Shown here: piece by piece, positions 1 through 64,000 of the stretch
Layout of the letters: every line of letters starts with the position of its first letter
Numbering within the stretch: position 1 is the stretch's first letter
From: Tomocerus qinae
Taxonomy: Eukaryota > Arthropoda > Collembola > Entomobryomorpha > Tomoceridae
Assembly: GCA_020055645.1 (NCBI GenBank)
Contig: CM034546.1
Location: forward strand, 116,424,375-116,488,374
Length of the DNA: 64,000 bases
Direction of reading: 5' to 3'
Made by a program: the position numbers and the translations under genes
Notes under the pieces: generated by a model
Databases searched by the model: none
The model's input: only the letters and a program-made list of their open reading frames with translations
Told to the model about the DNA's origin: nothing

Positions 1-900
1 GGTGTCCCCTTATAATGGCTTACCATTTGATTATGCAGCTGTTATCTAATAACAACTTATGCATAATTTTATGTGTGCATTTAGTACAGAAGCAATTATA
101 TTAATTATTGTTATACATTTACCAGTTACCACAATTATGAGAATAACATTACCAACCTAAACTATTACTACAAATGTTTACTACATTTATTATTTGCACA
201 ATGACAATTATGATCTGCAGATTTATAACGTTAATATTAAATATATATAGACACAATTATTTTGTACGATTGTTATGCATATCTATAAATATTGATAATA
301 AAAGTTAGTACCGATGAGGCAAGAATTTTGATCATTGTACACGGGCTACTACACTTCCATTGGTGTACTGATTTTTTTTGTAATGAGATACACAAATGCA
401 ATGAATCAATTTTGTTTAGTAACTTCATTAATCTAATGAAGAAGCATAGGGATTCTGAAAGTGAGAGAGCAGTTAATTAAAGAATGGTGAAGTAATAATG
501 TTTGATATGCATAATGAGAAATATATGCTAGTAGTGCAACATTAAATCAGCTTGCTGAGACAAGACAAGACATTTGAATGAATTGGCATTGCTTGAAAGC
601 AATTTATTGAGAGTAGGTTTCGCAAAGCAAGTATTCATTAGAAGAAAAAGTGCATTTGTATACAGGAAACTATTAAGAGGAACATAACAGTTTTCATTGT
701 TTCACTAACAGCTCACTTGACCAGATTTAAAAGCTTAGGGCAGACATCTATTTTCCTCGTCAGTAGAGTAGGTGCTAGTTTGGAGCTATAACATTAAATT
801 ACGTGGAGAAGAGCACACACACACTTGTGCTAACCTTCTCGTGGGTTAAATTCTATTAGACAATAAAACACGAGGCTAATACTTTATCCATATTTAAGTT
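1..900. other. AT-rich DNA without recognised genes
   Basis: The stretch is AT-rich, with many TA, ATTA and TTAT runs and no strong strand asymmetry. The only forward frame of note is about 62 codons and has no recognisable motif. A short AC run lies near 815-825. I see no repeat, RNA gene or transposon end here. Confidence 0.6.
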
Positions 901-904
901 TAAG

Positions 905-1720
905 CAAATGCATTTTCTATTGTCGCAGAATTGTATTTGGGTGTATAGCTGAGCAGTATAAATATCCTAAAGTGTTTGTAAGTGCTCCGTTGATGCAGGA
1001 GTTTCTATTCCCTCCATTGAAAACAACAAATAGAAAATACAATAGGCAAAGTCCCACTAAAGTGAAATAAAGGTGAAGTGGAGTAAGTAAAAGTAGAGGC
1101 AAATCTCGTATCTTTAGTGTTTAAGCCCGGAGAAGCGGAGATATAGGGAGGTATAGTCTCCCGAGTTGGATCTATTGAATTTAGGAAGTATATAGGGAGC
1201 ATAGCCACATGCGGGAAAGAGTAACGTAAGTGTAGGGTAGGTTCTGTCTTAGAGGAGTCGCTAGTTGGTAGTAAAGTAACAAGTGTAATAGCATCGCACA
1301 TAAAATAATTTTTTACGGCCCCATAAAACTGATACTTTGCGTAAACGTTACAAGCTAAAGTGCATATTTACAACTACTACATTCTCTAACCTAACACACA
1401 TACATATGAATGCATTTCATTGCCAGTCAGTGCGGTTTTGTTGCAAATACTCGTCTTGTCATGTCCCATTCGTTAAATCTCAAGGAAAACCAAAAAGAAA
1501 ACGTCCCACACCAGAAATATCAGAGATGTGACTTTGCTCAGCTTCTTACTTGCCCCTTTTGTTTACTACTTACGCTTATCTGATAATATGGGAGTTTCCC
1601 TCGCATAATATTTGACTTGTCTTCTTCATTATTCCATAAAACAGCTCAACAAGTTCACAACAGCTTAACACATCATCTTATAAATACTCACTACTCATTC
1701 CCTTTGTCAACCACCAGACA
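905..1720. other. Strand-asymmetric island 1 (G-rich then C-rich)
   Basis: From about 905 to 1300 the plus strand is G-rich and C-poor, with many GTAG, GGAG and TAGGG words. From about 1330 to 1720 it becomes C-rich with CTAC, CACA and CTCA words. The switch is near 1300-1335. Short open frames on both strands here reflect this composition, and none resembles a known protein. Confidence 0.6.
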
Positions 1721-3840
1721 TAAAAATATCTGCTCTGGTTATCGCTACAGAAATATATGCAAACAGCAATCAAAAATTATTTTTTCTAAAATATCATTAT
1801 GCTCAATACATGTGTCATCAAAATACATTCTACTACAATTCCTTTTCACATATTTTTAAAATGTAAATTAAATTCTGTATAATATAAAGCAGATAGTTTA
1901 GTCTTCGAAATTAAATTATATACTACTGAGAGTATGTTTTGAGATGTTTGAAACGAAGTGCTTCTGTATATAGGATTGTGATCATTAAATAATTAAACTA
2001 AGTACACGCAAATCATTATGGCATTATCCGTTGGGTTGATGGATAGAGTTCGGAATAGACGAAGGGATTTGTTCACATTAGCTAATTCATGCATGTGTTC
2101 GTCCTCGAGTCTTAATTTATCACATGAAAAGTGTTAATGGTCATGTGAACTTTTAATCGCCTCGTGAAGTAAGGTTAGGGTTTAAGGTTGTCGTAAAATG
2201 GGAATAAACATTCTTTGTATCGGTTGTTGGTTGTTAATATGAAATGAAAAGATATAATCCAGCATATGTCTTCAATAAAAGTTTGCAAGTTCATAATACA
2301 TATGAAACAAATTGCATAGTCAAGTAGTTATGTTGTAATACGATAGAAAAGATTTTTATAGTCGTATAGCATGCTATATTTCATGCGTGTAGAGCAGAGC
2401 ATATACTATAGGAATTATTGTGAATATATTTAATACATGTGGACATGGAGAGCATTGGGGTACGTATGTTTCCAAGTACGTGAATGAAGTTTAGTATGGT
2501 GTAGTTGCACTGTTCGGGAAAACTTAAAGTTTATGACTGTCCTGTCTACTTTTTACAGTTAAGCTATCATCATCAAACTTTACGAGGCTGAAGAACCACT
2601 TAGAAATGACTTAATCTGCATCTAACAATAAACCTTAGTCAGCCAAGACAAACTATACCACATTGCACCACTCATAGATTTATACGGCCGCTTTGTGCTA
2701 GAACAACAATATGTTGCTACTAGCTCTCTACAGAGAGAATTGGAATTACTCCCTATAACTCCTTTTCATGCACAAAGTATCAATAGATATAAAATTGTAT
2801 ACTCTCGAGCAAGGATAGAGAAAATAATGACTACATTCAGTTAAGACATAAAAAATTTGGGTGTGGAGAGGATTGTACTAATAATGACTTAATTATCGCC
2901 TTTTGCATTGTGATTATGTATATTCCATAGAATAATGTTATTGTCGACAAGTGGAAGACAAAATCTGACTTTTCTTCAAGCATATTGGCTAAATAAAATT
3001 GGTACCTTCGGCTCTTATTCAATTGACTGTTATTAACGTTAAAGTTATTTCATAAGCACCTAACTTTGTTTTTGTTACACTCTAAAATATCTTGGAGCAT
3101 TCCGGCATTTTTCACAAAAAAACAGAAAAGAATTAACAAAGATAAAAAAGGTCAGAACTGTACTCAGACAAATATGTCCAGAATGCCCCAGTAAAGAATG
3201 CTGAGTGGACACGACTTGGTCGGGCCCGTACTCTCGTTTTCCTGACGTCTAATCCAGTGCGCAGAGTTTTTGTGTCGAAATTCTTGTGAACTGTTTCAAG
3301 TGCCGTCTACTCTCACTACATTTGACATTTACGACTGACATTGATAGCCCCCTTTGGCACTGAAACGGGGAGAAGTAGCAGTCGCTCTGTATAAACAACC
3401 AATAATACAAATTCAAGAAACGCAAGTACTAGTGGCTATTAAGAGTAGAAGAACATTTATAACGTCTTGGCTTACGGGCCGAAGCTGCTTAATAAACACT
3501 TACACCAGTTATTGTTAGTAGTTGAAAGGAACCCCTTTTGTTGTTTTATGAATGAAAATGAAAGCACTGTTTATGTATTTCTGTAGTATTTATGTTAACT
3601 TTACTATTTACTACTACTTTTACTATCAAAGCAGTCACCGCAGTAAACCACAAAAATATTACATACTTTAAAATCGACTCGACAGCCATTACGATTATTA
3701 TTATTACTGTTTCTCCCATTGACTGACTTTTGCGGAGGATGCATGATTGCTATACCCTAGTTTTACATTCCAGTTAGTATAGATTTACTTAAAAAGTGTG
3801 AATGCACTAGTGATATAGTTTTACTACTACACCCTATAAA
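1721..3840. other. Unassigned AT-rich spacer
   Basis: This is a mixed AT-rich sequence with no recognisable coding frame or repeat. A slightly GC-richer patch lies near 3190-3260. Nothing in it matches a family I know. Confidence 0.55.
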
Positions 3841-4960
3841 AGAGTAACATATAGAGAGTCATTTACTAGTTGAAATAGTAAAGTAACAACATAAACGAAG
3901 ATATTATGATGCCTAGTTTAGTTAATATTGCCATTGCCCTTGCACTTGCACTCTAATGTAATAGTTAATGTTGCAGTAATGCCGGAGGAGGATATTATAT
4001 TACAGTTTAGTGGGATAGTAGGGCTATTAGTTGTTTTAATAGTTTGAATGTTCTTTGCCACGGCACGGCAACCTATAGATACTGGTATAGTAGTAACTGC
4101 AAAACAAGCGGACTCAAGTGAACCTGTAGAGTTTATTCATAGTTATCGTTTTTGTAGTGAGCAGTTTACTAAGTTAAGTAGGCATTATTACATCTCTCTG
4201 CGATTCGGAGTTGGACAAAAGTAGTGGAAAAGGAAAGGCAAGTGCGGATTAAGGTTAGGTCAGGGTTGGGTTATTCTTCCAGCAAATGGGGTTATTTTGG
4301 GGAAATTAATGAGAGCCAGTTGACATAAACGTTTGTATAAAACGACCAGCTCGGTGATTCTGAGTTCTGAGCGAGAGAAAACGGCGACGACGGACTCCCT
4401 TCAACTCTCTACCCTTCTTCTTCTTATATCTTTCAATTCTCCCATTTCCCTAGATATGTACCTACTACTAGGATATGGCGTTTGATGGAGATACCTACTG
4501 ACTACTACAGACTCCTTCAGTCCTCAGTTGACTTGACTTGACTCGACTGTCTCTACTTTACTACTTCACTACTCACTCCATCCAAGCCTCTTCGTAATGG
4601 TCCATTTTATACGCTATATTCTTCACCAAACGATACCAATCTGTTCCTTCTTACTTTACTACCAACATTCACATACTTCTCTCTTCGTTTGGCCAACTTT
4701 TCAACAGTTTCACTCCACATCAAACATCCCCATGCAATTCAACTACTCAACTAAGTAAGTAACTAGCAGACATTCACGACAGGAACAAGACTACTAACTC
4801 CGAAACTGTTGCTTCTTTTATTATTCGGATACTTACACTGCAATTGATTTGATTTTTATAACCGCTCTATACATCCTCAACCACTTCCCCCTTCTATACA
4901 CCCTCTACTAATAAATACTCACCACATATACATTTTATAACCTATTTACTTACCACATGC
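3841..4960. other. Strand-asymmetric island 2
   Basis: G exceeds C from about 3840 to 4330 and C greatly exceeds G from about 4380 to 4960. Hand count: 3961-4080 has G 31 and C 14, while 4861-4980 has C 39 and G 4. The centre near 4360-4400 contains several CpG (GCGAG, ACGGCGACGACGG). A TTGAC pentamer run lies at 4527-4549. No coding potential is recognised. Confidence 0.7.
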
Positions 4961-6420
4961 AATCAGTTTTATTCAATTGCGCTTTCCGTCATTACTGCCT
5001 AATCATTTCCTATGTACTTTTTTATAGATCATAAAAGAATTTCTAGATTCGCGTACTTGTCTACAGAAACTAAGTTACAGTTATTAGTTTGTAGCAGTTA
5101 CACTTTGCTCTATGGTTTGTTATTTACAATATATTAATTTATTCTTGCAGTTCGACAAAATATGTACACTAGATCTACTAAAGCAATGGAAATTAAATAT
5201 AATATGCTAGACTGGAAAACAATTGGAAGGTTCGGATGTAAATATTTATAATAATATTTCAAAAAACGAAAAAATTATTATTTTCTTCAAACTTCCATTG
5301 AGACTTAGAGTGAATTAGTCTAGTTGTAAACAATATAAAATATTCTTAAACACGCAGTAAATATTATCCATGTGATAACTATCTGCACAGACTCACATTG
5401 CAAGAATTTAATTGGTTTTTTCTATTACACCTTCTCACGCACTGTGTAAACACATGTAAGAAATGAAATAGGAATGTATCAACTTCCCCTTGTTAACTTG
5501 AATGTAACAAGCTAGATTTTTTGCGGGTATCTAACCACGCAAGATAAAGTCATTATGAGTGAAATTACATTCTTTTACCATAATGCTTGGTACAGAACAT
5601 ACAATTACATATTTTTACTCACAACATAGGAATAAACACTTAGGTACTAGATATGATAAGTTACTTTTGCGCAATCGGGGGAAGAGTTGAATCAGTTCGT
5701 ACACGACATGGAAAATATATGTATTATTATCTCAGAGTAGTAATACTGTAGTTAAAAAGGTTTAGGACGACTTACAGTAGCATGTACCCCCATGGTTAGT
5801 ATAATATCTGCAGTAGTGATTTGGGTATCCTATGTTTTCTATTTGTCGGTTGGTTGATTTCAAACTGACAGTCTGATAAAAAATACAATTTGGCATCTAA
5901 TTTCCATTGTGAACAAGGAGGATGGCTGTCTGAATGTGAATTTTATACTGTGACGCTTGGAAATATTCGTCGACTGACTCGGTGTGGCTGTGCTATCAGA
6001 AACAGATTCTTAATCGATACAAATAGGCAAGGAATGAGGTTTGGATTTTTATGCTGATTCCCATTACGCATCCATCGTAGTCTGCATCCAATTTTCCAAG
6101 TAAGCCTACTTATTCTTACATTAGGATCCAGAAGAGATTTCCTTATAATGTGCGTCTAGTATTCACGTTAGTAGAAGAACGCATACTATATTTATCATTT
6201 GTGCATATTGTAGTCTGTGGATTTGGTTTGTAGGAGAAAAACTTCTCCCCTCGAATTTATTTCACGTTAAAGAGGTATATCATCTGTTGTAGAATCCTTC
6301 CATGCGTGTCTCATCCTCTTCTCTGCTCTGTCGGGCTACAAAATGGCAAAATAGTATTCCGTCCTCAAAACCGTATATGAAATCACATTTAAGCCGTATC
6401 GTGCTATCTACATTTGTAAA
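4961..6420. other. Unassigned AT-rich spacer
   Basis: AT-rich sequence with long A and T runs (for example 5230-5300) and no clear strand asymmetry. No open frame, repeat or RNA gene is supported. Confidence 0.55.
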
Positions 6421-7510
6421 TAGTAAAATGTGGTGGCGTGGCCTGGTGTAGTACAAATGGTGTAATGGGACTGAGTATCGTAAATGTATATACGTGGATT
6501 TAAGATTCTGTGAAATAAAAAAGGGTTTTAAAAATAGGCTTCAAATTTGAGTTACATTATAATGTATTGCAATAGATCACGTCTGAGTCCTTCAGCGAGA
6601 AGCGAAGCATATCTGTCTCAACTTGGAATGCTCTATCACTATGAAATAGTACTATAATCGTGTGCTACGAAAAAAAATGTACTATAACGGGGATGAGAGT
6701 GTGTGATGTGCTGAATGTATCTCCGTTTGTCTCCGCGGTAGGTAACTATGATTTTGTGGAGCAGTATAGGAAATCTACCTTGGAGAAGAAGGTATGTAGC
6801 CACCTACATGGTACATAGCTAGCCATAAGTAAGTAAGATTTGCCGTAATATGCATTGCAGTAGTAAATGTTCCATTGGTTAAACAGAACTGAAAGCTTTT
6901 GCCTTGTACTGACGGAGAAGCAGACAAAACTCTCGTTCTACTTTGTCTCTATAACTTGGTTGTAATGGATTCCATATCCCGAACTATACAATTGGTAGCA
7001 ATGCATACTCTTGAGTGTGGAGCATTCTGGTTGGCAAAAGTAAAGTAATGTAAAGGCTAGAGAAGAGGAATCGATGAATGTCTCGCTTGAGGAAATCCCT
7101 CAATTGAGAGTAGGCTCTTCTCCAATAAATTATACGGATGGGCTTATATCAAACCCCGGGAAAGAAATATGGTGACACACGGTCCGGGAAGCCGAAGCTG
7201 GATCCAACTCACAACTACTACTATGTACAAACCAAACGAAACCAACGAGCCCAGTAAAACTCCTCGCCTGCCTTCCATTCCACGTCTGACAAAGCAAAGC
7301 AAGGCAACATTACTCGGAGAAAGCATGCATACAGAAATCTATGTGCACAATGGAGAAACTATTTGTATACGACCATTGTCTGTGCTTATACCTATTACTC
7401 ACTTCCCTGTCCTTTACCACTCACCTATACTATTAGCGCTGCTTTTTAAAGATATTCCTTCGACCTACCTACTCTCGACTAGGATATATAGGTACATACA
7501 CCCAGAGTGA
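6421..7510. other. Strand-asymmetric island 3
   Basis: The plus strand is G-leaning from about 6420 to 7130, with GTAG, GGAG and TGTGG words. It is strongly C-rich from about 7165 to 7480. Overlapping frames of 113 codons (plus, 7169-7510) and 60 codons (minus, 7144-7326) exist. Neither has a recognisable domain, and both are explained by the lack of one base type. Confidence 0.6.
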
Positions 7511-7910
7511 CTGATATCAGTAGTAGTTCATACTTTGGAAGGTGTGCACACTTTAGATTGTGCTTATAGTAGGACATGGTATTCTAGATTAAATGCTATG
7601 TACAGTGGTTTGCTGTTGTATGCAGTAGTTTGACTGTGAGAATGAGAACGGAGCCGAACGAAGCGACTGACAGCAAAAGAGAAACTACCCGGATGCACCG
7701 CCATCGCCTTCTTGTCACTGAGTTTCGCTCTCCTTTTGTTGCGAGTTGTGAAAAACGGCGGAACGGCTCGGCGGGCGGCTGCTTTTACTTTTCTATAGTC
7801 AACCGACTTGACTTTCCCTGCCTACATTATGTACTTTTCCTTGAATTTCAGTTCACTTACTTTACTTCACTTCAAGTCTCTACTTTCTGTCTATTTTTTG
7901 CATAAGACTA
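7500..7910. other. Strand-asymmetric island 4 with a CpG-dense centre
   Basis: A short G-rich arm (7500-7650) is followed directly by a C-rich arm (7800-7900). Between them lies the CpG-densest patch noticed in the window. I count 15 CpG dinucleotides between 7621 and 7800, including ACGGCGGAACGG and CTCGGCGGGCGGC. A 91-codon plus frame (7630-7905) spans the patch but has no recognisable motif. It could be a promoter-like CpG patch or a gene-conversion-enriched centre. Confidence 0.55.
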
Positions 7911-8394
7911 AAAATGTACTTCTAGTGTGTGCATAGAATCCCGAGTGCAATTCAGTTCAGTCCACTTGGTTTCCGAAAAAAAGAAATGCTTTTAGTCTAT
8001 CGAGTAGTAAAAGTAGCGTCTGAATGTACAAGTACACAGTTTTATTTTTGTCGGATCTTTCTTGCAGCTTATACATAAATACATAGTAGCATGCCTGCCG
8101 GAACGTGAATTTCGTTTCGTTGGTTGGGCATCGGGTTTGACTAACCGTGATCTATCTATTTCTCCCTGTCTATCCGTCTGTCTGTACGGATATTTATTGA
8201 GCCTACATTTTTTCCAATGAATACCTACTGCGTTCATTTCTAAAAATGCTACACAAACTAAAAGAGTTCTAAGAGTATGTAGGTAGAGAGACATGAGAAG
8301 AAATGTATTTATGTACTCGAAAGTTGCAACGTTCGGAATACCCTTTTACAGAGAAAACTGATTTGAAAGTTTTTTAATAGCATTTTTAAATTAA
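7911..8394. other. Unassigned spacer
   Basis: Mixed-composition DNA. A minus-strand frame of 100 codons (7992-8294) has no recognised domain. A short TCTGTC/TATC run lies near 8150-8185. No element is assigned. Confidence 0.5.
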
Positions 8395-9765
8395 AGTTGG
8401 ATTTTGGGAGAGCATAACTCGTAGGAAAATCCGTTTGATGTAGAAAAGAAAGATGGAGGATCCGGTGAAGTGTGTACATTGTGAGAGATATACATAGTTA
8501 GAAGTAAAAGAGAGCACTTTTCCATATCAGTGGGATGATGATCTTGGAAAAGGCTGGTTGGTTTGCTCGCAGGGACCGGAATACATATCTCTGTGTACAG
8601 TCACTTCAGATAGCCCGATGTATTTATAGAAAAAGGAGTATAGGGAAGGAGTGAGGGAGAAAGCGGGTAGAGAGATAGTGAGTATGGAGTAGAGGAAGAA
8701 GGGAAGGCGTAGGGAAGGCTCCTAAATCTCCGAGTTGAGACAAATTCTTTTATCTGCCTTACTTTCCCCAACAAAGATAGATTAGCCCATTTTTGCAATT
8801 TTCCCTGTCTCCCATGCCCTCGTAACTCTTACTGAATTATGGCTTTTCTGAATCTCCACGGACTTAAGAAGACGCGAAATTCAAGCCGCTGCTGCTCCTG
8901 CTTCTTCTCCAGACTTTTTTCTCCTCTTTTTCTTCTCCCACACACACATACACACACGGAGTCTAATGCAAGAGAGCCCAGGAGCAAAAGAAGGGACATA
9001 GTAAATACATAATACCCGAGAATATATATATACGTTAAGTAAAGACTCTCAAAAAATTGCTTCTTCCAACAAGACGAAGAAAGAAAGTCAGAGCAGACCT
9101 TGCGTTGCAAAGGAACTGAACTGAAAGAACCATCCAACATCCAACCCGCCGCTTACAGAACATTCATCTTATTTGCTCGTATATAAAGTATAGCTCTCTG
9201 CTTTTACATTACATTACGTTACATTACATTAGATAGGCAGAGGAAGCCAAGAGCAGAGAGCCAGCGACACATACGCCACGCCAGACCAGGCTTAGTCTAC
9301 TTATAAATATACACCTAATGCTACTACACATATAATAACTCACCATGATATAGAGACTATAACTTATCTCTGAAATATACGACTGGATTATAGATCCAGG
9401 CATATATATACTTATAAATTTATAGTACTTTCTTATAGTCTTTTGTTAGCAGTTAGCTCCTACCCAATTTCGCTACCAACGAATAGCACTTTTTCTAGTT
9501 GTTGTGTTTCTCCTTCTTTAAACATATTATTATCATACTCATCGTTATTATTGTTATTATTATTGGACTATGAGAGCCTATAAGCACATACGGAGGAGAA
9601 AGACTAGAGAAAGCAAAACAAGGAACAGGAAATGTCCTACCCATTCGTCATCAACACCTATATATCTCCACATTACTTACATACACTACTATCTCCCAAG
9701 GCAAGGCACCATCATATTTACTATTTTACAATATATTATGACAACTATAAATAAATACTGAGAAA
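8395..9765. other. Strand-asymmetric island 5
   Basis: The left arm (about 8395-8720) is G- and A-rich, with GGGAG, GTAGAG and GAAGG words. The right arm (about 8725-8980 and 9120-9765) is C-rich. The switch is near 8720-8750. A CA run lies at 8939-8958, an ACATT pentamer run at 9203-9230 and an ATT run near 9546-9565. No coding frame is recognised. Confidence 0.6.
9203..9230. repeat. ACATT pentanucleotide microsatellite
   Basis: About five consecutive units of ACATT with one variant (ACGTT), read directly. It lies in the C-rich arm of island 5. Confidence 0.85.
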
Positions 9766-10679
9766 GACTAGCACAAACAGACACAATACTAAGGATAACT
9801 TACACATTACATCATCATACCATCAAAAAATGAGTTTCTTTTGATTCTCTTTTATTCCTGGACTATACTTCAGCTAAATCTCCTACAGCTTCACGCTATA
9901 TTATAAATAAAATACCCACACACACAAAGATTGAATATATATCTGCCTTCTTGGCTATTTCTTCACTAAGAAGGTTTACGTTAGTCGCCACAATCTCAAT
10001 TCTATTGTTAAGGTAAAGTAGAATGAGTGTGAGGAGAAATAAGACGATAGTACGTTATGCTTTTACAATATTTTTCCATTAGTCTTCCCTGGCGAAAAGT
10101 GTGTGTCGCATTGTATTTCTTTTCTCCTGGAGATTTACGGATTTATGTCTCCTTTCTCTTTGTTTTCTTTCTTTTTTAACTTTTACTTCTCTCGTACACT
10201 CCTTTGCTTTACTGTACTTTCCTTTTATTTCCCTTCTTAGAAATTCGGACTTGGGAAAATTGCCTTATCTTATCTCATTTGAGTGCACTTTCAGTTCACG
10301 TGGAGAAAGGAAAAGAAAGTAAATGATGGATGGAAATAATGTGCTGTGTTGTAGATACATACCGATGCTTTACTGCCACTATAATTCATACATATCTTAT
10401 TTTCCATCCCAACTCACATTCTTGTCCAACTTAGTCAAACATCTGCTGTAAAATACATCTTTCCAACCAAGCATTTACAACATTCACAACTTCATTTTCT
10501 CCATACTGCCATTGTCTTTACTTAATTAACCACCTATTTCGAATGTCATCTAAAAAAGGTTTGTTTGTTGTACATATATCTGGATTACATTCAAATTTTC
10601 AAATGGTGATATAATTTCAAAATATACATTTCTCAGTTTATTTCCATATTGCAGATATATCAACCTACCTTGGTGTTAA
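9766..10679. other. Small strand-asymmetric island 6 and flanks
   Basis: A brief G-leaning stretch (about 9990-10095) is followed by a C- and T-rich stretch (about 10100-10510) rich in CTCC, TTTC and CAAC words. The 73-codon frame at 10101-10322 is hydrophobic only because the DNA is pyrimidine-rich. From 10520 to 10680 the sequence is AT-rich with nothing recognised. Confidence 0.45.
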
Positions 10680-11510
10680 GTTTAATTCAAGTAATCAAAT
10701 CATAAGATAATTCCAGGGTTTATAAAATTGAGAATAGTAGTGAGTAGTGACTCCTTTATAGTGTATGCAAGAAATGTTGAAGAGTGGAAAATGTCAAATG
10801 TAATTTTAGCGTAATGAATTGCAGAGTGGGTAAAATGGTAAATCTTAAAAGCAAACAAATGACAGAAGAGTATAGTAATGAGAAAGGCTTGAAATTGTGA
10901 TTTAGAGTGTTTGGGAATGTAATGTGGAAGACAAGACGTTGAGTCAACAATTATCAAAAACTGCTTGAAAGTTTCTACGGATTCTCATCTCGGTCAAATG
11001 TAATTTAAGAGTTTGGCGGAACATACTGAGCACTGCGACAGTGACAAAGATGATGATGATGGATTCGGCAATTGGTTGCAGGGTGCTCCGTGAAAACGTG
11101 CTTGGCAAGCTCCACTCTCTGCTTATAGATGAACAAAGTAAGCAGTATTTCTTCCTACACAAATTCAAATTGTTGGGATTGTAAGAAATTTATTATCGAG
11201 TCGAAATGGCAATGCAAGGGAAAGGCAGCTGTAAGCATGCAAGATGAAGAATGGCCATAAGTCATTCGCTAGGCTATTTTTCATAGGCACTGGCTCATTT
11301 AGACATGGAGCACGCATTAGCATACTACACTTTACCATCCTGCCTTCTCCGCCAAACTCCATCCTTACACATAAGCAGCACTGCACAAATAACCTTAATG
11401 CAAGAAACGTAACGCACAACTTTCCGTCTACTCAGGAAACGTGCACAGCACAATTTGTAACTGCATTAAGCACATCGTGAATATACACAAAAAATAATCC
11501 TTTTTGCTCA
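10680..11510. other. Strand-asymmetric island 7
   Basis: G exceeds C from about 10680 to 11130, with GTAG, GAGTG and TTGGG words. C exceeds G from about 11240 to 11500. The switch is near 11150-11230. Frames of 74-85 codons on both strands carry no recognised motif. Confidence 0.6.
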
Positions 11511-11879
11511 ACAAATATCCTAACTTTAAGGCACTTCTAATTTTACTATACTGGGGCTATAAAATTGTACATATCAAAATTATTTGGCCCTCCCTTTATG
11601 GTAGGCAAGGCAGTAGGTATAGGTATTTACAATTTAAAATCTGTTTCAATGTTTCTGCAATCATGGGTTATCCTAATTTAAATTAGCGCTATGGAGGCGT
11701 TTTCTTATTGCCAAAAATAATCTTCCACATTATAGGACTAAGTTAATACCTACATGGCTATTAATTTTGTATCTGCAATCTCGAATTAATTTATAAGATA
11801 TTACAGTAATATTAAGCAGCAGGGTTAGAATGAAAAAATAATCCAAACATGTTAAATACTTATAAAATAGAAATGAGAT
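11511..11879. other. Unassigned AT-rich spacer
   Basis: AT-rich sequence of mixed composition. I see no gene, RNA or repeat. Confidence 0.55.
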
Positions 11880-13640
11880 TGATTGAGAGATTGATGATTG
11901 AACTTTTTCATTCAATCATTTCTCGTGGTACTTATCCAGTTATGATAATGAGATACCTCAATTAGATAATGATTAGATAATAGTTAGTAGTGGACTGCAG
12001 GCTCGGGTTAGGTATGAGTCGAAGTAATATGGAGTAAAAAATTGAGTCCGATTGGAAATGCCAAGAAGGAGGGGAGTGAAGGATTGCAGTGTGTCTAGGC
12101 ATCGTGAGTAAAGTTATACATAAGTAAGATGAATTATAGGAGGGCAATGAATAGAATAGTATGTGCTCCAGATTAGGAGAGAGGACAGAGCTGGGGCTGT
12201 GAATGAAATGGAAGTAGAATGGCTAGGTATTAGAATATTTATAATGGAAGTTGCAATATAATATGTACATAGCTATTATGTATACTAACAAGAATAACGG
12301 GAAGAAAGATAGTTTGCTAAATTCGGAGGGCTAATGCCAGGCAGAGTAGTACGGGGCGGGTAGTAGTAGTCGGATTGGTTTGGTTGTCTGATGGTGCGGT
12401 ATGGCGCAAGCAATTTGATGATGTAGTAGGAGTAGGATTAAAGTGGAAGAGCACAGCTCAGCATTGCATAGCAATAACGAAGAAAGAGAATAGTGTAATG
12501 TAACGTGTGCCTCTTTGAATGATTTATTAGGAAAAGACTAATGAGCATTTCTCTCTCGCTCCATCTCTAGCGTAAGATTCATTGATTTCTCATTAAAGGG
12601 CTGTCGCTCTTTAGCTTGGCCCTTGCGAATTTCCATTAGTGAGTCATGTCGAGGGAAGCAAGAGAGACAATTTATCTTTTCACTGTTCTGCAACTATTTC
12701 CATGTCATAATGTGAACTTTGCACAAATTTCAAATTTTCCTATTGAAACTAAGTGTAGCTCTCTAGACTGGTAAAATCGGGATAATAGTATAATAATCAG
12801 TCATAGGGAGTCATATAGTAGCTCAGCCTACACTTTTATCATTAGAGATTATTTATGGGAGCAGAGGAGAGTGTTCATCGTATAAGTAGTATGTGTGTGT
12901 GTGTATCAGGGAAAATCCGCATTGGAGATTGTAGTGCTATCAGAGTGTGTGAATTATATGGGTGAGTGTAAAAAGGAATGCGTAAAAAAGAGTCGCGTCC
13001 AGTTGAAGCAAAGGAATTCTTAGTAATTGTACAGGGCATTAGTAAAGTTGCACAGCTAGTAAATACATCACTACCACACCAAGTCCACCACCATGCAGCA
13101 AACTAATTAATTCATCTGATTCTTTAGTAATTCCGCCTGTTGTTCTTTTGTTTGTGTCTTTCTTTGATGTTTACTCATCTCCTACGAGCTGTGACTCTCC
13201 CTTTATCTCCGTCCTGCAATAACTTGAGCAGTTAAGTAAGTTAGCTCTTATAAACTCTCCTATTATCAATACTGACTGACTACATTACAATAAACATTAT
13301 AGATACATTAGTAGGCTACAGAGACTTGCCCTCCCTTTCAGCTTCCTTTTCAGGCAACTACATTTTACATTACATTAACAATCATTTCATCCAACCACAC
13401 TATATTCTCTACATCACCACAATCCAACCTACCAAACTCATAAACCAAATTAACAGGTTTTGTCTCCACTTACTTCATTTCTACTCACTTGACTCACTTA
13501 ACTTCTGCTGCATACTGCATTACGGCACTACTTTATATATACTCGACATACATAGAGTACTCTACTACACCTCGATACAAAATCTTCAATAGAGTTATAA
13601 TATGTAAGAACTCGCAACAATTCGCCTTCTTCCATCTTGC
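11880..13640. other. Strand-asymmetric island 8 (large)
   Basis: The left arm (about 11880-12500, and again 12780-12990) is G-rich. Hand count for 12001-12180 is G 57 and C 16. The right arm (about 13050-13600) is strongly C-rich; 13381-13500 has C 39 and G 4. A pyrimidine-rich patch at about 12545-12625 interrupts the left arm. GTAGTAGTAG runs lie near 12360 and a GT run at about 12892-12905. The 88-codon frame at 13326-13592 has no recognised domain. Confidence 0.7.
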
Positions 13641-14260
13641 CTTGATTTTTTCTGTCTGTTAACTGGAAGATATACTATGAGCCTTCTTAGATACAAATGA
13701 ACTTAATGACTCCATTAGAACGAGAATTCCACTGTTTGGAATTGAGGGCTTTTTGTTTTGCTATTGCTACCTGTCTGTCACGTCAAGAAAAGTCAACTCT
13801 CGTGACATCAACTTCAAGACAGTTGAAGACTTCAAATCTCTCTCTAATGCATCACATTAAGGTAGACTCTTCTTGTATTCGATTGAATAAAGAGAATCCA
13901 AAGCTCATGAACTGACTATCTTGTCTTTGGCTTGTTTTGTTTTTGTGCCGTCTGTCTCAGCAGGCAAGCGTAGGTCGCGATAAAACAGAAAACACAATAC
14001 AACAACATTCGTTGAGCTGTTCTGTTGCGTTCTGAGAAAAAAGTCGGAATTTACGATGTCACATATAGGTACACCTATATAAACACTATATAGGCAACAA
14101 AAAACTAAATTCATGCCACAGCCAAAACAATGCAAAGGTATAAGATTTCCCTTTATTATACACTGATACAGTTTATAAGATTTTTTTAGTATGTTTCTAC
14201 ACTAGTTTGACTTATTAGTAGAAGAGAATGCACTATAGGGCCTTTATTGGGTTTACCTAC
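13641..14260. other. Unassigned spacer with a short hairpin
   Basis: Mixed-composition DNA. Frames of 72 (plus, 13697-13915) and 76 codons (minus, 13905-14135) have no recognised motif. A small perfect hairpin (ATATAGG, 4-base loop, CCTATAT) lies at 14063-14080. Nothing else is assigned. Confidence 0.5.
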
Positions 14261-15260
14261 CTACATAAATAGTTTTGTTCTTGGTCTCCCTGTTGTTCCT
14301 TTGGTTAGTGATTTGAAGATAGCTGGGATAGATAGAAGATGGATAGATAACAAAACAAAGTTCAGTTGACAAAGCTGCAGTGGAGAGTGGACTGTCAAGT
14401 GTTCAGGTTGGTAGGTCTCGGAGATAGTGACTGCAACGAGCACTAAACTGATTAGATCATTACTTGCTCACACACAAAACTTAACTTTGCCTTCCATTCC
14501 ACAGAAAAGACAACTCATTTCATAAAGAACAGACAACAGATAGCTCTTCATTTATCCCATTCAATTTCAGTTGACTTTTAACCCAAGTCTAGATAAGAGT
14601 TTACTCCAGACACACAAAATTAACGAATACACGCACTGCGGAACGGAACTCAGTAGACTCCTTCAAGGAAATATCACTTTTACTTTAGATAAGTGAAGAT
14701 GTTAATAATATTAACTATTTAGATAATGGCAGTTCTATTTACGCCACTCACCACACACTCGACTTTGGATACCGAAAGGGAAAATGACGGACTTAAGTCT
14801 TACCAATGGTACAGGCAAGGGATGGAGTCAGTGTCGGCTTCCATTTCCCTTCAAGGGAGAACTCACTTGAACCTTTCAGTATACACAGGCACTTTCTGTT
14901 CTTCCAATGGGGGCCCTTCCTATTATTGGGTAGGTTATGTTCACGAGGCGGCCTTTCCTTTCTTGTCCTTTGCTCCCCAAAATTCAGCTATGCTCTATGT
15001 ATACTACTTAGTTCACTTTATTACGTCATCATCACTGTCGCTCTTACCTACTACATTGTTGCAATTTATTTCTTGCTCTGCATAAGTACCTTTCGTCTCA
15101 TCTCAACCTGTCTCCTCCTATTACCTCCATCCACAAAGCCACAAAAATGCAATTCCGTTTATTAAACCTTGTACTCCAGCTTTTTTTCGTGATGCATTCT
15201 GCACAATCTTACTTTCAGTTATTGCATCCTTTTATTTCATCCACTCTACAGACCATCTCC
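14261..15260. other. Strand-asymmetric island 9
   Basis: A G-rich arm (about 14270-14440) switches near 14450 to C-leaning DNA (14460-14660 and 14720-15260). Two overlapping 119-codon frames at 14726-15085 and 14806-15165 lie in the C-rich arm. They encode hydrophobic, serine- and leucine-rich strings with no recognisable domain, as expected from pyrimidine-rich sequence. Confidence 0.5.
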
Positions 15261-15600
15261 TTGATAATTCGCAAACACTTGTAAATATTTATGCTCTTTA
15301 TAAAATAATGTATATTATTTATCCTGGCATCAACTGACTGTCCTGACTATTTATTCAGTATGCGATTCCAGTGACTCATAGCATTAAGAAATATCTACTT
15401 CTTACGGAAAATATCAACATTCCTCCGTTAATTAGTTAATTGCATCACCTGAACATACCGTTTCGTCCTTAATTTCTATTGGTCACATTACCAGCTTAGG
15501 GGGGGACAATAACATCTAATTACACCTTCTAATCTGCAATTAAATCAGTCCTTCATGATTTATTCCATGAGAATTAAATATACAAAAGAAAAAACCTCTA
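15261..15600. other. Unassigned AT-rich spacer
   Basis: AT-rich with no skew. A G7 run (GGGGGGG) lies near 15500. No gene is supported. Confidence 0.5.
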
Positions 15601-17250
15601 AATGAACTAGAATTGTATAGGTACTGTGGAAAATCGAGAGTTTCTTGTAGTACAAATAGTTTTTTCTGCTTTGAGATAATATACTAGCTGAATATGTCTA
15701 GTGTAGTTTTTATGCGTTGTAAAATAGTAAATTTGCAGTTAGCCACTTATTCTAAGATTGAAAGTAAAGATTCACGTCCTCGTGGAGATATATTTCTTGG
15801 TGGAATCAGTTGGGTGTGCATGGAAGCTGGGTGATAAGACTTAATTAAGTAAAAGATGAGAGTCTTGATTATTAGTTTTGCTGTGCCTTGATTTCGTTGG
15901 TGATGTAGTAGGATGTGGAGGCATATGGAAGATGTTTGTACAAATATATAATTTAATACGAGAACTCTCTCTCTCATGGACTGCATTGCAATATGCAAGT
16001 TATGAAGCTGTGCTTATGTGTTTGTAAATTGTTGCAGATGATAGTTGGAGAGAATAATATTCTGTTGGTAGTGATGTAATATCTAATATGAAATTTTATA
16101 TACGAGGTGCTAGCAGGAAAGGGATAGTGATGTACGACTCTTGTGTATTATCATATCTATCAGTATTCTGGAAGGCAAAGCAGAAGGCATGGTGTTACGT
16201 TATGTGATGGGATGTTCTATTGCATTATATCTCCTACTGCTTACTCCTAAATTATATAATTCTCTCATATATAAGTGTATATGTAATGTACCTCATTATA
16301 TAAGTATATGCATGTATAGAGAGAGCCTTTGTTGCACTGCATGCATATAACATGAGATATGATGTAGTAAGTAACACGAAGCAGCAACCGGGTCTCCTTA
16401 TGATATTAGATATACTTATAGAGCCAAGGTACCTCTAGATAGAGCGTATAGCGTGGAGGGTGTGCACTTGCTCCCCTAAAAGGGAATTTTGGCTTTCAGC
16501 CATTTCGATTTTCTGACAGTGATTAATTGACGACGCAGGGTCGCCATTCCTGATGGATTTTCAGGCATCCAATCTGCTTCTATACTTATGTTCTGTTCAC
16601 CCACCGAGCTCAATGCTCACAACTTACCAAACTATGAATCCAGCAACCTTCCTCTCGTCTCTTATGCACAATACATATAAATTCTCCTTTTTAACTCTGT
16701 CTGCTTTCGGCTCAAGTGGCCTGGTCTCTCTACTCTACCCTAGCACAGTCGAACTACATACTAACTTCCCGCAGTCCTCCATACACAACTCACAACCAAA
16801 GCACTTTTTCCTACACTAAACTTCCCTTTAGAATTTGCCTGGCAACTTTAACTTTTGCTTTGACTACAACTGACTGGAATTCATCCTTCTTGTCATGTTT
16901 TTCCTTCACAGACTTTGGCTCCCGAGCCGTACGCCACTTTCTTTCCCGTTTTACCCTTTTTTTCACTTTGCTAAAAAAGAGCTTTTCTTCCATCCATCTA
17001 TCTGTCTGTCTCTCCGTCGGGTCGCTACACCATTACCCACCCTTTTCCAAACCTGATGAATGATAAGGACAAGAAACAGATGTGAAACTGCGGTTCTCAA
17101 TTAAAAACTACCAACGCGCTACCTTTGCCAATAACAAACTTGTCTGCAGTCCCTATCATTATCATGACACTACTCTTCACTTACTACTTATACCTAGTAA
17201 CTAAATAGTTATAACAATCTCTTTTCTCCTCACGAATATACACTGACTCC
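15601..17250. other. Strand-asymmetric island 10
   Basis: The plus strand is G-leaning from about 15600 to 16240 and C-rich from about 16540 to 17240, with a transition between about 16260 and 16540. The 115-codon frame at 16716-17063 and the lysine-rich 60-codon minus frame opposite it are products of the pyrimidine-rich strand and match no known protein. Confidence 0.55.
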
Positions 17251-19200
17251 GTACTTTATCTTATTTTGGAACATATTCAATATTATTTTTTATCTTAAAT
17301 TGACGTTTTTTGGAAATAAATAGATAACAATTGTATATATCTTGCAATGTTTTTTATAGATATGCATTTTCCAATATATTGATATCAATTGGGTTTAATG
17401 TGACTCTGTTTAAAGTGACGTAGAAGGATGCGTCTGAATTTTAGTTTGCGTTCTGAATGATATTTTCATTGCATGCAGAAACGCAATTGTGTTACGTAAT
17501 AGCTCTAAAACAGTGATCATGTCTTCGCATAATAATTTAACAAACAAAACATATGTTAGGTATTACCTACATAAGAATTTAAGGGAAACAAATGGGAGAA
17601 GCGAGAGAGTGAAACTGATGGGATTTTAATTGCTTAAATGGCTTTTATTGTGTTTATAAAGAGCTAAGAAGGCCATTATGCACAAGTACATAGTACCTTC
17701 CCCTACATGTATAGCTAATATAATTATATCCATATATACTAACTAAGTACTAGTGGAGTCACGAGACAACTGCATTAAATAGTAACAGCATACAAGTATC
17801 TATGTGCATTAATTGTGTGCATTTCAATGGATATCTACAAAGAGGTATCTGCAGGGAGAATGCCTTTGTACAAAATGCATTTCTCTGTTGTAAGAATTAA
17901 ATAAGCACTTGTCTTCCTTCAATGAGATATCATTATGCAACGTTTGTATAAAAGACCATTATAAAATCTTATCGTCAGAGATGTACAGTCAGTTCAGTTA
18001 CCTGCCTATACATGTACGTAGTATTTATTTAATGCACTGCAAATTCCTTGTTTGTTTGTTGATTCACATTTTATATTTGTTTACAGCATTAATGTACATA
18101 GCTCTATTCCGCCGCGTCTTGAACCTACATGAACATTACACGAGATCGTACATAATAAACAGAATAGACATAGGTAATAGAGATCATTTGATTCATTTAT
18201 CTCGCAGTTAATCTCGCAGGTACTCACTCCATAACCAACTAAGTCAAGCATCGTAATATCCAAGCACGGTGAACAATTTAATGTCTACTCCTGTTGTCAT
18301 TATTATTCCCTTATCAGCCTCAACTACTATATAATGTAATATAAACTCCTCTTAGCACTACAGTAAAAATGACTACTCAAAATTCTCTTCTATCCCCTGC
18401 TTTTCCGTTTGATGATGTGAAAATGTGCATAATTTTCTGACACAATCTTTAAATCTTTATACTACGTTATCTGTAATTTTATGGAAGTTATAACACATAA
18501 TATCTCTTTCCTCTCTACCGGAATATATTACAATGTCAAAGTATTAAACCGTAGTTTAAAAATAATTGATCTTCATTAATATTCAACTTTATATGTCAGA
18601 TACATTTTGGATTTTGATATAGTATGATCGTGTTGCATTTTGGTTAACTAATATTAGATGCATCTTTTTGCTGTGTAGAAAACAACAATGATATTTGTAC
18701 TATGCATTGGGATCTATAAGTTGTGACAATATATTTGACAAATTATGATTACTATGTTTATGCTACGTTATGTTTCAGTCTAGATTTTTTCTCTGCTTCA
18801 GTAATCGTAAAAATTGGGTGTGTACTAAAAGAGTACAAGTAAATTTAAATGCGTTTGATTTTAACCATTATATGCTAATGCTATCGCTATAGTTGACAAC
18901 AAATGAATTAGTAATAATATAATTAATTACTCCACTAGCATATTCCACTAAATTACATTAATGCACAGTATCTTTACTCTACATAAAGATAAAGTGGGGC
19001 ATGCGCATGGGATTCTTTCACTATTCCTGAATAAATGTTTGTATCTACTATGTCCGTAATATTTTGTAATTAATGAGTAAGGGTATATTTTGTAATTAAT
19101 GAGCGCAAGGACTATATAGGCTATCAGTACTGAGTCCAATCAACGGTCTATGAAATTCGGGCCAATGCGCAGTCGCTAGAAATTTACTGATTTCAACATT
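17251..19200. other. AT-rich DNA without recognised genes
   Basis: Mostly balanced AT-rich sequence. A frame of 100 codons (17909-18211) has no recognised motif. A short direct duplication of ATATTTTGTAATTAATGAG starts at 19059 and again at 19085. No RNA gene or transposon end is seen. Confidence 0.55.
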
Positions 19201-20160
19201 TTCTAGCACACTTTATGTGTGCTAGGATTCAACTAGTGAAATAATAATTGTTTTACTGGATCAGACTGTGAAGTGTTGAATCGGGAGTTTCGGAGGTTAT
19301 TTAGAGGTAAAAGGTGGGAATTAGGATTGGCCGGTGTGGCGTGTGTTGGTCATGCCTGTCTTGTGTGTTTGTCTTGTTGGTGAAAGCTGTTGCATCGTCA
19401 ATAGTGTGGATAATGATATGAAGTGTGTACGATGTGTATCAAGCTGGGTTAGTGGCAGTTGAATCTGTTTTTTGAATCGGCAAGGCGTTCGCAATCCTCC
19501 TTAAAGTGTCAGCAATAATCGTAAAAGTCGGCCGTAATGGCATTTCCTATGAAGACTGCATCATTCCTTACCCAATCCTCCTCAGCCCCACTCAACTCAA
19601 CTCTGGAACTCCGCTCTCCACAATGTCCTCTCTTCTATTTACTCAAATACGCTTATACCGCCATGCACACCGTCCTGGATATGTCCCTATACTCGGTTAG
19701 CACAGAGACACATACTTCTTTCCTGCACTACTCTACTACTGACAGAACTGATCTTAGCTGAACTCTCCATCTCTCTCTCAACTTTATAGCGATAGCTACA
19801 TGGAGACACTTTCCCCGCATCTTTTCCTAAATAGAATACCTTCGCTAACAATAAGCCACCAAAAATTATACACTGAAATATCTTTCCCTTTAATAAAGAT
19901 TAGTTTCCACCAGGAAATTCGAGAACATTCCAAAAATCCGATCATCTTCACAAAGAAAATAATACCTTGGCTACTTAAAAAAATCGTCCTTCATAACCTG
20001 CTTCTCGATGATAAAATTATATCTCACTATTCTCTATATTATCCTTTCCAAATGACTATCCCTCTAGACACTTATCTTCTACATACAACATTCAGAAGCG
20101 ATACGATTCCTGTTTGATTTTTCTATTTTCTTTGATTTCATCCTACTTAGTAGAAATCCC
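19201..20160. other. Strand-asymmetric island 11
   Basis: The left arm (about 19210-19520) is strongly G-rich, with GTGTGG, TTGGTG and GGGAG words. The right arm (about 19555-20160) is C-rich and begins with CTCAACTCAACTC at 19591. The switch near 19530-19550 is sharp. Frames of 64-105 codons in the right arm have no recognised domain. Confidence 0.65.
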
Positions 20161-20739
20161 CTTGCCTTGCTAAATCATTTGACTCAATCGTCAATCCTCA
20201 TCAGAATCCCATGAAAGTCATGAAATGATATTTCTAAGCTTTATTTATACAGCTCATTCAGGTAGCACTCATCTATGTCAAATAAAATTGATTACATACC
20301 CACAGTATAGTAGCATGCTATTAAGTTCTTAGTTCCTACTACTAGCTACATAAAATGGATATTGAGTCCACTTATAGGTTTACACCAGGTTTACACAGAT
20401 TAATAATTTGCATTAATTTTGAAACAATCCGACCGATTACATAAATATTCGTGATATAATATTTTTAACTTGAAGAATTTCTCTAGGTATCATTTCTCAA
20501 AGTCATTACCCACCAGTTAAAGTTTTCAATTTGGTTACAATGCTATTTAGCACTGTTATTTAGCACAATTCACAATATATTAACAATCACAAGTTAAGGA
20601 AAAAGATTTTCCACTCGAATATCAAAAATTGAATCCTAAACCATGAATTGAAGCGGAAAAGGCATTTATTTCATTTGAGACATAATTGTTTCCTAAATCG
20701 ATCCTCTTGTATTATCATTAACAATAAATGTGTGACCAA
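20161..20739. other. Unassigned AT-rich spacer
   Basis: AT-rich, roughly balanced sequence. TTATTTAGCAC is repeated twice around 20545-20570. No gene is supported. Confidence 0.5.
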
Positions 20740-21560
20740 ATAGGAGAACTATGCATCGGTAAATATTTGGATTAGAGATATTGTTTCAAATTGGTAAAGT
20801 AGTGAAGTATCTATGAGTGAGTGAATATCGTATAAAGAAGAGAGAGATGGTAAAAGAGAGATTAGTTTGAGAAGAGCAGTGTGAAAAGGGATGAAGAAGA
20901 GTCGCTCTCTTGGTCCTGAAAGTGAAACTTGATCTGTAGACTCCGACATTCGAAGAGATGCCGAGGATGGCGCTTGAGAAACTTCTGCACGGAGCCAACA
21001 AGATCTTCTCTCCCTGGCACAACTCCCAGCTCTTGCTCTCAGTTCCCCCTCTCTTGCTATGGGAAGTACATGGAGGCTTGCTGATGCGGATGTTGTTGTG
21101 CAAGAGAGACTCTTGTGTGGACGGAGAACTCGGTGGGTTGAGACTTGAGACAGAGAAGATGAGACGGAGCAAGAGAGAGAGAGATGAATGGAAGGGTATA
21201 GAGAGAAGCGTCGCCGTGCTCCCTTTTAGCCCATATATGTCCCTTGTACACACATCGTAACTCACATCTGCTGTGCCTTATCATACATCTTCTCTATGCG
21301 TGAGCAAGGAGTCTCTGTGCCGTGCCGACTTCCTAAACCCAGTATCTCTCTTATGTAATACATTATTATCTCTTCTGCTGCATCTCTCAGCCCCGGCATT
21401 CCCCTATGCAACACACTCGAAACTACCCGAGTTGAATTTCTCGGGATCCAAATTTTAGTTCCTTCTTTCGATGACATATGGAGCTCTCTGTGTCACTCTT
21501 CCTTCTTCTCCTAACTTTCATTCCTTACTTCCTTCTCAATATCCTATCCGAATTCCTCAC
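20740..21560. other. Double strand-asymmetric island 12, GC-richer
   Basis: Two G-to-C switches lie close together. G-rich 20740-20930 is followed by C-rich 20980-21060, then G-rich 21060-21205 by C-rich 21210-21545. The interior is among the more GC-rich DNA of the window. The longest open frame found (minus, 20786-21265, 159 codons) and a 100-codon plus frame (20958-21260) overlap here. Neither shows a domain, signal peptide or repeat I recognise, so I do not call a gene, although a short exon cannot be excluded. Confidence 0.55.
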
Positions 21561-22136
21561 ACTGTTAAAAATTTCTGCTACCGGGACCAAGATAACTGCA
21601 GCTTTAAGGAAAAATGCAGTAACAATACCAAATTCGTCACTTGATATCCGTGAAAATGTTACTATGTGTTCATCCTAAACATAGGAGTAAGTGTCCATAC
21701 AGTAACATTACCGAATTCAACATGGCGCACACTAAAATACGGTAATAATTACTGCATTTAGCATACGTGAGCATACGCGACCTTACCACTCATGCATATA
21801 CACTTAAAGCAACAGAAAAATGCCAACTGCATGAGCAGCATGCACCAACATTGCACTTCTTTCTTTTGTTCAAACCACCAAATCGAATTAATTGTCAGAA
21901 TTAGCCGAAATTTGATAAACTATTCACCGTTCTGGAACCACAATTGACCCTTCACCGGACTAAGAGTGTCTGTATTACAGCTTGAACCTAATACAACTAC
22001 AACAAGAATTTGAAGGTAAACTATTTGTATTTAATCATATAGAATAAAAAAATTATTTACTACTTACTATAACTATTGACTAAGTTAAGTATCGTGTAGG
22101 TGTAGATAGATTGGAAAATTTTAAAATGAATTTTTT
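21561..22136. other. Unassigned AT-rich spacer before the tandem array
   Basis: AT-rich DNA leading into the tandem array. No gene or element is recognised. Confidence 0.5.
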
Positions 22137-23272
22137 TTATTACTTAGAAGGACCGGCGACAGAGGCTGACAACTACTGGGAAAAGGGCTATAGTGAAGGC
22201 TGACAAATAAATTTCGAACGCTCTACTACAATGGCTGCCAAATGCTACGATAAGCGGTACGAAAGTGGCTGCCAAAAAAGGGTATAAGTAAAAGTAAATT
22301 TTACAACAGAATTTATTGAGGTAACTAAATACTAGAAAGGAACTTCCTAAATTATAAATTGGCATTTTATATTTTTATTGAGGAATCAATGTCTGATTAC
22401 TTAGAAGGACCGTCGACAGAGGCTGACAACTGCTGGGAAAAGGGCTATAGTGAAGGCTGACAAATAATATTTCGAACGCTCTACTACAATGGCTCCCAAA
22501 TGCTAAGATAAGCGCTACGAAAGTGGCTGCCAAAAAAGGGCGTAAGTAAAAGTAAATTTTACAACAGAATTTATTGAGGTAACTAAATACTAGAAAAGGA
22601 ACTTCCTACATTATAAATTGGCATTTTTATATTTTTATTTAGGAATCAATGATTGATTACTTAGAAGGACCGTCGAGAGAGGCTGACAACTGCTGTAAAA
22701 AGGGCTATAGGGAAGGCTGACAAATAATATTTCGAACGTTTTGCTACAATGGCTGCCAAATGCTACGAAAAGCGGTACGAAAGTGGCTGCCAAGAACAGT
22801 GGGTAAGTAAATGTAAATTTTACAACAGAGTTTATTGGGGCAACAAAATACAAGAAAAGGAATTTCCTAAATTATAAAATGGCATTTTTATCTTTTTATT
22901 TAGGAATCAACGTTTGACTACTTAGAAGGACCGTCGACAGAGGCTGACAACTACTGGGAAAAGGGCTATAGTGAAGGCTGACAAATAATATTTCGAACGT
23001 TCTGCTACAATGGCTGCCAAATGCTACGAAAAGCGGTACGAAAGTGGCTGCCAAGAAAAGAGGGTAAGTAAATGTAAATTTTACAACAGAGTTTATTGAG
23101 GCAACAAAATACTAGAAAAGGAACTTCCTAAATTATAAAATGACATTTTTATATTTTTATTTAGGAATCAATGTTTGACTACTTAGAAGGACTTTCGACA
23201 GAGGCTGACAACTGCTGGTAAAAGGGCTATTGTGAAGGCTGACAAACAATATTTCGAATGTTCTACTACAAG
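22137..23272. repeat. Tandem array, ~260 bp unit, about 4.4 copies
   Basis: The landmark ACTTAGAAGGA occurs at 22142, 22399, 22659, 22920 and 23181, giving periods of 257, 260, 261 and 261 bp. The last copy is cut off at about 23272, in the phrase TTCTACTACA. Units are very similar by eye, with scattered substitutions and small gaps. Each unit has a ~150 bp GC-richer half built from GGCTG(A/C)CAA boxes and a ~110 bp AT-rich half. Minus-strand frames at 22144-22365 and 22635-22853 are copies of one another and arise from the repetition. This could be a local satellite or a repeated exon-intron unit; I cannot decide. Confidence 0.92.
22919..23066. repeat. Nested ~35/70 bp repeat inside each array unit
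   Basis: In this best-preserved unit the box GGCTG(A/C)CAA occurs four times, spaced 34, 36 and 34 bases apart. The first and third segments also share GAAAAG followed by a TA-containing word, so the unit contains a degenerate ~70 bp duplication. The other units show the same layout, so this duplication arose before the 260 bp amplification. Confidence 0.8.
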
Positions 23273-24804
23273 AAAATAATGTACCTAGTTTTTACTATTT
23301 ATGTGCACTGAACATTTAAAAGTTTACCATACAAATTTAATTTATAATAATTTATTTTAAATTTAATTAATATGTAAACCTACGTATTATACCTAAATAA
23401 AATTTATAGTAATGTTTGCTCATATTTTGATTATATAATTATTAATTATGTGTCTCCATTTAATTGACTACATGTGCAATAAGTACCATTGAATTTGATA
23501 TGGAAGGCTAAATGCTGCGGTTTTGCTTTTATTTTATGTTACTGGAAATACAGTATCATATCTGGTAAACCGGTAATCATTACTGCATATATAGGTTTCA
23601 TTCATAGCGACTCCCGGTAGGAATCATGAGTACATTTTGGCTAACTTTTAATGTATATGCATGAGAAATGTTACTGCATTTTCACTTACTGCATTTACCG
23701 GGGTTCATAGCAATCCGAATATTGAAAACCCAGTGTTCAATGGCATCCGCGGATATGCAGTATGTTTTTACTAGATATACAGTTAGTACTTTTAACAGTG
23801 CACCCATGAACTATCTCAAGATCATTATATCATTTCTACATTTTAGATGATTTTTAGACACTATTATGAAATATAGAAATTCTTAAAGGATTTAGGAAAT
23901 ATGTTAAATTATTATTATAACCCTTTTAACTACGTTGCTCCAGTTTTGAAATAATACCCTTGGGAGATTATTCTTAAGGATATATGGGTGGTTGTTTAAA
24001 ATTGTTTCATCAAATGTTAATTATGGTAATTACAGGTATAAGCTGTATTTAAATTACTTTAATTCAATTTAGGTTTAGTGCAATGGGAATATTAGTGTTC
24101 TACTTGCTTTATGTGAAGGTAAGGAGACTAATGCTGCGTTTTGTGATAAATAGGTTTATAATAGGAGCGCAATAGGAAATGATCATGCATTAAGGCTCTG
24201 AAAAGACGATTAGGCACTAAAGCAGGTGCTTTATGACTGTAAGGTGAGTAAAACCTAATAACCAGACACGAGCACAGGTCAAGTCAAGAGTTGTGATAAA
24301 AAGTGAGTCATGCAATACATATAAGATTTGAGCGTGTATGCCGATGGCATTTCTAGCTCTGAGTATATTTTTCAGACGGAGAGAACGTAATAGCAATGTT
24401 GTGGAACATAATCTTGAGCTCTCTAATCTTCAGATAGCAAACCTTAAATACAAAACTGGAATACGCTCACATTAGTTAATCGTAAGACTTATTATTGCGT
24501 TGCCTACAAACAATCGTTTCGTTTTAGGGGTCTTAATATATGCAAGAGGTACTCGTTCTAATCAAAGCGTTATCCATATGAAATACAAAACTACACAAAC
24601 GGGTACATGCACTACTACCTACTTCTGTACATCTGTACACTACCATATTTCTACAAGTTCGCCCAAACTCTATAACAATTCTAGAAATTGAGATAAGATT
24701 GAAATGGATCGTTTCATTACGTTATTAGCTATGTATGTGTAATATTATAGCTTTCATTCAGTTAGCTTTGCATTAGGCATATATGGGGATGGAATATTCC
24801 AGCG

Positions 24805-24838
24805 TATCACATCACATCGCATCATATCACCTCATCAG
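24805..24838. repeat. Degenerate ATCAC pentamer run
   Basis: Successive ATCAC, ATCGC and ATCAT units spaced five bases apart, with a few variants, read directly. Confidence 0.7.
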
Positions 24839-27607
24839 AAAATGATACTGAGCTCATAAATCTCTATCAGCATGATAATGAATTAAAGAACGCCTTTTCT
24901 TTCCTCTTGGAATGCTTTGCGTGCTCGCTCGCCTTGTGCACTACATTTACTCTAACTTCATTTTTTACAATCTGTTCTGTTGATACTTTTCTCAACTCAA
25001 CTTATGAACACAAAATACATCGGTTTATCTCTCAGAAATGCTAAGCCGTCTCAATATTCTAAAACGGAGGTATTTTTTTACATTGGAAGAGAAAACTTTA
25101 TGTACAACTAATATTGAAATTACTCAATGTAACATAATGCTGATTGAAATAATGTTCATACCACAAATAGGAGGTAGGCAAAATAATTACATAATTTTAA
25201 ATTATTATTTGGTTTAAAGTTTTTTTTGAAACATCACAATGGAATAAAAGCTTTACATGACGAAGTTGACCTGATTGTAATATAATAATTTAAAATCCAC
25301 CACAGCAATTTATTTAATCGGTCTAATTGTTTAAAATTCTATTTTTTTGTTTCAGGTGAGTTAAATACTAATGCATACTACTTCATCTACTTTCATCCGC
25401 TTTAAATTCAATAAATCTGGCCAAGATACCCGAAAAGAGTACTTAAAGTGTCTTCAATTGTAAGTGTCATAACTGAAAGATTATCATAAACATAGAGATG
25501 CTAATATCAAAACAATATTTAGAACCCAATAATAAAGTTTTTACCTCTCTCGCTCTGGTGAAGTAAAAAATTAAGGATTTATAGAGAGTAGATAATATAT
25601 TTACTCCTCAATTAACTAAATTAAATCAAAGGATCACTTATTTTGAAATCGTTAAAATTTGTTATTAGAATTATCCAACTTCTGTCCTGGATGTTATTTG
25701 TAAACGTAAGCAGTAATGTCAGATTCAGATGTGGAAATTAGCATACTCAGTATTCTTGTACTAGTAGAGCACACATGAAATGGAGTAGATTGACTCATCA
25801 GCAAAAACCGGCTTGAATGCTATTTTGTTTACTTGACATGTTTTCAGCTATTTGTAAGGGTTGTTGATGAGATGAACAGACAGGGAGACAGACAGACAAC
25901 AAATATACTTTGGTATTCGAACAAAAAGCTAGACAAAATAATCATGATGCTGATGCTGACTTAGCCAAAGTTTAATTAAACGACATTGTCTATAGAGTTG
26001 TTCGTTGGTATTGTTCCTTCTTTTATGATGCTGTTGCAATTCAGTCCACTCACTTTCATGTTTTGTAATTGTGCATAGCTTACATCTAAGTACTTACACG
26101 CAACAGCTTTACGATAAGCTTATTACAACAGCACAAACACAATGTGCATGTCAACCATTTCCAAATGAATGCAAACTTGTAACAATAGAACTGTCATGCA
26201 AGTACACTATCCTTTTGTAGTTAATGTTACTAAAGTTTTCAAAAAAATATGCATACACTTCAATAAGCATTAATTAAAGTAACAATCAACTAACCAGTAG
26301 TTTCTGTTAAAAGAAAGCCCATTAGATTAATATTTATGTCTCTCGTAGGGATATTCATACCTTTTTGCAAATATAATTAAGGGATTTTCCAGATTAATCA
26401 GTATAATGAGGGAAGACTTGATTCAATACTTAATACATCACTCCTCCTACTCACTATTCGCTTTCTTTGAAATTCCTGTCAACAATTCAGGGAATAAAAC
26501 TTGATAACCTTATGCATTGACAACTGCATTTCAGCATATTTTCAAAGTCATTAAAAAGATAAGATCAAAAAGCTATTTATGTCTAGTATATAACAAGGTA
26601 ATTGTATATAATATAGGTTCTTTTAATTTCAATTGTAGTGTCCACCACAGATATGAAGACCGATTTAGTTTACCCTATAGGACCTAATGTAATGCGATAC
26701 CATACCATTGTAAATCTATCAAGAAATCATGACACTAAGACATTTTTAGCATTATTAGTGTCATATTTCAGTACACAAACGTAAAACTGCAAGCTGGAGA
26801 TAAAAATCCAATTAAGAAATCAATGAACCTAGTATTGTATTAATGATTACGAAGTATTTATATGAACATTAAAACAGTTGCAATGGAATTCAATGAAATG
26901 GAGTAGATTACTTCTTATTCTTAAAAATTATTTCGAATTTTATGCTGAGTTTTATTTTAGCCGGTGACCATAGGATGACTTTGATTAGAAGTGAGCACTT
27001 TCTATTTTAAGGGGTGAAAGGTAATAAATCTAAGTTTTGGAAACTGCCCAATCATATGAAATGCATGTATGTTCTATAAGGCAGGCGTTCAAAAAGTAGG
27101 GAATAAAGAAGGAATGAAATGACCTAGGGCTCGCCTCGTAAATCACTAAAGTTGAATGGTGAATCTTTGAAAACTCTTTTAGAAAACCTTAGGTAGTTGA
27201 TGTAGGTAGGTAGGAAGAGAAGGAACACCTTATACCAATCCGTTTTACCCAAGATTACGTAATTCAAAGGTTTCTTGTATTAATACTAATACTATCCATT
27301 TGTACGGAGAATATTATAAAGATAGCATGTAGATGCAACGGTAACTAACAATTACAAGTAAATAAGTACAACTTTAGTAGAGTGGGGTACGCTTATTAAG
27401 AAAACCTTTTCCAAGGGCTAGTATACTGCGTACAAAATAGATTCTTGCTTGCATTGCATCAACACATACATGAACAACTAAATTACTATGTAATGATGAG
27501 CCCGCATATTATTTGTAAAAATAAGCAATGCTCTTTTCCATCCCTTTACAATGTCTGTAGAATAATATACGAAAATATATAAAGATCTTCACAGCAGACG
27601 CTGGATA

Positions 27608-27624
27608 CTCGTATCGTATCGTAC
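27608..27624. repeat. Short CGTAT pentamer run
   Basis: CTCGTATCGTATCGTAC gives about three five-base units. Confidence 0.65.
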
Positions 27625-30160
27625 AGATGACATACGGCCCCTTTATTTTCTATTGGAGGCTTAATAATGGTAAAATTGTTCGTGCCGCTCTCGTCCTATC
27701 TAAAATCTTGCATTACGTACCAATGACTAGGAAAGTATCTATGCACGGAGGATTCTCATGAGGAATCTTTAGATTAACTCATACCCATTGTATTAAAGTA
27801 GGAAGGTGCAATGTAAAGTCACGACAGGTAACACCTGCCTTCTAGATTTTTGGATTACTTTTTAGAAATTCAGAGTAAAAAGTTATTTCATGAAGGAGAT
27901 TTGTATAGATTAATTACATTGTGAAAGATTCTAAGAATTTAAACACTACTTGTACTAGCTGCAGATAATATTGCATGAGTTCTATAATTTAAATAGGTGC
28001 ATAGTACATACATAAGTTTATAAACAATTTTTCAAAAAATATCAAAAGTTTTATAGTTACCTCGTATTTGGATCCATTTTAATGTTTATGACAAACAAGG
28101 AATACAAAATCGTATTAGAAATAGTAACTAAACCAAAATAATCACTTTTAGCACTACACTGACTTGCAAGCTATACTTTTGTTGCAGAAAAAGAAAGAAA
28201 GAACCTATGAAATTCTATATTATATTTAAATAAAATGTTTCATTTTTATCGAAAGGAACTGAAAATGCATTCTCACACAAACTCTCGCTGCCAAATTCAA
28301 TGTACTACTGAAACCGTTGTGCGGATTTTTTAGATCCCGTAAGAAAAAGCTGTAAAAAGCATGGAAAGGTAATCTAGGGCAATTCATATACAATGGAATA
28401 TAACAGAACCCATAGTGCTTTGTGATAGTGGAATAATAATAAAATGGAGATAACAGTACTAAAAATTAGGGTATCATAAAGTTTTACTGACGTATTGATT
28501 GTCATTCTTTGCGACCTTCGAATTCATTCGACTCTCCAGTCAGTGGAGGATTCTTTAAATCTTACCTATGACTACGCTGTACAGTCAAAGCCAGCTGATG
28601 TCCAAGACTGAGAAAGGAGACCTTCTCATTAGTGACCCAGATTTTCTAGTAGACCTGGTTTGGTCATCAAATTTCTCCTTGAAAAAAACAGGATCATCTT
28701 TCGTATTAAAAGTAGGTACAATAAAGATTATATTATAGTGCAGGCTGGCAATGCAAAGGAGGTCAATTTAGTGATGGCTTGGTTGGTGATGGGGACATTC
28801 GTTTTTTCTTATGCTCAAGTCAACCAAGTACAGACTGGCCTACCTGCCACTCAACAGCTCACAGTCCTTCTTCAGCTTTGTTTCTTTTTTATGATTCGGT
28901 TGTATTTTATGATAGCAGTAAAAAGACAAGAAAAGAAAATGCTAAGAAAATAAAATATATACCTACCACCTCCAAGCTGCTAGTTTTCCTTAACTTTACT
29001 ATAAGCACTGTGACAATGACAAATACAACCGTACTTTTAGTATACATATAGACATTCTGAACAGGGCAGATAGATTCTTAGCTGTACATTGTGAATTACA
29101 ACAAAAAAGTCTTATAATCTTTTTCTTCTTCCAAATCTTGTACTTAGTCAATATACATCAACTAGTGAAGTAATGCTGAACTACAAAATGTAAAGGAAGA
29201 GCTTTCTGATAACTGAATGTTCTCCATTTGTAGAATCGATGAAGATAAGCATTTAGGTAGCATTTAGTTGTTTTTCTTTGCAATGAATCTAGAGTTTTTG
29301 AAACGGATTCTCTTCTAAAAGATGAATCTCAAAACAATTTTAAAATGTTGATGTACTTCTTTGATATCTTCTGTCCATCAAGAAACAAGTTATTCATGTG
29401 GTACAACACAAGTACACTAGTAACAATTCTTCGTTTGCCTTCACGTACGTTGAATTGTAATTACATGCTTTGTAGTCCTTAGTTTAGCGTTCATTTATTG
29501 TGTATTTGTAAATACATATTACTACATAAGTACTTTTAGCAACAATAACAATTGGAAAATCCTCCTACTATCTGCAACATCTAAATATGTGATAATATTA
29601 TGATAAACTATCACTAGTAATAATAATTAATAGTAATGGTGATAAGTTGTAATAATACGTCTTTTTAATTCGATTAAAAGCTTAATGATAGCACATTTTA
29701 ATTGAGTTTATCGCTGCAGTAAGATATATTGCATTGAAGTGCAAAGCAATGATTGACTGCATTTGTGTACTACATATCACAGAGTGCATTTATTACATGT
29801 TAAGATTTACAATGCTGACCACTGCAGTACCGTTGAAATCTTAGCAGTAAATAGTATTGCATAGGACATAATTACTTTTTGCAATTATTTAAATCAATAT
29901 CAATCTTATTCTTACAACAAGTCCCATATCATCACAATAAATAAAGCTGGTTGTACCCAAGGAGCTATATAACTGGTTGTACCTATGTCTCAACTATTTC
30001 TATATCATGTCACATAGTATATCTGCGTTTTAAGTAAGAGTGAATAATTTATACTGTTCAAAATAAACATTTCGGAATCGGTTCCACTCAATTGTTAAAT
30101 TAATAAATGGAAAATGAGCAGAATTGTTTAATACATTTTAAACTAGAAAGATTCATAAGG

Positions 30161-33100
30161 AGATAGTTAAGCTTAGCAAGCAATTTTAAAGCATAAAAAA
30201 GAGGAAAGCTAAACCGAGAAAAAAGACGGAGAAAAAGTAGAAGGGAAATGGTTAAGTTGTCCAGAAGAAGCGCGCGGCCAAGATTCAGTGGTGTCTTAAA
30301 GTAGAGCTGACCTTAGGGCAGGGTTCATCTTGATCTAATATAAGTTAGAATTCTACAGAGTAGTATAAGTTTTTAGTTCGTAGGTATTCTTAGAGTACAA
30401 AAGCGATGCATTCTTCTTTGGATAAGTATTTCTAGTGTGGCTATGCGTATATCATTTTAAATAGCCTTTTGTTCGGTGAGTTGGCTGGGATTCTTTTATC
30501 CTTTAGCTGGCTCTCACTATTTTTCTTTGTGTAGCCACTCGTGTAGTACTTCCTTTGTAAAACAATATGTTCTAGAGGAGATTCATATGTGATATCTGAC
30601 TGGATGACATGACATGACATTGCATTGTTTCGACAGTAGAGCACTATTTATGTAGGGATATGTATTCATAGCTATGTAGTGTGAATATACGTGATGCGCG
30701 GATTTATCTCGTCCTGCTCAAGGTAAAGCTTACTGAAGAGTTATCTCAATCTGGTCTGTGTCTGATGATGTCGAAGTGTTTTATCTTCATCAGCCGCATG
30801 CATTCCACTGTATATTAAGGTGTACAAGTTCATTTACGTCCTTATGAAATTCTTGGGCGCTAACAGAAATTCACCACAATTAAGTCTTCGTGTAGAAAAG
30901 TAGAAAATGTAGCTGTTGCATTTGAGACATTAGACAGACAGTTTTACAGTCTTAATGGTGGATTTGCTCAATTCAACAACGACTGGTTTTCTCGCCTTTT
31001 GAGCGGAATCGCAACGTTTAAAAACATTAAGTTCTCGTTAAACTCACATTATATTGTATATGGATGTAATAGTTATTATAAGTAACCAATTCTGTGTGTA
31101 GTTACTGCTATTAACCAGTGTACATATTACATGTATGTATTTAGTCGTGAATATGTACTGTTCCATTATGTACATTGGTTAAACTAATTATTCTAAGATT
31201 TACAGAAGAGATAACAGGAAAGTCATGCTATGTACACAGTCAGAGATATATGTATACATGCTTGGGCTACTTTTATACTGCGTAAATATTATGCTGACGG
31301 CTCAACATTGCTATGTATTGATCAGACTAGACCAAGTTTCAAGTTCCACCGGAAAACCGAGTTTAACAATTTCTTACGTTGGAGTGCGAATTTATTGTTT
31401 TGTCTCTGTTCCCATGTACAAAGGAGCAGTTCGAGCAGTCTGAGCTGACTGGGTGATTAATTGGCACAGGTTTTGCTGATAATATTCTTTCTGGCTCTCT
31501 ACTCCTTCTGTTGAGTTCTAAGTGACTGACTGAGTGTTGGGTGCACCACTCAGGAGTAAATGCTGTTTGCTATGTGCATCGCATTACTATCCTTGTCCTA
31601 ATGGTATTTTAAATGTTTACACTTGCTATGTATATTATTTTTCTTTGTTACTGCATTTCTTTTAGATGTTCAAAACAATAACCTGTCATCCGCAATGGCA
31701 AAGTGCATTCATTTCTATTAATTTTTCCCTAGTTTCCTCATAAATACAATATACATTTTTATCAAATGAAGTACCCCATGCTAATAAATGTTGGCAGCAA
31801 TGACAGTAATTTATCAAATTTTAAAGGAGGAGTAATTAACTCAAATTAATTGGCTAGTCTATGGTTAAAAAGGAAATAAGTAAAACTACTTTACTAGTAC
31901 TGCTATGCTACATGCCTTTATTAAGGTAGATGTACTTTTAATTTATGCATTTATCATAAAAACTGTTTATTAACATGAATTATTGCTGTTATGCTCGTAG
32001 TTTCGTAACTTTATTATCACATTAAGCATTAGTATTATCGTGATCGCCATTCTTTTCGTTACTTTACAATGAATTGGTTCAGCTTTTTCAAAAGAGGCTA
32101 TTTCAATTAAATATACTACAAAAACTTTGAGTTATTATGTATAAAAAGCGTTGGACAATAGGACATCTATCTTTATATATTAAATGGAAGATCAAACGTC
32201 AGTAATGATTATAACTTAATTGTATTAAATTCTGCTCCAAATAAGTGAAATTGAATTTGAGTTTACAAATAGATATGCTAAAAATTAAAAATACGATGGA
32301 CTGAGTAAGAGTTCAACTTGTTTCATAAAACGGTAAGCATGCTGAATGTGTGAAGATCAATGTATCCATTAGGTCAATAATAACATTCATCACAGAGAAG
32401 GGAACTGGTAGAAGAAAAATGTATTATTATGATATCTGTTTTAAATTATAGGTTTATAATATAGTCGGATGAAGGAGATATAGAAATGATGGCATAAGGG
32501 AAGTTTGATTTGTTTGTGTGACGGATTTCATTAAAATGTCAGTAGAAAAACACATCGTAAATTTGTCTAAGTAATGTTGTATCTATTAAGCGAAGACTCG
32601 TGGGAGCTCCATAATGCCAGGTAATTAGACAGTTAGCTCTGAATAGATAAGCAAATTAAATTGAACTCGGAACCTGGGAACTAATTTTTGAAGTGCTTAT
32701 TACCTCCAGTCTTTCAATGAGTTTGGTAACTGATAACAGCCCATTTACATTCAATTCCATTTAATTTCTCAGCTAATGCTCTGTTCTTGGTGTACATCAC
32801 ATAAATATGGAATATCATTTACTGTTAAAAGGATGTTGAGACTTATTCATGAGACTTGCACAGGACGTAGTTTTGAGTTAGGGTACATTAGCTTCTAACC
32901 TTTAATCCTGGAGTACTAAAGTGTGAGTACGAACTAATTACTCTACAGATTTTTACATAAATAATTTAACTTTGTAAATTGCTATAGTTTTTTAATGATA
33001 AGTCACAAGTATCTAATTTCCTATGTGTCTGTCTTGTAAAAAAATATATGCATACGGACGGAGAGGAGCTAATCTAATTTAAGTTAGCTATTGTGCAGTG

Positions 33101-34197
33101 CCACTGTTTTGGCATGCAAAAACGATCGTTCGTTACCGGTTCTTTCCACACCATTTAGCACAGGCTGGGTGGAGGGAGTCTCAGTTTGTTGATGCAATTC
33201 AATGCATTCAACTGCAACTCAATCCTAAACGACCAACTTGCATTCATCATTCCTATCAACATCAACCGCTTCGTACTTTGTACCTTCTAACTCAAGGAAG
33301 GGCACCAAATCTCTACTGTAAATACATTCCGCGATGACTAAGAGCTAAGAAGCGTGATTCTGCTTTTCCTTTCACTGTTGACGATTCCACTTAATCTTCC
33401 CGTTCAATACTCCGCTTTTCGGATATCTTCTACCCACTATATTATCAGCAACGTTGTAACATGTCTTTACCAACAATGCATATACAAATTGTCAAAGTCT
33501 TATTGAAACTTTTCAATATTCCTAGCCATGTTAGTCACTAGAAATAGGAGGACATTTGCTACAAATCAAATCTTCTCAATTTCTAGGAAATAGCATAACC
33601 ATCACAGTTTAACAATATTTTCAGCAACATTATTTTCGGTTCGTGGATAGTGTATAAAGATATATGTCGAAATCACATTAAAGAATATTTTACATTAGGC
33701 ATATGGTCGTTTTAGCGTGTGATATTTTAGAAAAGAACGGTCCGGTAGGAAATGTCCCATTTCTCCTGATTTCTTTGTACACATCGGATGCATTAACATT
33801 TAGCTGCTTTTTGAACTTCATGCTTTCCCTTTCTGCTTACAAATACACGAAGGAGGAAACTTATCCATCCATGGAATTGCATCCTAACAAAATTCAAAGT
33901 GCACACATAGATTACTTAAGATTCGATACAGGGGGATGTTTCTACAAAGTTGTAAATCTAACTTACTTCCACCACACACAACACAACATGTCAATAAAGC
34001 ATGCAGAGGAATAAAACTCTGGGTGTGATACGAAAATCGTGTTTGCGATTTTCCAGAGAGAAAGATATTATAACATCAGTAAATATAATATCTTTAAATT
34101 CATACACGTACATTAACATTGCTCTAAAGTGAATAAGATGCTGGCACAAAATATTCTTATACAATATTATTGATATACAGCAATAATGTATTTTAAG
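30161..34197. other. AT-rich DNA without recognised genes
   Basis: Mostly balanced sequence with weak local asymmetry (G-leaning near 30180-30260, C-leaning near 33100-33420). A GACAT pentamer run lies at 30603-30627. A perfect hairpin with 8-base arms (GAAAATCG / CGATTTTC) lies at 34032-34053. The frames at 33098-33337 and 33703-34014 match no family I recognise. Confidence 0.55.
30603..30627. repeat. GACAT/ACATT pentamer run
   Basis: GATGACATGACATGACATTG and the next bases form about four five-base units with one drift step. Confidence 0.7.
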
Positions 34198-34199
34198 TA

Positions 34200-34610
34200 C
34201 AGGGTGGGCCTGAATGAACCGGAATTTTTACTTTGACTCTTAATTATTCTGTAGTAGATATTTTTATTGAGACTAAAATAGTACCATCTGATAGAGCATG
34301 CGTTTCTTAGTCAGAATTGAAATTATGAACACAATCGTAACACAAAAACAGACTAAAGAAGGGCCCGAAAAAATTAGAAACAACAAAATCTTGTAAAATT
34401 TACATTTTGTGAAAATTAAATTTTCTTATTTTATGTTTGAAATGAAAATGGTGAGACTGGCGAGAGAGCAGTAAATAATGTAAGGAATAAAGAGGTGAAA
34501 ATAGTTCAAATTGAATTTCAGCAAAAGTTTAACTTTGTTCCCAATTTTGACACGGTCCTAAGTCGTTCCCTTTGTGTGTGGGCTGGCATGTGTGGTCAGG
34601 AGGCATCTTA
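34200..34610 (+). repeat. Left inverted arm of the foldback transposon
   Basis: 411 bp arm bounded by the outer TA duplication and the inner breakpoint AGGAGGCATCTTA. It contains the 3' flank and terminal inverted repeat of the parent transposon. It pairs with 34926-35330. Confidence 0.92.
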
Positions 34611-34850
34611 AATCCATCTTCAAGTTGAGCCATAGTCTTCGGCTTTCCAGCATAAGTTCTATCCTTCATCAAACCCCATACTGAAAAATCTGTAGGGCTC
34701 AAATCAGGGGAACGCGGGGACAATGAAATTGAACCGCCTCTACCTTTCGATTTATCCGGGAAATGTTCATCCATGCCCGGACATCCAGTCTGAAGTAGTG
34801 GGAAGCTGGGAGAAGTTCTTGCATTAACATAAAATTTTCATAGTTTGGTG
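34603..34850 (-). pseudogene. Mariner-like transposase C-terminal remnant
   Basis: On the minus strand the reading runs from about 34850 down to 34603. It contains HYF..DVRAWM, then EHFPDKSKGRGG, then SPRSPDLSPTDF.VWG and MKDRTYAGKP. These match the order in mariner-type DDE/D transposases: a histidine-tyrosine segment, the GRGG turn, the SPDL..DF motif holding the third catalytic aspartate, and the following tryptophan-glycine. A one-base frame shift near 34772 separates the first part from the rest. The segment where the second catalytic aspartate is expected reads MQELLPASHY, so that residue appears replaced. The frame then runs into arm sequence (about 34529-34602) with no further similarity recognised. 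The N-terminal DNA-binding region is absent. The fragment is non-functional; assignment to the superfamily is firm, to a subfamily is not. Confidence 0.85.
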
Positions 34851-34925
34851 ACGTTATTACTGGCCAGATTTCGTTGTTTTACACGTTTTATTACCGTTAC
34901 ATGTTGATGTAAAGAAAAACTGACC

Positions 34926-35330
34926 TAAGATGCCTCCTGACCACATGCCAGCCCACACATAAAGGGAACGACTTGGGACCGTGTCAAAATTGGGAACAAA
35001 GTTAAACTTTTGCTGAAATTCAATTTGAACTATTTTCACCTCTTTATTCCTTACACTTACTGCTCCCTCGCCAGTCTCATCATTTTCATTTCAAACATAA
35101 AATAAGAAAATTTAATTTTACAAAATGTAAATTTTACAAGATTTTGTTGTTTCTAATTTTTTCGGGCCCTTCTTTAGTCTGTTTTTGTGTTACGATTGTG
35201 TTCATAATTTCAATTCTGACTAAGAAACGCATGCTCTTTCAGATGGTACTATTTTAGTCTCAATAAAGTTATCTACTACAGAATAATTAAGAGTCAAAGT
35301 AAAAATTCCGGTTCATTCAGGCCCACCCTG
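34926..35330 (-). repeat. Right inverted arm of the foldback transposon
   Basis: 405 bp reverse complement of the left arm, beginning at TAAGATGCCTCCT and ending at CCACCCTG. The 6 bp length difference from the left arm is fully explained by gaps of 1, 3 and 2 bases. Confidence 0.92.
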
Positions 35331-35332
35331 TA

Positions 35333-37615
35333 TGTGTAAACAAAATATTTATTTCTTGAAAATCACGATATAAAAAGATATTTTGTTGTTATATGAAATA
35401 TCTATAAAGACTGTTTGCTTGAATTCATCGCCTCATTAGGCACATATTTAAAAGGGGCGGAGGGACGCTGTAGGCTGTATCACCCTAAGTCTGAGGGAAA
35501 GTTTTACTAATGTAAAATTTAATATTTTCATAATATGTCATGCTAATTATTACAAAAAACGAACTTCGCTCCACTTTACTGTGGGTTTCGAAATTAACGG
35601 AAGTACTGAGGACCTATGTAGTTTACTATAATTCGCTCTGTGGATTTTTTACATTTTACCTTTATTATGAATGCATGTCACTGCATTTCTAAATTGTGAA
35701 TGAATTGCCAGTTAAAAACATATATCAAAATGAAAGCGGTTAGTTTAGACAGCAAACATTGAACAGTGTACCTATACCTCCTAACCGAATAGTAATTACA
35801 CTTAAATACAAGACGCAAAATTGTTTCATCTACATATTAAAGAAATATCGATTAATTTTGTTAAGCTAATCATTATTGTAGTGGCCGTTTAAATAAAATT
35901 TTGATGTAAAAATTGTATATGAGTCGGTAAATTTTTTTAAAGGTTGTAAGTCTAGTTGGGTTTCAGGGATCTTAGATAGAATGAATTGTAGAAAATAGAA
36001 ACATAAAAAATAGAAAACTATAACATTCTTTTTACAAACGATGACACGTGTGATGCTCCCATTATCATCCAATACTTCTTGATTGTACAAAACTGTGTTG
36101 TCAAAAGAGAATAGAGATGTATGATTGTTGTCAAGTGTTGAACGCTGGTGTGTTCCATTTTCAGTTTTACTTCCTTGAAGTCCATGATTTGTCAACTGTC
36201 TCAACTGAATTGGTGTGCATGGCTCATGTCATGATCACAAGTATCATCTGTGAACATGGCAAAATGTTGGTAGAGGAAAAGACAGTAAATTAAGAGAATG
36301 TCCTCTTGTTCCACTATTTGTGTATCTGAGTGTAAAAAAGTTTGAGTTTGAACTACATGAGATGAGATCAGAGAAACTAGAACAGAACTCATTCATTTCA
36401 CTCAGCAGTATCAGACAAAATAGGACGAATCACAAGCACATTGCATTTGCATCAGCCATAATTTAGCCACAACAAGCACTACAGCATTACGTTTGAATGT
36501 ACACATTCTGGTGCATGTTTTCTTGTTTATAATCGAACCGCAGCAGCAGAAGCAGAATGAGGGAACATACAATTTATTTAGCTAACGATAAGTCACTAGC
36601 AGAAGTCTTGTTTTCTTGCCGTATTTTGCATTTTGAGCCGAGTGTATACGGTATTGTGACACTCCTTAAGAATTCGCTGGTAATGACGCCAGGGATTGAG
36701 AGAGAGAGAGCAGAGCAGGGCCGGTCATCACATCCAGTTAAGAAGAGGCGCTAACTGTGACTCCTAGTTGAATGCAGGTTGAGTTGACTTACTTGTTGTA
36801 GTTGTAATCTATTAGATGTGCTTAGGTATGTATGTATTTCATTTAAATTGGTTTGCTTTTCGTGCTGCTCAGCTTTCTTAAATCACTTCGCCTGGATTTG
36901 CCAGTCTGTAAATCAAAGTCAGAGAGGAGTAAGGCAAAATATTTATAAAAACAATTTCTCTGCACAGACACAGTCAAATCAAAGTGAGAAAAAGAAAGAG
37001 TGCATGTAGCGTCTACTACATCCTTTAAATTACATCGGGAAAAGAATCTCAGAAGCCATTCCTCAACTATAAGCATCGCTTTAATAAACCTCAGAATATT
37101 ATACGATAATAATGTGCAAGAGCATAGATTTTAGAGTGCACACTCTGTCAACTGTGAGGAATCAGATGCAGTTGGCTGTCTTTATTTTAGACTGTTGTGA
37201 TGTAAAGAGTCATAGTTCATCGCAAAACATTCTCCATCCTTATTTCCATACATTCGATGAATTAAGTAGGCATAATGAAGAGCCTGAACATAAGTTGGGG
37301 ATTTTTAATACACCATGAATCACATTAATCTACTTGCCAATTTGCATTTTGAATGTACTGAAGCTGACAAAGAACGGGTAAAATGGTCCATGCCAATAAT
37401 CAAAAGATAAATCATAGACAAGGGATTTTGCATCTAACTCATCTGTGCTATTACTATAATAAATATGTTAATTTAATGCTGCTACTGTTCTTATAGGTGC
37501 TGCATGTAAAGGAAATTCCTGATAATTTAAAATATACATCAGAAAATTTGAAATTCACATGCCAGAATCCATTTGAACAAGCATAAATTAAAAGTTTCAA
37601 TTTGACTAATAATTT
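35333..37615. other. AT-rich DNA without recognised genes
   Basis: Balanced AT-rich sequence. A minus frame of 112 codons (35866-36204) and several 60-77 codon frames have no recognised motif. A GA run lies near 36697-36710. No further transposon end was found. Confidence 0.5.
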
Positions 37616-38060
37616 TACTACTGAGTAGATTTGGAAAGTTGAAGTAGGTAAATGGAGAGAGACAGATGGTTTTCGAAGAGGGAATGATTTGTATTTATTT
37701 TGTTGATTTCCACATTTAAAATATTGATCGAGGCATTATAATTGTCAAGTTTAGAAAGACAAGCAACAACATTAGTGTAACTTTCGGAGGAATTTATGGG
37801 AATTGCATCTAGTTGTGAAACTGGGACTGGAACCATTACGTCCATTCCTCTCTGCGTGAAATTTATCTTTTTGTCAGGGGGATGGAAGTGACGGACCAAT
37901 GGGGTTGATGTTGATGAGGATTTGTGAAGAAACCTTGGCGTAGATGCTCAGCTTAGCTTTTGGGTAACTGACAGCACCAAACCAATCCAAATCACGTGAA
38001 GCCAATGCAGTGCCGTGCAATCCATTGCTTCATTTCTCTCCCCAAACACTAAGAAAAAGA
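37616..38060. other. Weak strand-asymmetric island 13
   Basis: G-leaning DNA (about 37620-37930, with GTAGG, GGAGAG and GAAG words) passes into C-leaning DNA (about 37970-38060). The switch is less sharp than in the stronger islands. A 93-codon minus frame (37618-37899) has no recognised domain. Confidence 0.4.
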
Positions 38061-40410
38061 AAAGCTGAGCAGGTCAGGTTACTTATTGTGAAGCAACAGA
38101 ACACAATAGTTTACAACAATTCTATTGAAACTTGTTAATCCTATTGACTTTTCTCATTTGAGTTCCGTGGCTCGGTTATCTGCATTACTTATTACGTAAA
38201 TATTTCAGAGAGGGAAACGGAGATCTACCACATCACCGCATCTTTTTCCAACCTGATCTTTTATGAGCTTTTTTATATATTTCCAGAGAATCCTTGTTTG
38301 TGTCCCACGAGTCTTAGCTTTCCATGGTGGGCTATTCCCTCATTTCACAGAAGAAAATGTACCTTTCGTTAGTTTGTGGCTTCACCTGTAGTTTTCGTTA
38401 AAAGAACTGATTCAGTATAGCTATCAGTGTGGATCTGAAAGATCGCTAAATAAATAGTAACTTCTTGACTAAGGTAACGAAACGATTATGGTATAGAGAG
38501 TTGTATAGAGAGCTAAGGCTACTCAGGAATGTTCAACGCTAACTGCCTACCATCACATATAACGACATGGATAAGTTATGTTACGACTTAACTTAAGTAG
38601 ACTTGACTCGCCTTCCCTGGCCCAGCATTCACCTAACTTGACTTCTATGATCCTCTCGCTCTTCTCTCCTTCTTTATGAACGCAATGAATATAATTCAGT
38701 CTAATATCATGTACTCAAGATGTTTGACTTCCATCCGTACATTTCATCTCAACCGACACGTACTAACACTAAACAATCTGAAATATAAAATCATCATAAT
38801 ATGTATTAAATACTCTTAATATTCATGCGGCATCATTTAATTACTTTCAATTCAGAGGATTTAAATTCCTTGAATATTACGTAATAAATGCCTGAGTTAG
38901 ACTAAGTGTTCAAAGTATTATAATTATGCTTAGGGATTGTAATATGGCTCTTTAGAATGTGCAACAGATAATCTGGCTCTGCTTTAGTTCTTTAGTGTAA
39001 GATGGGAAAGTAGTGATGTAAAGCTTCTTTTCTAAATGGGCTTAGCCAGCCTTTTCTCACCTATACCCAATAATATTGCTGGCTGTTGTGTTCTTTGTGT
39101 GTTGCTTTAGTACTTCTACCTTACGATAAGTTCATAGTCAGCCGATGTGATGATAAAGCTAAAGAAACGATACAATCGTTCTTTCTTTGACGTGGTGAAG
39201 GCCTACTCATGTACATACACTGATAGAAGTCGCTTATTATTACTAGTTGTTTGTGTACTCGCCTTTGACTTGACTCTGCCTACTAGAAATAGATATACTC
39301 ATGTATAAAGAATTCGATGGAGATATCTAGGTACATTTCCAATGTATTTATGTGCATTACTTACAATGCATAGCTACACGCAGGCAAGAGTTGACTTTGG
39401 CTATGTTACATATATGTATGTTTATATGTACATAGGTTAGCTAGGTCGTCGGCTAGGTTAGAATTACACGTTCTCAGTTAACCACAACATAAGAGAGGAG
39501 AGTCACTAAAGGAAACCAATCCAAACCAGAGAGGGGATGCATTATTATAATATATACGATGAGTGAACACCATATACTTAATCAGTACTTGGTCAGGTGT
39601 GTGGCCGAAAAGGTTAGAACTTTTCAGTGCTCCCCTCTCATTTAATTCAGACTTGTCTATATTTCACCAGTTGCAATCTCTTCTATTGTTCAAAATAAAA
39701 CGTCGTGTTTCCGGTTCCATCAAACATATTTTTGTAGCCATCAATTGTGTTATAACTCCTTCAAACATTTTGAAATTCAGACCTAATTTTCCAGGAGGCT
39801 TGTTACTGAATGTATTGTGATATTTTGATCTGCATTTTTAAGTTTTGAAGCGAAATAATAATAGTATAGTATTTTCAAGAGGATTAATTTGCTACATCAA
39901 AGTTCAAACGAGTTTCTACTACAGTTGTATACGAATACGAAATAGTAGTGTTCCTAATGCTGTTAAAGATATTAATTTCGGACAAGGTGTAAGTGAGAAT
40001 GTACATTGGAATCCTGGAAAATCGGAGTAAAAATAAAAATGCGTACTTACACTGTAATTTGTGTTGAATAGGAACTGAAGCTGATAACTTGTATTGTGCC
40101 TACTGCCTTAATAAAGACATTTTTTTGTTCGTTGATACGTATGAAAAACATAACTCACTAATAATACAGAGAAGAGTTGTCTGAGAAAGGTTAGATTAAA
40201 AAACGCTTAAAGAAGGAACAAGGAGTTTCCTCCGGGTGGAAGTCGCAAATAAAACAACAAGTTTGCAAATTACAACGTGGAGAATCAAACAGTGACTCGG
40301 CTATAATCAAATTCATTATATTAATTAGAAAAGGATCGAGTAGTCAGAAGGCTATAATTTCGTGAGCCACTGTTGAACTTTGTTTATGGTTATCTCCAGT
40401 GCTGTCTTCT
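38061..40410. other. Unassigned AT-rich spacer
   Basis: Mixed sequence with a C-leaning patch at about 38580-38780. Frames of 85 (39563-39820) and 61 codons (39845-40030) show no recognised motif. No repeats or RNA genes are seen. Confidence 0.5.
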
Positions 40411-41470
40411 AGTGTTTATCGTATACGAAAAGAATAGTATTTAGTAGCTGGTATATTACTAGCATTAGCAGTTGTGGTTGGGGATGAGATCCGGATAAGA
40501 AGGAGGAGAATTCGCTGAGAAGTACAGAAACTCAATTTCCAAGTGCGAATCATAATCCTGTTTTCTGTAAGAGCTCTGTCTTACTTAACTAATAAGTGAC
40601 TTAACTAACAAACTAACAATGCACTTTTTAACACACATAAATACAATAGCAAACTACTAAGTACCCGATTGAAATGAGCACTGGCTGCATTTTATTCACA
40701 GAGTGAGATTAACTAACGTAAAATAATTATTAGATGAGTTTGCCATCATAATCAAATGAGTAATCAGTTGCGTCTTCCCATGCGGAAAATTATAGTGCAT
40801 TGAATCACCTTGCAAATCTCGACAAGATTTCAATTCTCGACTAGATGTACATTACGTACACCTTGAAGAAGTTCAGCCAGACACAAACAGAACAGTGATT
40901 ATTATCACAGGGAGAACATCCCATCGCATCACTATTATCTCCTACCTACCACACGTTCCTTCCAGATAACATTGCCTACTACTACAGAAATCATTATAGG
41001 AGTGATAAAGAGTAGGAACTTAATACGGACTTGTATATTCACGACCTATAACCATTTAGTACCAGCACTACATATCCTTTTCCTCAAGGAAGGCTACACA
41101 TTTCGCACAACCCAATTTAAATTAATTTAAGCCTTAAGCCCCGGTAAATGTAATGATGGCCGAATGGGCAATTATCTACGCTTTACAACTTCGACTTGTA
41201 GCAACTCCTGCACGGAAACTCAACAACGCTCCTCTAATATGGTACGTAAATACACCTTTCCTCCACTCAACCTTCTCTGGCTACCTCCTTTTATCCGAAA
41301 GAATGCCAACGTATCGGCGACTTGTGTACTAATAGCTACTTATACCAAACCAACTCTCATTTACCATTTTACGAAACAAACTTTGGCTATTTATGGCCAA
41401 ATGTCATGCATTTATGAACACCAACTGAGTTTATATTGCTGCATTGTGTTATTATTATTATTCTACAACT
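40411..41470. other. Strand-asymmetric island 14
   Basis: G-rich from about 40435 to 40540 (TTGGGGATGAG, GAAGGAGGAG) and C-rich from about 40890 to 41460, separated by balanced DNA. An ATT run lies near 41450-41463. The 104-codon frame at 41164-41478 has no recognised domain. Confidence 0.45.
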
Positions 41471-41689
41471 ATCATTAACATTTGTAATATTATTATGGCT
41501 TTCAGTCGAGTGCATTTATGAATCCTAGAATTTAGTACACATATGCTATACGTAGAATGTAGCAATTGTCCCTAGAGCACTAAATAATTTTATGCAATAA
41601 GAAAACAAGAAATTAAACCTGCTGCTTTATTATGTATATCCTATCACTACTAGTTTGCATAGCCAACTAACGATAAGTAAGTTGAGAAA

Positions 41690-42200
41690 GTTAAGACTAG
41701 CCAGAAGGTCTAAGTTGAAATGATGGCTAGAGTACTCCCATTAACTAGCAAAATAAAAATGCAGGAGTAGGAAAGATAGACAAGACTGTCTGAGACAAAC
41801 CAAGGTGGGAGATATTATTATGGTTATTATTATTACAGTACTGTCTCGATTACTTTGCAACAATTAATTGGTAGTCTTTTTACATTTTTACAACTACTAT
41901 TAGTTGTTCACTTTGCGGATTCTCATCACGTCTCTCTTGTTTTCTTGTCCTGACTCGCCTCTACTACGTACCCACATATTATGTACCTCTTTCTATCTCA
42001 ACACTCCTAAACAGTGGTATAGATACTCTCCATATGCACAGTTGCATTTCAACTGCACCGCTAACCACTTTAAAACATGTAGACATCCTAACTATTTTTA
42101 CATTAAAAAACTGCAAATGCACAATTTCTGTTGCGAGATTAATATAAACATTAGAGCCCGGTGGAACTGGGTAGCTTGCATTTAGACTACATATGTACTC
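41690..42200. other. Strand-asymmetric island 15
   Basis: G-leaning 41690-41810 is followed by C-leaning 41885-42120. The switch is between about 41815 and 41885, where an ATTATT run lies. Overlapping frames of 93 (plus) and 74 codons (minus) have no recognised motif. Confidence 0.4.
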
Positions 42201-44155
42201 CACCGATGCGATCTAAATCTGTCTAATAAATTATTTGATACGTTTTAAGTGCAGTGCTGTAGGTTGAGACCAAAAACATTTATTTACGAAAAACAGGAGA
42301 GGACACGCACGAATTATGTTGCACTTTGCACTAACTATGAGTCTACTTAATACCTACTCTTAATGAGAAATAATATTAATGCATAGAAACGCTTTTCTGC
42401 ACTCAGTTTATTACTACTCTTGCGTAATTTAATTCTGTAACACTAACAGTTCAGTAATAAGTGGAAATGGTGAGACTACAATTACTAGTTAATAAATACT
42501 TCAACAATGCTAGTTCAACAAAGCCTAGATCCTACAACAGATCTCCCTCTCGTTGCTCAAGAAGTATATTCCAGGCTCATCCTATTGTTACACAGTTCAC
42601 ACCTGCCTTTCAAGGTGTCTCTTCTTATCTTAAGGATTCCTCGCCATCCCTTCCACACCAACAGTCCCCTTGTTACTTTGCCTTCACTTAAACCAATGTA
42701 GCTACTACGTACACACGAATATTGTTTGGTCACTTTTGAACTTACTTTATGATATCGTAAGACTAGATTACACTTTAATTGCCCACTAATTCGTAGAAAT
42801 TATTCAATTCTCAGAGCCAAAATATAAATTAAAGTTACACGAAATAATTTGTAGTATTAGTATATACACAGGTTGGATTTTTGCGTAGCGAGCAGAGAAA
42901 TAATATTTACAGAAGCTGTTACACGGTTCGTCTTTCCTACTTTTCGATAGATTGCCTCTTACGCAGTAGATGACTAGATTATCACTACTCTGAACTCTTC
43001 TTTTAATATGGATTTCCTGAAAACGAAATGCAGAAGGTTAAGCAGATTGTGGAGTAATAGGATTACGATTATGTTGGACCTAAACGTAGTTAGGATATAA
43101 AAATGAACTACAAAGTTTTCAGGTTGATGTAGATGTACTTCCGTGTACAATACTTACAAAACAAAGATTGGGACATCTTTGACACATTAGACTTGACTTT
43201 GAGGTCTCAATTGTTGCATTTACATACAAGCTACAATAGTTAGAAGTACCTAAATGACCAACTAAATGTAAATTATTGAAAGAGGTACCTTTTGGATTAC
43301 GTGCAGCAGTAAATATGTATTGTGTTGTTAACATTAAGTAACATTTAGGCTAGTTAAATGAACTTGTCACAAAACTCATATAAGTATCTAACAAAACGTA
43401 TATAACTTGATATTATTGTATTTGCATCTGTATCTCTAGGTATTTACTTTTGTATTGAGATTTATTTATTGCTGTGCCTTCTGTTCTGCCCTTCGAATTT
43501 CGATTATGAACAGTTCCCGTTATGCAACAGTTAGGTAGGATTACTATTCCTCCTGTACTAAGTTCAGTGATCTGATCAGAAACCTTTTAGGATTTTATTG
43601 CTTGGTCGCTGGGAGCTATAGTATAGTTGATCTACCTAGGTACTTTACTAGAGTATTACGTAAGATATGCAAACTAAATGCAAAGTGGAAGAAAGGAGAT
43701 GCAAATGAGATAGGAAAAGGACGACCTTTTCTCTCTGTCAATCAAGGAAGGTATAGTATCCTTAAAAAGGTCCCTGGAACTTCAAGTCCCGTTGTGCAAT
43801 AAAGCAATAAAACACTAACTGCTTCTTTTTGTCCCTATTCTTTTGAATTGATTCTTTAGTTGAGAATATTAGTAGGTCAGTGTCATAAAACGTTGCCTCT
43901 TCTGTCGTATTGACTCCTGATGACTAAGAAGTCTGAGTTAAAAGACAAACGTGGCAACAATTTTATTATCAATAGCTACGTGTTGTAAAACCATCGAAAA
44001 GTATTTAAAGGCCAATGATAGTGAATCAATAGTGAGATATTTTGTACTCTAAACTCTTGGCCACACCAGGCCAAACCACCCAGACGTTTATTGTGGTGAT
44101 GTTTTGCACTGCGATTCAATAAGTATTTCGTAACAATCGTCTATAGATGTGTGTA
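42201..44155. other. Unassigned DNA with weak local asymmetry
   Basis: A C-rich patch at about 42500-42710 follows a very short G-leaning stretch. A G-leaning stretch at about 43600-43760 precedes a short C-leaning one. The rest is balanced and AT-rich. No coding frame over 76 codons and no recognised element. Confidence 0.4.
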
Positions 44156-44745
44156 TATAACTAGAAGGGCGAAACATCTCAGAAATGCGATGAGAATATG
44201 GGAATGGCAATGAGAGGGAATGCAAGTGAATCCAAAGCACATAATTTAGTTAAAATACTGTTTTATCCTCCGTGCTGTACTGTGCTGTGTACGCAGTAAT
44301 GCAGTAGGATCTCATGTTTTTCTGTTTCAATGCCGAGATTTGTGAATAACAACTTTATCTCTGACTGCGATGTGATGACTGAAAAAATTCTTATGTCCAA
44401 CCGACTGTCTGTCAGTCCTGTCGTGCCTTGAGTTAACGTTCAATTCAACTTCAGTTGACTTTTGGGATAAGATTTACAAGAGGTGTCATTCGTGTGAGTT
44501 TTTTAGTGCTCCAGGCAGTATTCTGCCAAGCCTCTTTCTATCCTATCTCTATCTCCACTTGTCTTTGTAAATGAAACTTACCCGACTCACTATCTCTCTG
44601 TTTCTCCTCAATTTATTCTCTACATTTACACATACGGAAAACAATTCCATCCTTACACTTCTCTCTCCTTCAGTACTGACACTACCAACCCTTATGTCAA
44701 TCTGCCCAAGGAAAACGTTTAATTGTATGAATCTAACATCGACAT
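44156..44745. other. Strand-asymmetric island 16
   Basis: G-leaning 44160-44350 contains GTGCTGTACTGTGCTGTG near 44269. C-rich 44510-44730 follows. Complementary frames of 60-69 codons at 44549-44758 are explained by composition. Confidence 0.5.
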
Positions 44746-45160
44746 TCATTTGACACATTATAGGTACTTAGGTACCTCCACTAATGTACTGGTGTATAAA
44801 AGATAATGATGTACTGTCCACACCTGAAAAAGACATTGAATTCTGTCAATTCCGTTCTGTCATTATCCTCAGTGCAGTTCACTACTTAACTATACCTATT
44901 ATAATTAACTATTGGCAAAAAATCAATGTGTTTTGGCATAAGTATGCTATTCTATGTAAATATACACGGAGAGCAGGATTACAGCCCTAAATCTCACGAC
45001 TTACGCATGTTTTCAAGAAATTTACAGCTTTATGACGTCAGAAGATCGATAGTTTTACCGTTACTCCTTGCTTAGTGACACAGAAGGCGACGGATTACGT
45101 AAGGCTTTGTTCAATCTTCAATTTATACTATTCATTGCTCTGAGAATACACCCCCATATC
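44746..45160. other. Unassigned spacer
   Basis: AT-rich, balanced DNA immediately before the 280 bp duplication. Nothing is recognised. Confidence 0.5.
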
Positions 45161-45720
45161 ATCTTAGCTTAACCAAACACTTTTTACAATTCAATGTTTA
45201 TTTAACAGCCCAAACTATATCGCTTTACCATGATGCTGTTCTTATCTCAGTCCATTTGCCATCAGTGAATTTAGGTTTAACACAAAAAATTTCACAATAA
45301 AAAAATTTGGAAAATTATAAATCCATTTTGTATTATAAATTCCGGCGATATTATTTTCTGTATACTCATATCGTAGATCTTTCCATTTGATCCTGTATTT
45401 CAAGTTAATTTAGTTGCTGTATGCAATGGTATTTTGCATCATCATAGCTTAACCAAACACTTTTTACAATTCACTATTTATTTAACATATCCAACGATAT
45501 CGCTTTACCATGATGCTGTTCTTTTCTCAGTCCATTTGCCATCAGTGAATTTAGGTTTGACACAAAAAATGCCACAGTAAAAAAATTTGGAAAATTATAA
45601 ATCCATTTTGTATTATAAATTCCGGCGATATTATTTTTTGAACACTCATATCATAGATCCTTTCATTTTATGCGATATATTATTAAGTTAATTTAGTTTC
45701 TGTATGCAATGGTATTTTGC
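45161..45720. repeat. 280 bp tandem duplication, two copies
   Basis: TAGCTTAACCAAACAC occurs at 45165 and 45445, and ATGCAATGGTATTTTGC closes each copy near 45437 and 45720. The copies therefore occupy about 45161-45440 and 45441-45720. They align along their full length with scattered differences. Each contains a TTTGGAAAATTATAAATCC block and an A7 run. No coding frame or terminal inverted repeat is apparent. Confidence 0.92.
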
Positions 45721-45820
45721 AACAAAGCAAATCTGGTGGTTTAATTTTCTAATGAGTTTTTCAATGTTTATAGATAGAATTATCAAGTTTATGAGTAGAT
45801 GCAGTAAACTATTGGGTGCA

Positions 45821-46870
45821 GTGTTATAGTTGATGGAGTATTATCCATCGTTGTTTGTAATAGGAGGACAAAGCAAAAATAGTTTTATGAACAGAAGGAA
45901 AAATTCCTTTCTGACTCAGTTTTCCATCTTTAGTGTGGTAGATTTATTGCCTATAAGATATAGGTAGGTTATTCCCTCCAGATGAAGAATAGTTAGTGCC
46001 TAGTGGTATCTTTACTATCTGCTCAATAGACATTGGTATGTTGGCATAGAATACTTAGTATTTCTATCCGGATAAGTTTGGTATGTTCTTTACACCAGCT
46101 TAGAGTATTGCCTTTTGAACTGTTAGACTTAGCTGGTATTTGGTAGATGATGATAATAATATGAGTATTTATGTTGATAGTAGTAGAATGATTTTGGTAG
46201 AGTGAGTATAGTAGATTGAAGACGAAGAGGAGGGAGTGTGTGGTGCATTCACTTTATTTCAGCAGAGTTTAGCCGAACTGAACTGCGTTTGTCTTGCCAC
46301 TTCCGCTTGCTCCTGTCTTTCCGTTTCTGACTGCTTACTTCCGCTTTGGACCCCCTTGACTTTACTTACGGATCTGAGAGAGTGAGCGTCATAAGTCATA
46401 CGTAACCGTAGTCGCGAGGAGTACTTAGTCAGAGTCAGTATATCGGGAAATAAGAAAAGGGAAGGAGAGTGAGGTGGAACCGAAAGATGACTGAGAGTAG
46501 CATTTCATTGCTTTTGTTTCGTAAAAAGATACATCAAGCAATCTCTTCTTATTGCTTCTTGACTATTTCCAAGATAAGTTGGATTGTAGAAGGGATTGTA
46601 TAGAAAAAGACGTTGATAGAATAAAATGGGTCTCCGTAATTGGAAAATGCACTTAGAAAATAGTGTTTGCATCCTAAATACACTGTTAGGTATTAGAGAC
46701 GGAAGAGGCAGTTTTGGATGGGGCTCGGCCGAGTCGGATGGAGAAAGGGAGACTTTTCCTACTAGTACTCTTCTGTCTGAATGGGAAATGGAAAATGAGC
46801 TATGGCTCTGATGTGATGTGATGACTAACCAAAATTATGACTCTGTTCTTTTTCCCGCAGTTTTTCTCTT
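45821..46870. other. Double strand-asymmetric island 17
   Basis: G-rich 45820-46245 (46141-46260 has G 36 and C 5 by hand count) switches near 46250 to C-rich 46255-46370. A second G-rich stretch, 46375-46830, then turns C-leaning near 46840. The middle has several CpG (near 46385-46425). TGATGTGATGTGATGA lies at 46809-46824. A 61-codon frame (46626-46811) has no recognised motif. Confidence 0.6.
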
Positions 46871-48265
46871 TTTGTTGCCCAATTCTATCTATCTGTACAA
46901 GGTATTGTCTAGGTTAGGTAGAGATCCGCATAACTCAGTGTTATTCCAAGATCCGGGGAAAAACTCCGGGATTTTACTCTAAGTAGCATTAGTCATCAGG
47001 CTACGGACCAATTTACTCAGAATCCAAATGCATTTATGCAGAGAAGGCGTGTAGTTTCTCTACAAAGCGGTTATGGACTCGCTAAATGAGATTTGTCAAT
47101 TATTTTTGGGAATCTGAATTGTGCATGCAATGTGCAATGGATCCAAAAATAACAGTTGCACATAAATAGGTTTAACTTTGCATGGTTTAGTTATCAGAGA
47201 GTGGAAAAGCTGTTCCAGGCTTTATCCATACATTGTTGATTTATTCCCAGATCGCAATCGTATCAAAACAGTGTTATAGATAGTATTTATTACTTTAAGA
47301 ATATGTTCTGTTACTCAACTCAATCCTCTTAGACATGTAAAAACACTTACTGATGGATTACATTTTCCTTGGCTAAGAACACAACAATATGCATACTGCG
47401 TGTTCGTCCCTAATATCTTAAGGCAGTAAATACAAATACGCGAGCGTGAGTTGTGTACCTTGTAGATAGACTAGTAGCACTAAATAGAAAACAAACCACA
47501 ACCCATTAGAACTTGCCTTGGCACTAACTAAACGCAAACCGAGGAAAACAAATCTAATGATATTGCGGAGCAACGGCTTGCATGCAGAAATAGGGAGGTC
47601 TCCTTCACTCACACTACACCAAACTCACTCTAAGCTCACAATCAGTGCAGGCGACTCCATTATATTTATAAGTCAACCAAACCAATCGCTTAGCAGCTCT
47701 TCTCTCTTTCCCCAACTTCCAATCCTCGATTTTTAGAGGGACACAAACAATTGCATACACTAATCCCTACACACTACTCCACTCGAGTACACACTCACAA
47801 AACTCAAATCCATACACATATACATATATTACGAGCAACTTCCGTTTTTCTACGGTTTGCTTATTCTTTCGCATCACAGCCTTCACTGCTCATCCCCTCA
47901 CAATTCAAATTGGAAAATTTATGCTTAACCAGCGGATCGATCGATAGGCAGACAGCACAGAACAAAGTCGAAGCGAGTCAACTCAAGTAACTAAGCTCTG
48001 TCTTCTCTGCATCCATTTATATTATTATACCTATACATAGTATACATCACAAGAACAAAACAGCCCTGCTAGTAAGTATACCTGTACAATCTATATCATC
48101 ACTCTTCCAAAACACAATGCCCAAGAACACAGAAACTTCTTTAGTTATTCCACTATACTACTATTCTATACTATACTATACTACTATTCAGAAGTGACAA
48201 CTATACGCTTATACTTCCTGTCTCTTCCTTACAACAACAGAATTCTATTTACTATGCTCATCACT
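46871..48265. other. C-rich arm region following island 17
   Basis: After a balanced stretch (46870-47470) the plus strand is C-rich from about 47480 to 48260. Hand count for 48121-48240 is C 31 and G 9. A CTATA pentamer run lies at about 48163-48188. Frames of 72 and 79 codons at 47518-47990 are unrecognised. Confidence 0.55.
48163..48188. repeat. CTATA pentanucleotide microsatellite
   Basis: CTATACTATACTATACTACT and flanking variants show five-base periodicity. Confidence 0.8.
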
Positions 48266-48279
48266 ACCGGAGTGTGCTA

Positions 48280-48780
48280 GAAAACTTTAGGTATATAGTC
48301 TTAATATATTTACGCTACACAAAGGCAAACTTTGAGCTATATCACTCTGTATTTGTGAGGAAGAACAAACTTGGTGGATTTGATGTGGACATAGCCTAGT
48401 AGAATAGATAGTTAAAAGGAAGATCTGCAATGTTCGGAAAATAAGAGAAAATGTGATATCTAACTCACTCATCATCAGTTCAGTTTCATTGCGATGTCTT
48501 ATATTGTATATCCATGTTCCTAAGAGCAATAAGCCGTCGTCTTCCTCTCTCGCTCTCTCTACTCATCTGTAGCTCTCTCACTGCCTCGCTGCCTCAGATG
48601 GATAAATGGGATTTTCCAATTATTTTCCATCCGATTTTTTGACATGACACTAGACGTGATAGAGGAGGGACTTCCACACATCCACCAACATACTACCCGA
48701 ATACAAATAATGGAGTCTCCTTTCTCTAGTCTTCCTTTCGTCTCTCAACTCTAAATATCACACTACCAAACAGAAAATGC
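48280..48780. other. Strand-asymmetric island 18
   Basis: A G-leaning arm (about 48350-48450) is followed by a C-rich arm (about 48535-48780, starting with CTCTCTCGCTCTCTC). The switch is near 48460-48530. Confidence 0.5.
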
Positions 48781-49080
48781 TACCAAACAAAAACTTCCAA
48801 AATGGTGCGGATGAAATGTATTTTTATTTTATTTCAAGTCTGCTTGATATTTTTCAAAGCACATATATTATTACCAGATTTTCTTTAACAGATTCTATAA
48901 ATGACATCAACGAATTGGACTTCATCAATAGTCTACTGTACTGTTTATGTAACGTGCTAATACAAGTGGTAACTTAAACTGATCGACTGTCTTTGCTTAG
49001 AGTAATCCGAAAGTAGTTGTAAACATGAATTACGTATCTTTCACAAAATATTGATTAGAAAAATGAGCCTAAGTAGTAAT
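48781..49080. other. Unassigned spacer
   Basis: AT-rich DNA with a 66-codon frame of no recognised identity. Confidence 0.5.
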
Positions 49081-49400
49081 TAACTGCATGAAAATGTATA
49101 AGATGGATTTAAAACAATGTATGTGAAGTTGGATAGTGAGAAAGAGATTGTTTGATAAAAGAGATAGGGTAAAAACATATAAATCTAACGGAATTGGTGA
49201 ATATTGAGTTTTGTAGTAAACTGGTATTGTTGTAGGTATAGAATAGTTGTAGGAGTTGTTTGAGTGTTCTTGTGCTGTTTCTGTGTGAGTCTTTCGCGTC
49301 AGTTTTTTGTTGGGCTGGTTGAGTGTGCTGTATGTGTCTGACGGAAAGTCCCGTCTTTCTCTTTTCCTTTTCAGTCTCAGTTGAGTTGTGTTCTGAGAAG

Positions 49401-49426
49401 TTGAGTTGAGTCAGAGTCAAGTTGAG
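49401..49426. repeat. TTGAG/TCAGAG pentamer run
   Basis: TTGAGTTGAGTCAGAGTCAA followed by GTTGAG, with five-base spacing and drift. Confidence 0.65.
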
Positions 49427-49480
49427 CATTAGATCGCATTGCATTACATTTAGTTTCGGAGGAGACTGTAGAGGAGCAAG

Positions 49481-49509
49481 TACATTACATTGCATTACAT
49501 TTCATTGCA
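49481..49509. repeat. ACATT/GCATT pentamer run
   Basis: ACATTACATTGCATTACATT followed by TCATTGCAT, about six five-base units. Confidence 0.8.
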
Positions 49510-50400
49510 TATCTTGAGCTTATAGATTTCACCTCGAGTTATAGGATCTGATATAAAGGTTGCATTGAAAATCAAAGAGCTATAGAGTGTGTATCTGTAT
49601 GTAGTTCGTGTGGATGGGTGTAGGTAGTAGTATAGTGTGTTTTAGGATATGTGTTGGGAAAGGAAGGAATGGGAGCTGTAGTCGACTTTGCTCGTCTCGA
49701 GCTGAGCGAAGCGACCGGAGCCATATATCACTTCTAGCTGTCAGATTATTCTCGTCCCACCAACTCCTAGGATACATCCACAAAAGAATAACAAAAGCTC
49801 TGCTTTTCTTTATTAAGCGCAGGAAAACGAGGGAGTTTCACATCAGTTCGGTTCAGCTCAGTCAGACAGCCTTCCATTGCATTACCTATCTACTCTTTTT
49901 CACGTTCTAGACCTATATATCTATCTCTGTCCACATACAAATACAAACTCATCCTATATTATGTATAGCTTGCTTTCTATAATCGTAGTAATTCCTTGTC
50001 TCTCCTACTCCTTCTGTTACTTTACTTTAGCTTTAGTTCACTTCACTTCACTTGACTTCTCTTCTCAGTCAGCTCGCAATCAGAAATTCAGGGAAAGCAA
50101 GAAAGCCAAATCCTTTAGCCAAGAACGTGCATTACTGAGTCTTCTCTCTATGTACCTCTATCATAGTATATAACAGTAGATAATGTATGTACACTATTGT
50201 AGTACACACGGAATAAACATTGCAGTTAAAGCCTTAAGTCGGAATCGAATCGCACGGGAGTTTGAGTTTACTCTTTTCTATTCCCTCACTCAACTCACAC
50301 AAGACAACATCCTAACTAAAGTAAAGCAAACTCAACTCACAACAGTCAACTTTAGTCAAGTCACTCACATCACGAACTGCTAGACACAAGATACAACATC

Positions 50401-51290
50401 CAGGTACAATATGTGAAGATAAGGGTAAAGATGCATCTACTACAAGGACAATGACTATAGTTCATTTCTGCTATTTATCGTGTAGTAATAGTAGTAATAC
50501 TGTATCATATGTTGTATTGTGTGCGGGTAGTAAAATTGTTGGGGATGCAGGAATCTGCTATATGGATTGTATACAAGTTAGAAAAAGTTGAGACAGAGAC
50601 TGGTAGTCTACTTCCTAGTGTTTCTATGAAATATGTATAGAAATACACACAGAACAGAGGCTAGAACATAATCTTCGTGGTTCTCCTTCCTCACTCTTTT
50701 CTCTTGCCAACCAACTCGTACAATGCATTATGCTCAGCCTATTACTTATGTATACATGCACTGTTTCCCTTCCCTTGGCTTAGTTATCCATTCTCTTCTA
50801 TCCAAAGCCTCGTCTCCTTAAGTTTCGTCCTGTCTTGTCTTGTCCTCTGATCCTTTTCTGATCTCATCTTCTTTACTCCTCGTTTCGGTTTCGGCAATGC
50901 CACTTTCCATCCATCCGCCCGTCTCTCTAGCTAGCTACAACTACTACCTACCTTACACCCAACAACAGCATTAGCCTCAACAACAGCCTTTTTAGCTTTA
51001 CAATCACCTACTTACTGCACAAATACACACAATCTTTCATTACTCCTCCACAAAAGATTCTTTGGGATATTGTACAATTTCTAAAGGATTCTCCTATATA
51101 GCCATCTCCATTTTATTCCAAGTCCACTTAAATCCGTCTCTTTACAATCTCTCTAACACAACTATTCTCAAATTGTAGTTTCACTTTTTTCAGTTCCTTT
51201 ACTTTTCTATCATTGTTATTGCGGTGACACTTTTTGTTGCTTCGTTTCTTCCTTTCACGTTTTTACTAACTCCAACTCACTCAATTCTGA
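50401..51290. other. Strand-asymmetric island 20
   Basis: G-leaning from about 50400 to 50665 and C-rich from about 50680 to 51290. The switch is near 50670. A TCTTG/TCCTG pentamer run lies at 50827-50847. No frame above 60 codons is recognised. Confidence 0.6.
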
Positions 51291-54200
51291 TCTGCTGCTT
51301 TATGGTATCACTATATTAATAGATATACCCATGTTACCCATGTTAAAATATATTTTCAAAAAGTTACATAATTTTCTTAAAAATACACAGAGAAATTGTG
51401 TATTAAATCACCACTACTACAATTGAATATTACACAGATGAACTTTATTAGATGCATAAGATAATTTTTTCTATAAATTGTATTTTTTACCGTATTAAAA
51501 CCAATTTTATATATTAGCAAGGAATAATTTTTGGCGTGCACAAATAGAAACTTTACTAATTTCGGAGTTCTCATTTTAGAATTGGAATATTCTACAAAAT
51601 CACATCTTTTTAAATAGTAGATCCTAAAACCCCTAAAAGGGCATTATCAAACAGCTGTATAAAATTATTTCTTTCCCTTTCTGAAATACTAATTCAGGAG
51701 ATTTGACAGATGACTTTCGATATCATTGATGCTAAAATCTTCTACAAATACCTATTTATGAATGAAATCGTAGAAATACAATTTAATAAACGCCCTTTTA
51801 AAATGTTTATGTTACCTACTTGACAGAAGTAGTGTATTTTAAAACTAAATAAAAAAACTTCATAATCAGGATCGACCCCATGCATATTAAATTTTCTTAT
51901 TTCTCAGAGAATACACGTATAAAAGTGTGATGAGCTCTTAAAGTTCAAAGTTTGAATGTCCATATTGAAGTGATGAATTAGCAGATTTCATTCATTAAAA
52001 TATTGGATGTAGGTAGTTAAAAAGCGTTAGTACTTAATTAAATAGCAGTAAAGACAGGAGCAGGAGTTTTTATAGCAGGAATTGAGCGGGCGTAATAGTG
52101 GCGTTTACAGAATAACGTTACAATAAAAATAAATGAGCTGTTGGAGCGATAGTTGGAGTCAGAAGTGTAACGGTTTCACATCATAAATTCATTCATCTTA
52201 ATAGATACAGCGATGATAATATCAAATCATAATTCATAAGAAAACAGGTCTAGTGAAGCAACTTATTAAATCATCATAAGGATATCCTGCAGTGAATAAA
52301 TCGCAAGAAAATTAACTTGATATTTATTTAATATTCTCCTAACTAACCACGCACAGAGTGCAATAACATTTAATACACATTTCACTTATAATTCATCCGA
52401 ATTACAGATGCTAGCCTCATATGTCATGTAGGTAGTCTATACTACTACGAAGCAGATGCTAAGTGCAGACAGTGGCAACATTAACACAAAGCATGGTCAA
52501 TGGTAGTGGTTATGTAGTATTTACAATGATAAGGTTTTATTACTTACTAGAATGATATCAAATTGTAATGTAGCAGGTAGATTAACTCGGAATGAGCACA
52601 GCAAAACAACTAATGAATGCGATAAGATACACAATACACAACATGAATATCTCCATACAAGTATCCTATATAATACACCCATACGCTACAGATTAAGTAA
52701 TTATTTTATTCTGCTCAATAGCATAGGGGATGCTACACGATGTAAAGATGCAAACCAAGGCAATCCACTTTTAAGGTGCTCCAGTACACTAAAACATTGC
52801 TTCTAGAGTGTCAGTATTATTGTACGGATCCACGTATAATAAGCTACCTATCGTGTACTCTGTTGTGTTTCTAATCTTAATCCTCCAAGGTGGTCCGGTG
52901 CACTCAAACAAATACTACATTTCTACAACCAGACAAAAAACAAATCCATCTGATTTTCCTAGACTTGTACTTACCGTTTATTTTTCCTCCTAGCCAATAA
53001 ATTGTTCCCAAATGAACAATGCAAAATACATGCTTACATAATACATTGCAACGACAGTAAACAAATCCTAATTGCACAGCATTCCAGTCTAAACTCACAA
53101 TGCACTCGTTTGTGGTAATTATACCTAATAAAACTCGTCTTCAAATTCCTTTATTTATGCACGTAGAATTATGGAGATTCAATTACATCTTCGCTTAAGC
53201 CAATTACATAGTTTGAAATGAATCTTCTTAAATTAACTGACAGGATGAGGGAAATGGGAGTACTTAAACGAGAAAGTAGGTACTTAATAATGCATTGCAC
53301 TATGCATACAAACTGCACGGAAGAGTAAGGCAACTAAAGATAACAACAAAAGTCAAAAAAGTCTTGGAAAAGTTTACAAAAACAAAGTTTGAAGTACAAG
53401 TAGTAGAGTCGGCATTCAGTCACAGTTATCACTCTTCTTTTCAGACGAACTCAGCTTCTGAACAATCTTCGCAGCAACTTGGGCATGATAATAGAATGTT
53501 CCACTATCATTATCACGATCTCAACTTTTTCTTACGTTCTCTACTCTTTGTCTTGTCTTTGTGACTGAGTGAACAGAGAACACACGTCACGCTTATTTTC
53601 TGAAGAATTTCCTTACCTTCTGCAAACTCAGACCATGCAGAATAAAAATTTACTATTCTTACTACAACTTGAAGTATACAAGTTTCTTATTCCATAGACT
53701 CTATCATACAACAGTGGTATCGGTAGTTGCTGTTGCTACACATATCACATACATTTACACAGAAAATGCTAACATAGGACAAACTTGTACAATATTGGAT
53801 TCTCTCGTTTATCGATATTACAATATTTCATAAAGGAAAAAAAATTTTAGCTTATTTTTTGGTATATCTTAAAACTCGAATCCACCCGGATTTTGGTAAA
53901 CCAAAAAAGTTTTTTATGATTATATACAGAATGTGTAGATATTCTTGGCGAATTAAAATTTTGCTGTAAGAATAGTATTGATCTAATTCAGGCATAACAA
54001 GAAATATTTGATTACAAATGCCTTTGTATACAAATTAAAATAAAATAACCGTACTGGAGTGTTTGTACACGTGTAAGCTATGAATCTGGTTTTGCTTGCT
54101 TTCAAAGTGATTAAAACAGCATAATATATTAGATATTTCATAAGTACGCTGTACCGTGCAACTTGTGCCTCTATCACTGTTTAATATACTCAGACATTAT

Positions 54201-55100
54201 TATATATGTACTACTACGGAGCCTTTTTAATGATAAGGTGTGTATTAGTTGTAGCATAGGAAGTCAGAAAACGAAGCAACAGCTGCTTGCTGGTTCACGA
54301 CCATGGCATTTACTCCTGAAACAGATAAAAATCATAAATTATTAGCATATAACTTGCAAAGAGAGTTTATGTACTCCAATCGTATTAGGTTGTAGTTGTA
54401 GGTAGGTAGCTTTTTAATTGACTTGTTGGTAGTTAATAGATAGGGTTGTGTATTTTAATTAAATCCTATTTGTAATGTGTAATTTAATTGAAAGAAGTAA
54501 TTTTACACATGCAATTGTACATGCTGAATGAAATTAATGTTTCGTCTTCCATTTCCATTCATTTAATCTTCCTCCACTCACAAAAACAGTATGATGAATA
54601 GAACACGGCAATTCGCGTTTTAATAACGCTAGAATTACAACTACTAACCACATTTGAGGGTATTATAGGAATTTTTAGTATTTTTGTCCTAATATTACTT
54701 TAGTGTTAGTGTGTAGCACAACAAAATAGGTTTCATGACATTTACATTAAATTTCTTGGACCTTAGTCCCTTAGCAAGAAAGTTTGTTATACTTAAAGTG
54801 CAAACAATTAAAGTAAGCATCTGTTATTGCACCTTTTAATGTCTTAGGCTTAGGAATTGCAATAGCAAACAACTGGTACTGCATGGCCTGCATAATTGGA
54901 CACTTGTGCCTACACCAATGTAGTTGTATTTGAATAATTTTTTAAGCTTTAATAAGTATATTATTTACACTATAGTATAGTATTTACACTTGAACAGTCT
55001 GTGTCCTACATAAACAGATTCGAGTTGCATTCATTTTTATGAAATAGGACTGAAGGCATGAAAGCTCGTTTGGACTATTTTGTTCTTAGTGTTGCAAATT
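51291..55100. other. Balanced AT-rich tract
   Basis: AT-rich DNA with weak asymmetry at most (G-leaning near 52010-52170, C-leaning near 52600-52980). Frames up to 89 codons (53295-53564) lack recognised motifs. No repeat or RNA gene is supported. Confidence 0.5.
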
Positions 55101-55106
55101 AATGTA

Positions 55107-55116
55107 GACCACCCTG
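55107..55116 (-). mobile_element. Possible solo transposon terminus
   Basis: GACCACCCTG followed by TA resembles the right end of the foldback element (GCCCACCCTG then TA) and the CAGGGTGG start seen in many arthropod mariner-like elements. No matching opposite end was found nearby, so this is at most a decayed or solo end. Confidence 0.35.
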
Positions 55117-56579
55117 TATTGCATTGTGTACGTGTTCTAGATCAGTTGGACAAAAACTGTCTTGTCTATATTTCTCAATACCATAAATGCGCAATGTAAA
55201 TCGCCGAGCCTTGGTTTTGCGGTTCTTGAACTGCATTCAGCTGCATCGCGTGTGGTTGGTTGTGTTGATTCTTTTTTTGTCCCCCAACTATTGAGTTTTA
55301 GTTTTTATCTCTGTATATGCAACATTAGAGAAACAAACACTTATTTATACCTATTCTACACAACTACCTAAACAGTTTATTGTCCTTCGGATTTCAATTC
55401 ACCTGCATATGTGCAATTTTATTACAATAATTCATGTACAGCTACATTTTAGAATCTAAATTTATACACACCAATTTATATAATCTGAGTTGACAGGTAT
55501 AGAAATAATGACATCAAAAACGCCTTCATGCCGCAAGTATCTTAATTATGTAGTAAAATTTGGAAATGTATAGTATTCCAGGAGAAAGTTATCTGTAAGG
55601 GCCATAAATTTAGGAACTATTCCATCAAAAAAGGCTGTCATCCTTTCCCCTTCTTTCTGTCAGCAATACAGAAAAAGGCAGCACCTGAAATGTGGTAAGA
55701 AAAGAACAAAATAATTAAAACGGTCCCCTCAAGTCTCCAGACTATATATAGGCATCCGTGCATAGCAATATATTGCTCATAGATAACTGCATAAGACCAT
55801 TATACAACACTTACACTATATTGGCGTGAATTTAAATATAGTTCTCCGCTTGTAGAGGATGAAATTATAACTTACATCTATACACAAAAAAGTACGTATT
55901 TCAAAGGCGTTTAGTATAGCAAGTAAAGGCAATCGCCTGTATAATCTAACTGTTTTTTGGGTGTACTCACTTAGGTTGGGAGGTAAAAATGTAGCAAAGG
56001 TACATTAGATAGGAATTAACATTTCTCATAAACATGCATTTCTACATCTGTTAGTAGGTAATAGGGGAATATAGACTGTCTTATGCTCCCTACTTAACCA
56101 GTATTATTCTTGTAGTACAGGATCGACAAACCATAATATAAATTTCTGTACATGAAATGTAACTCCATTGGATTCAAGTTCAGAGAATATTATGTAATAA
56201 TCATATATCTCTTTGGAAGCACTTGCACGCAGAGTGTTGTAGTTGTAAGTGTGAGTACAAGACTCTGTTACAGTGAGAACTGAACGAGAATACGGCGGTT
56301 TAGAGAGAAGCCCCATAATACTCAAAGGGTCATAAATTTCCCTGGTGATCCAGTAGAATTTCATTTAAAACCATTATTTCATACTGGCACTTTACTTTAC
56401 ATTACGAGGTTCACCAGTAGTGCTTACAACCCACTCCTATACCTATAGGTAAAAAAAGGAATCGACAACACATGTCTTATATACAACATAGCACTATTCT
56501 GTAACAAAAGTGATATATCTAATATGATGTTACTTAAAATATTAACACCTAAACCTGTTTTATTAGACTTCAAATACAG
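55117..56579. other. Unassigned AT-rich spacer
   Basis: Balanced AT-rich DNA. Frames of 69 (55162-55371) and 86 codons (minus, 56104-56364) are unrecognised. Confidence 0.5.
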
Positions 56580-56812
56580 TTTATAATTAATTACCGTATG
56601 ACAACACATCATCAATGAACATTTCCATCTGCAAATGTCGCTTCTGTAGTTGTGAATAAAATTGCTTCAAAGGAACTCAGATTTGTAGCTATCAATTTAC
56701 AATTGATTATTGTATGAGAACACTCTTCTAACGGGTATCTGCAAATGACGCTATTGTAATTATTGGTTGTAGATAAAATTACTTTATAGAAACTCAGGTT
56801 AGTACTAGCTAG
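56580..56812. repeat. Diverged ~110-115 bp tandem duplication
   Basis: The phrases TTATAATTAATTACCGTATG (56581) and TTACAATTGATTATTGTATG (56697) open two similar segments. ATCTGCAAATG recurs at 56627 and 56737, followed in both by (T/A)CGCT, then ATAAAATT(G/A)CTT and AACTCAG. Spacing at the box is 110 bases. The copies are clearly diverged, so the event is older than those at 22 kb and 45 kb. Confidence 0.8.
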
Positions 56813-57720
56813 TAAACATAGGAAATAAAATATTGATAACGAAGAAACCGAGTTTCATTTAATTAAGATCTTATCGGGAACATTTACTCCTAACACAAGT
56901 TGCATTATACATGAGTGCAGTTGCAAGTATCAAAATAGAATGGGTAGGCACTGGGCATGTATCCTGAGTAGTTAATTCTATTTACAGATAATATAGTGTT
57001 CCTTAAAAAGACAAGGCCTATTAAATTTAGCAAACAATCTCTGTTACTGTTTCTTACAGTACATTCATAGCTACTAAGTATGCCTTACAACATTGGAGGA
57101 CTATACACAACTCCCGTTTCCATCTGTATTTTCGGTGCTCTGTGTACAGAGTAGGAACATCCTGGCTTGCGCTTACTCTCAAAGTTTACAGTACCATCTT
57201 GTCTTAGCGAATGATCAACACTTTGGCTTTCATAGTACGAGGGCGATTTAGTGCAAAGGCAATAAATAACAAAGTGCAGATATGCTTTGTCGCCTTGTTA
57301 TCACTACATCCATACTTAACTCATCCTTAACTATAAATAATAACTGCCTTTAGCAATATGCGTGTAATGTGCTTTTTGTCTACTTTATGCCCACATTTAA
57401 CAATCCGTTGCATTCAATACTATTCTTGCTAACAGGGTCATATCTGGTTTTGTTGCAAGTAAATCTACGGGCCATCACTCGCAATCGACGGAAATTAGTT
57501 TAAATTCTGTAACCCAAAAAATGAACTGGAATCCTGCGACCTGAACCATTTCAATTATAGATATATTTATAAATTGAATAGACATGACAACTGACGCTAA
57601 ATCTTGTACATTTTATATTAAATTCAATACATATTTTCAGATGTGCATTTATAAATTTTTTTGTATTACGATACGTATAAATTAATAAATTAAAACTTAC
57701 TCTATGTGATAAATCAAGTA
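56813..57720. other. Unassigned AT-rich spacer
   Basis: Balanced AT-rich DNA. Nothing is recognised. Confidence 0.5.
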
Positions 57721-58440
57721 GCAGGTAGAGTGTAGATATTTTCTGGATATTTAATTTGGATATTTCCGCTGTTATCTTGAATGCAATGGAGGGTTAATGT
57801 ACTGGGTTTGCTTAGAGCAAATCTTTAGACCGAAATCATCCACTGGATCAGTATCTCCCTCATGCAGTATTTATTTGTGTGATATGAAGTAGATGCAGGA
57901 GGTTGGAGAAGGATGTAATCTGCAAATGCTATGAAAGAAGTGAAAGATATTGAGTTGGCTGGGTGGGGTATCTTCTACTTATCTATTGGTTTGTAGAATC
58001 ATATATGTACTATTATATTATTGGTTTACATACCTATATGTAGAAGTTCATAGGAGAATCAGTTGTTCGCTACAGTTTGGTTTGGATCTCTTCGGGATCC
58101 CTTCCCCTGGGTTGAATATATTTTCAAGTTTAGCTTGATAGATTGGCAGATTTATTGCGCTCTAGTAAGGCGACATCACATCGCTCTTCAATTTATTATG
58201 CAATGCTTTCCTCCTAAGGCATGTCAATGCATTGAAATTCTATCCTATCGGAGAAATATCTGCATTTCATCTTCAAGGGTGCTACTCCATCCATTTGACA
58301 TGATCCATTCCTTCGCTATTGCCATCCTTGCGCCCTAAATAAACAAAAGTGTTATAAGTTGTCTACCCACACAGATATAGGTACTTGCTAAATATATTCA
58401 TACATTACCCAATATTATACATACTATGTCAATATTAAGA
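57721..58440. other. Strand-asymmetric island 21
   Basis: G-rich from about 57720 to 57975 (GGAGGTTGGAGAAGG, GGCTGGGTGGGG), turning C-leaning after about 58090 and clearly so from 58200 to 58440. The 91-codon frame at 58063-58338 is unrecognised. Confidence 0.5.
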
Positions 58441-59689
58441 AACATTACACAGAACGCTCTTACTAATATAATATTTATTATTATACGGATTAGAGTATTA
58501 CATGAACACAACCTACTACTACAAGTACACTACTACTTGTCGATATACTCTAATATAATATACTAATAAATACAATAGACATTACTTGGTACATTTACCA
58601 CAGTCATTGTCATCATTACAAAAAGCATACCAACATTATAATATTTACGTGCTATATAATACCTCTACACTAAATCAAAATACTAGTATGGTTCTTTAAA
58701 CGTAATGTAAAGCAGCAATAGTGAAGTTAAAAAAATAATTTCGTTCCGCTACTACTGCTCGAATAAACTATTCTTAGCATTCGAGTAGTATAGAGATAGA
58801 CTCTATTACAATGCTTACACGAACTGGTGCACATGGAAATGCATATAAAGTTCTATGTAAATTCGAACCTATCCTTCCTCTCAGAGTTTCAATTCAAATT
58901 TACTTTATGCGTATTCATGCACGAGTGTACGTATAGATAGTCCGTACATAAGTGCCTACGACTTGCAGAGTAGTCTTGTCTACCATTTCTCTCTGTGTTC
59001 GGGCTTTTAATTAATTTTGAAATTCAAAGCTGCGTAGATGCAGACAGAACTGAAATAGAATGCATAGAATTGAATTGAATGTCAGCTTGTCAACTTGAAG
59101 CATCCATGCTTAAATTGCATTTTACGTCCAATGGAAAACTCAAATGGCTGACACATAACATGGCATGGCAATTCTCTGCTACAGAACATATTATAGCATA
59201 TGTATTCACGCTCATGCAAAATACAACCAAAGGGGATCACATCCCAGTTTGGACCAGACCAACTTTATTGTAAACTACTACTACATATTGAACATTCTGT
59301 TCTATTTTATTGTGTAAATTCACGTCTCTGTGGCTCCTCAAATGCCATTTTATCCAATTAATCTTCTGAAGGGACTTTTTTCACAAAGGGGAATCCTCCT
59401 TGCTGATTTGCATATTATATTGAATTGTGGCATTTTAATTGCAAACCAAGCTGTATGTAACGATTTACTATTTAAAACATTGACAACTAGCATTTCATAT
59501 CTCGAATCAAAATCATAGCAATAGATTGGCCATAGACACTTTTAATGGATAATAAAATTATGTGTAAATGTTGTTAGGTACTATATAAGTCTGAAAATCA
59601 CGAAGGCTCATGATACTATTGCGACTATTTTCAGTAGTTATAGAAGATTTCAGAGTGCTTAAACAGTGTGCGATAACCTTAATATTGCA
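58441..59689. other. Unassigned spacer
   Basis: AT-rich DNA with ACTACTAC words near 58505-58535 and otherwise balanced. No gene is recognised. Confidence 0.5.
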
Positions 59690-60450
59690 GCAGTGATTTG
59701 GAAGGGCATCTGATAAGGGAATCTGTCTGAGATCACATCAGAAAAAATTAAGGCGATTTTGGGGGGAAATACATTGGTTGATGAAATGAAGATCCTCGGA
59801 ATAAATATTTGAGAGGAAATGGAAAATCTCTGGAAGAGTAATAGGCAGGGGGCTGCTGAGTGGTTGGAGATGAAATGTGGATATGGGATCAATCTCTCCT
59901 TCCTCATCTCAGCCGATATGATCTGGACGTAAAGAAAGTGATGTGATAGCGAATCGAATTATCAAAAACTGAGCTCCTATCATTTCCGTTCGTTTCTCGC
60001 TGTGTCATAGACATGTCTCCATATAGTATTATTGTGATTGTGTTTCGAGTAAAGGAGCTAAAGGACAGAGCATCATTCCGTGATGGCATAGCATTGCTTC
60101 CTCTCTGGAGTATATGAGTACCCACCACGGCTAGAGCCGACTCCTCTCTCAACGTCAAACTTCAATAGAACACAAAAAATTCAGTCCTAGACTGCTGTGC
60201 TCTGTTCCGTTGTGCTTTATTCTTTCTTCTCTGCCAGGGATACTCATTCCCACTTCCAAATTGTGTTGCGTTGTACATATTCCATCTGGAGCATCCTACA
60301 AACAGCCCAACTCCTTATATAATATCAACACAATAGCTATAGGTAGAAAATATTGTATCTATAGAAGAGAATATATCGATAGATACTCGGAAGATCATCT
60401 TTTTATCTCCGTCTAACTAACTCAGTTTGCTGTATATTCCATTCTTTTGT
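59690..60450. other. Strand-asymmetric island 22
   Basis: The left arm (about 59690-59900) is strongly G-rich (TTTTGGGGGGAAATAC, GGCAGGGGGCTGCTGAG). The DNA is mixed from 59900 to 60120. The right arm (about 60120-60420) is C-leaning. Frames of 82-84 codons on the minus strand are unrecognised. Confidence 0.5.
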
Positions 60451-61259
60451 ATTTTGTAAGCATTGTACTATCTAGTAGCATGGAGAATTGCTTTGTATTC
60501 CACAATTTGGCTGTGATGTTCCTAAAAATGAGGATGGATTACTCCCTCGGAGGGATCCGTTCGTTACTATGCTAAGCATTCGTCACTCCTCAAATTTGAG
60601 CAAAGGTCCTGTTTATCCCAATCGAGAGGCAAATAGACATACTCTTCATCTCCGTCGGGTGAGACACAATTGTCCTCCGCTACGAAATAAGAATGTGGGA
60701 ATATTCCCGATGAATCATACTGGAGTGAGATCTAAGCAATTGCTTTTAATCTTCTCCAATCCATCGAGCCTAGCATTTTCAGACAGCAATCTATAGATTC
60801 TAAATAAGAACTATATCAGCAAAATCAGCATTGCCAATTACCAGAATACATACATATCAAAATACTAGAGATCTATTCCTAGTAAGTGTAATCCCGGTCA
60901 GATAGCATGAGTCTTTTTCTCCAGACTACATTGGATTTTATAATATGTTAAGTCCAACGCTGTATTCATTGCAAGGGGTTGTAAATTTTTGTGTATATTC
61001 AATAATCTTCGAATTAAAAATAGTTCTTAATTATTACGCCATATTATTTGGTTTTTTCAAACATTTTAAATTTCTATGATTTCATTGTAGATGTATATTT
61101 AGAAAAAGTTGTACTCATTTTTAAGTAAATGTAACACAACATAAAATTTAACCGTTTTATTAGAATGTTTAGCACTGTCGATTATCCTTATAAGTAGATT
61201 CAAGAGTTCCTAGCGTCTAAGAAATAATCTTCACACTGCAGTTTTGTTAATGACAATTT
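60451..61259. other. Unassigned spacer
   Basis: A 102-codon plus frame (60488-60796) has an ordinary amino-acid mix but no motif I recognise. The rest is AT-rich. No element is assigned. Confidence 0.45.
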
Positions 61260-61965
61260 CATAATATTAGGTATGTTATAGTTGCTGTGCGTGTAGAAAG
61301 GAAGTATAGACAGTTTATTTCGAGCTGTGTCATAGTATGATTTGTAAGGTATGTGGTGTATGCGTGTAGTAATAAGTGAAGTGTGTGAGTCTGTGTAGCT
61401 AGCTGAGTGACGTTGTTGGGATGGCGGAGGGCAGTGCAGTGTCTCGGAGAAGTTTGGCATGGCAAGTTAAGGCAATGCAACGAAGGAACCCCCTCTGCTC
61501 TGCTTTCCTCTTGTCGAAATAATCAATCTTTGTCCAAATGCTACTCCTTCCATCCATCGCCATTGCATGAATTTTTCTTTCCTTCTCAAAGCAATGCACT
61601 ACATAACCTAGGATAGCGCGTTGTTAATACAGGGAAGGCAGAGTAGGTAGCTCCATGCCATACATACATACACGGCAGAGTAGAAATGAGTATAGGGACG
61701 GAGAGTTACGTACGCGCCTGGCCCTTAATGTTCCTCTGCCATTATTTATCTTGTCTTGTCTCCTTTTCTCCTCCTGTCCCTGTCCTTGTCGCTTTCCCTG
61801 ACTCAACTAACTCAACTCATGCCATCAGCTCTACATTGCCCTACCTACTTACTACTTCATTTCTCTTCTCTAACAAACTCTTCACTCCACTATTACAACT
61901 ACTCACAACTAAAACTCTATATGCAACCGTCTTCATACTATTTTTTCATTAAGAACTATGCTTAA
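61260..61965. other. Strand-asymmetric island 23 (strong)
   Basis: 61261-61440 has G 61 and C 14 by hand count; 61741-61920 has C 62 and G 10. The switch is near 61465-61490, with a less skewed middle (61490-61740) that includes short G-rich words near 61640-61700. ACTCAACTAACTCAACTCA lies at 61801-61819. Several overlapping frames of 60-88 codons exist on both strands, and none is recognised. Confidence 0.72.
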
Positions 61966-62535
61966 AATTTACTAAAAAATTGCACCTATCATAATACATG
62001 CTGACTTTTCGCAGATTTCAACTAAGAGCAATTAAATAGCAAAATTGGCGTACGTCAAAAATTACTATTTACATGTATGCCTGCTTACAGACTACAGATA
62101 ATATGTTTGAATTCCGAATACAGAAAATAAAATAGTATGAATATAATTAATTCAAGAGAAGCATTAGATTGTGTTTGTAAGTTGAGTTGATAGTGACATT
62201 CATGTTAATATCTTGCTAGTTACATTCTTTCATTTAATACAGAGCTATCGTAGTAATTTATTTCGAGTTAAATAAACAAATAAAAAATTACGCCATACAA
62301 ACAAAGAGCTGTGCCAGTTAAAACTGTTCTGTTTAATTGAAATGAATTATCGATTGTTATAAATTGAGTTGAGTCCTTTCTGCATTTCCAATGTATCTTT
62401 AAAGCTGAGGAACACTTGCAGAAGTATTAAAGTATTGGCTAAAGATGATTTATTAAGTGTGATATTGCAAAGAAAGAGTCCAGTTTAGCTAAAAAGACAG
62501 TTGTAAATTTACGGCCAAAAACGTAACAAGTAGAA
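61966..62535. other. Unassigned AT-rich spacer
   Basis: Balanced AT-rich DNA with nothing recognised. Confidence 0.5.
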
Positions 62536-63225
62536 ACTGAATATTTCACGCAGGATGTATCTAGTATTAGAGTGCAGTTTGTGGCAACGGTAAAAGACAA
62601 AAGAGTGTGGCAGTAGCAAAACGATAAAGATAGTTTGTTGTCTGAAAGGCATAGAGTGTATACGGACTGTGTAGCATGTATGTAGTGGAATAATATAATA
62701 GGGAACCGATAGAGTGAATAGTAGATGGATAAGGAAGAAAACAGACGTGGCTATAGTGTAATAGGTAGACGAAGGCAAGGCGGTGGCCATATAATACTTA
62801 ATGTCTATTAGGGTCATAAAATTAAGCAAAATGACTCGTTTGGTAGGGTTTATCTCAGCTCGGGCTATTTAAACGACCATAACTGCCTTGTTAACAACAT
62901 ACTTACTCTTTTACTAGCTCTGCTCTCGTCTCTGCGTTATTCTGGTCTATCCAATGCAATACTCGACTCCACACGAACATATATCTTTGGACGTTTGAGC
63001 CAGTAGTTGAGTCAACTCGAGGAGTCTTGTAGCCTTCTTAAACACATTATCTCTTTTTATGCGTTCACTTCACAATCCTCCGTTCTTCTGTGCTTTCCGC
63101 TCCATTGTATTCTATACTAGTTCTGCTTACAGTTGAATACTTTGAATTCTACTTTGCACGTATACCTATTGCAACTGCATTATCATATACATAGAGCATT
63201 CGTAAATATAATACATTTGTGTGCG
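62536..63225. other. Strand-asymmetric island 24
   Basis: G-rich from about 62540 to 62820 (GTGTAG, GTAGTGG, GGTAGACGAAGG) and C-rich from about 62870 to 63180. The switch is near 62830-62865. A 106-codon minus frame (62509-62829) is unrecognised. Confidence 0.6.
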
Positions 63226-64000
63226 TGCAATCTCTCTGTCTTGAATTTAAACTGATTGTGAATGAACTGGAAATGGGATGAATGAATTAATATATGTATA
63301 ACCTCAATGGTATCTAAACCTTGTATCTTTCTCTGTCTCTCTGTGTATGAATGTACACCTAAAATGTATTGTAGTACTGGTTTAGTTGTGCATAAAATCT
63401 TGCCACAGGCAAACCAACGAACCACCACATAATATATTGAGCTAACTTCACTACATTGCACATGCTATGCTCAAGTGTACCATTTCACTAAGATAGTTTA
63501 CTTATAGTGCACAAGGAGATATTGGCCATTTCCAAACTTATATTTAGTGTAGGCAGGCTTATTGTTAGTGTACAGAGATGCACTATGAAATATACCTTCT
63601 CGAAAACAATTTAAAGCTCGTATAGAATACCTAATATGTTTATAAAGTCATCATCACTCAATAATGATAATGTGCTCTGCTGCAACACTAAATTCTAATG
63701 TTGGTAATAACGGCTTGCTAATGTTCACTACTGTCCCAGCCACTTAACACTCAATTATACTAACAATACTAATGGCTTTTGAAACATATTGCCGTCACTG
63801 CTTTGTTCACTACAATTTATTGAATGTGCAACTGCGCGGGTAGAACCAATGCATATAAATATTACAATCAACTAATTACGTAGTTGACCAACTTTATGAG
63901 ACTATTTTAGGAATAAGACATCACTGGTACTTGTAGAAACACTAGGGCTCTGTTGTAAAGGAAATAAATGCATATAATTGTGTTTACATTCAACAAAAGT
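63226..64000. other. Unassigned AT-rich DNA to the window edge
   Basis: Balanced AT-rich DNA. A 92-codon minus frame (63183-63461) is unrecognised. No gene, RNA or repeat is seen. Confidence 0.5.

Follow-up and report, generated by a model that had tools for sequence, protein, structure and literature searches.

Recurrent G-to-C strand polarity at local G+C maxima in the Ubx-Antp interval of a Tomocerus Hox cluster

Introduction

Why should a stretch of DNA pass repeatedly from a G-rich to a C-rich strand, and mostly in that order? The question arises from a window of 64,000 nucleotides (positions 1..64000, the whole stretch analysed), in which a sequence-only reading had reported some twenty strand-asymmetric islands, each with a G-rich left arm and a C-rich right arm on the plus strand. 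Here, we examine the amplitude and direction of these steps, their composition and their distribution in the genome, and weigh the explanations that they allow.

Genomic setting of the window

The window is located in the Ubx-Antp interval of a Hox cluster, as established by homeodomain matches forming an ordered set around it. To the left of the window, 75 kb away, lies the Ubx homeobox, and to its right, at 34 kb, the Antp homeobox, these names being putative assignments by homeodomain sequence. The context was checked with ten 200-bp pieces, nine of which fall within the cluster, and the source animal is probably an arthropod. The 84-kb region formed by the window and two 10-kb flanks, scanned for Antp/Ubx N-terminal or YPWM motifs, returned two chance-like matches and nothing more. 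The same genomic interval is large in insect Hox clusters and has been termed regulatory, but strand skew, the feature of the Tomocerus window, is not mentioned in the accessible parts of these sources (PMC10945631, PMC10914929). A literature search for 'GC skew' and 'Hox cluster' returned nothing on the subject, as judged by titles and the beginnings of abstracts.

No protein-coding or RNA gene was found in the window by searches for tRNA (none), Rfam families (no match) and Pfam domains (weak matches only, no strong one). The Pfam scan covered 90 hand-picked open reading frames of at least 68 aa among the 197 of at least 62 aa, so that short exons may have escaped.

Skew steps in the window

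The ten base counts made by hand in the sequence-only reading were all exact: G31/C14 at 3961-4080 versus C39/G4 at 4861-4980, G57/C16 at 12001-12180 versus C39/G4 at 13381-13500, G36/C5 at 46141-46260 versus C31/G9 at 48121-48240, G36/C9 at 49201-49320 versus C30/G10 at 49921-50040, and G61/C14 at 61261-61440 versus C62/G10 at 61741-61920. Amplitude is far above that of a Markov-1 control, which produced on average at most 0.4 sharp steps and never more than 2 (20 simulations per setting). Steps with z>4 from G-rich to C-rich (down) outnumbered the opposite (up) steps by 21 to 7 with 100-bp arms (binomial p 0.0125), 20 to 11 with 200-bp arms (p 0.15) and 23 to 13 with 300-bp arms (p 0.13), and came near parity with 500-bp arms (19 to 16, p 0.74); at z>5 and 200 bp the counts were 10 and 1 (p 0.012). 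A sign-flip test on the cubed step gave p values of at most 0.0001 (100-bp arms), 0.0001-0.0003 (200), 0.0015-0.008 (300) and 0.015-0.095 (500) in the window, and was non-significant on the two 10-kb flanks alone (p 0.16-0.65).

The assertion that no sharp switch runs in the opposite direction does not stand. The step scan locates sharp up switches at 7503, 21055, 48269 and 50402, and a hidden Markov model (HMM) places up boundaries at 1849/1850, 10669/10670, 15598/15599, 21053/21054, 50401/50402 and 61608/61609. Direct HMM boundaries over the 84 kb, G-to-C versus C-to-G, vary with the settings: 21/18, 16/14, 15/7, 14/7, 8/2 and 6/2 in six of them. Individual islands are described in Table 1.

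Table 1. Skew islands and one contrasting stretch of the window (segments by HMM; z, step score at the arm length given)
Feature	Position	G-rich and C-rich segments	G+C maximum	Step z	Remarks
Island	1058..1849	G 1058-1291, C 1292-1849		5.1 at 150 and 200 bp	Borders a direct C-to-G (up) switch at 1849/1850
Island	4207..5010	G 4207-4394, C 4395-5010	~4300	6.5, 7.1, 8.5 at 200, 300, 500 bp	
Island	8259..8957	G 8259-8718, C 8719-8957	~8642	7.3 at 100 bp	
Island	12841..13641	G 12841-13050, C 13051-13641		5.7, 6.0, 7.0, 8.2 at 200, 300, 500, 800 bp	Extra G-rich segment at 11960-12451
Gapped island	15599..17260	G 15599-16216, C 16566-17260	~16521	9.2 at 800 bp	Up switch 15598/15599 at its start
Island	19234..20210	G 19234-19491, C 19492-20210	~19627	7.6 at 200 bp	
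Double island (G, C, G, C)	20758..21582	G 20758-20994, C 20995-21053, G 21054-21218, C 21219-21582			Includes the window's strongest up switch at 100-150 bp (~21055)
Two adjoining islands	49045..51388	G 49045-49720, C 49721-50401; G 50402-50682, C 50683-51388			Up switch between them at 50401/50402
Two adjoining islands	61261..61997	G 61261-61488, C 61489-61608; G 61609-61721, C 61722-61997	~61462		
Stretch	21600..41800				No strong down switch between 21218 and 41874 (200 bp, z>4); has a tandem array as well as a foldback element; 4 of 5 G+C maxima still G to C

Polarity at local G+C maxima

A firmer order appears when polarity is read at local G+C maxima, an anchor blind to polarity, although partly post hoc because it was devised after the comparison of GC at down and up switches described below. 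The window had a G-rich left and a C-rich right side at 23 of its 25 maxima and the flanks at 7 of 8; seven further skew-structured stretches had this order at 18 of 22, versus 20 of 48 for bland stretches; denser anchoring in the window gave 33-37 of 42. Strand-symmetric simulations of this test averaged 0.49 (sd 0.08), and none of 60 reached 23/25. The earlier claim of a repeated fixed polarity that is not drift holds in large part around G+C maxima, outside the window as well, and fails insofar as sharp opposite switches exist.

Masking simple tracts (purine/pyrimidine runs and short repeats) left 22/25 in the window, 5/8 in the flanks and 16/22 in the other stretches (p 0.052); flanks and other stretches pooled gave 25/30, and 21/30 after masking. 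Anchors based on CpG counts were weaker (16/25, 5/8 and 15/22, respectively), and under two of the sparser settings the bland control itself deviated (6/24, p 0.023; 7/24, p 0.064). The two stretches L013 and L017 showed the polarity at 8 of 8 maxima at the main setting (5 of 8 at another) despite containing repeats or a retroelement, so that it is perhaps not specific to regulatory DNA.

Composition of arms and centres

Outward C-bias amounts to +0.19 at 100-200 bp from the centre and is gone by 700 bp. With 200-bp steps over the 84 kb, GC within 50 bp of switch centres was 0.43 for down versus 0.31 for up switches (p<1e-4), and CpG was likewise higher at down switches (p 0.001-0.011); with 150-bp steps GC was 0.42 versus 0.37 (p 0.017). 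Down-switch centres in the Hox region are GC-rich; outside the 84 kb, GC did not differ clearly between the two kinds of switch (p 0.06 at best).

The correlation between the GC and AT differences is positive, with r of 0.14-0.32 for skewed stretches and 0.00-0.05 for bland ones, G-rich strands being slightly A-rich too; a transition (deamination) asymmetry of the transcription-coupled kind, in which G goes with T, was rejected on this ground. The skew shift affects every C- or G-bearing dinucleotide except CG and GC (for example, CC 1.98x, GG 0.40x, AC 1.48x, GT 0.55x). Observed over expected counts of GAGAG plus CTCTC were 207/108.7 in window and flanks, 192/86.6 in other skewed stretches and 135/85.7 in bland ones; those of CTACTA plus TAGTAG were 118/58.0, 89/43.0 and 75/46.5. 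Outward polyadenylation, 5' splice-like, TATA and TCAGT words were balanced beyond composition in 106 arms (absolute z below 1.7). An outward AATAAA excess on skew-selected 400-bp arms (44 vs 33) was absent on longer, polarity-blind arms (107 vs 110).

Distribution in the genome

Repeating the count of raw down and up crossings elsewhere in the genome, as the sequence-only reading had proposed, revealed no general excess: 19 other 10-kb stretches gave 19/21, 26/23, 25/20 and 24/17 at z>4 across 100-500 bp, with a cubed-step skewness of about 0. The genome comprises skew-structured and bland compartments, with skewed tracts in part of it only; they occupy about 25% of the 84-kb region, 19% of the seven other stretches and 1% of the bland sequence (120 kb), in a grouping made with skew variance itself.

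Skew is moderately associated with nearby homeobox genes. Its variance climbs nearer homeobox matches (rho -0.44, p 0.03, for 24 stretches and all 78 rows of the sampled contigs C1-C3), a weaker trend than with 55 of the 94 homeobox rows (rho -0.49), and a homeobox gene in stretch L025 has a down switch in a putative intron. Three canonical Hsp70 loci, taken as an example of promoters, displayed no clear island in 200-bp skew rows judged by eye, and bland stretches holding gene exons, L018 (Nop14-like) and L021 (kinase), lacked skew structure. Transposon-like reading frames occur in the bland stretches L011 (RVT_1) and L019 (PIF1-like), and the retroelement mentioned above lies in the skewed stretch L017.

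Possible origins of the asymmetry

The explanation that we tentatively prefer regards the islands as cis-regulatory elements rich in GC, whether enhancers, promoters or elements of the Polycomb/boundary type, whose outward C-bias would stem from divergent short noncoding transcription. Both outward-pointing strands are C-rich and G-poor over about 0.5-0.7 kb from the centre, so that every element would appear G-left/C-right irrespective of its facing; AT-rich zones where neighbouring arms meet carry the reverse sign. The most likely source would be transcription initiated inside the element, the C-bias being a start-site composition of the kind known in invertebrates. We infer the regulatory nature of the elements and their transcription, and the bias could be mutational or selective in origin.

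Known systems offer partial precedents. Human CpG islands, annotated with a gene or not, reportedly emit bidirectional strand asymmetries, according to Polak and Arndt, with the outgoing strand said to be biased to G and T over longer distances. The spread in both directions from GC-rich centres resembles that of the islands, but the human asymmetry runs opposite and longer, the islands being C-rich outward over ~0.7 kb. In fungi and invertebrates, the coding strand at start sites has a C-biased GC skew (PMC3315797), and the outward, putative sense strand of the islands is similarly C-rich and G-poor near the centre; that skew, however, is defined at gene ends, whereas the islands lie at numerous G+C maxima where no gene is known, and bland stretches lack them. 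About 81% of transcribed distal fly enhancers of developmental type are divergently transcribed (PMC6009668). Fly divergent enhancers and promoters are, like the islands, symmetric outward elements in noncoding DNA, but they are defined by RNA data and the islands by composition.

Anchored polarity, GC-rich down-switch centres, the short-range outward C-bias, the Hox location, the homeobox trend, the switch in the putative L025 intron and the publications on invertebrate start sites and fly enhancers argue for the regulatory explanation. Against it stand the balanced RNA words, the Hsp70 loci, the bland exon-holding L018 and L021, the behaviour of L013 and L017, the masked and CpG-anchored counts, and the want of a clear GC difference between down and up switches outside the 84 kb.

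Regulatory elements might also be skewed without transcription, by words for bound proteins (GAGAG/CTCTC, CTACTA) or by constraints of DNA shape or nucleosomes, an unlikely alternative. The larger excess of GAGAG/CTCTC and CTACTA/TAGTAG in skewed than in bland sequence and the slight A-richness of G-rich strands agree with it; yet bland sequence is enriched for the same words to a lesser degree, the shift spans all C- or G-bearing dinucleotides but CG and GC, window polarity persists at 22/25 after masking, and the fixed left-right order requires an additional cause.

That order is likewise not accounted for by a neutral build-up on its own, also unlikely, in which old transposon-poor DNA keeps asymmetric tracts formed by mutation around a local feature rather than through gene regulation, and transposon-rich DNA is too young to have them. 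The uneven share of tracts among stretches grouped by skew variance and the transposon-like frames of bland L011 and L019 are in its favour; simple deamination asymmetry would nevertheless produce opposite GC and AT skews, contrary to the positive correlation, and a retroelement sits in skewed L017.

Were the GC-rich centres replication origins whose two outgoing forks made strand-biased errors, a symmetric outward bias would result, and the spacing of a few kilobases could suit rapid embryonic cycles. The replication leading strand is usually G-rich, however, and here the outward one would be C-rich; with arms of just ~0.7 kb in the Hox region and the limitation to part of the genome left without explanation, this reading is improbable.

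Chance clustering, picked out by a pattern-seeking reader, is more improbable still. The 19 other stretches without raw polarity, the partly post hoc anchor, the setting-dependent HMM counts and the deviating bland control are compatible with it, but not so the sign-flip p of about 1e-4 at 100-200 bp in the window, nor the 25/30 (masked, 21/30) of flanks and other stretches set against the 0.49 of symmetric simulations.

Foldback inverted repeats would produce a fixed polarity automatically, and one true foldback element occurs at 34198-35332, but foldback or other transposons can be dismissed as very improbable, since own-arm alignment scores (22.2) resemble shuffled (22.0) and cross-island ones (23.0), 0 of 19 islands beat all 20 shuffles as arm-to-arm inverted repeats, and a BLAST comparison of the window with itself (E 1e-4, low-complexity sequence filtered) yields the foldback, a 261-bp array, two tandem duplications and nothing else. 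As no islands matched each other in that search, they were rejected as copies of one another or of a common repeat family; tandem or simple repeats were rejected as arms given four tandem-repeat rows in 64 kb and the persistence of window polarity after masking. The earlier view that the genes, repeats and transposons found do not explain the pattern is largely borne out, Pfam matches in the 90 scanned reading frames being weak and tandem, copy and inverted-repeat relations absent.

Concluding remarks

Extending the regulatory explanation, it is possible, if rather doubtful, that GC-rich elements sharing a mirror-image strand signature tile the noncoding parts of this animal's developmental loci, much of the remaining genome being strand-neutral. 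If this is true, strand composition alone would map the cis-regulatory elements of the Hox cluster and other homeobox regions. Should the anchored polarity hold genome-wide, candidate regulatory elements could be obtained in non-model animals from one assembly, without RNA or related genomes, and the question would arise, open to testing, why strong local strand asymmetry is found in regulatory DNA of the Hox type but not in the bland genome.

Genomic setting and gene content

The window occupies C1:116,424,375-116,488,374 in a genome of 334 Mb and 115 contigs and has a GC content of 35%. Searches of it for tRNAs and against Rfam gave no match, and Pfam yielded only weak matches among 90 window ORFs (best E 0.003). 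No transposase family was among the Pfam matches listed for these ORFs, one of which (34529-34837, inside the foldback element) looks mariner-like.

Repeated features of the window
Feature	Position	Description
Foldback element	34198-35332	long inverted arms, 97-98% complementary
Tandem array	22135-23271	261-bp unit, 4.4 copies, 92% matches
Tandem duplication	45158-45724	~287 bp, 90% identical

A homeodomain search of the genome returned 94 matches. Ten 200-bp pieces were translated and compared with known homeodomain sequences, whereby we take the minus-strand genes of C1 to be labial (115.557 Mb), Hox3 (115.676) and Dfd (115.785), and those of the plus strand to be Abd-B (115.972 Mb), abd-A (116.160), Ubx (116.349), Antp (116.522), ftz (116.632) and Scr (116.673); a gene at 117.727 Mb on C1 is presumably Gbx-like. 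The minus-strand match at 115.606 Mb lies at the expected pb position and is a candidate pb by its place. With gene names assigned in this way, the window is located between the Ubx and Antp homeoboxes. Within the cluster (C1:115.557-116.673 Mb), the anterior block (lab, possibly pb, Hox3 and Dfd; minus strand) adjoins Abd-B in opposite orientation, an arrangement that, under these names, resembles the result of an inversion.

Other loci were encountered across the genome. Many HSP70-domain matches occur at C1:26.9-27.6, 60, 64, 78-81, 129 and 132 Mb, some in long open frames of up to 1842 aa, and three canonical-looking Hsp70 genes lie at C2:14.68 Mb, distant from them. ABC transporter matches cluster at C4:20.7-25.8 Mb and C5:1.7-4.1 Mb; 16 of 19 among the matches listed stand in apparently intronless open frames of 955-1228 aa. 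Interstitial TTAGG arrays are present on both strands (matching 30-mers, which overlap, number 184 on the forward strand and 216 on the reverse), with C1, C2 and C3 among the matches listed. The arrays, together with the Hox genes, suggest that the genome is an arthropod's.

Skew steps in the window

The sequence-only reading had described islands with a G-rich left arm and a C-rich right arm, and its hand counts of G and C were exact on recount in 10 of 10 cases. Steps of z>4 numbered, down (G-rich to C-rich along the plus strand) versus up, 21/7 with 100-bp arms, 20/11 with 200, 23/13 with 300 and 19/16 with 500, against at most 2 in a Markov-1 control (20 simulations per setting), so that the skew amplitude is far above chance; across arm lengths, these counts place the down excess in the sharp steps. 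In the window, a sign-flip test applied to the cubed skew step gave p<=0.0003 for arms of 100-200 bp, 0.0015-0.008 for arms of 300 bp and 0.015-0.095 for those of 500 bp; the two 10-kb flanks alone showed no significance. Sharp up-switches are present, against the statement of the sequence-only reading that none was found. Cubed-step skewness was close to zero in 19 other stretches. Direct HMM boundaries in the 84-kb region (window plus flanks) ranged over six settings from 21 G|C versus 18 C|G to 6 versus 2.

Polarity at G+C maxima

In the 84 kb, GC within 50 bp of the switch centre was 0.43 for down versus 0.31 for up with 200-bp steps (p<1e-4), and 0.42 versus 0.37 with 150-bp steps (p 0.017); elsewhere (190 kb) the difference pointed the same way without being clear (p 0.06 at best). 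The contrast between GC-rich down centres and AT-rich up centres led to an anchor that is blind to polarity: the highest of the local G+C maxima (on average one per 2.5 kb, at least 800 bp apart). The null is 50%, because reversal without complementing preserves these maxima and flips the sign.

G-left/C-right polarity was found at 23/25 maxima in the window, 7/8 in the flanks, 18/22 in other skewed stretches (seven, L020, L024-L027, L038 and L041, from C1, C2 and C3) and 20/48 in bland ones, versus 4/25, 2/8, 5/22 and 21/48 at G+C minima. Since the anchor was picked after the switch-centre result, the other stretches provide a replication that is not fully blind. Across twelve settings the window gave 33/42 and 21/25 at the lowest and 37/42, 23/25 and 15/16 at the highest; the extremes were 5/8 and 11/12 in the flanks, 8/12 and 28/32 in other skewed stretches, and 6/24 (p 0.023, opposite direction) and 34/72 in bland ones. 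Symmetric HMM simulations with CpG depletion averaged 0.49 (sd 0.08, maximum 0.68), and 0 of 60 reached 23/25. Some window anchors (3286, 7722, 46320) have trivial arm differences and one (34649) falls within the foldback element. For window, flanks, other skewed stretches and bland ones in turn, masking simple tracts gave 22/25, 5/8, 16/22 and 22/48; with the 200 bp at the centre excluded in addition, the counts were 20/25, 4/8, 16/22 and 22/48. Anchoring on CpG counts gave 16/25, 5/8, 15/22 and 22/48.

Nature of the bias

The C-rich strand contains A.294, C.269, G.107 and T.330, versus a neutral composition of.326/.174/.174/.326, and the shift affects every C- or G-bearing dinucleotide except CG and GC. 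GC and AT differences are positively correlated, an observation that argues against simple deamination-type transitions. Outward from G+C maxima of the Hox region the C-bias reaches +0.19 at 100-200 bp and is lost by ~700 bp; outside, it is smaller (+0.12) and extends over a longer distance. By summed counts, GAGAG/CTCTC and CTACTA/TAGTAG words occur about twice as often as expected in skewed stretches and about 1.6 times as often in bland ones. The islands are not copies of each other, and they are not inverted-repeat arms, own-arm pairing being no better than with shuffled arms.

Skew-structured and bland compartments

The share of sequence in skewed tracts is 25% for the 84-kb region, 19% for seven stretches classed as skew-structured and 1% for twelve classed as bland, a split itself made on skew variance. 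The seven included L013, with a repetitive frame, and L017, with a retroelement; both were dropped from the later "other" set, two 2-kb pieces being put in instead, and they showed the anchored polarity at 8/8 maxima in the main setting, or 5/8 when windows of 400 bp were used. Open frames of the retroelement (L017 1-5479, C1:85 Mb) encode a reverse transcriptase along with a phlebovirus-like G2 glycoprotein domain. Of five 2-kb pieces three were bland; the two skewed ones, which are those put in, lie at C1:110 Mb and C3:20 Mb, and each has G before C. Local CpG observed/expected spans 0.63-0.75 across the window; six skewed stretches have 0.61-0.79, the twelve bland ones 0.70-0.95, and L013 stands at 0.98.

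Skew variance grows toward homeobox matches (rho -0.44, p 0.030; 24 stretches, 78 rows on C1-C3), also without L013 and L017 (-0.52, p 0.013) and with the 55 stronger rows (-0.49; -0.58 without those two). Some bland stretches also lie close to such matches (L018, 0.8 Mb; L023, 0.9 Mb). Skewed stretch L025 contains a paired-type homeobox gene, presumably DRGX-like, with a partial Pfam homeodomain (E 0.009, under the family cut-off) and absent from the 94 matches; by our reading, a down switch lies within one of its introns.

Possible origin of the islands

Among the best matches of a larger literature, judged by title and start of abstract, we found no earlier description of islands like these, whether for Hox loci or for others with a role in development, which does not prove that there is none. 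Polyadenylation, splice-like, TATA and TCAGT words were balanced, with no outward excess in the arms, and this lack of directional RNA words counts against transcription of the islands. Constraint from protein binding or DNA shape may produce the skew, as may the neutral ageing of DNA poor in transposons, or replication origins. Transcription start sites are described as C-biased in invertebrates (PMC3315797); among distal fly enhancers that are transcribed and belong to the developmental core-promoter type, ~81% are described as divergent (PMC6009668). Location in a Hox interval, GC-rich centres and an outward C-bias in mirror image agree with the islands being cis-regulatory elements of putative divergent initiation, in which each GC-rich element would initiate in both directions and the outgoing strands would be C-biased.
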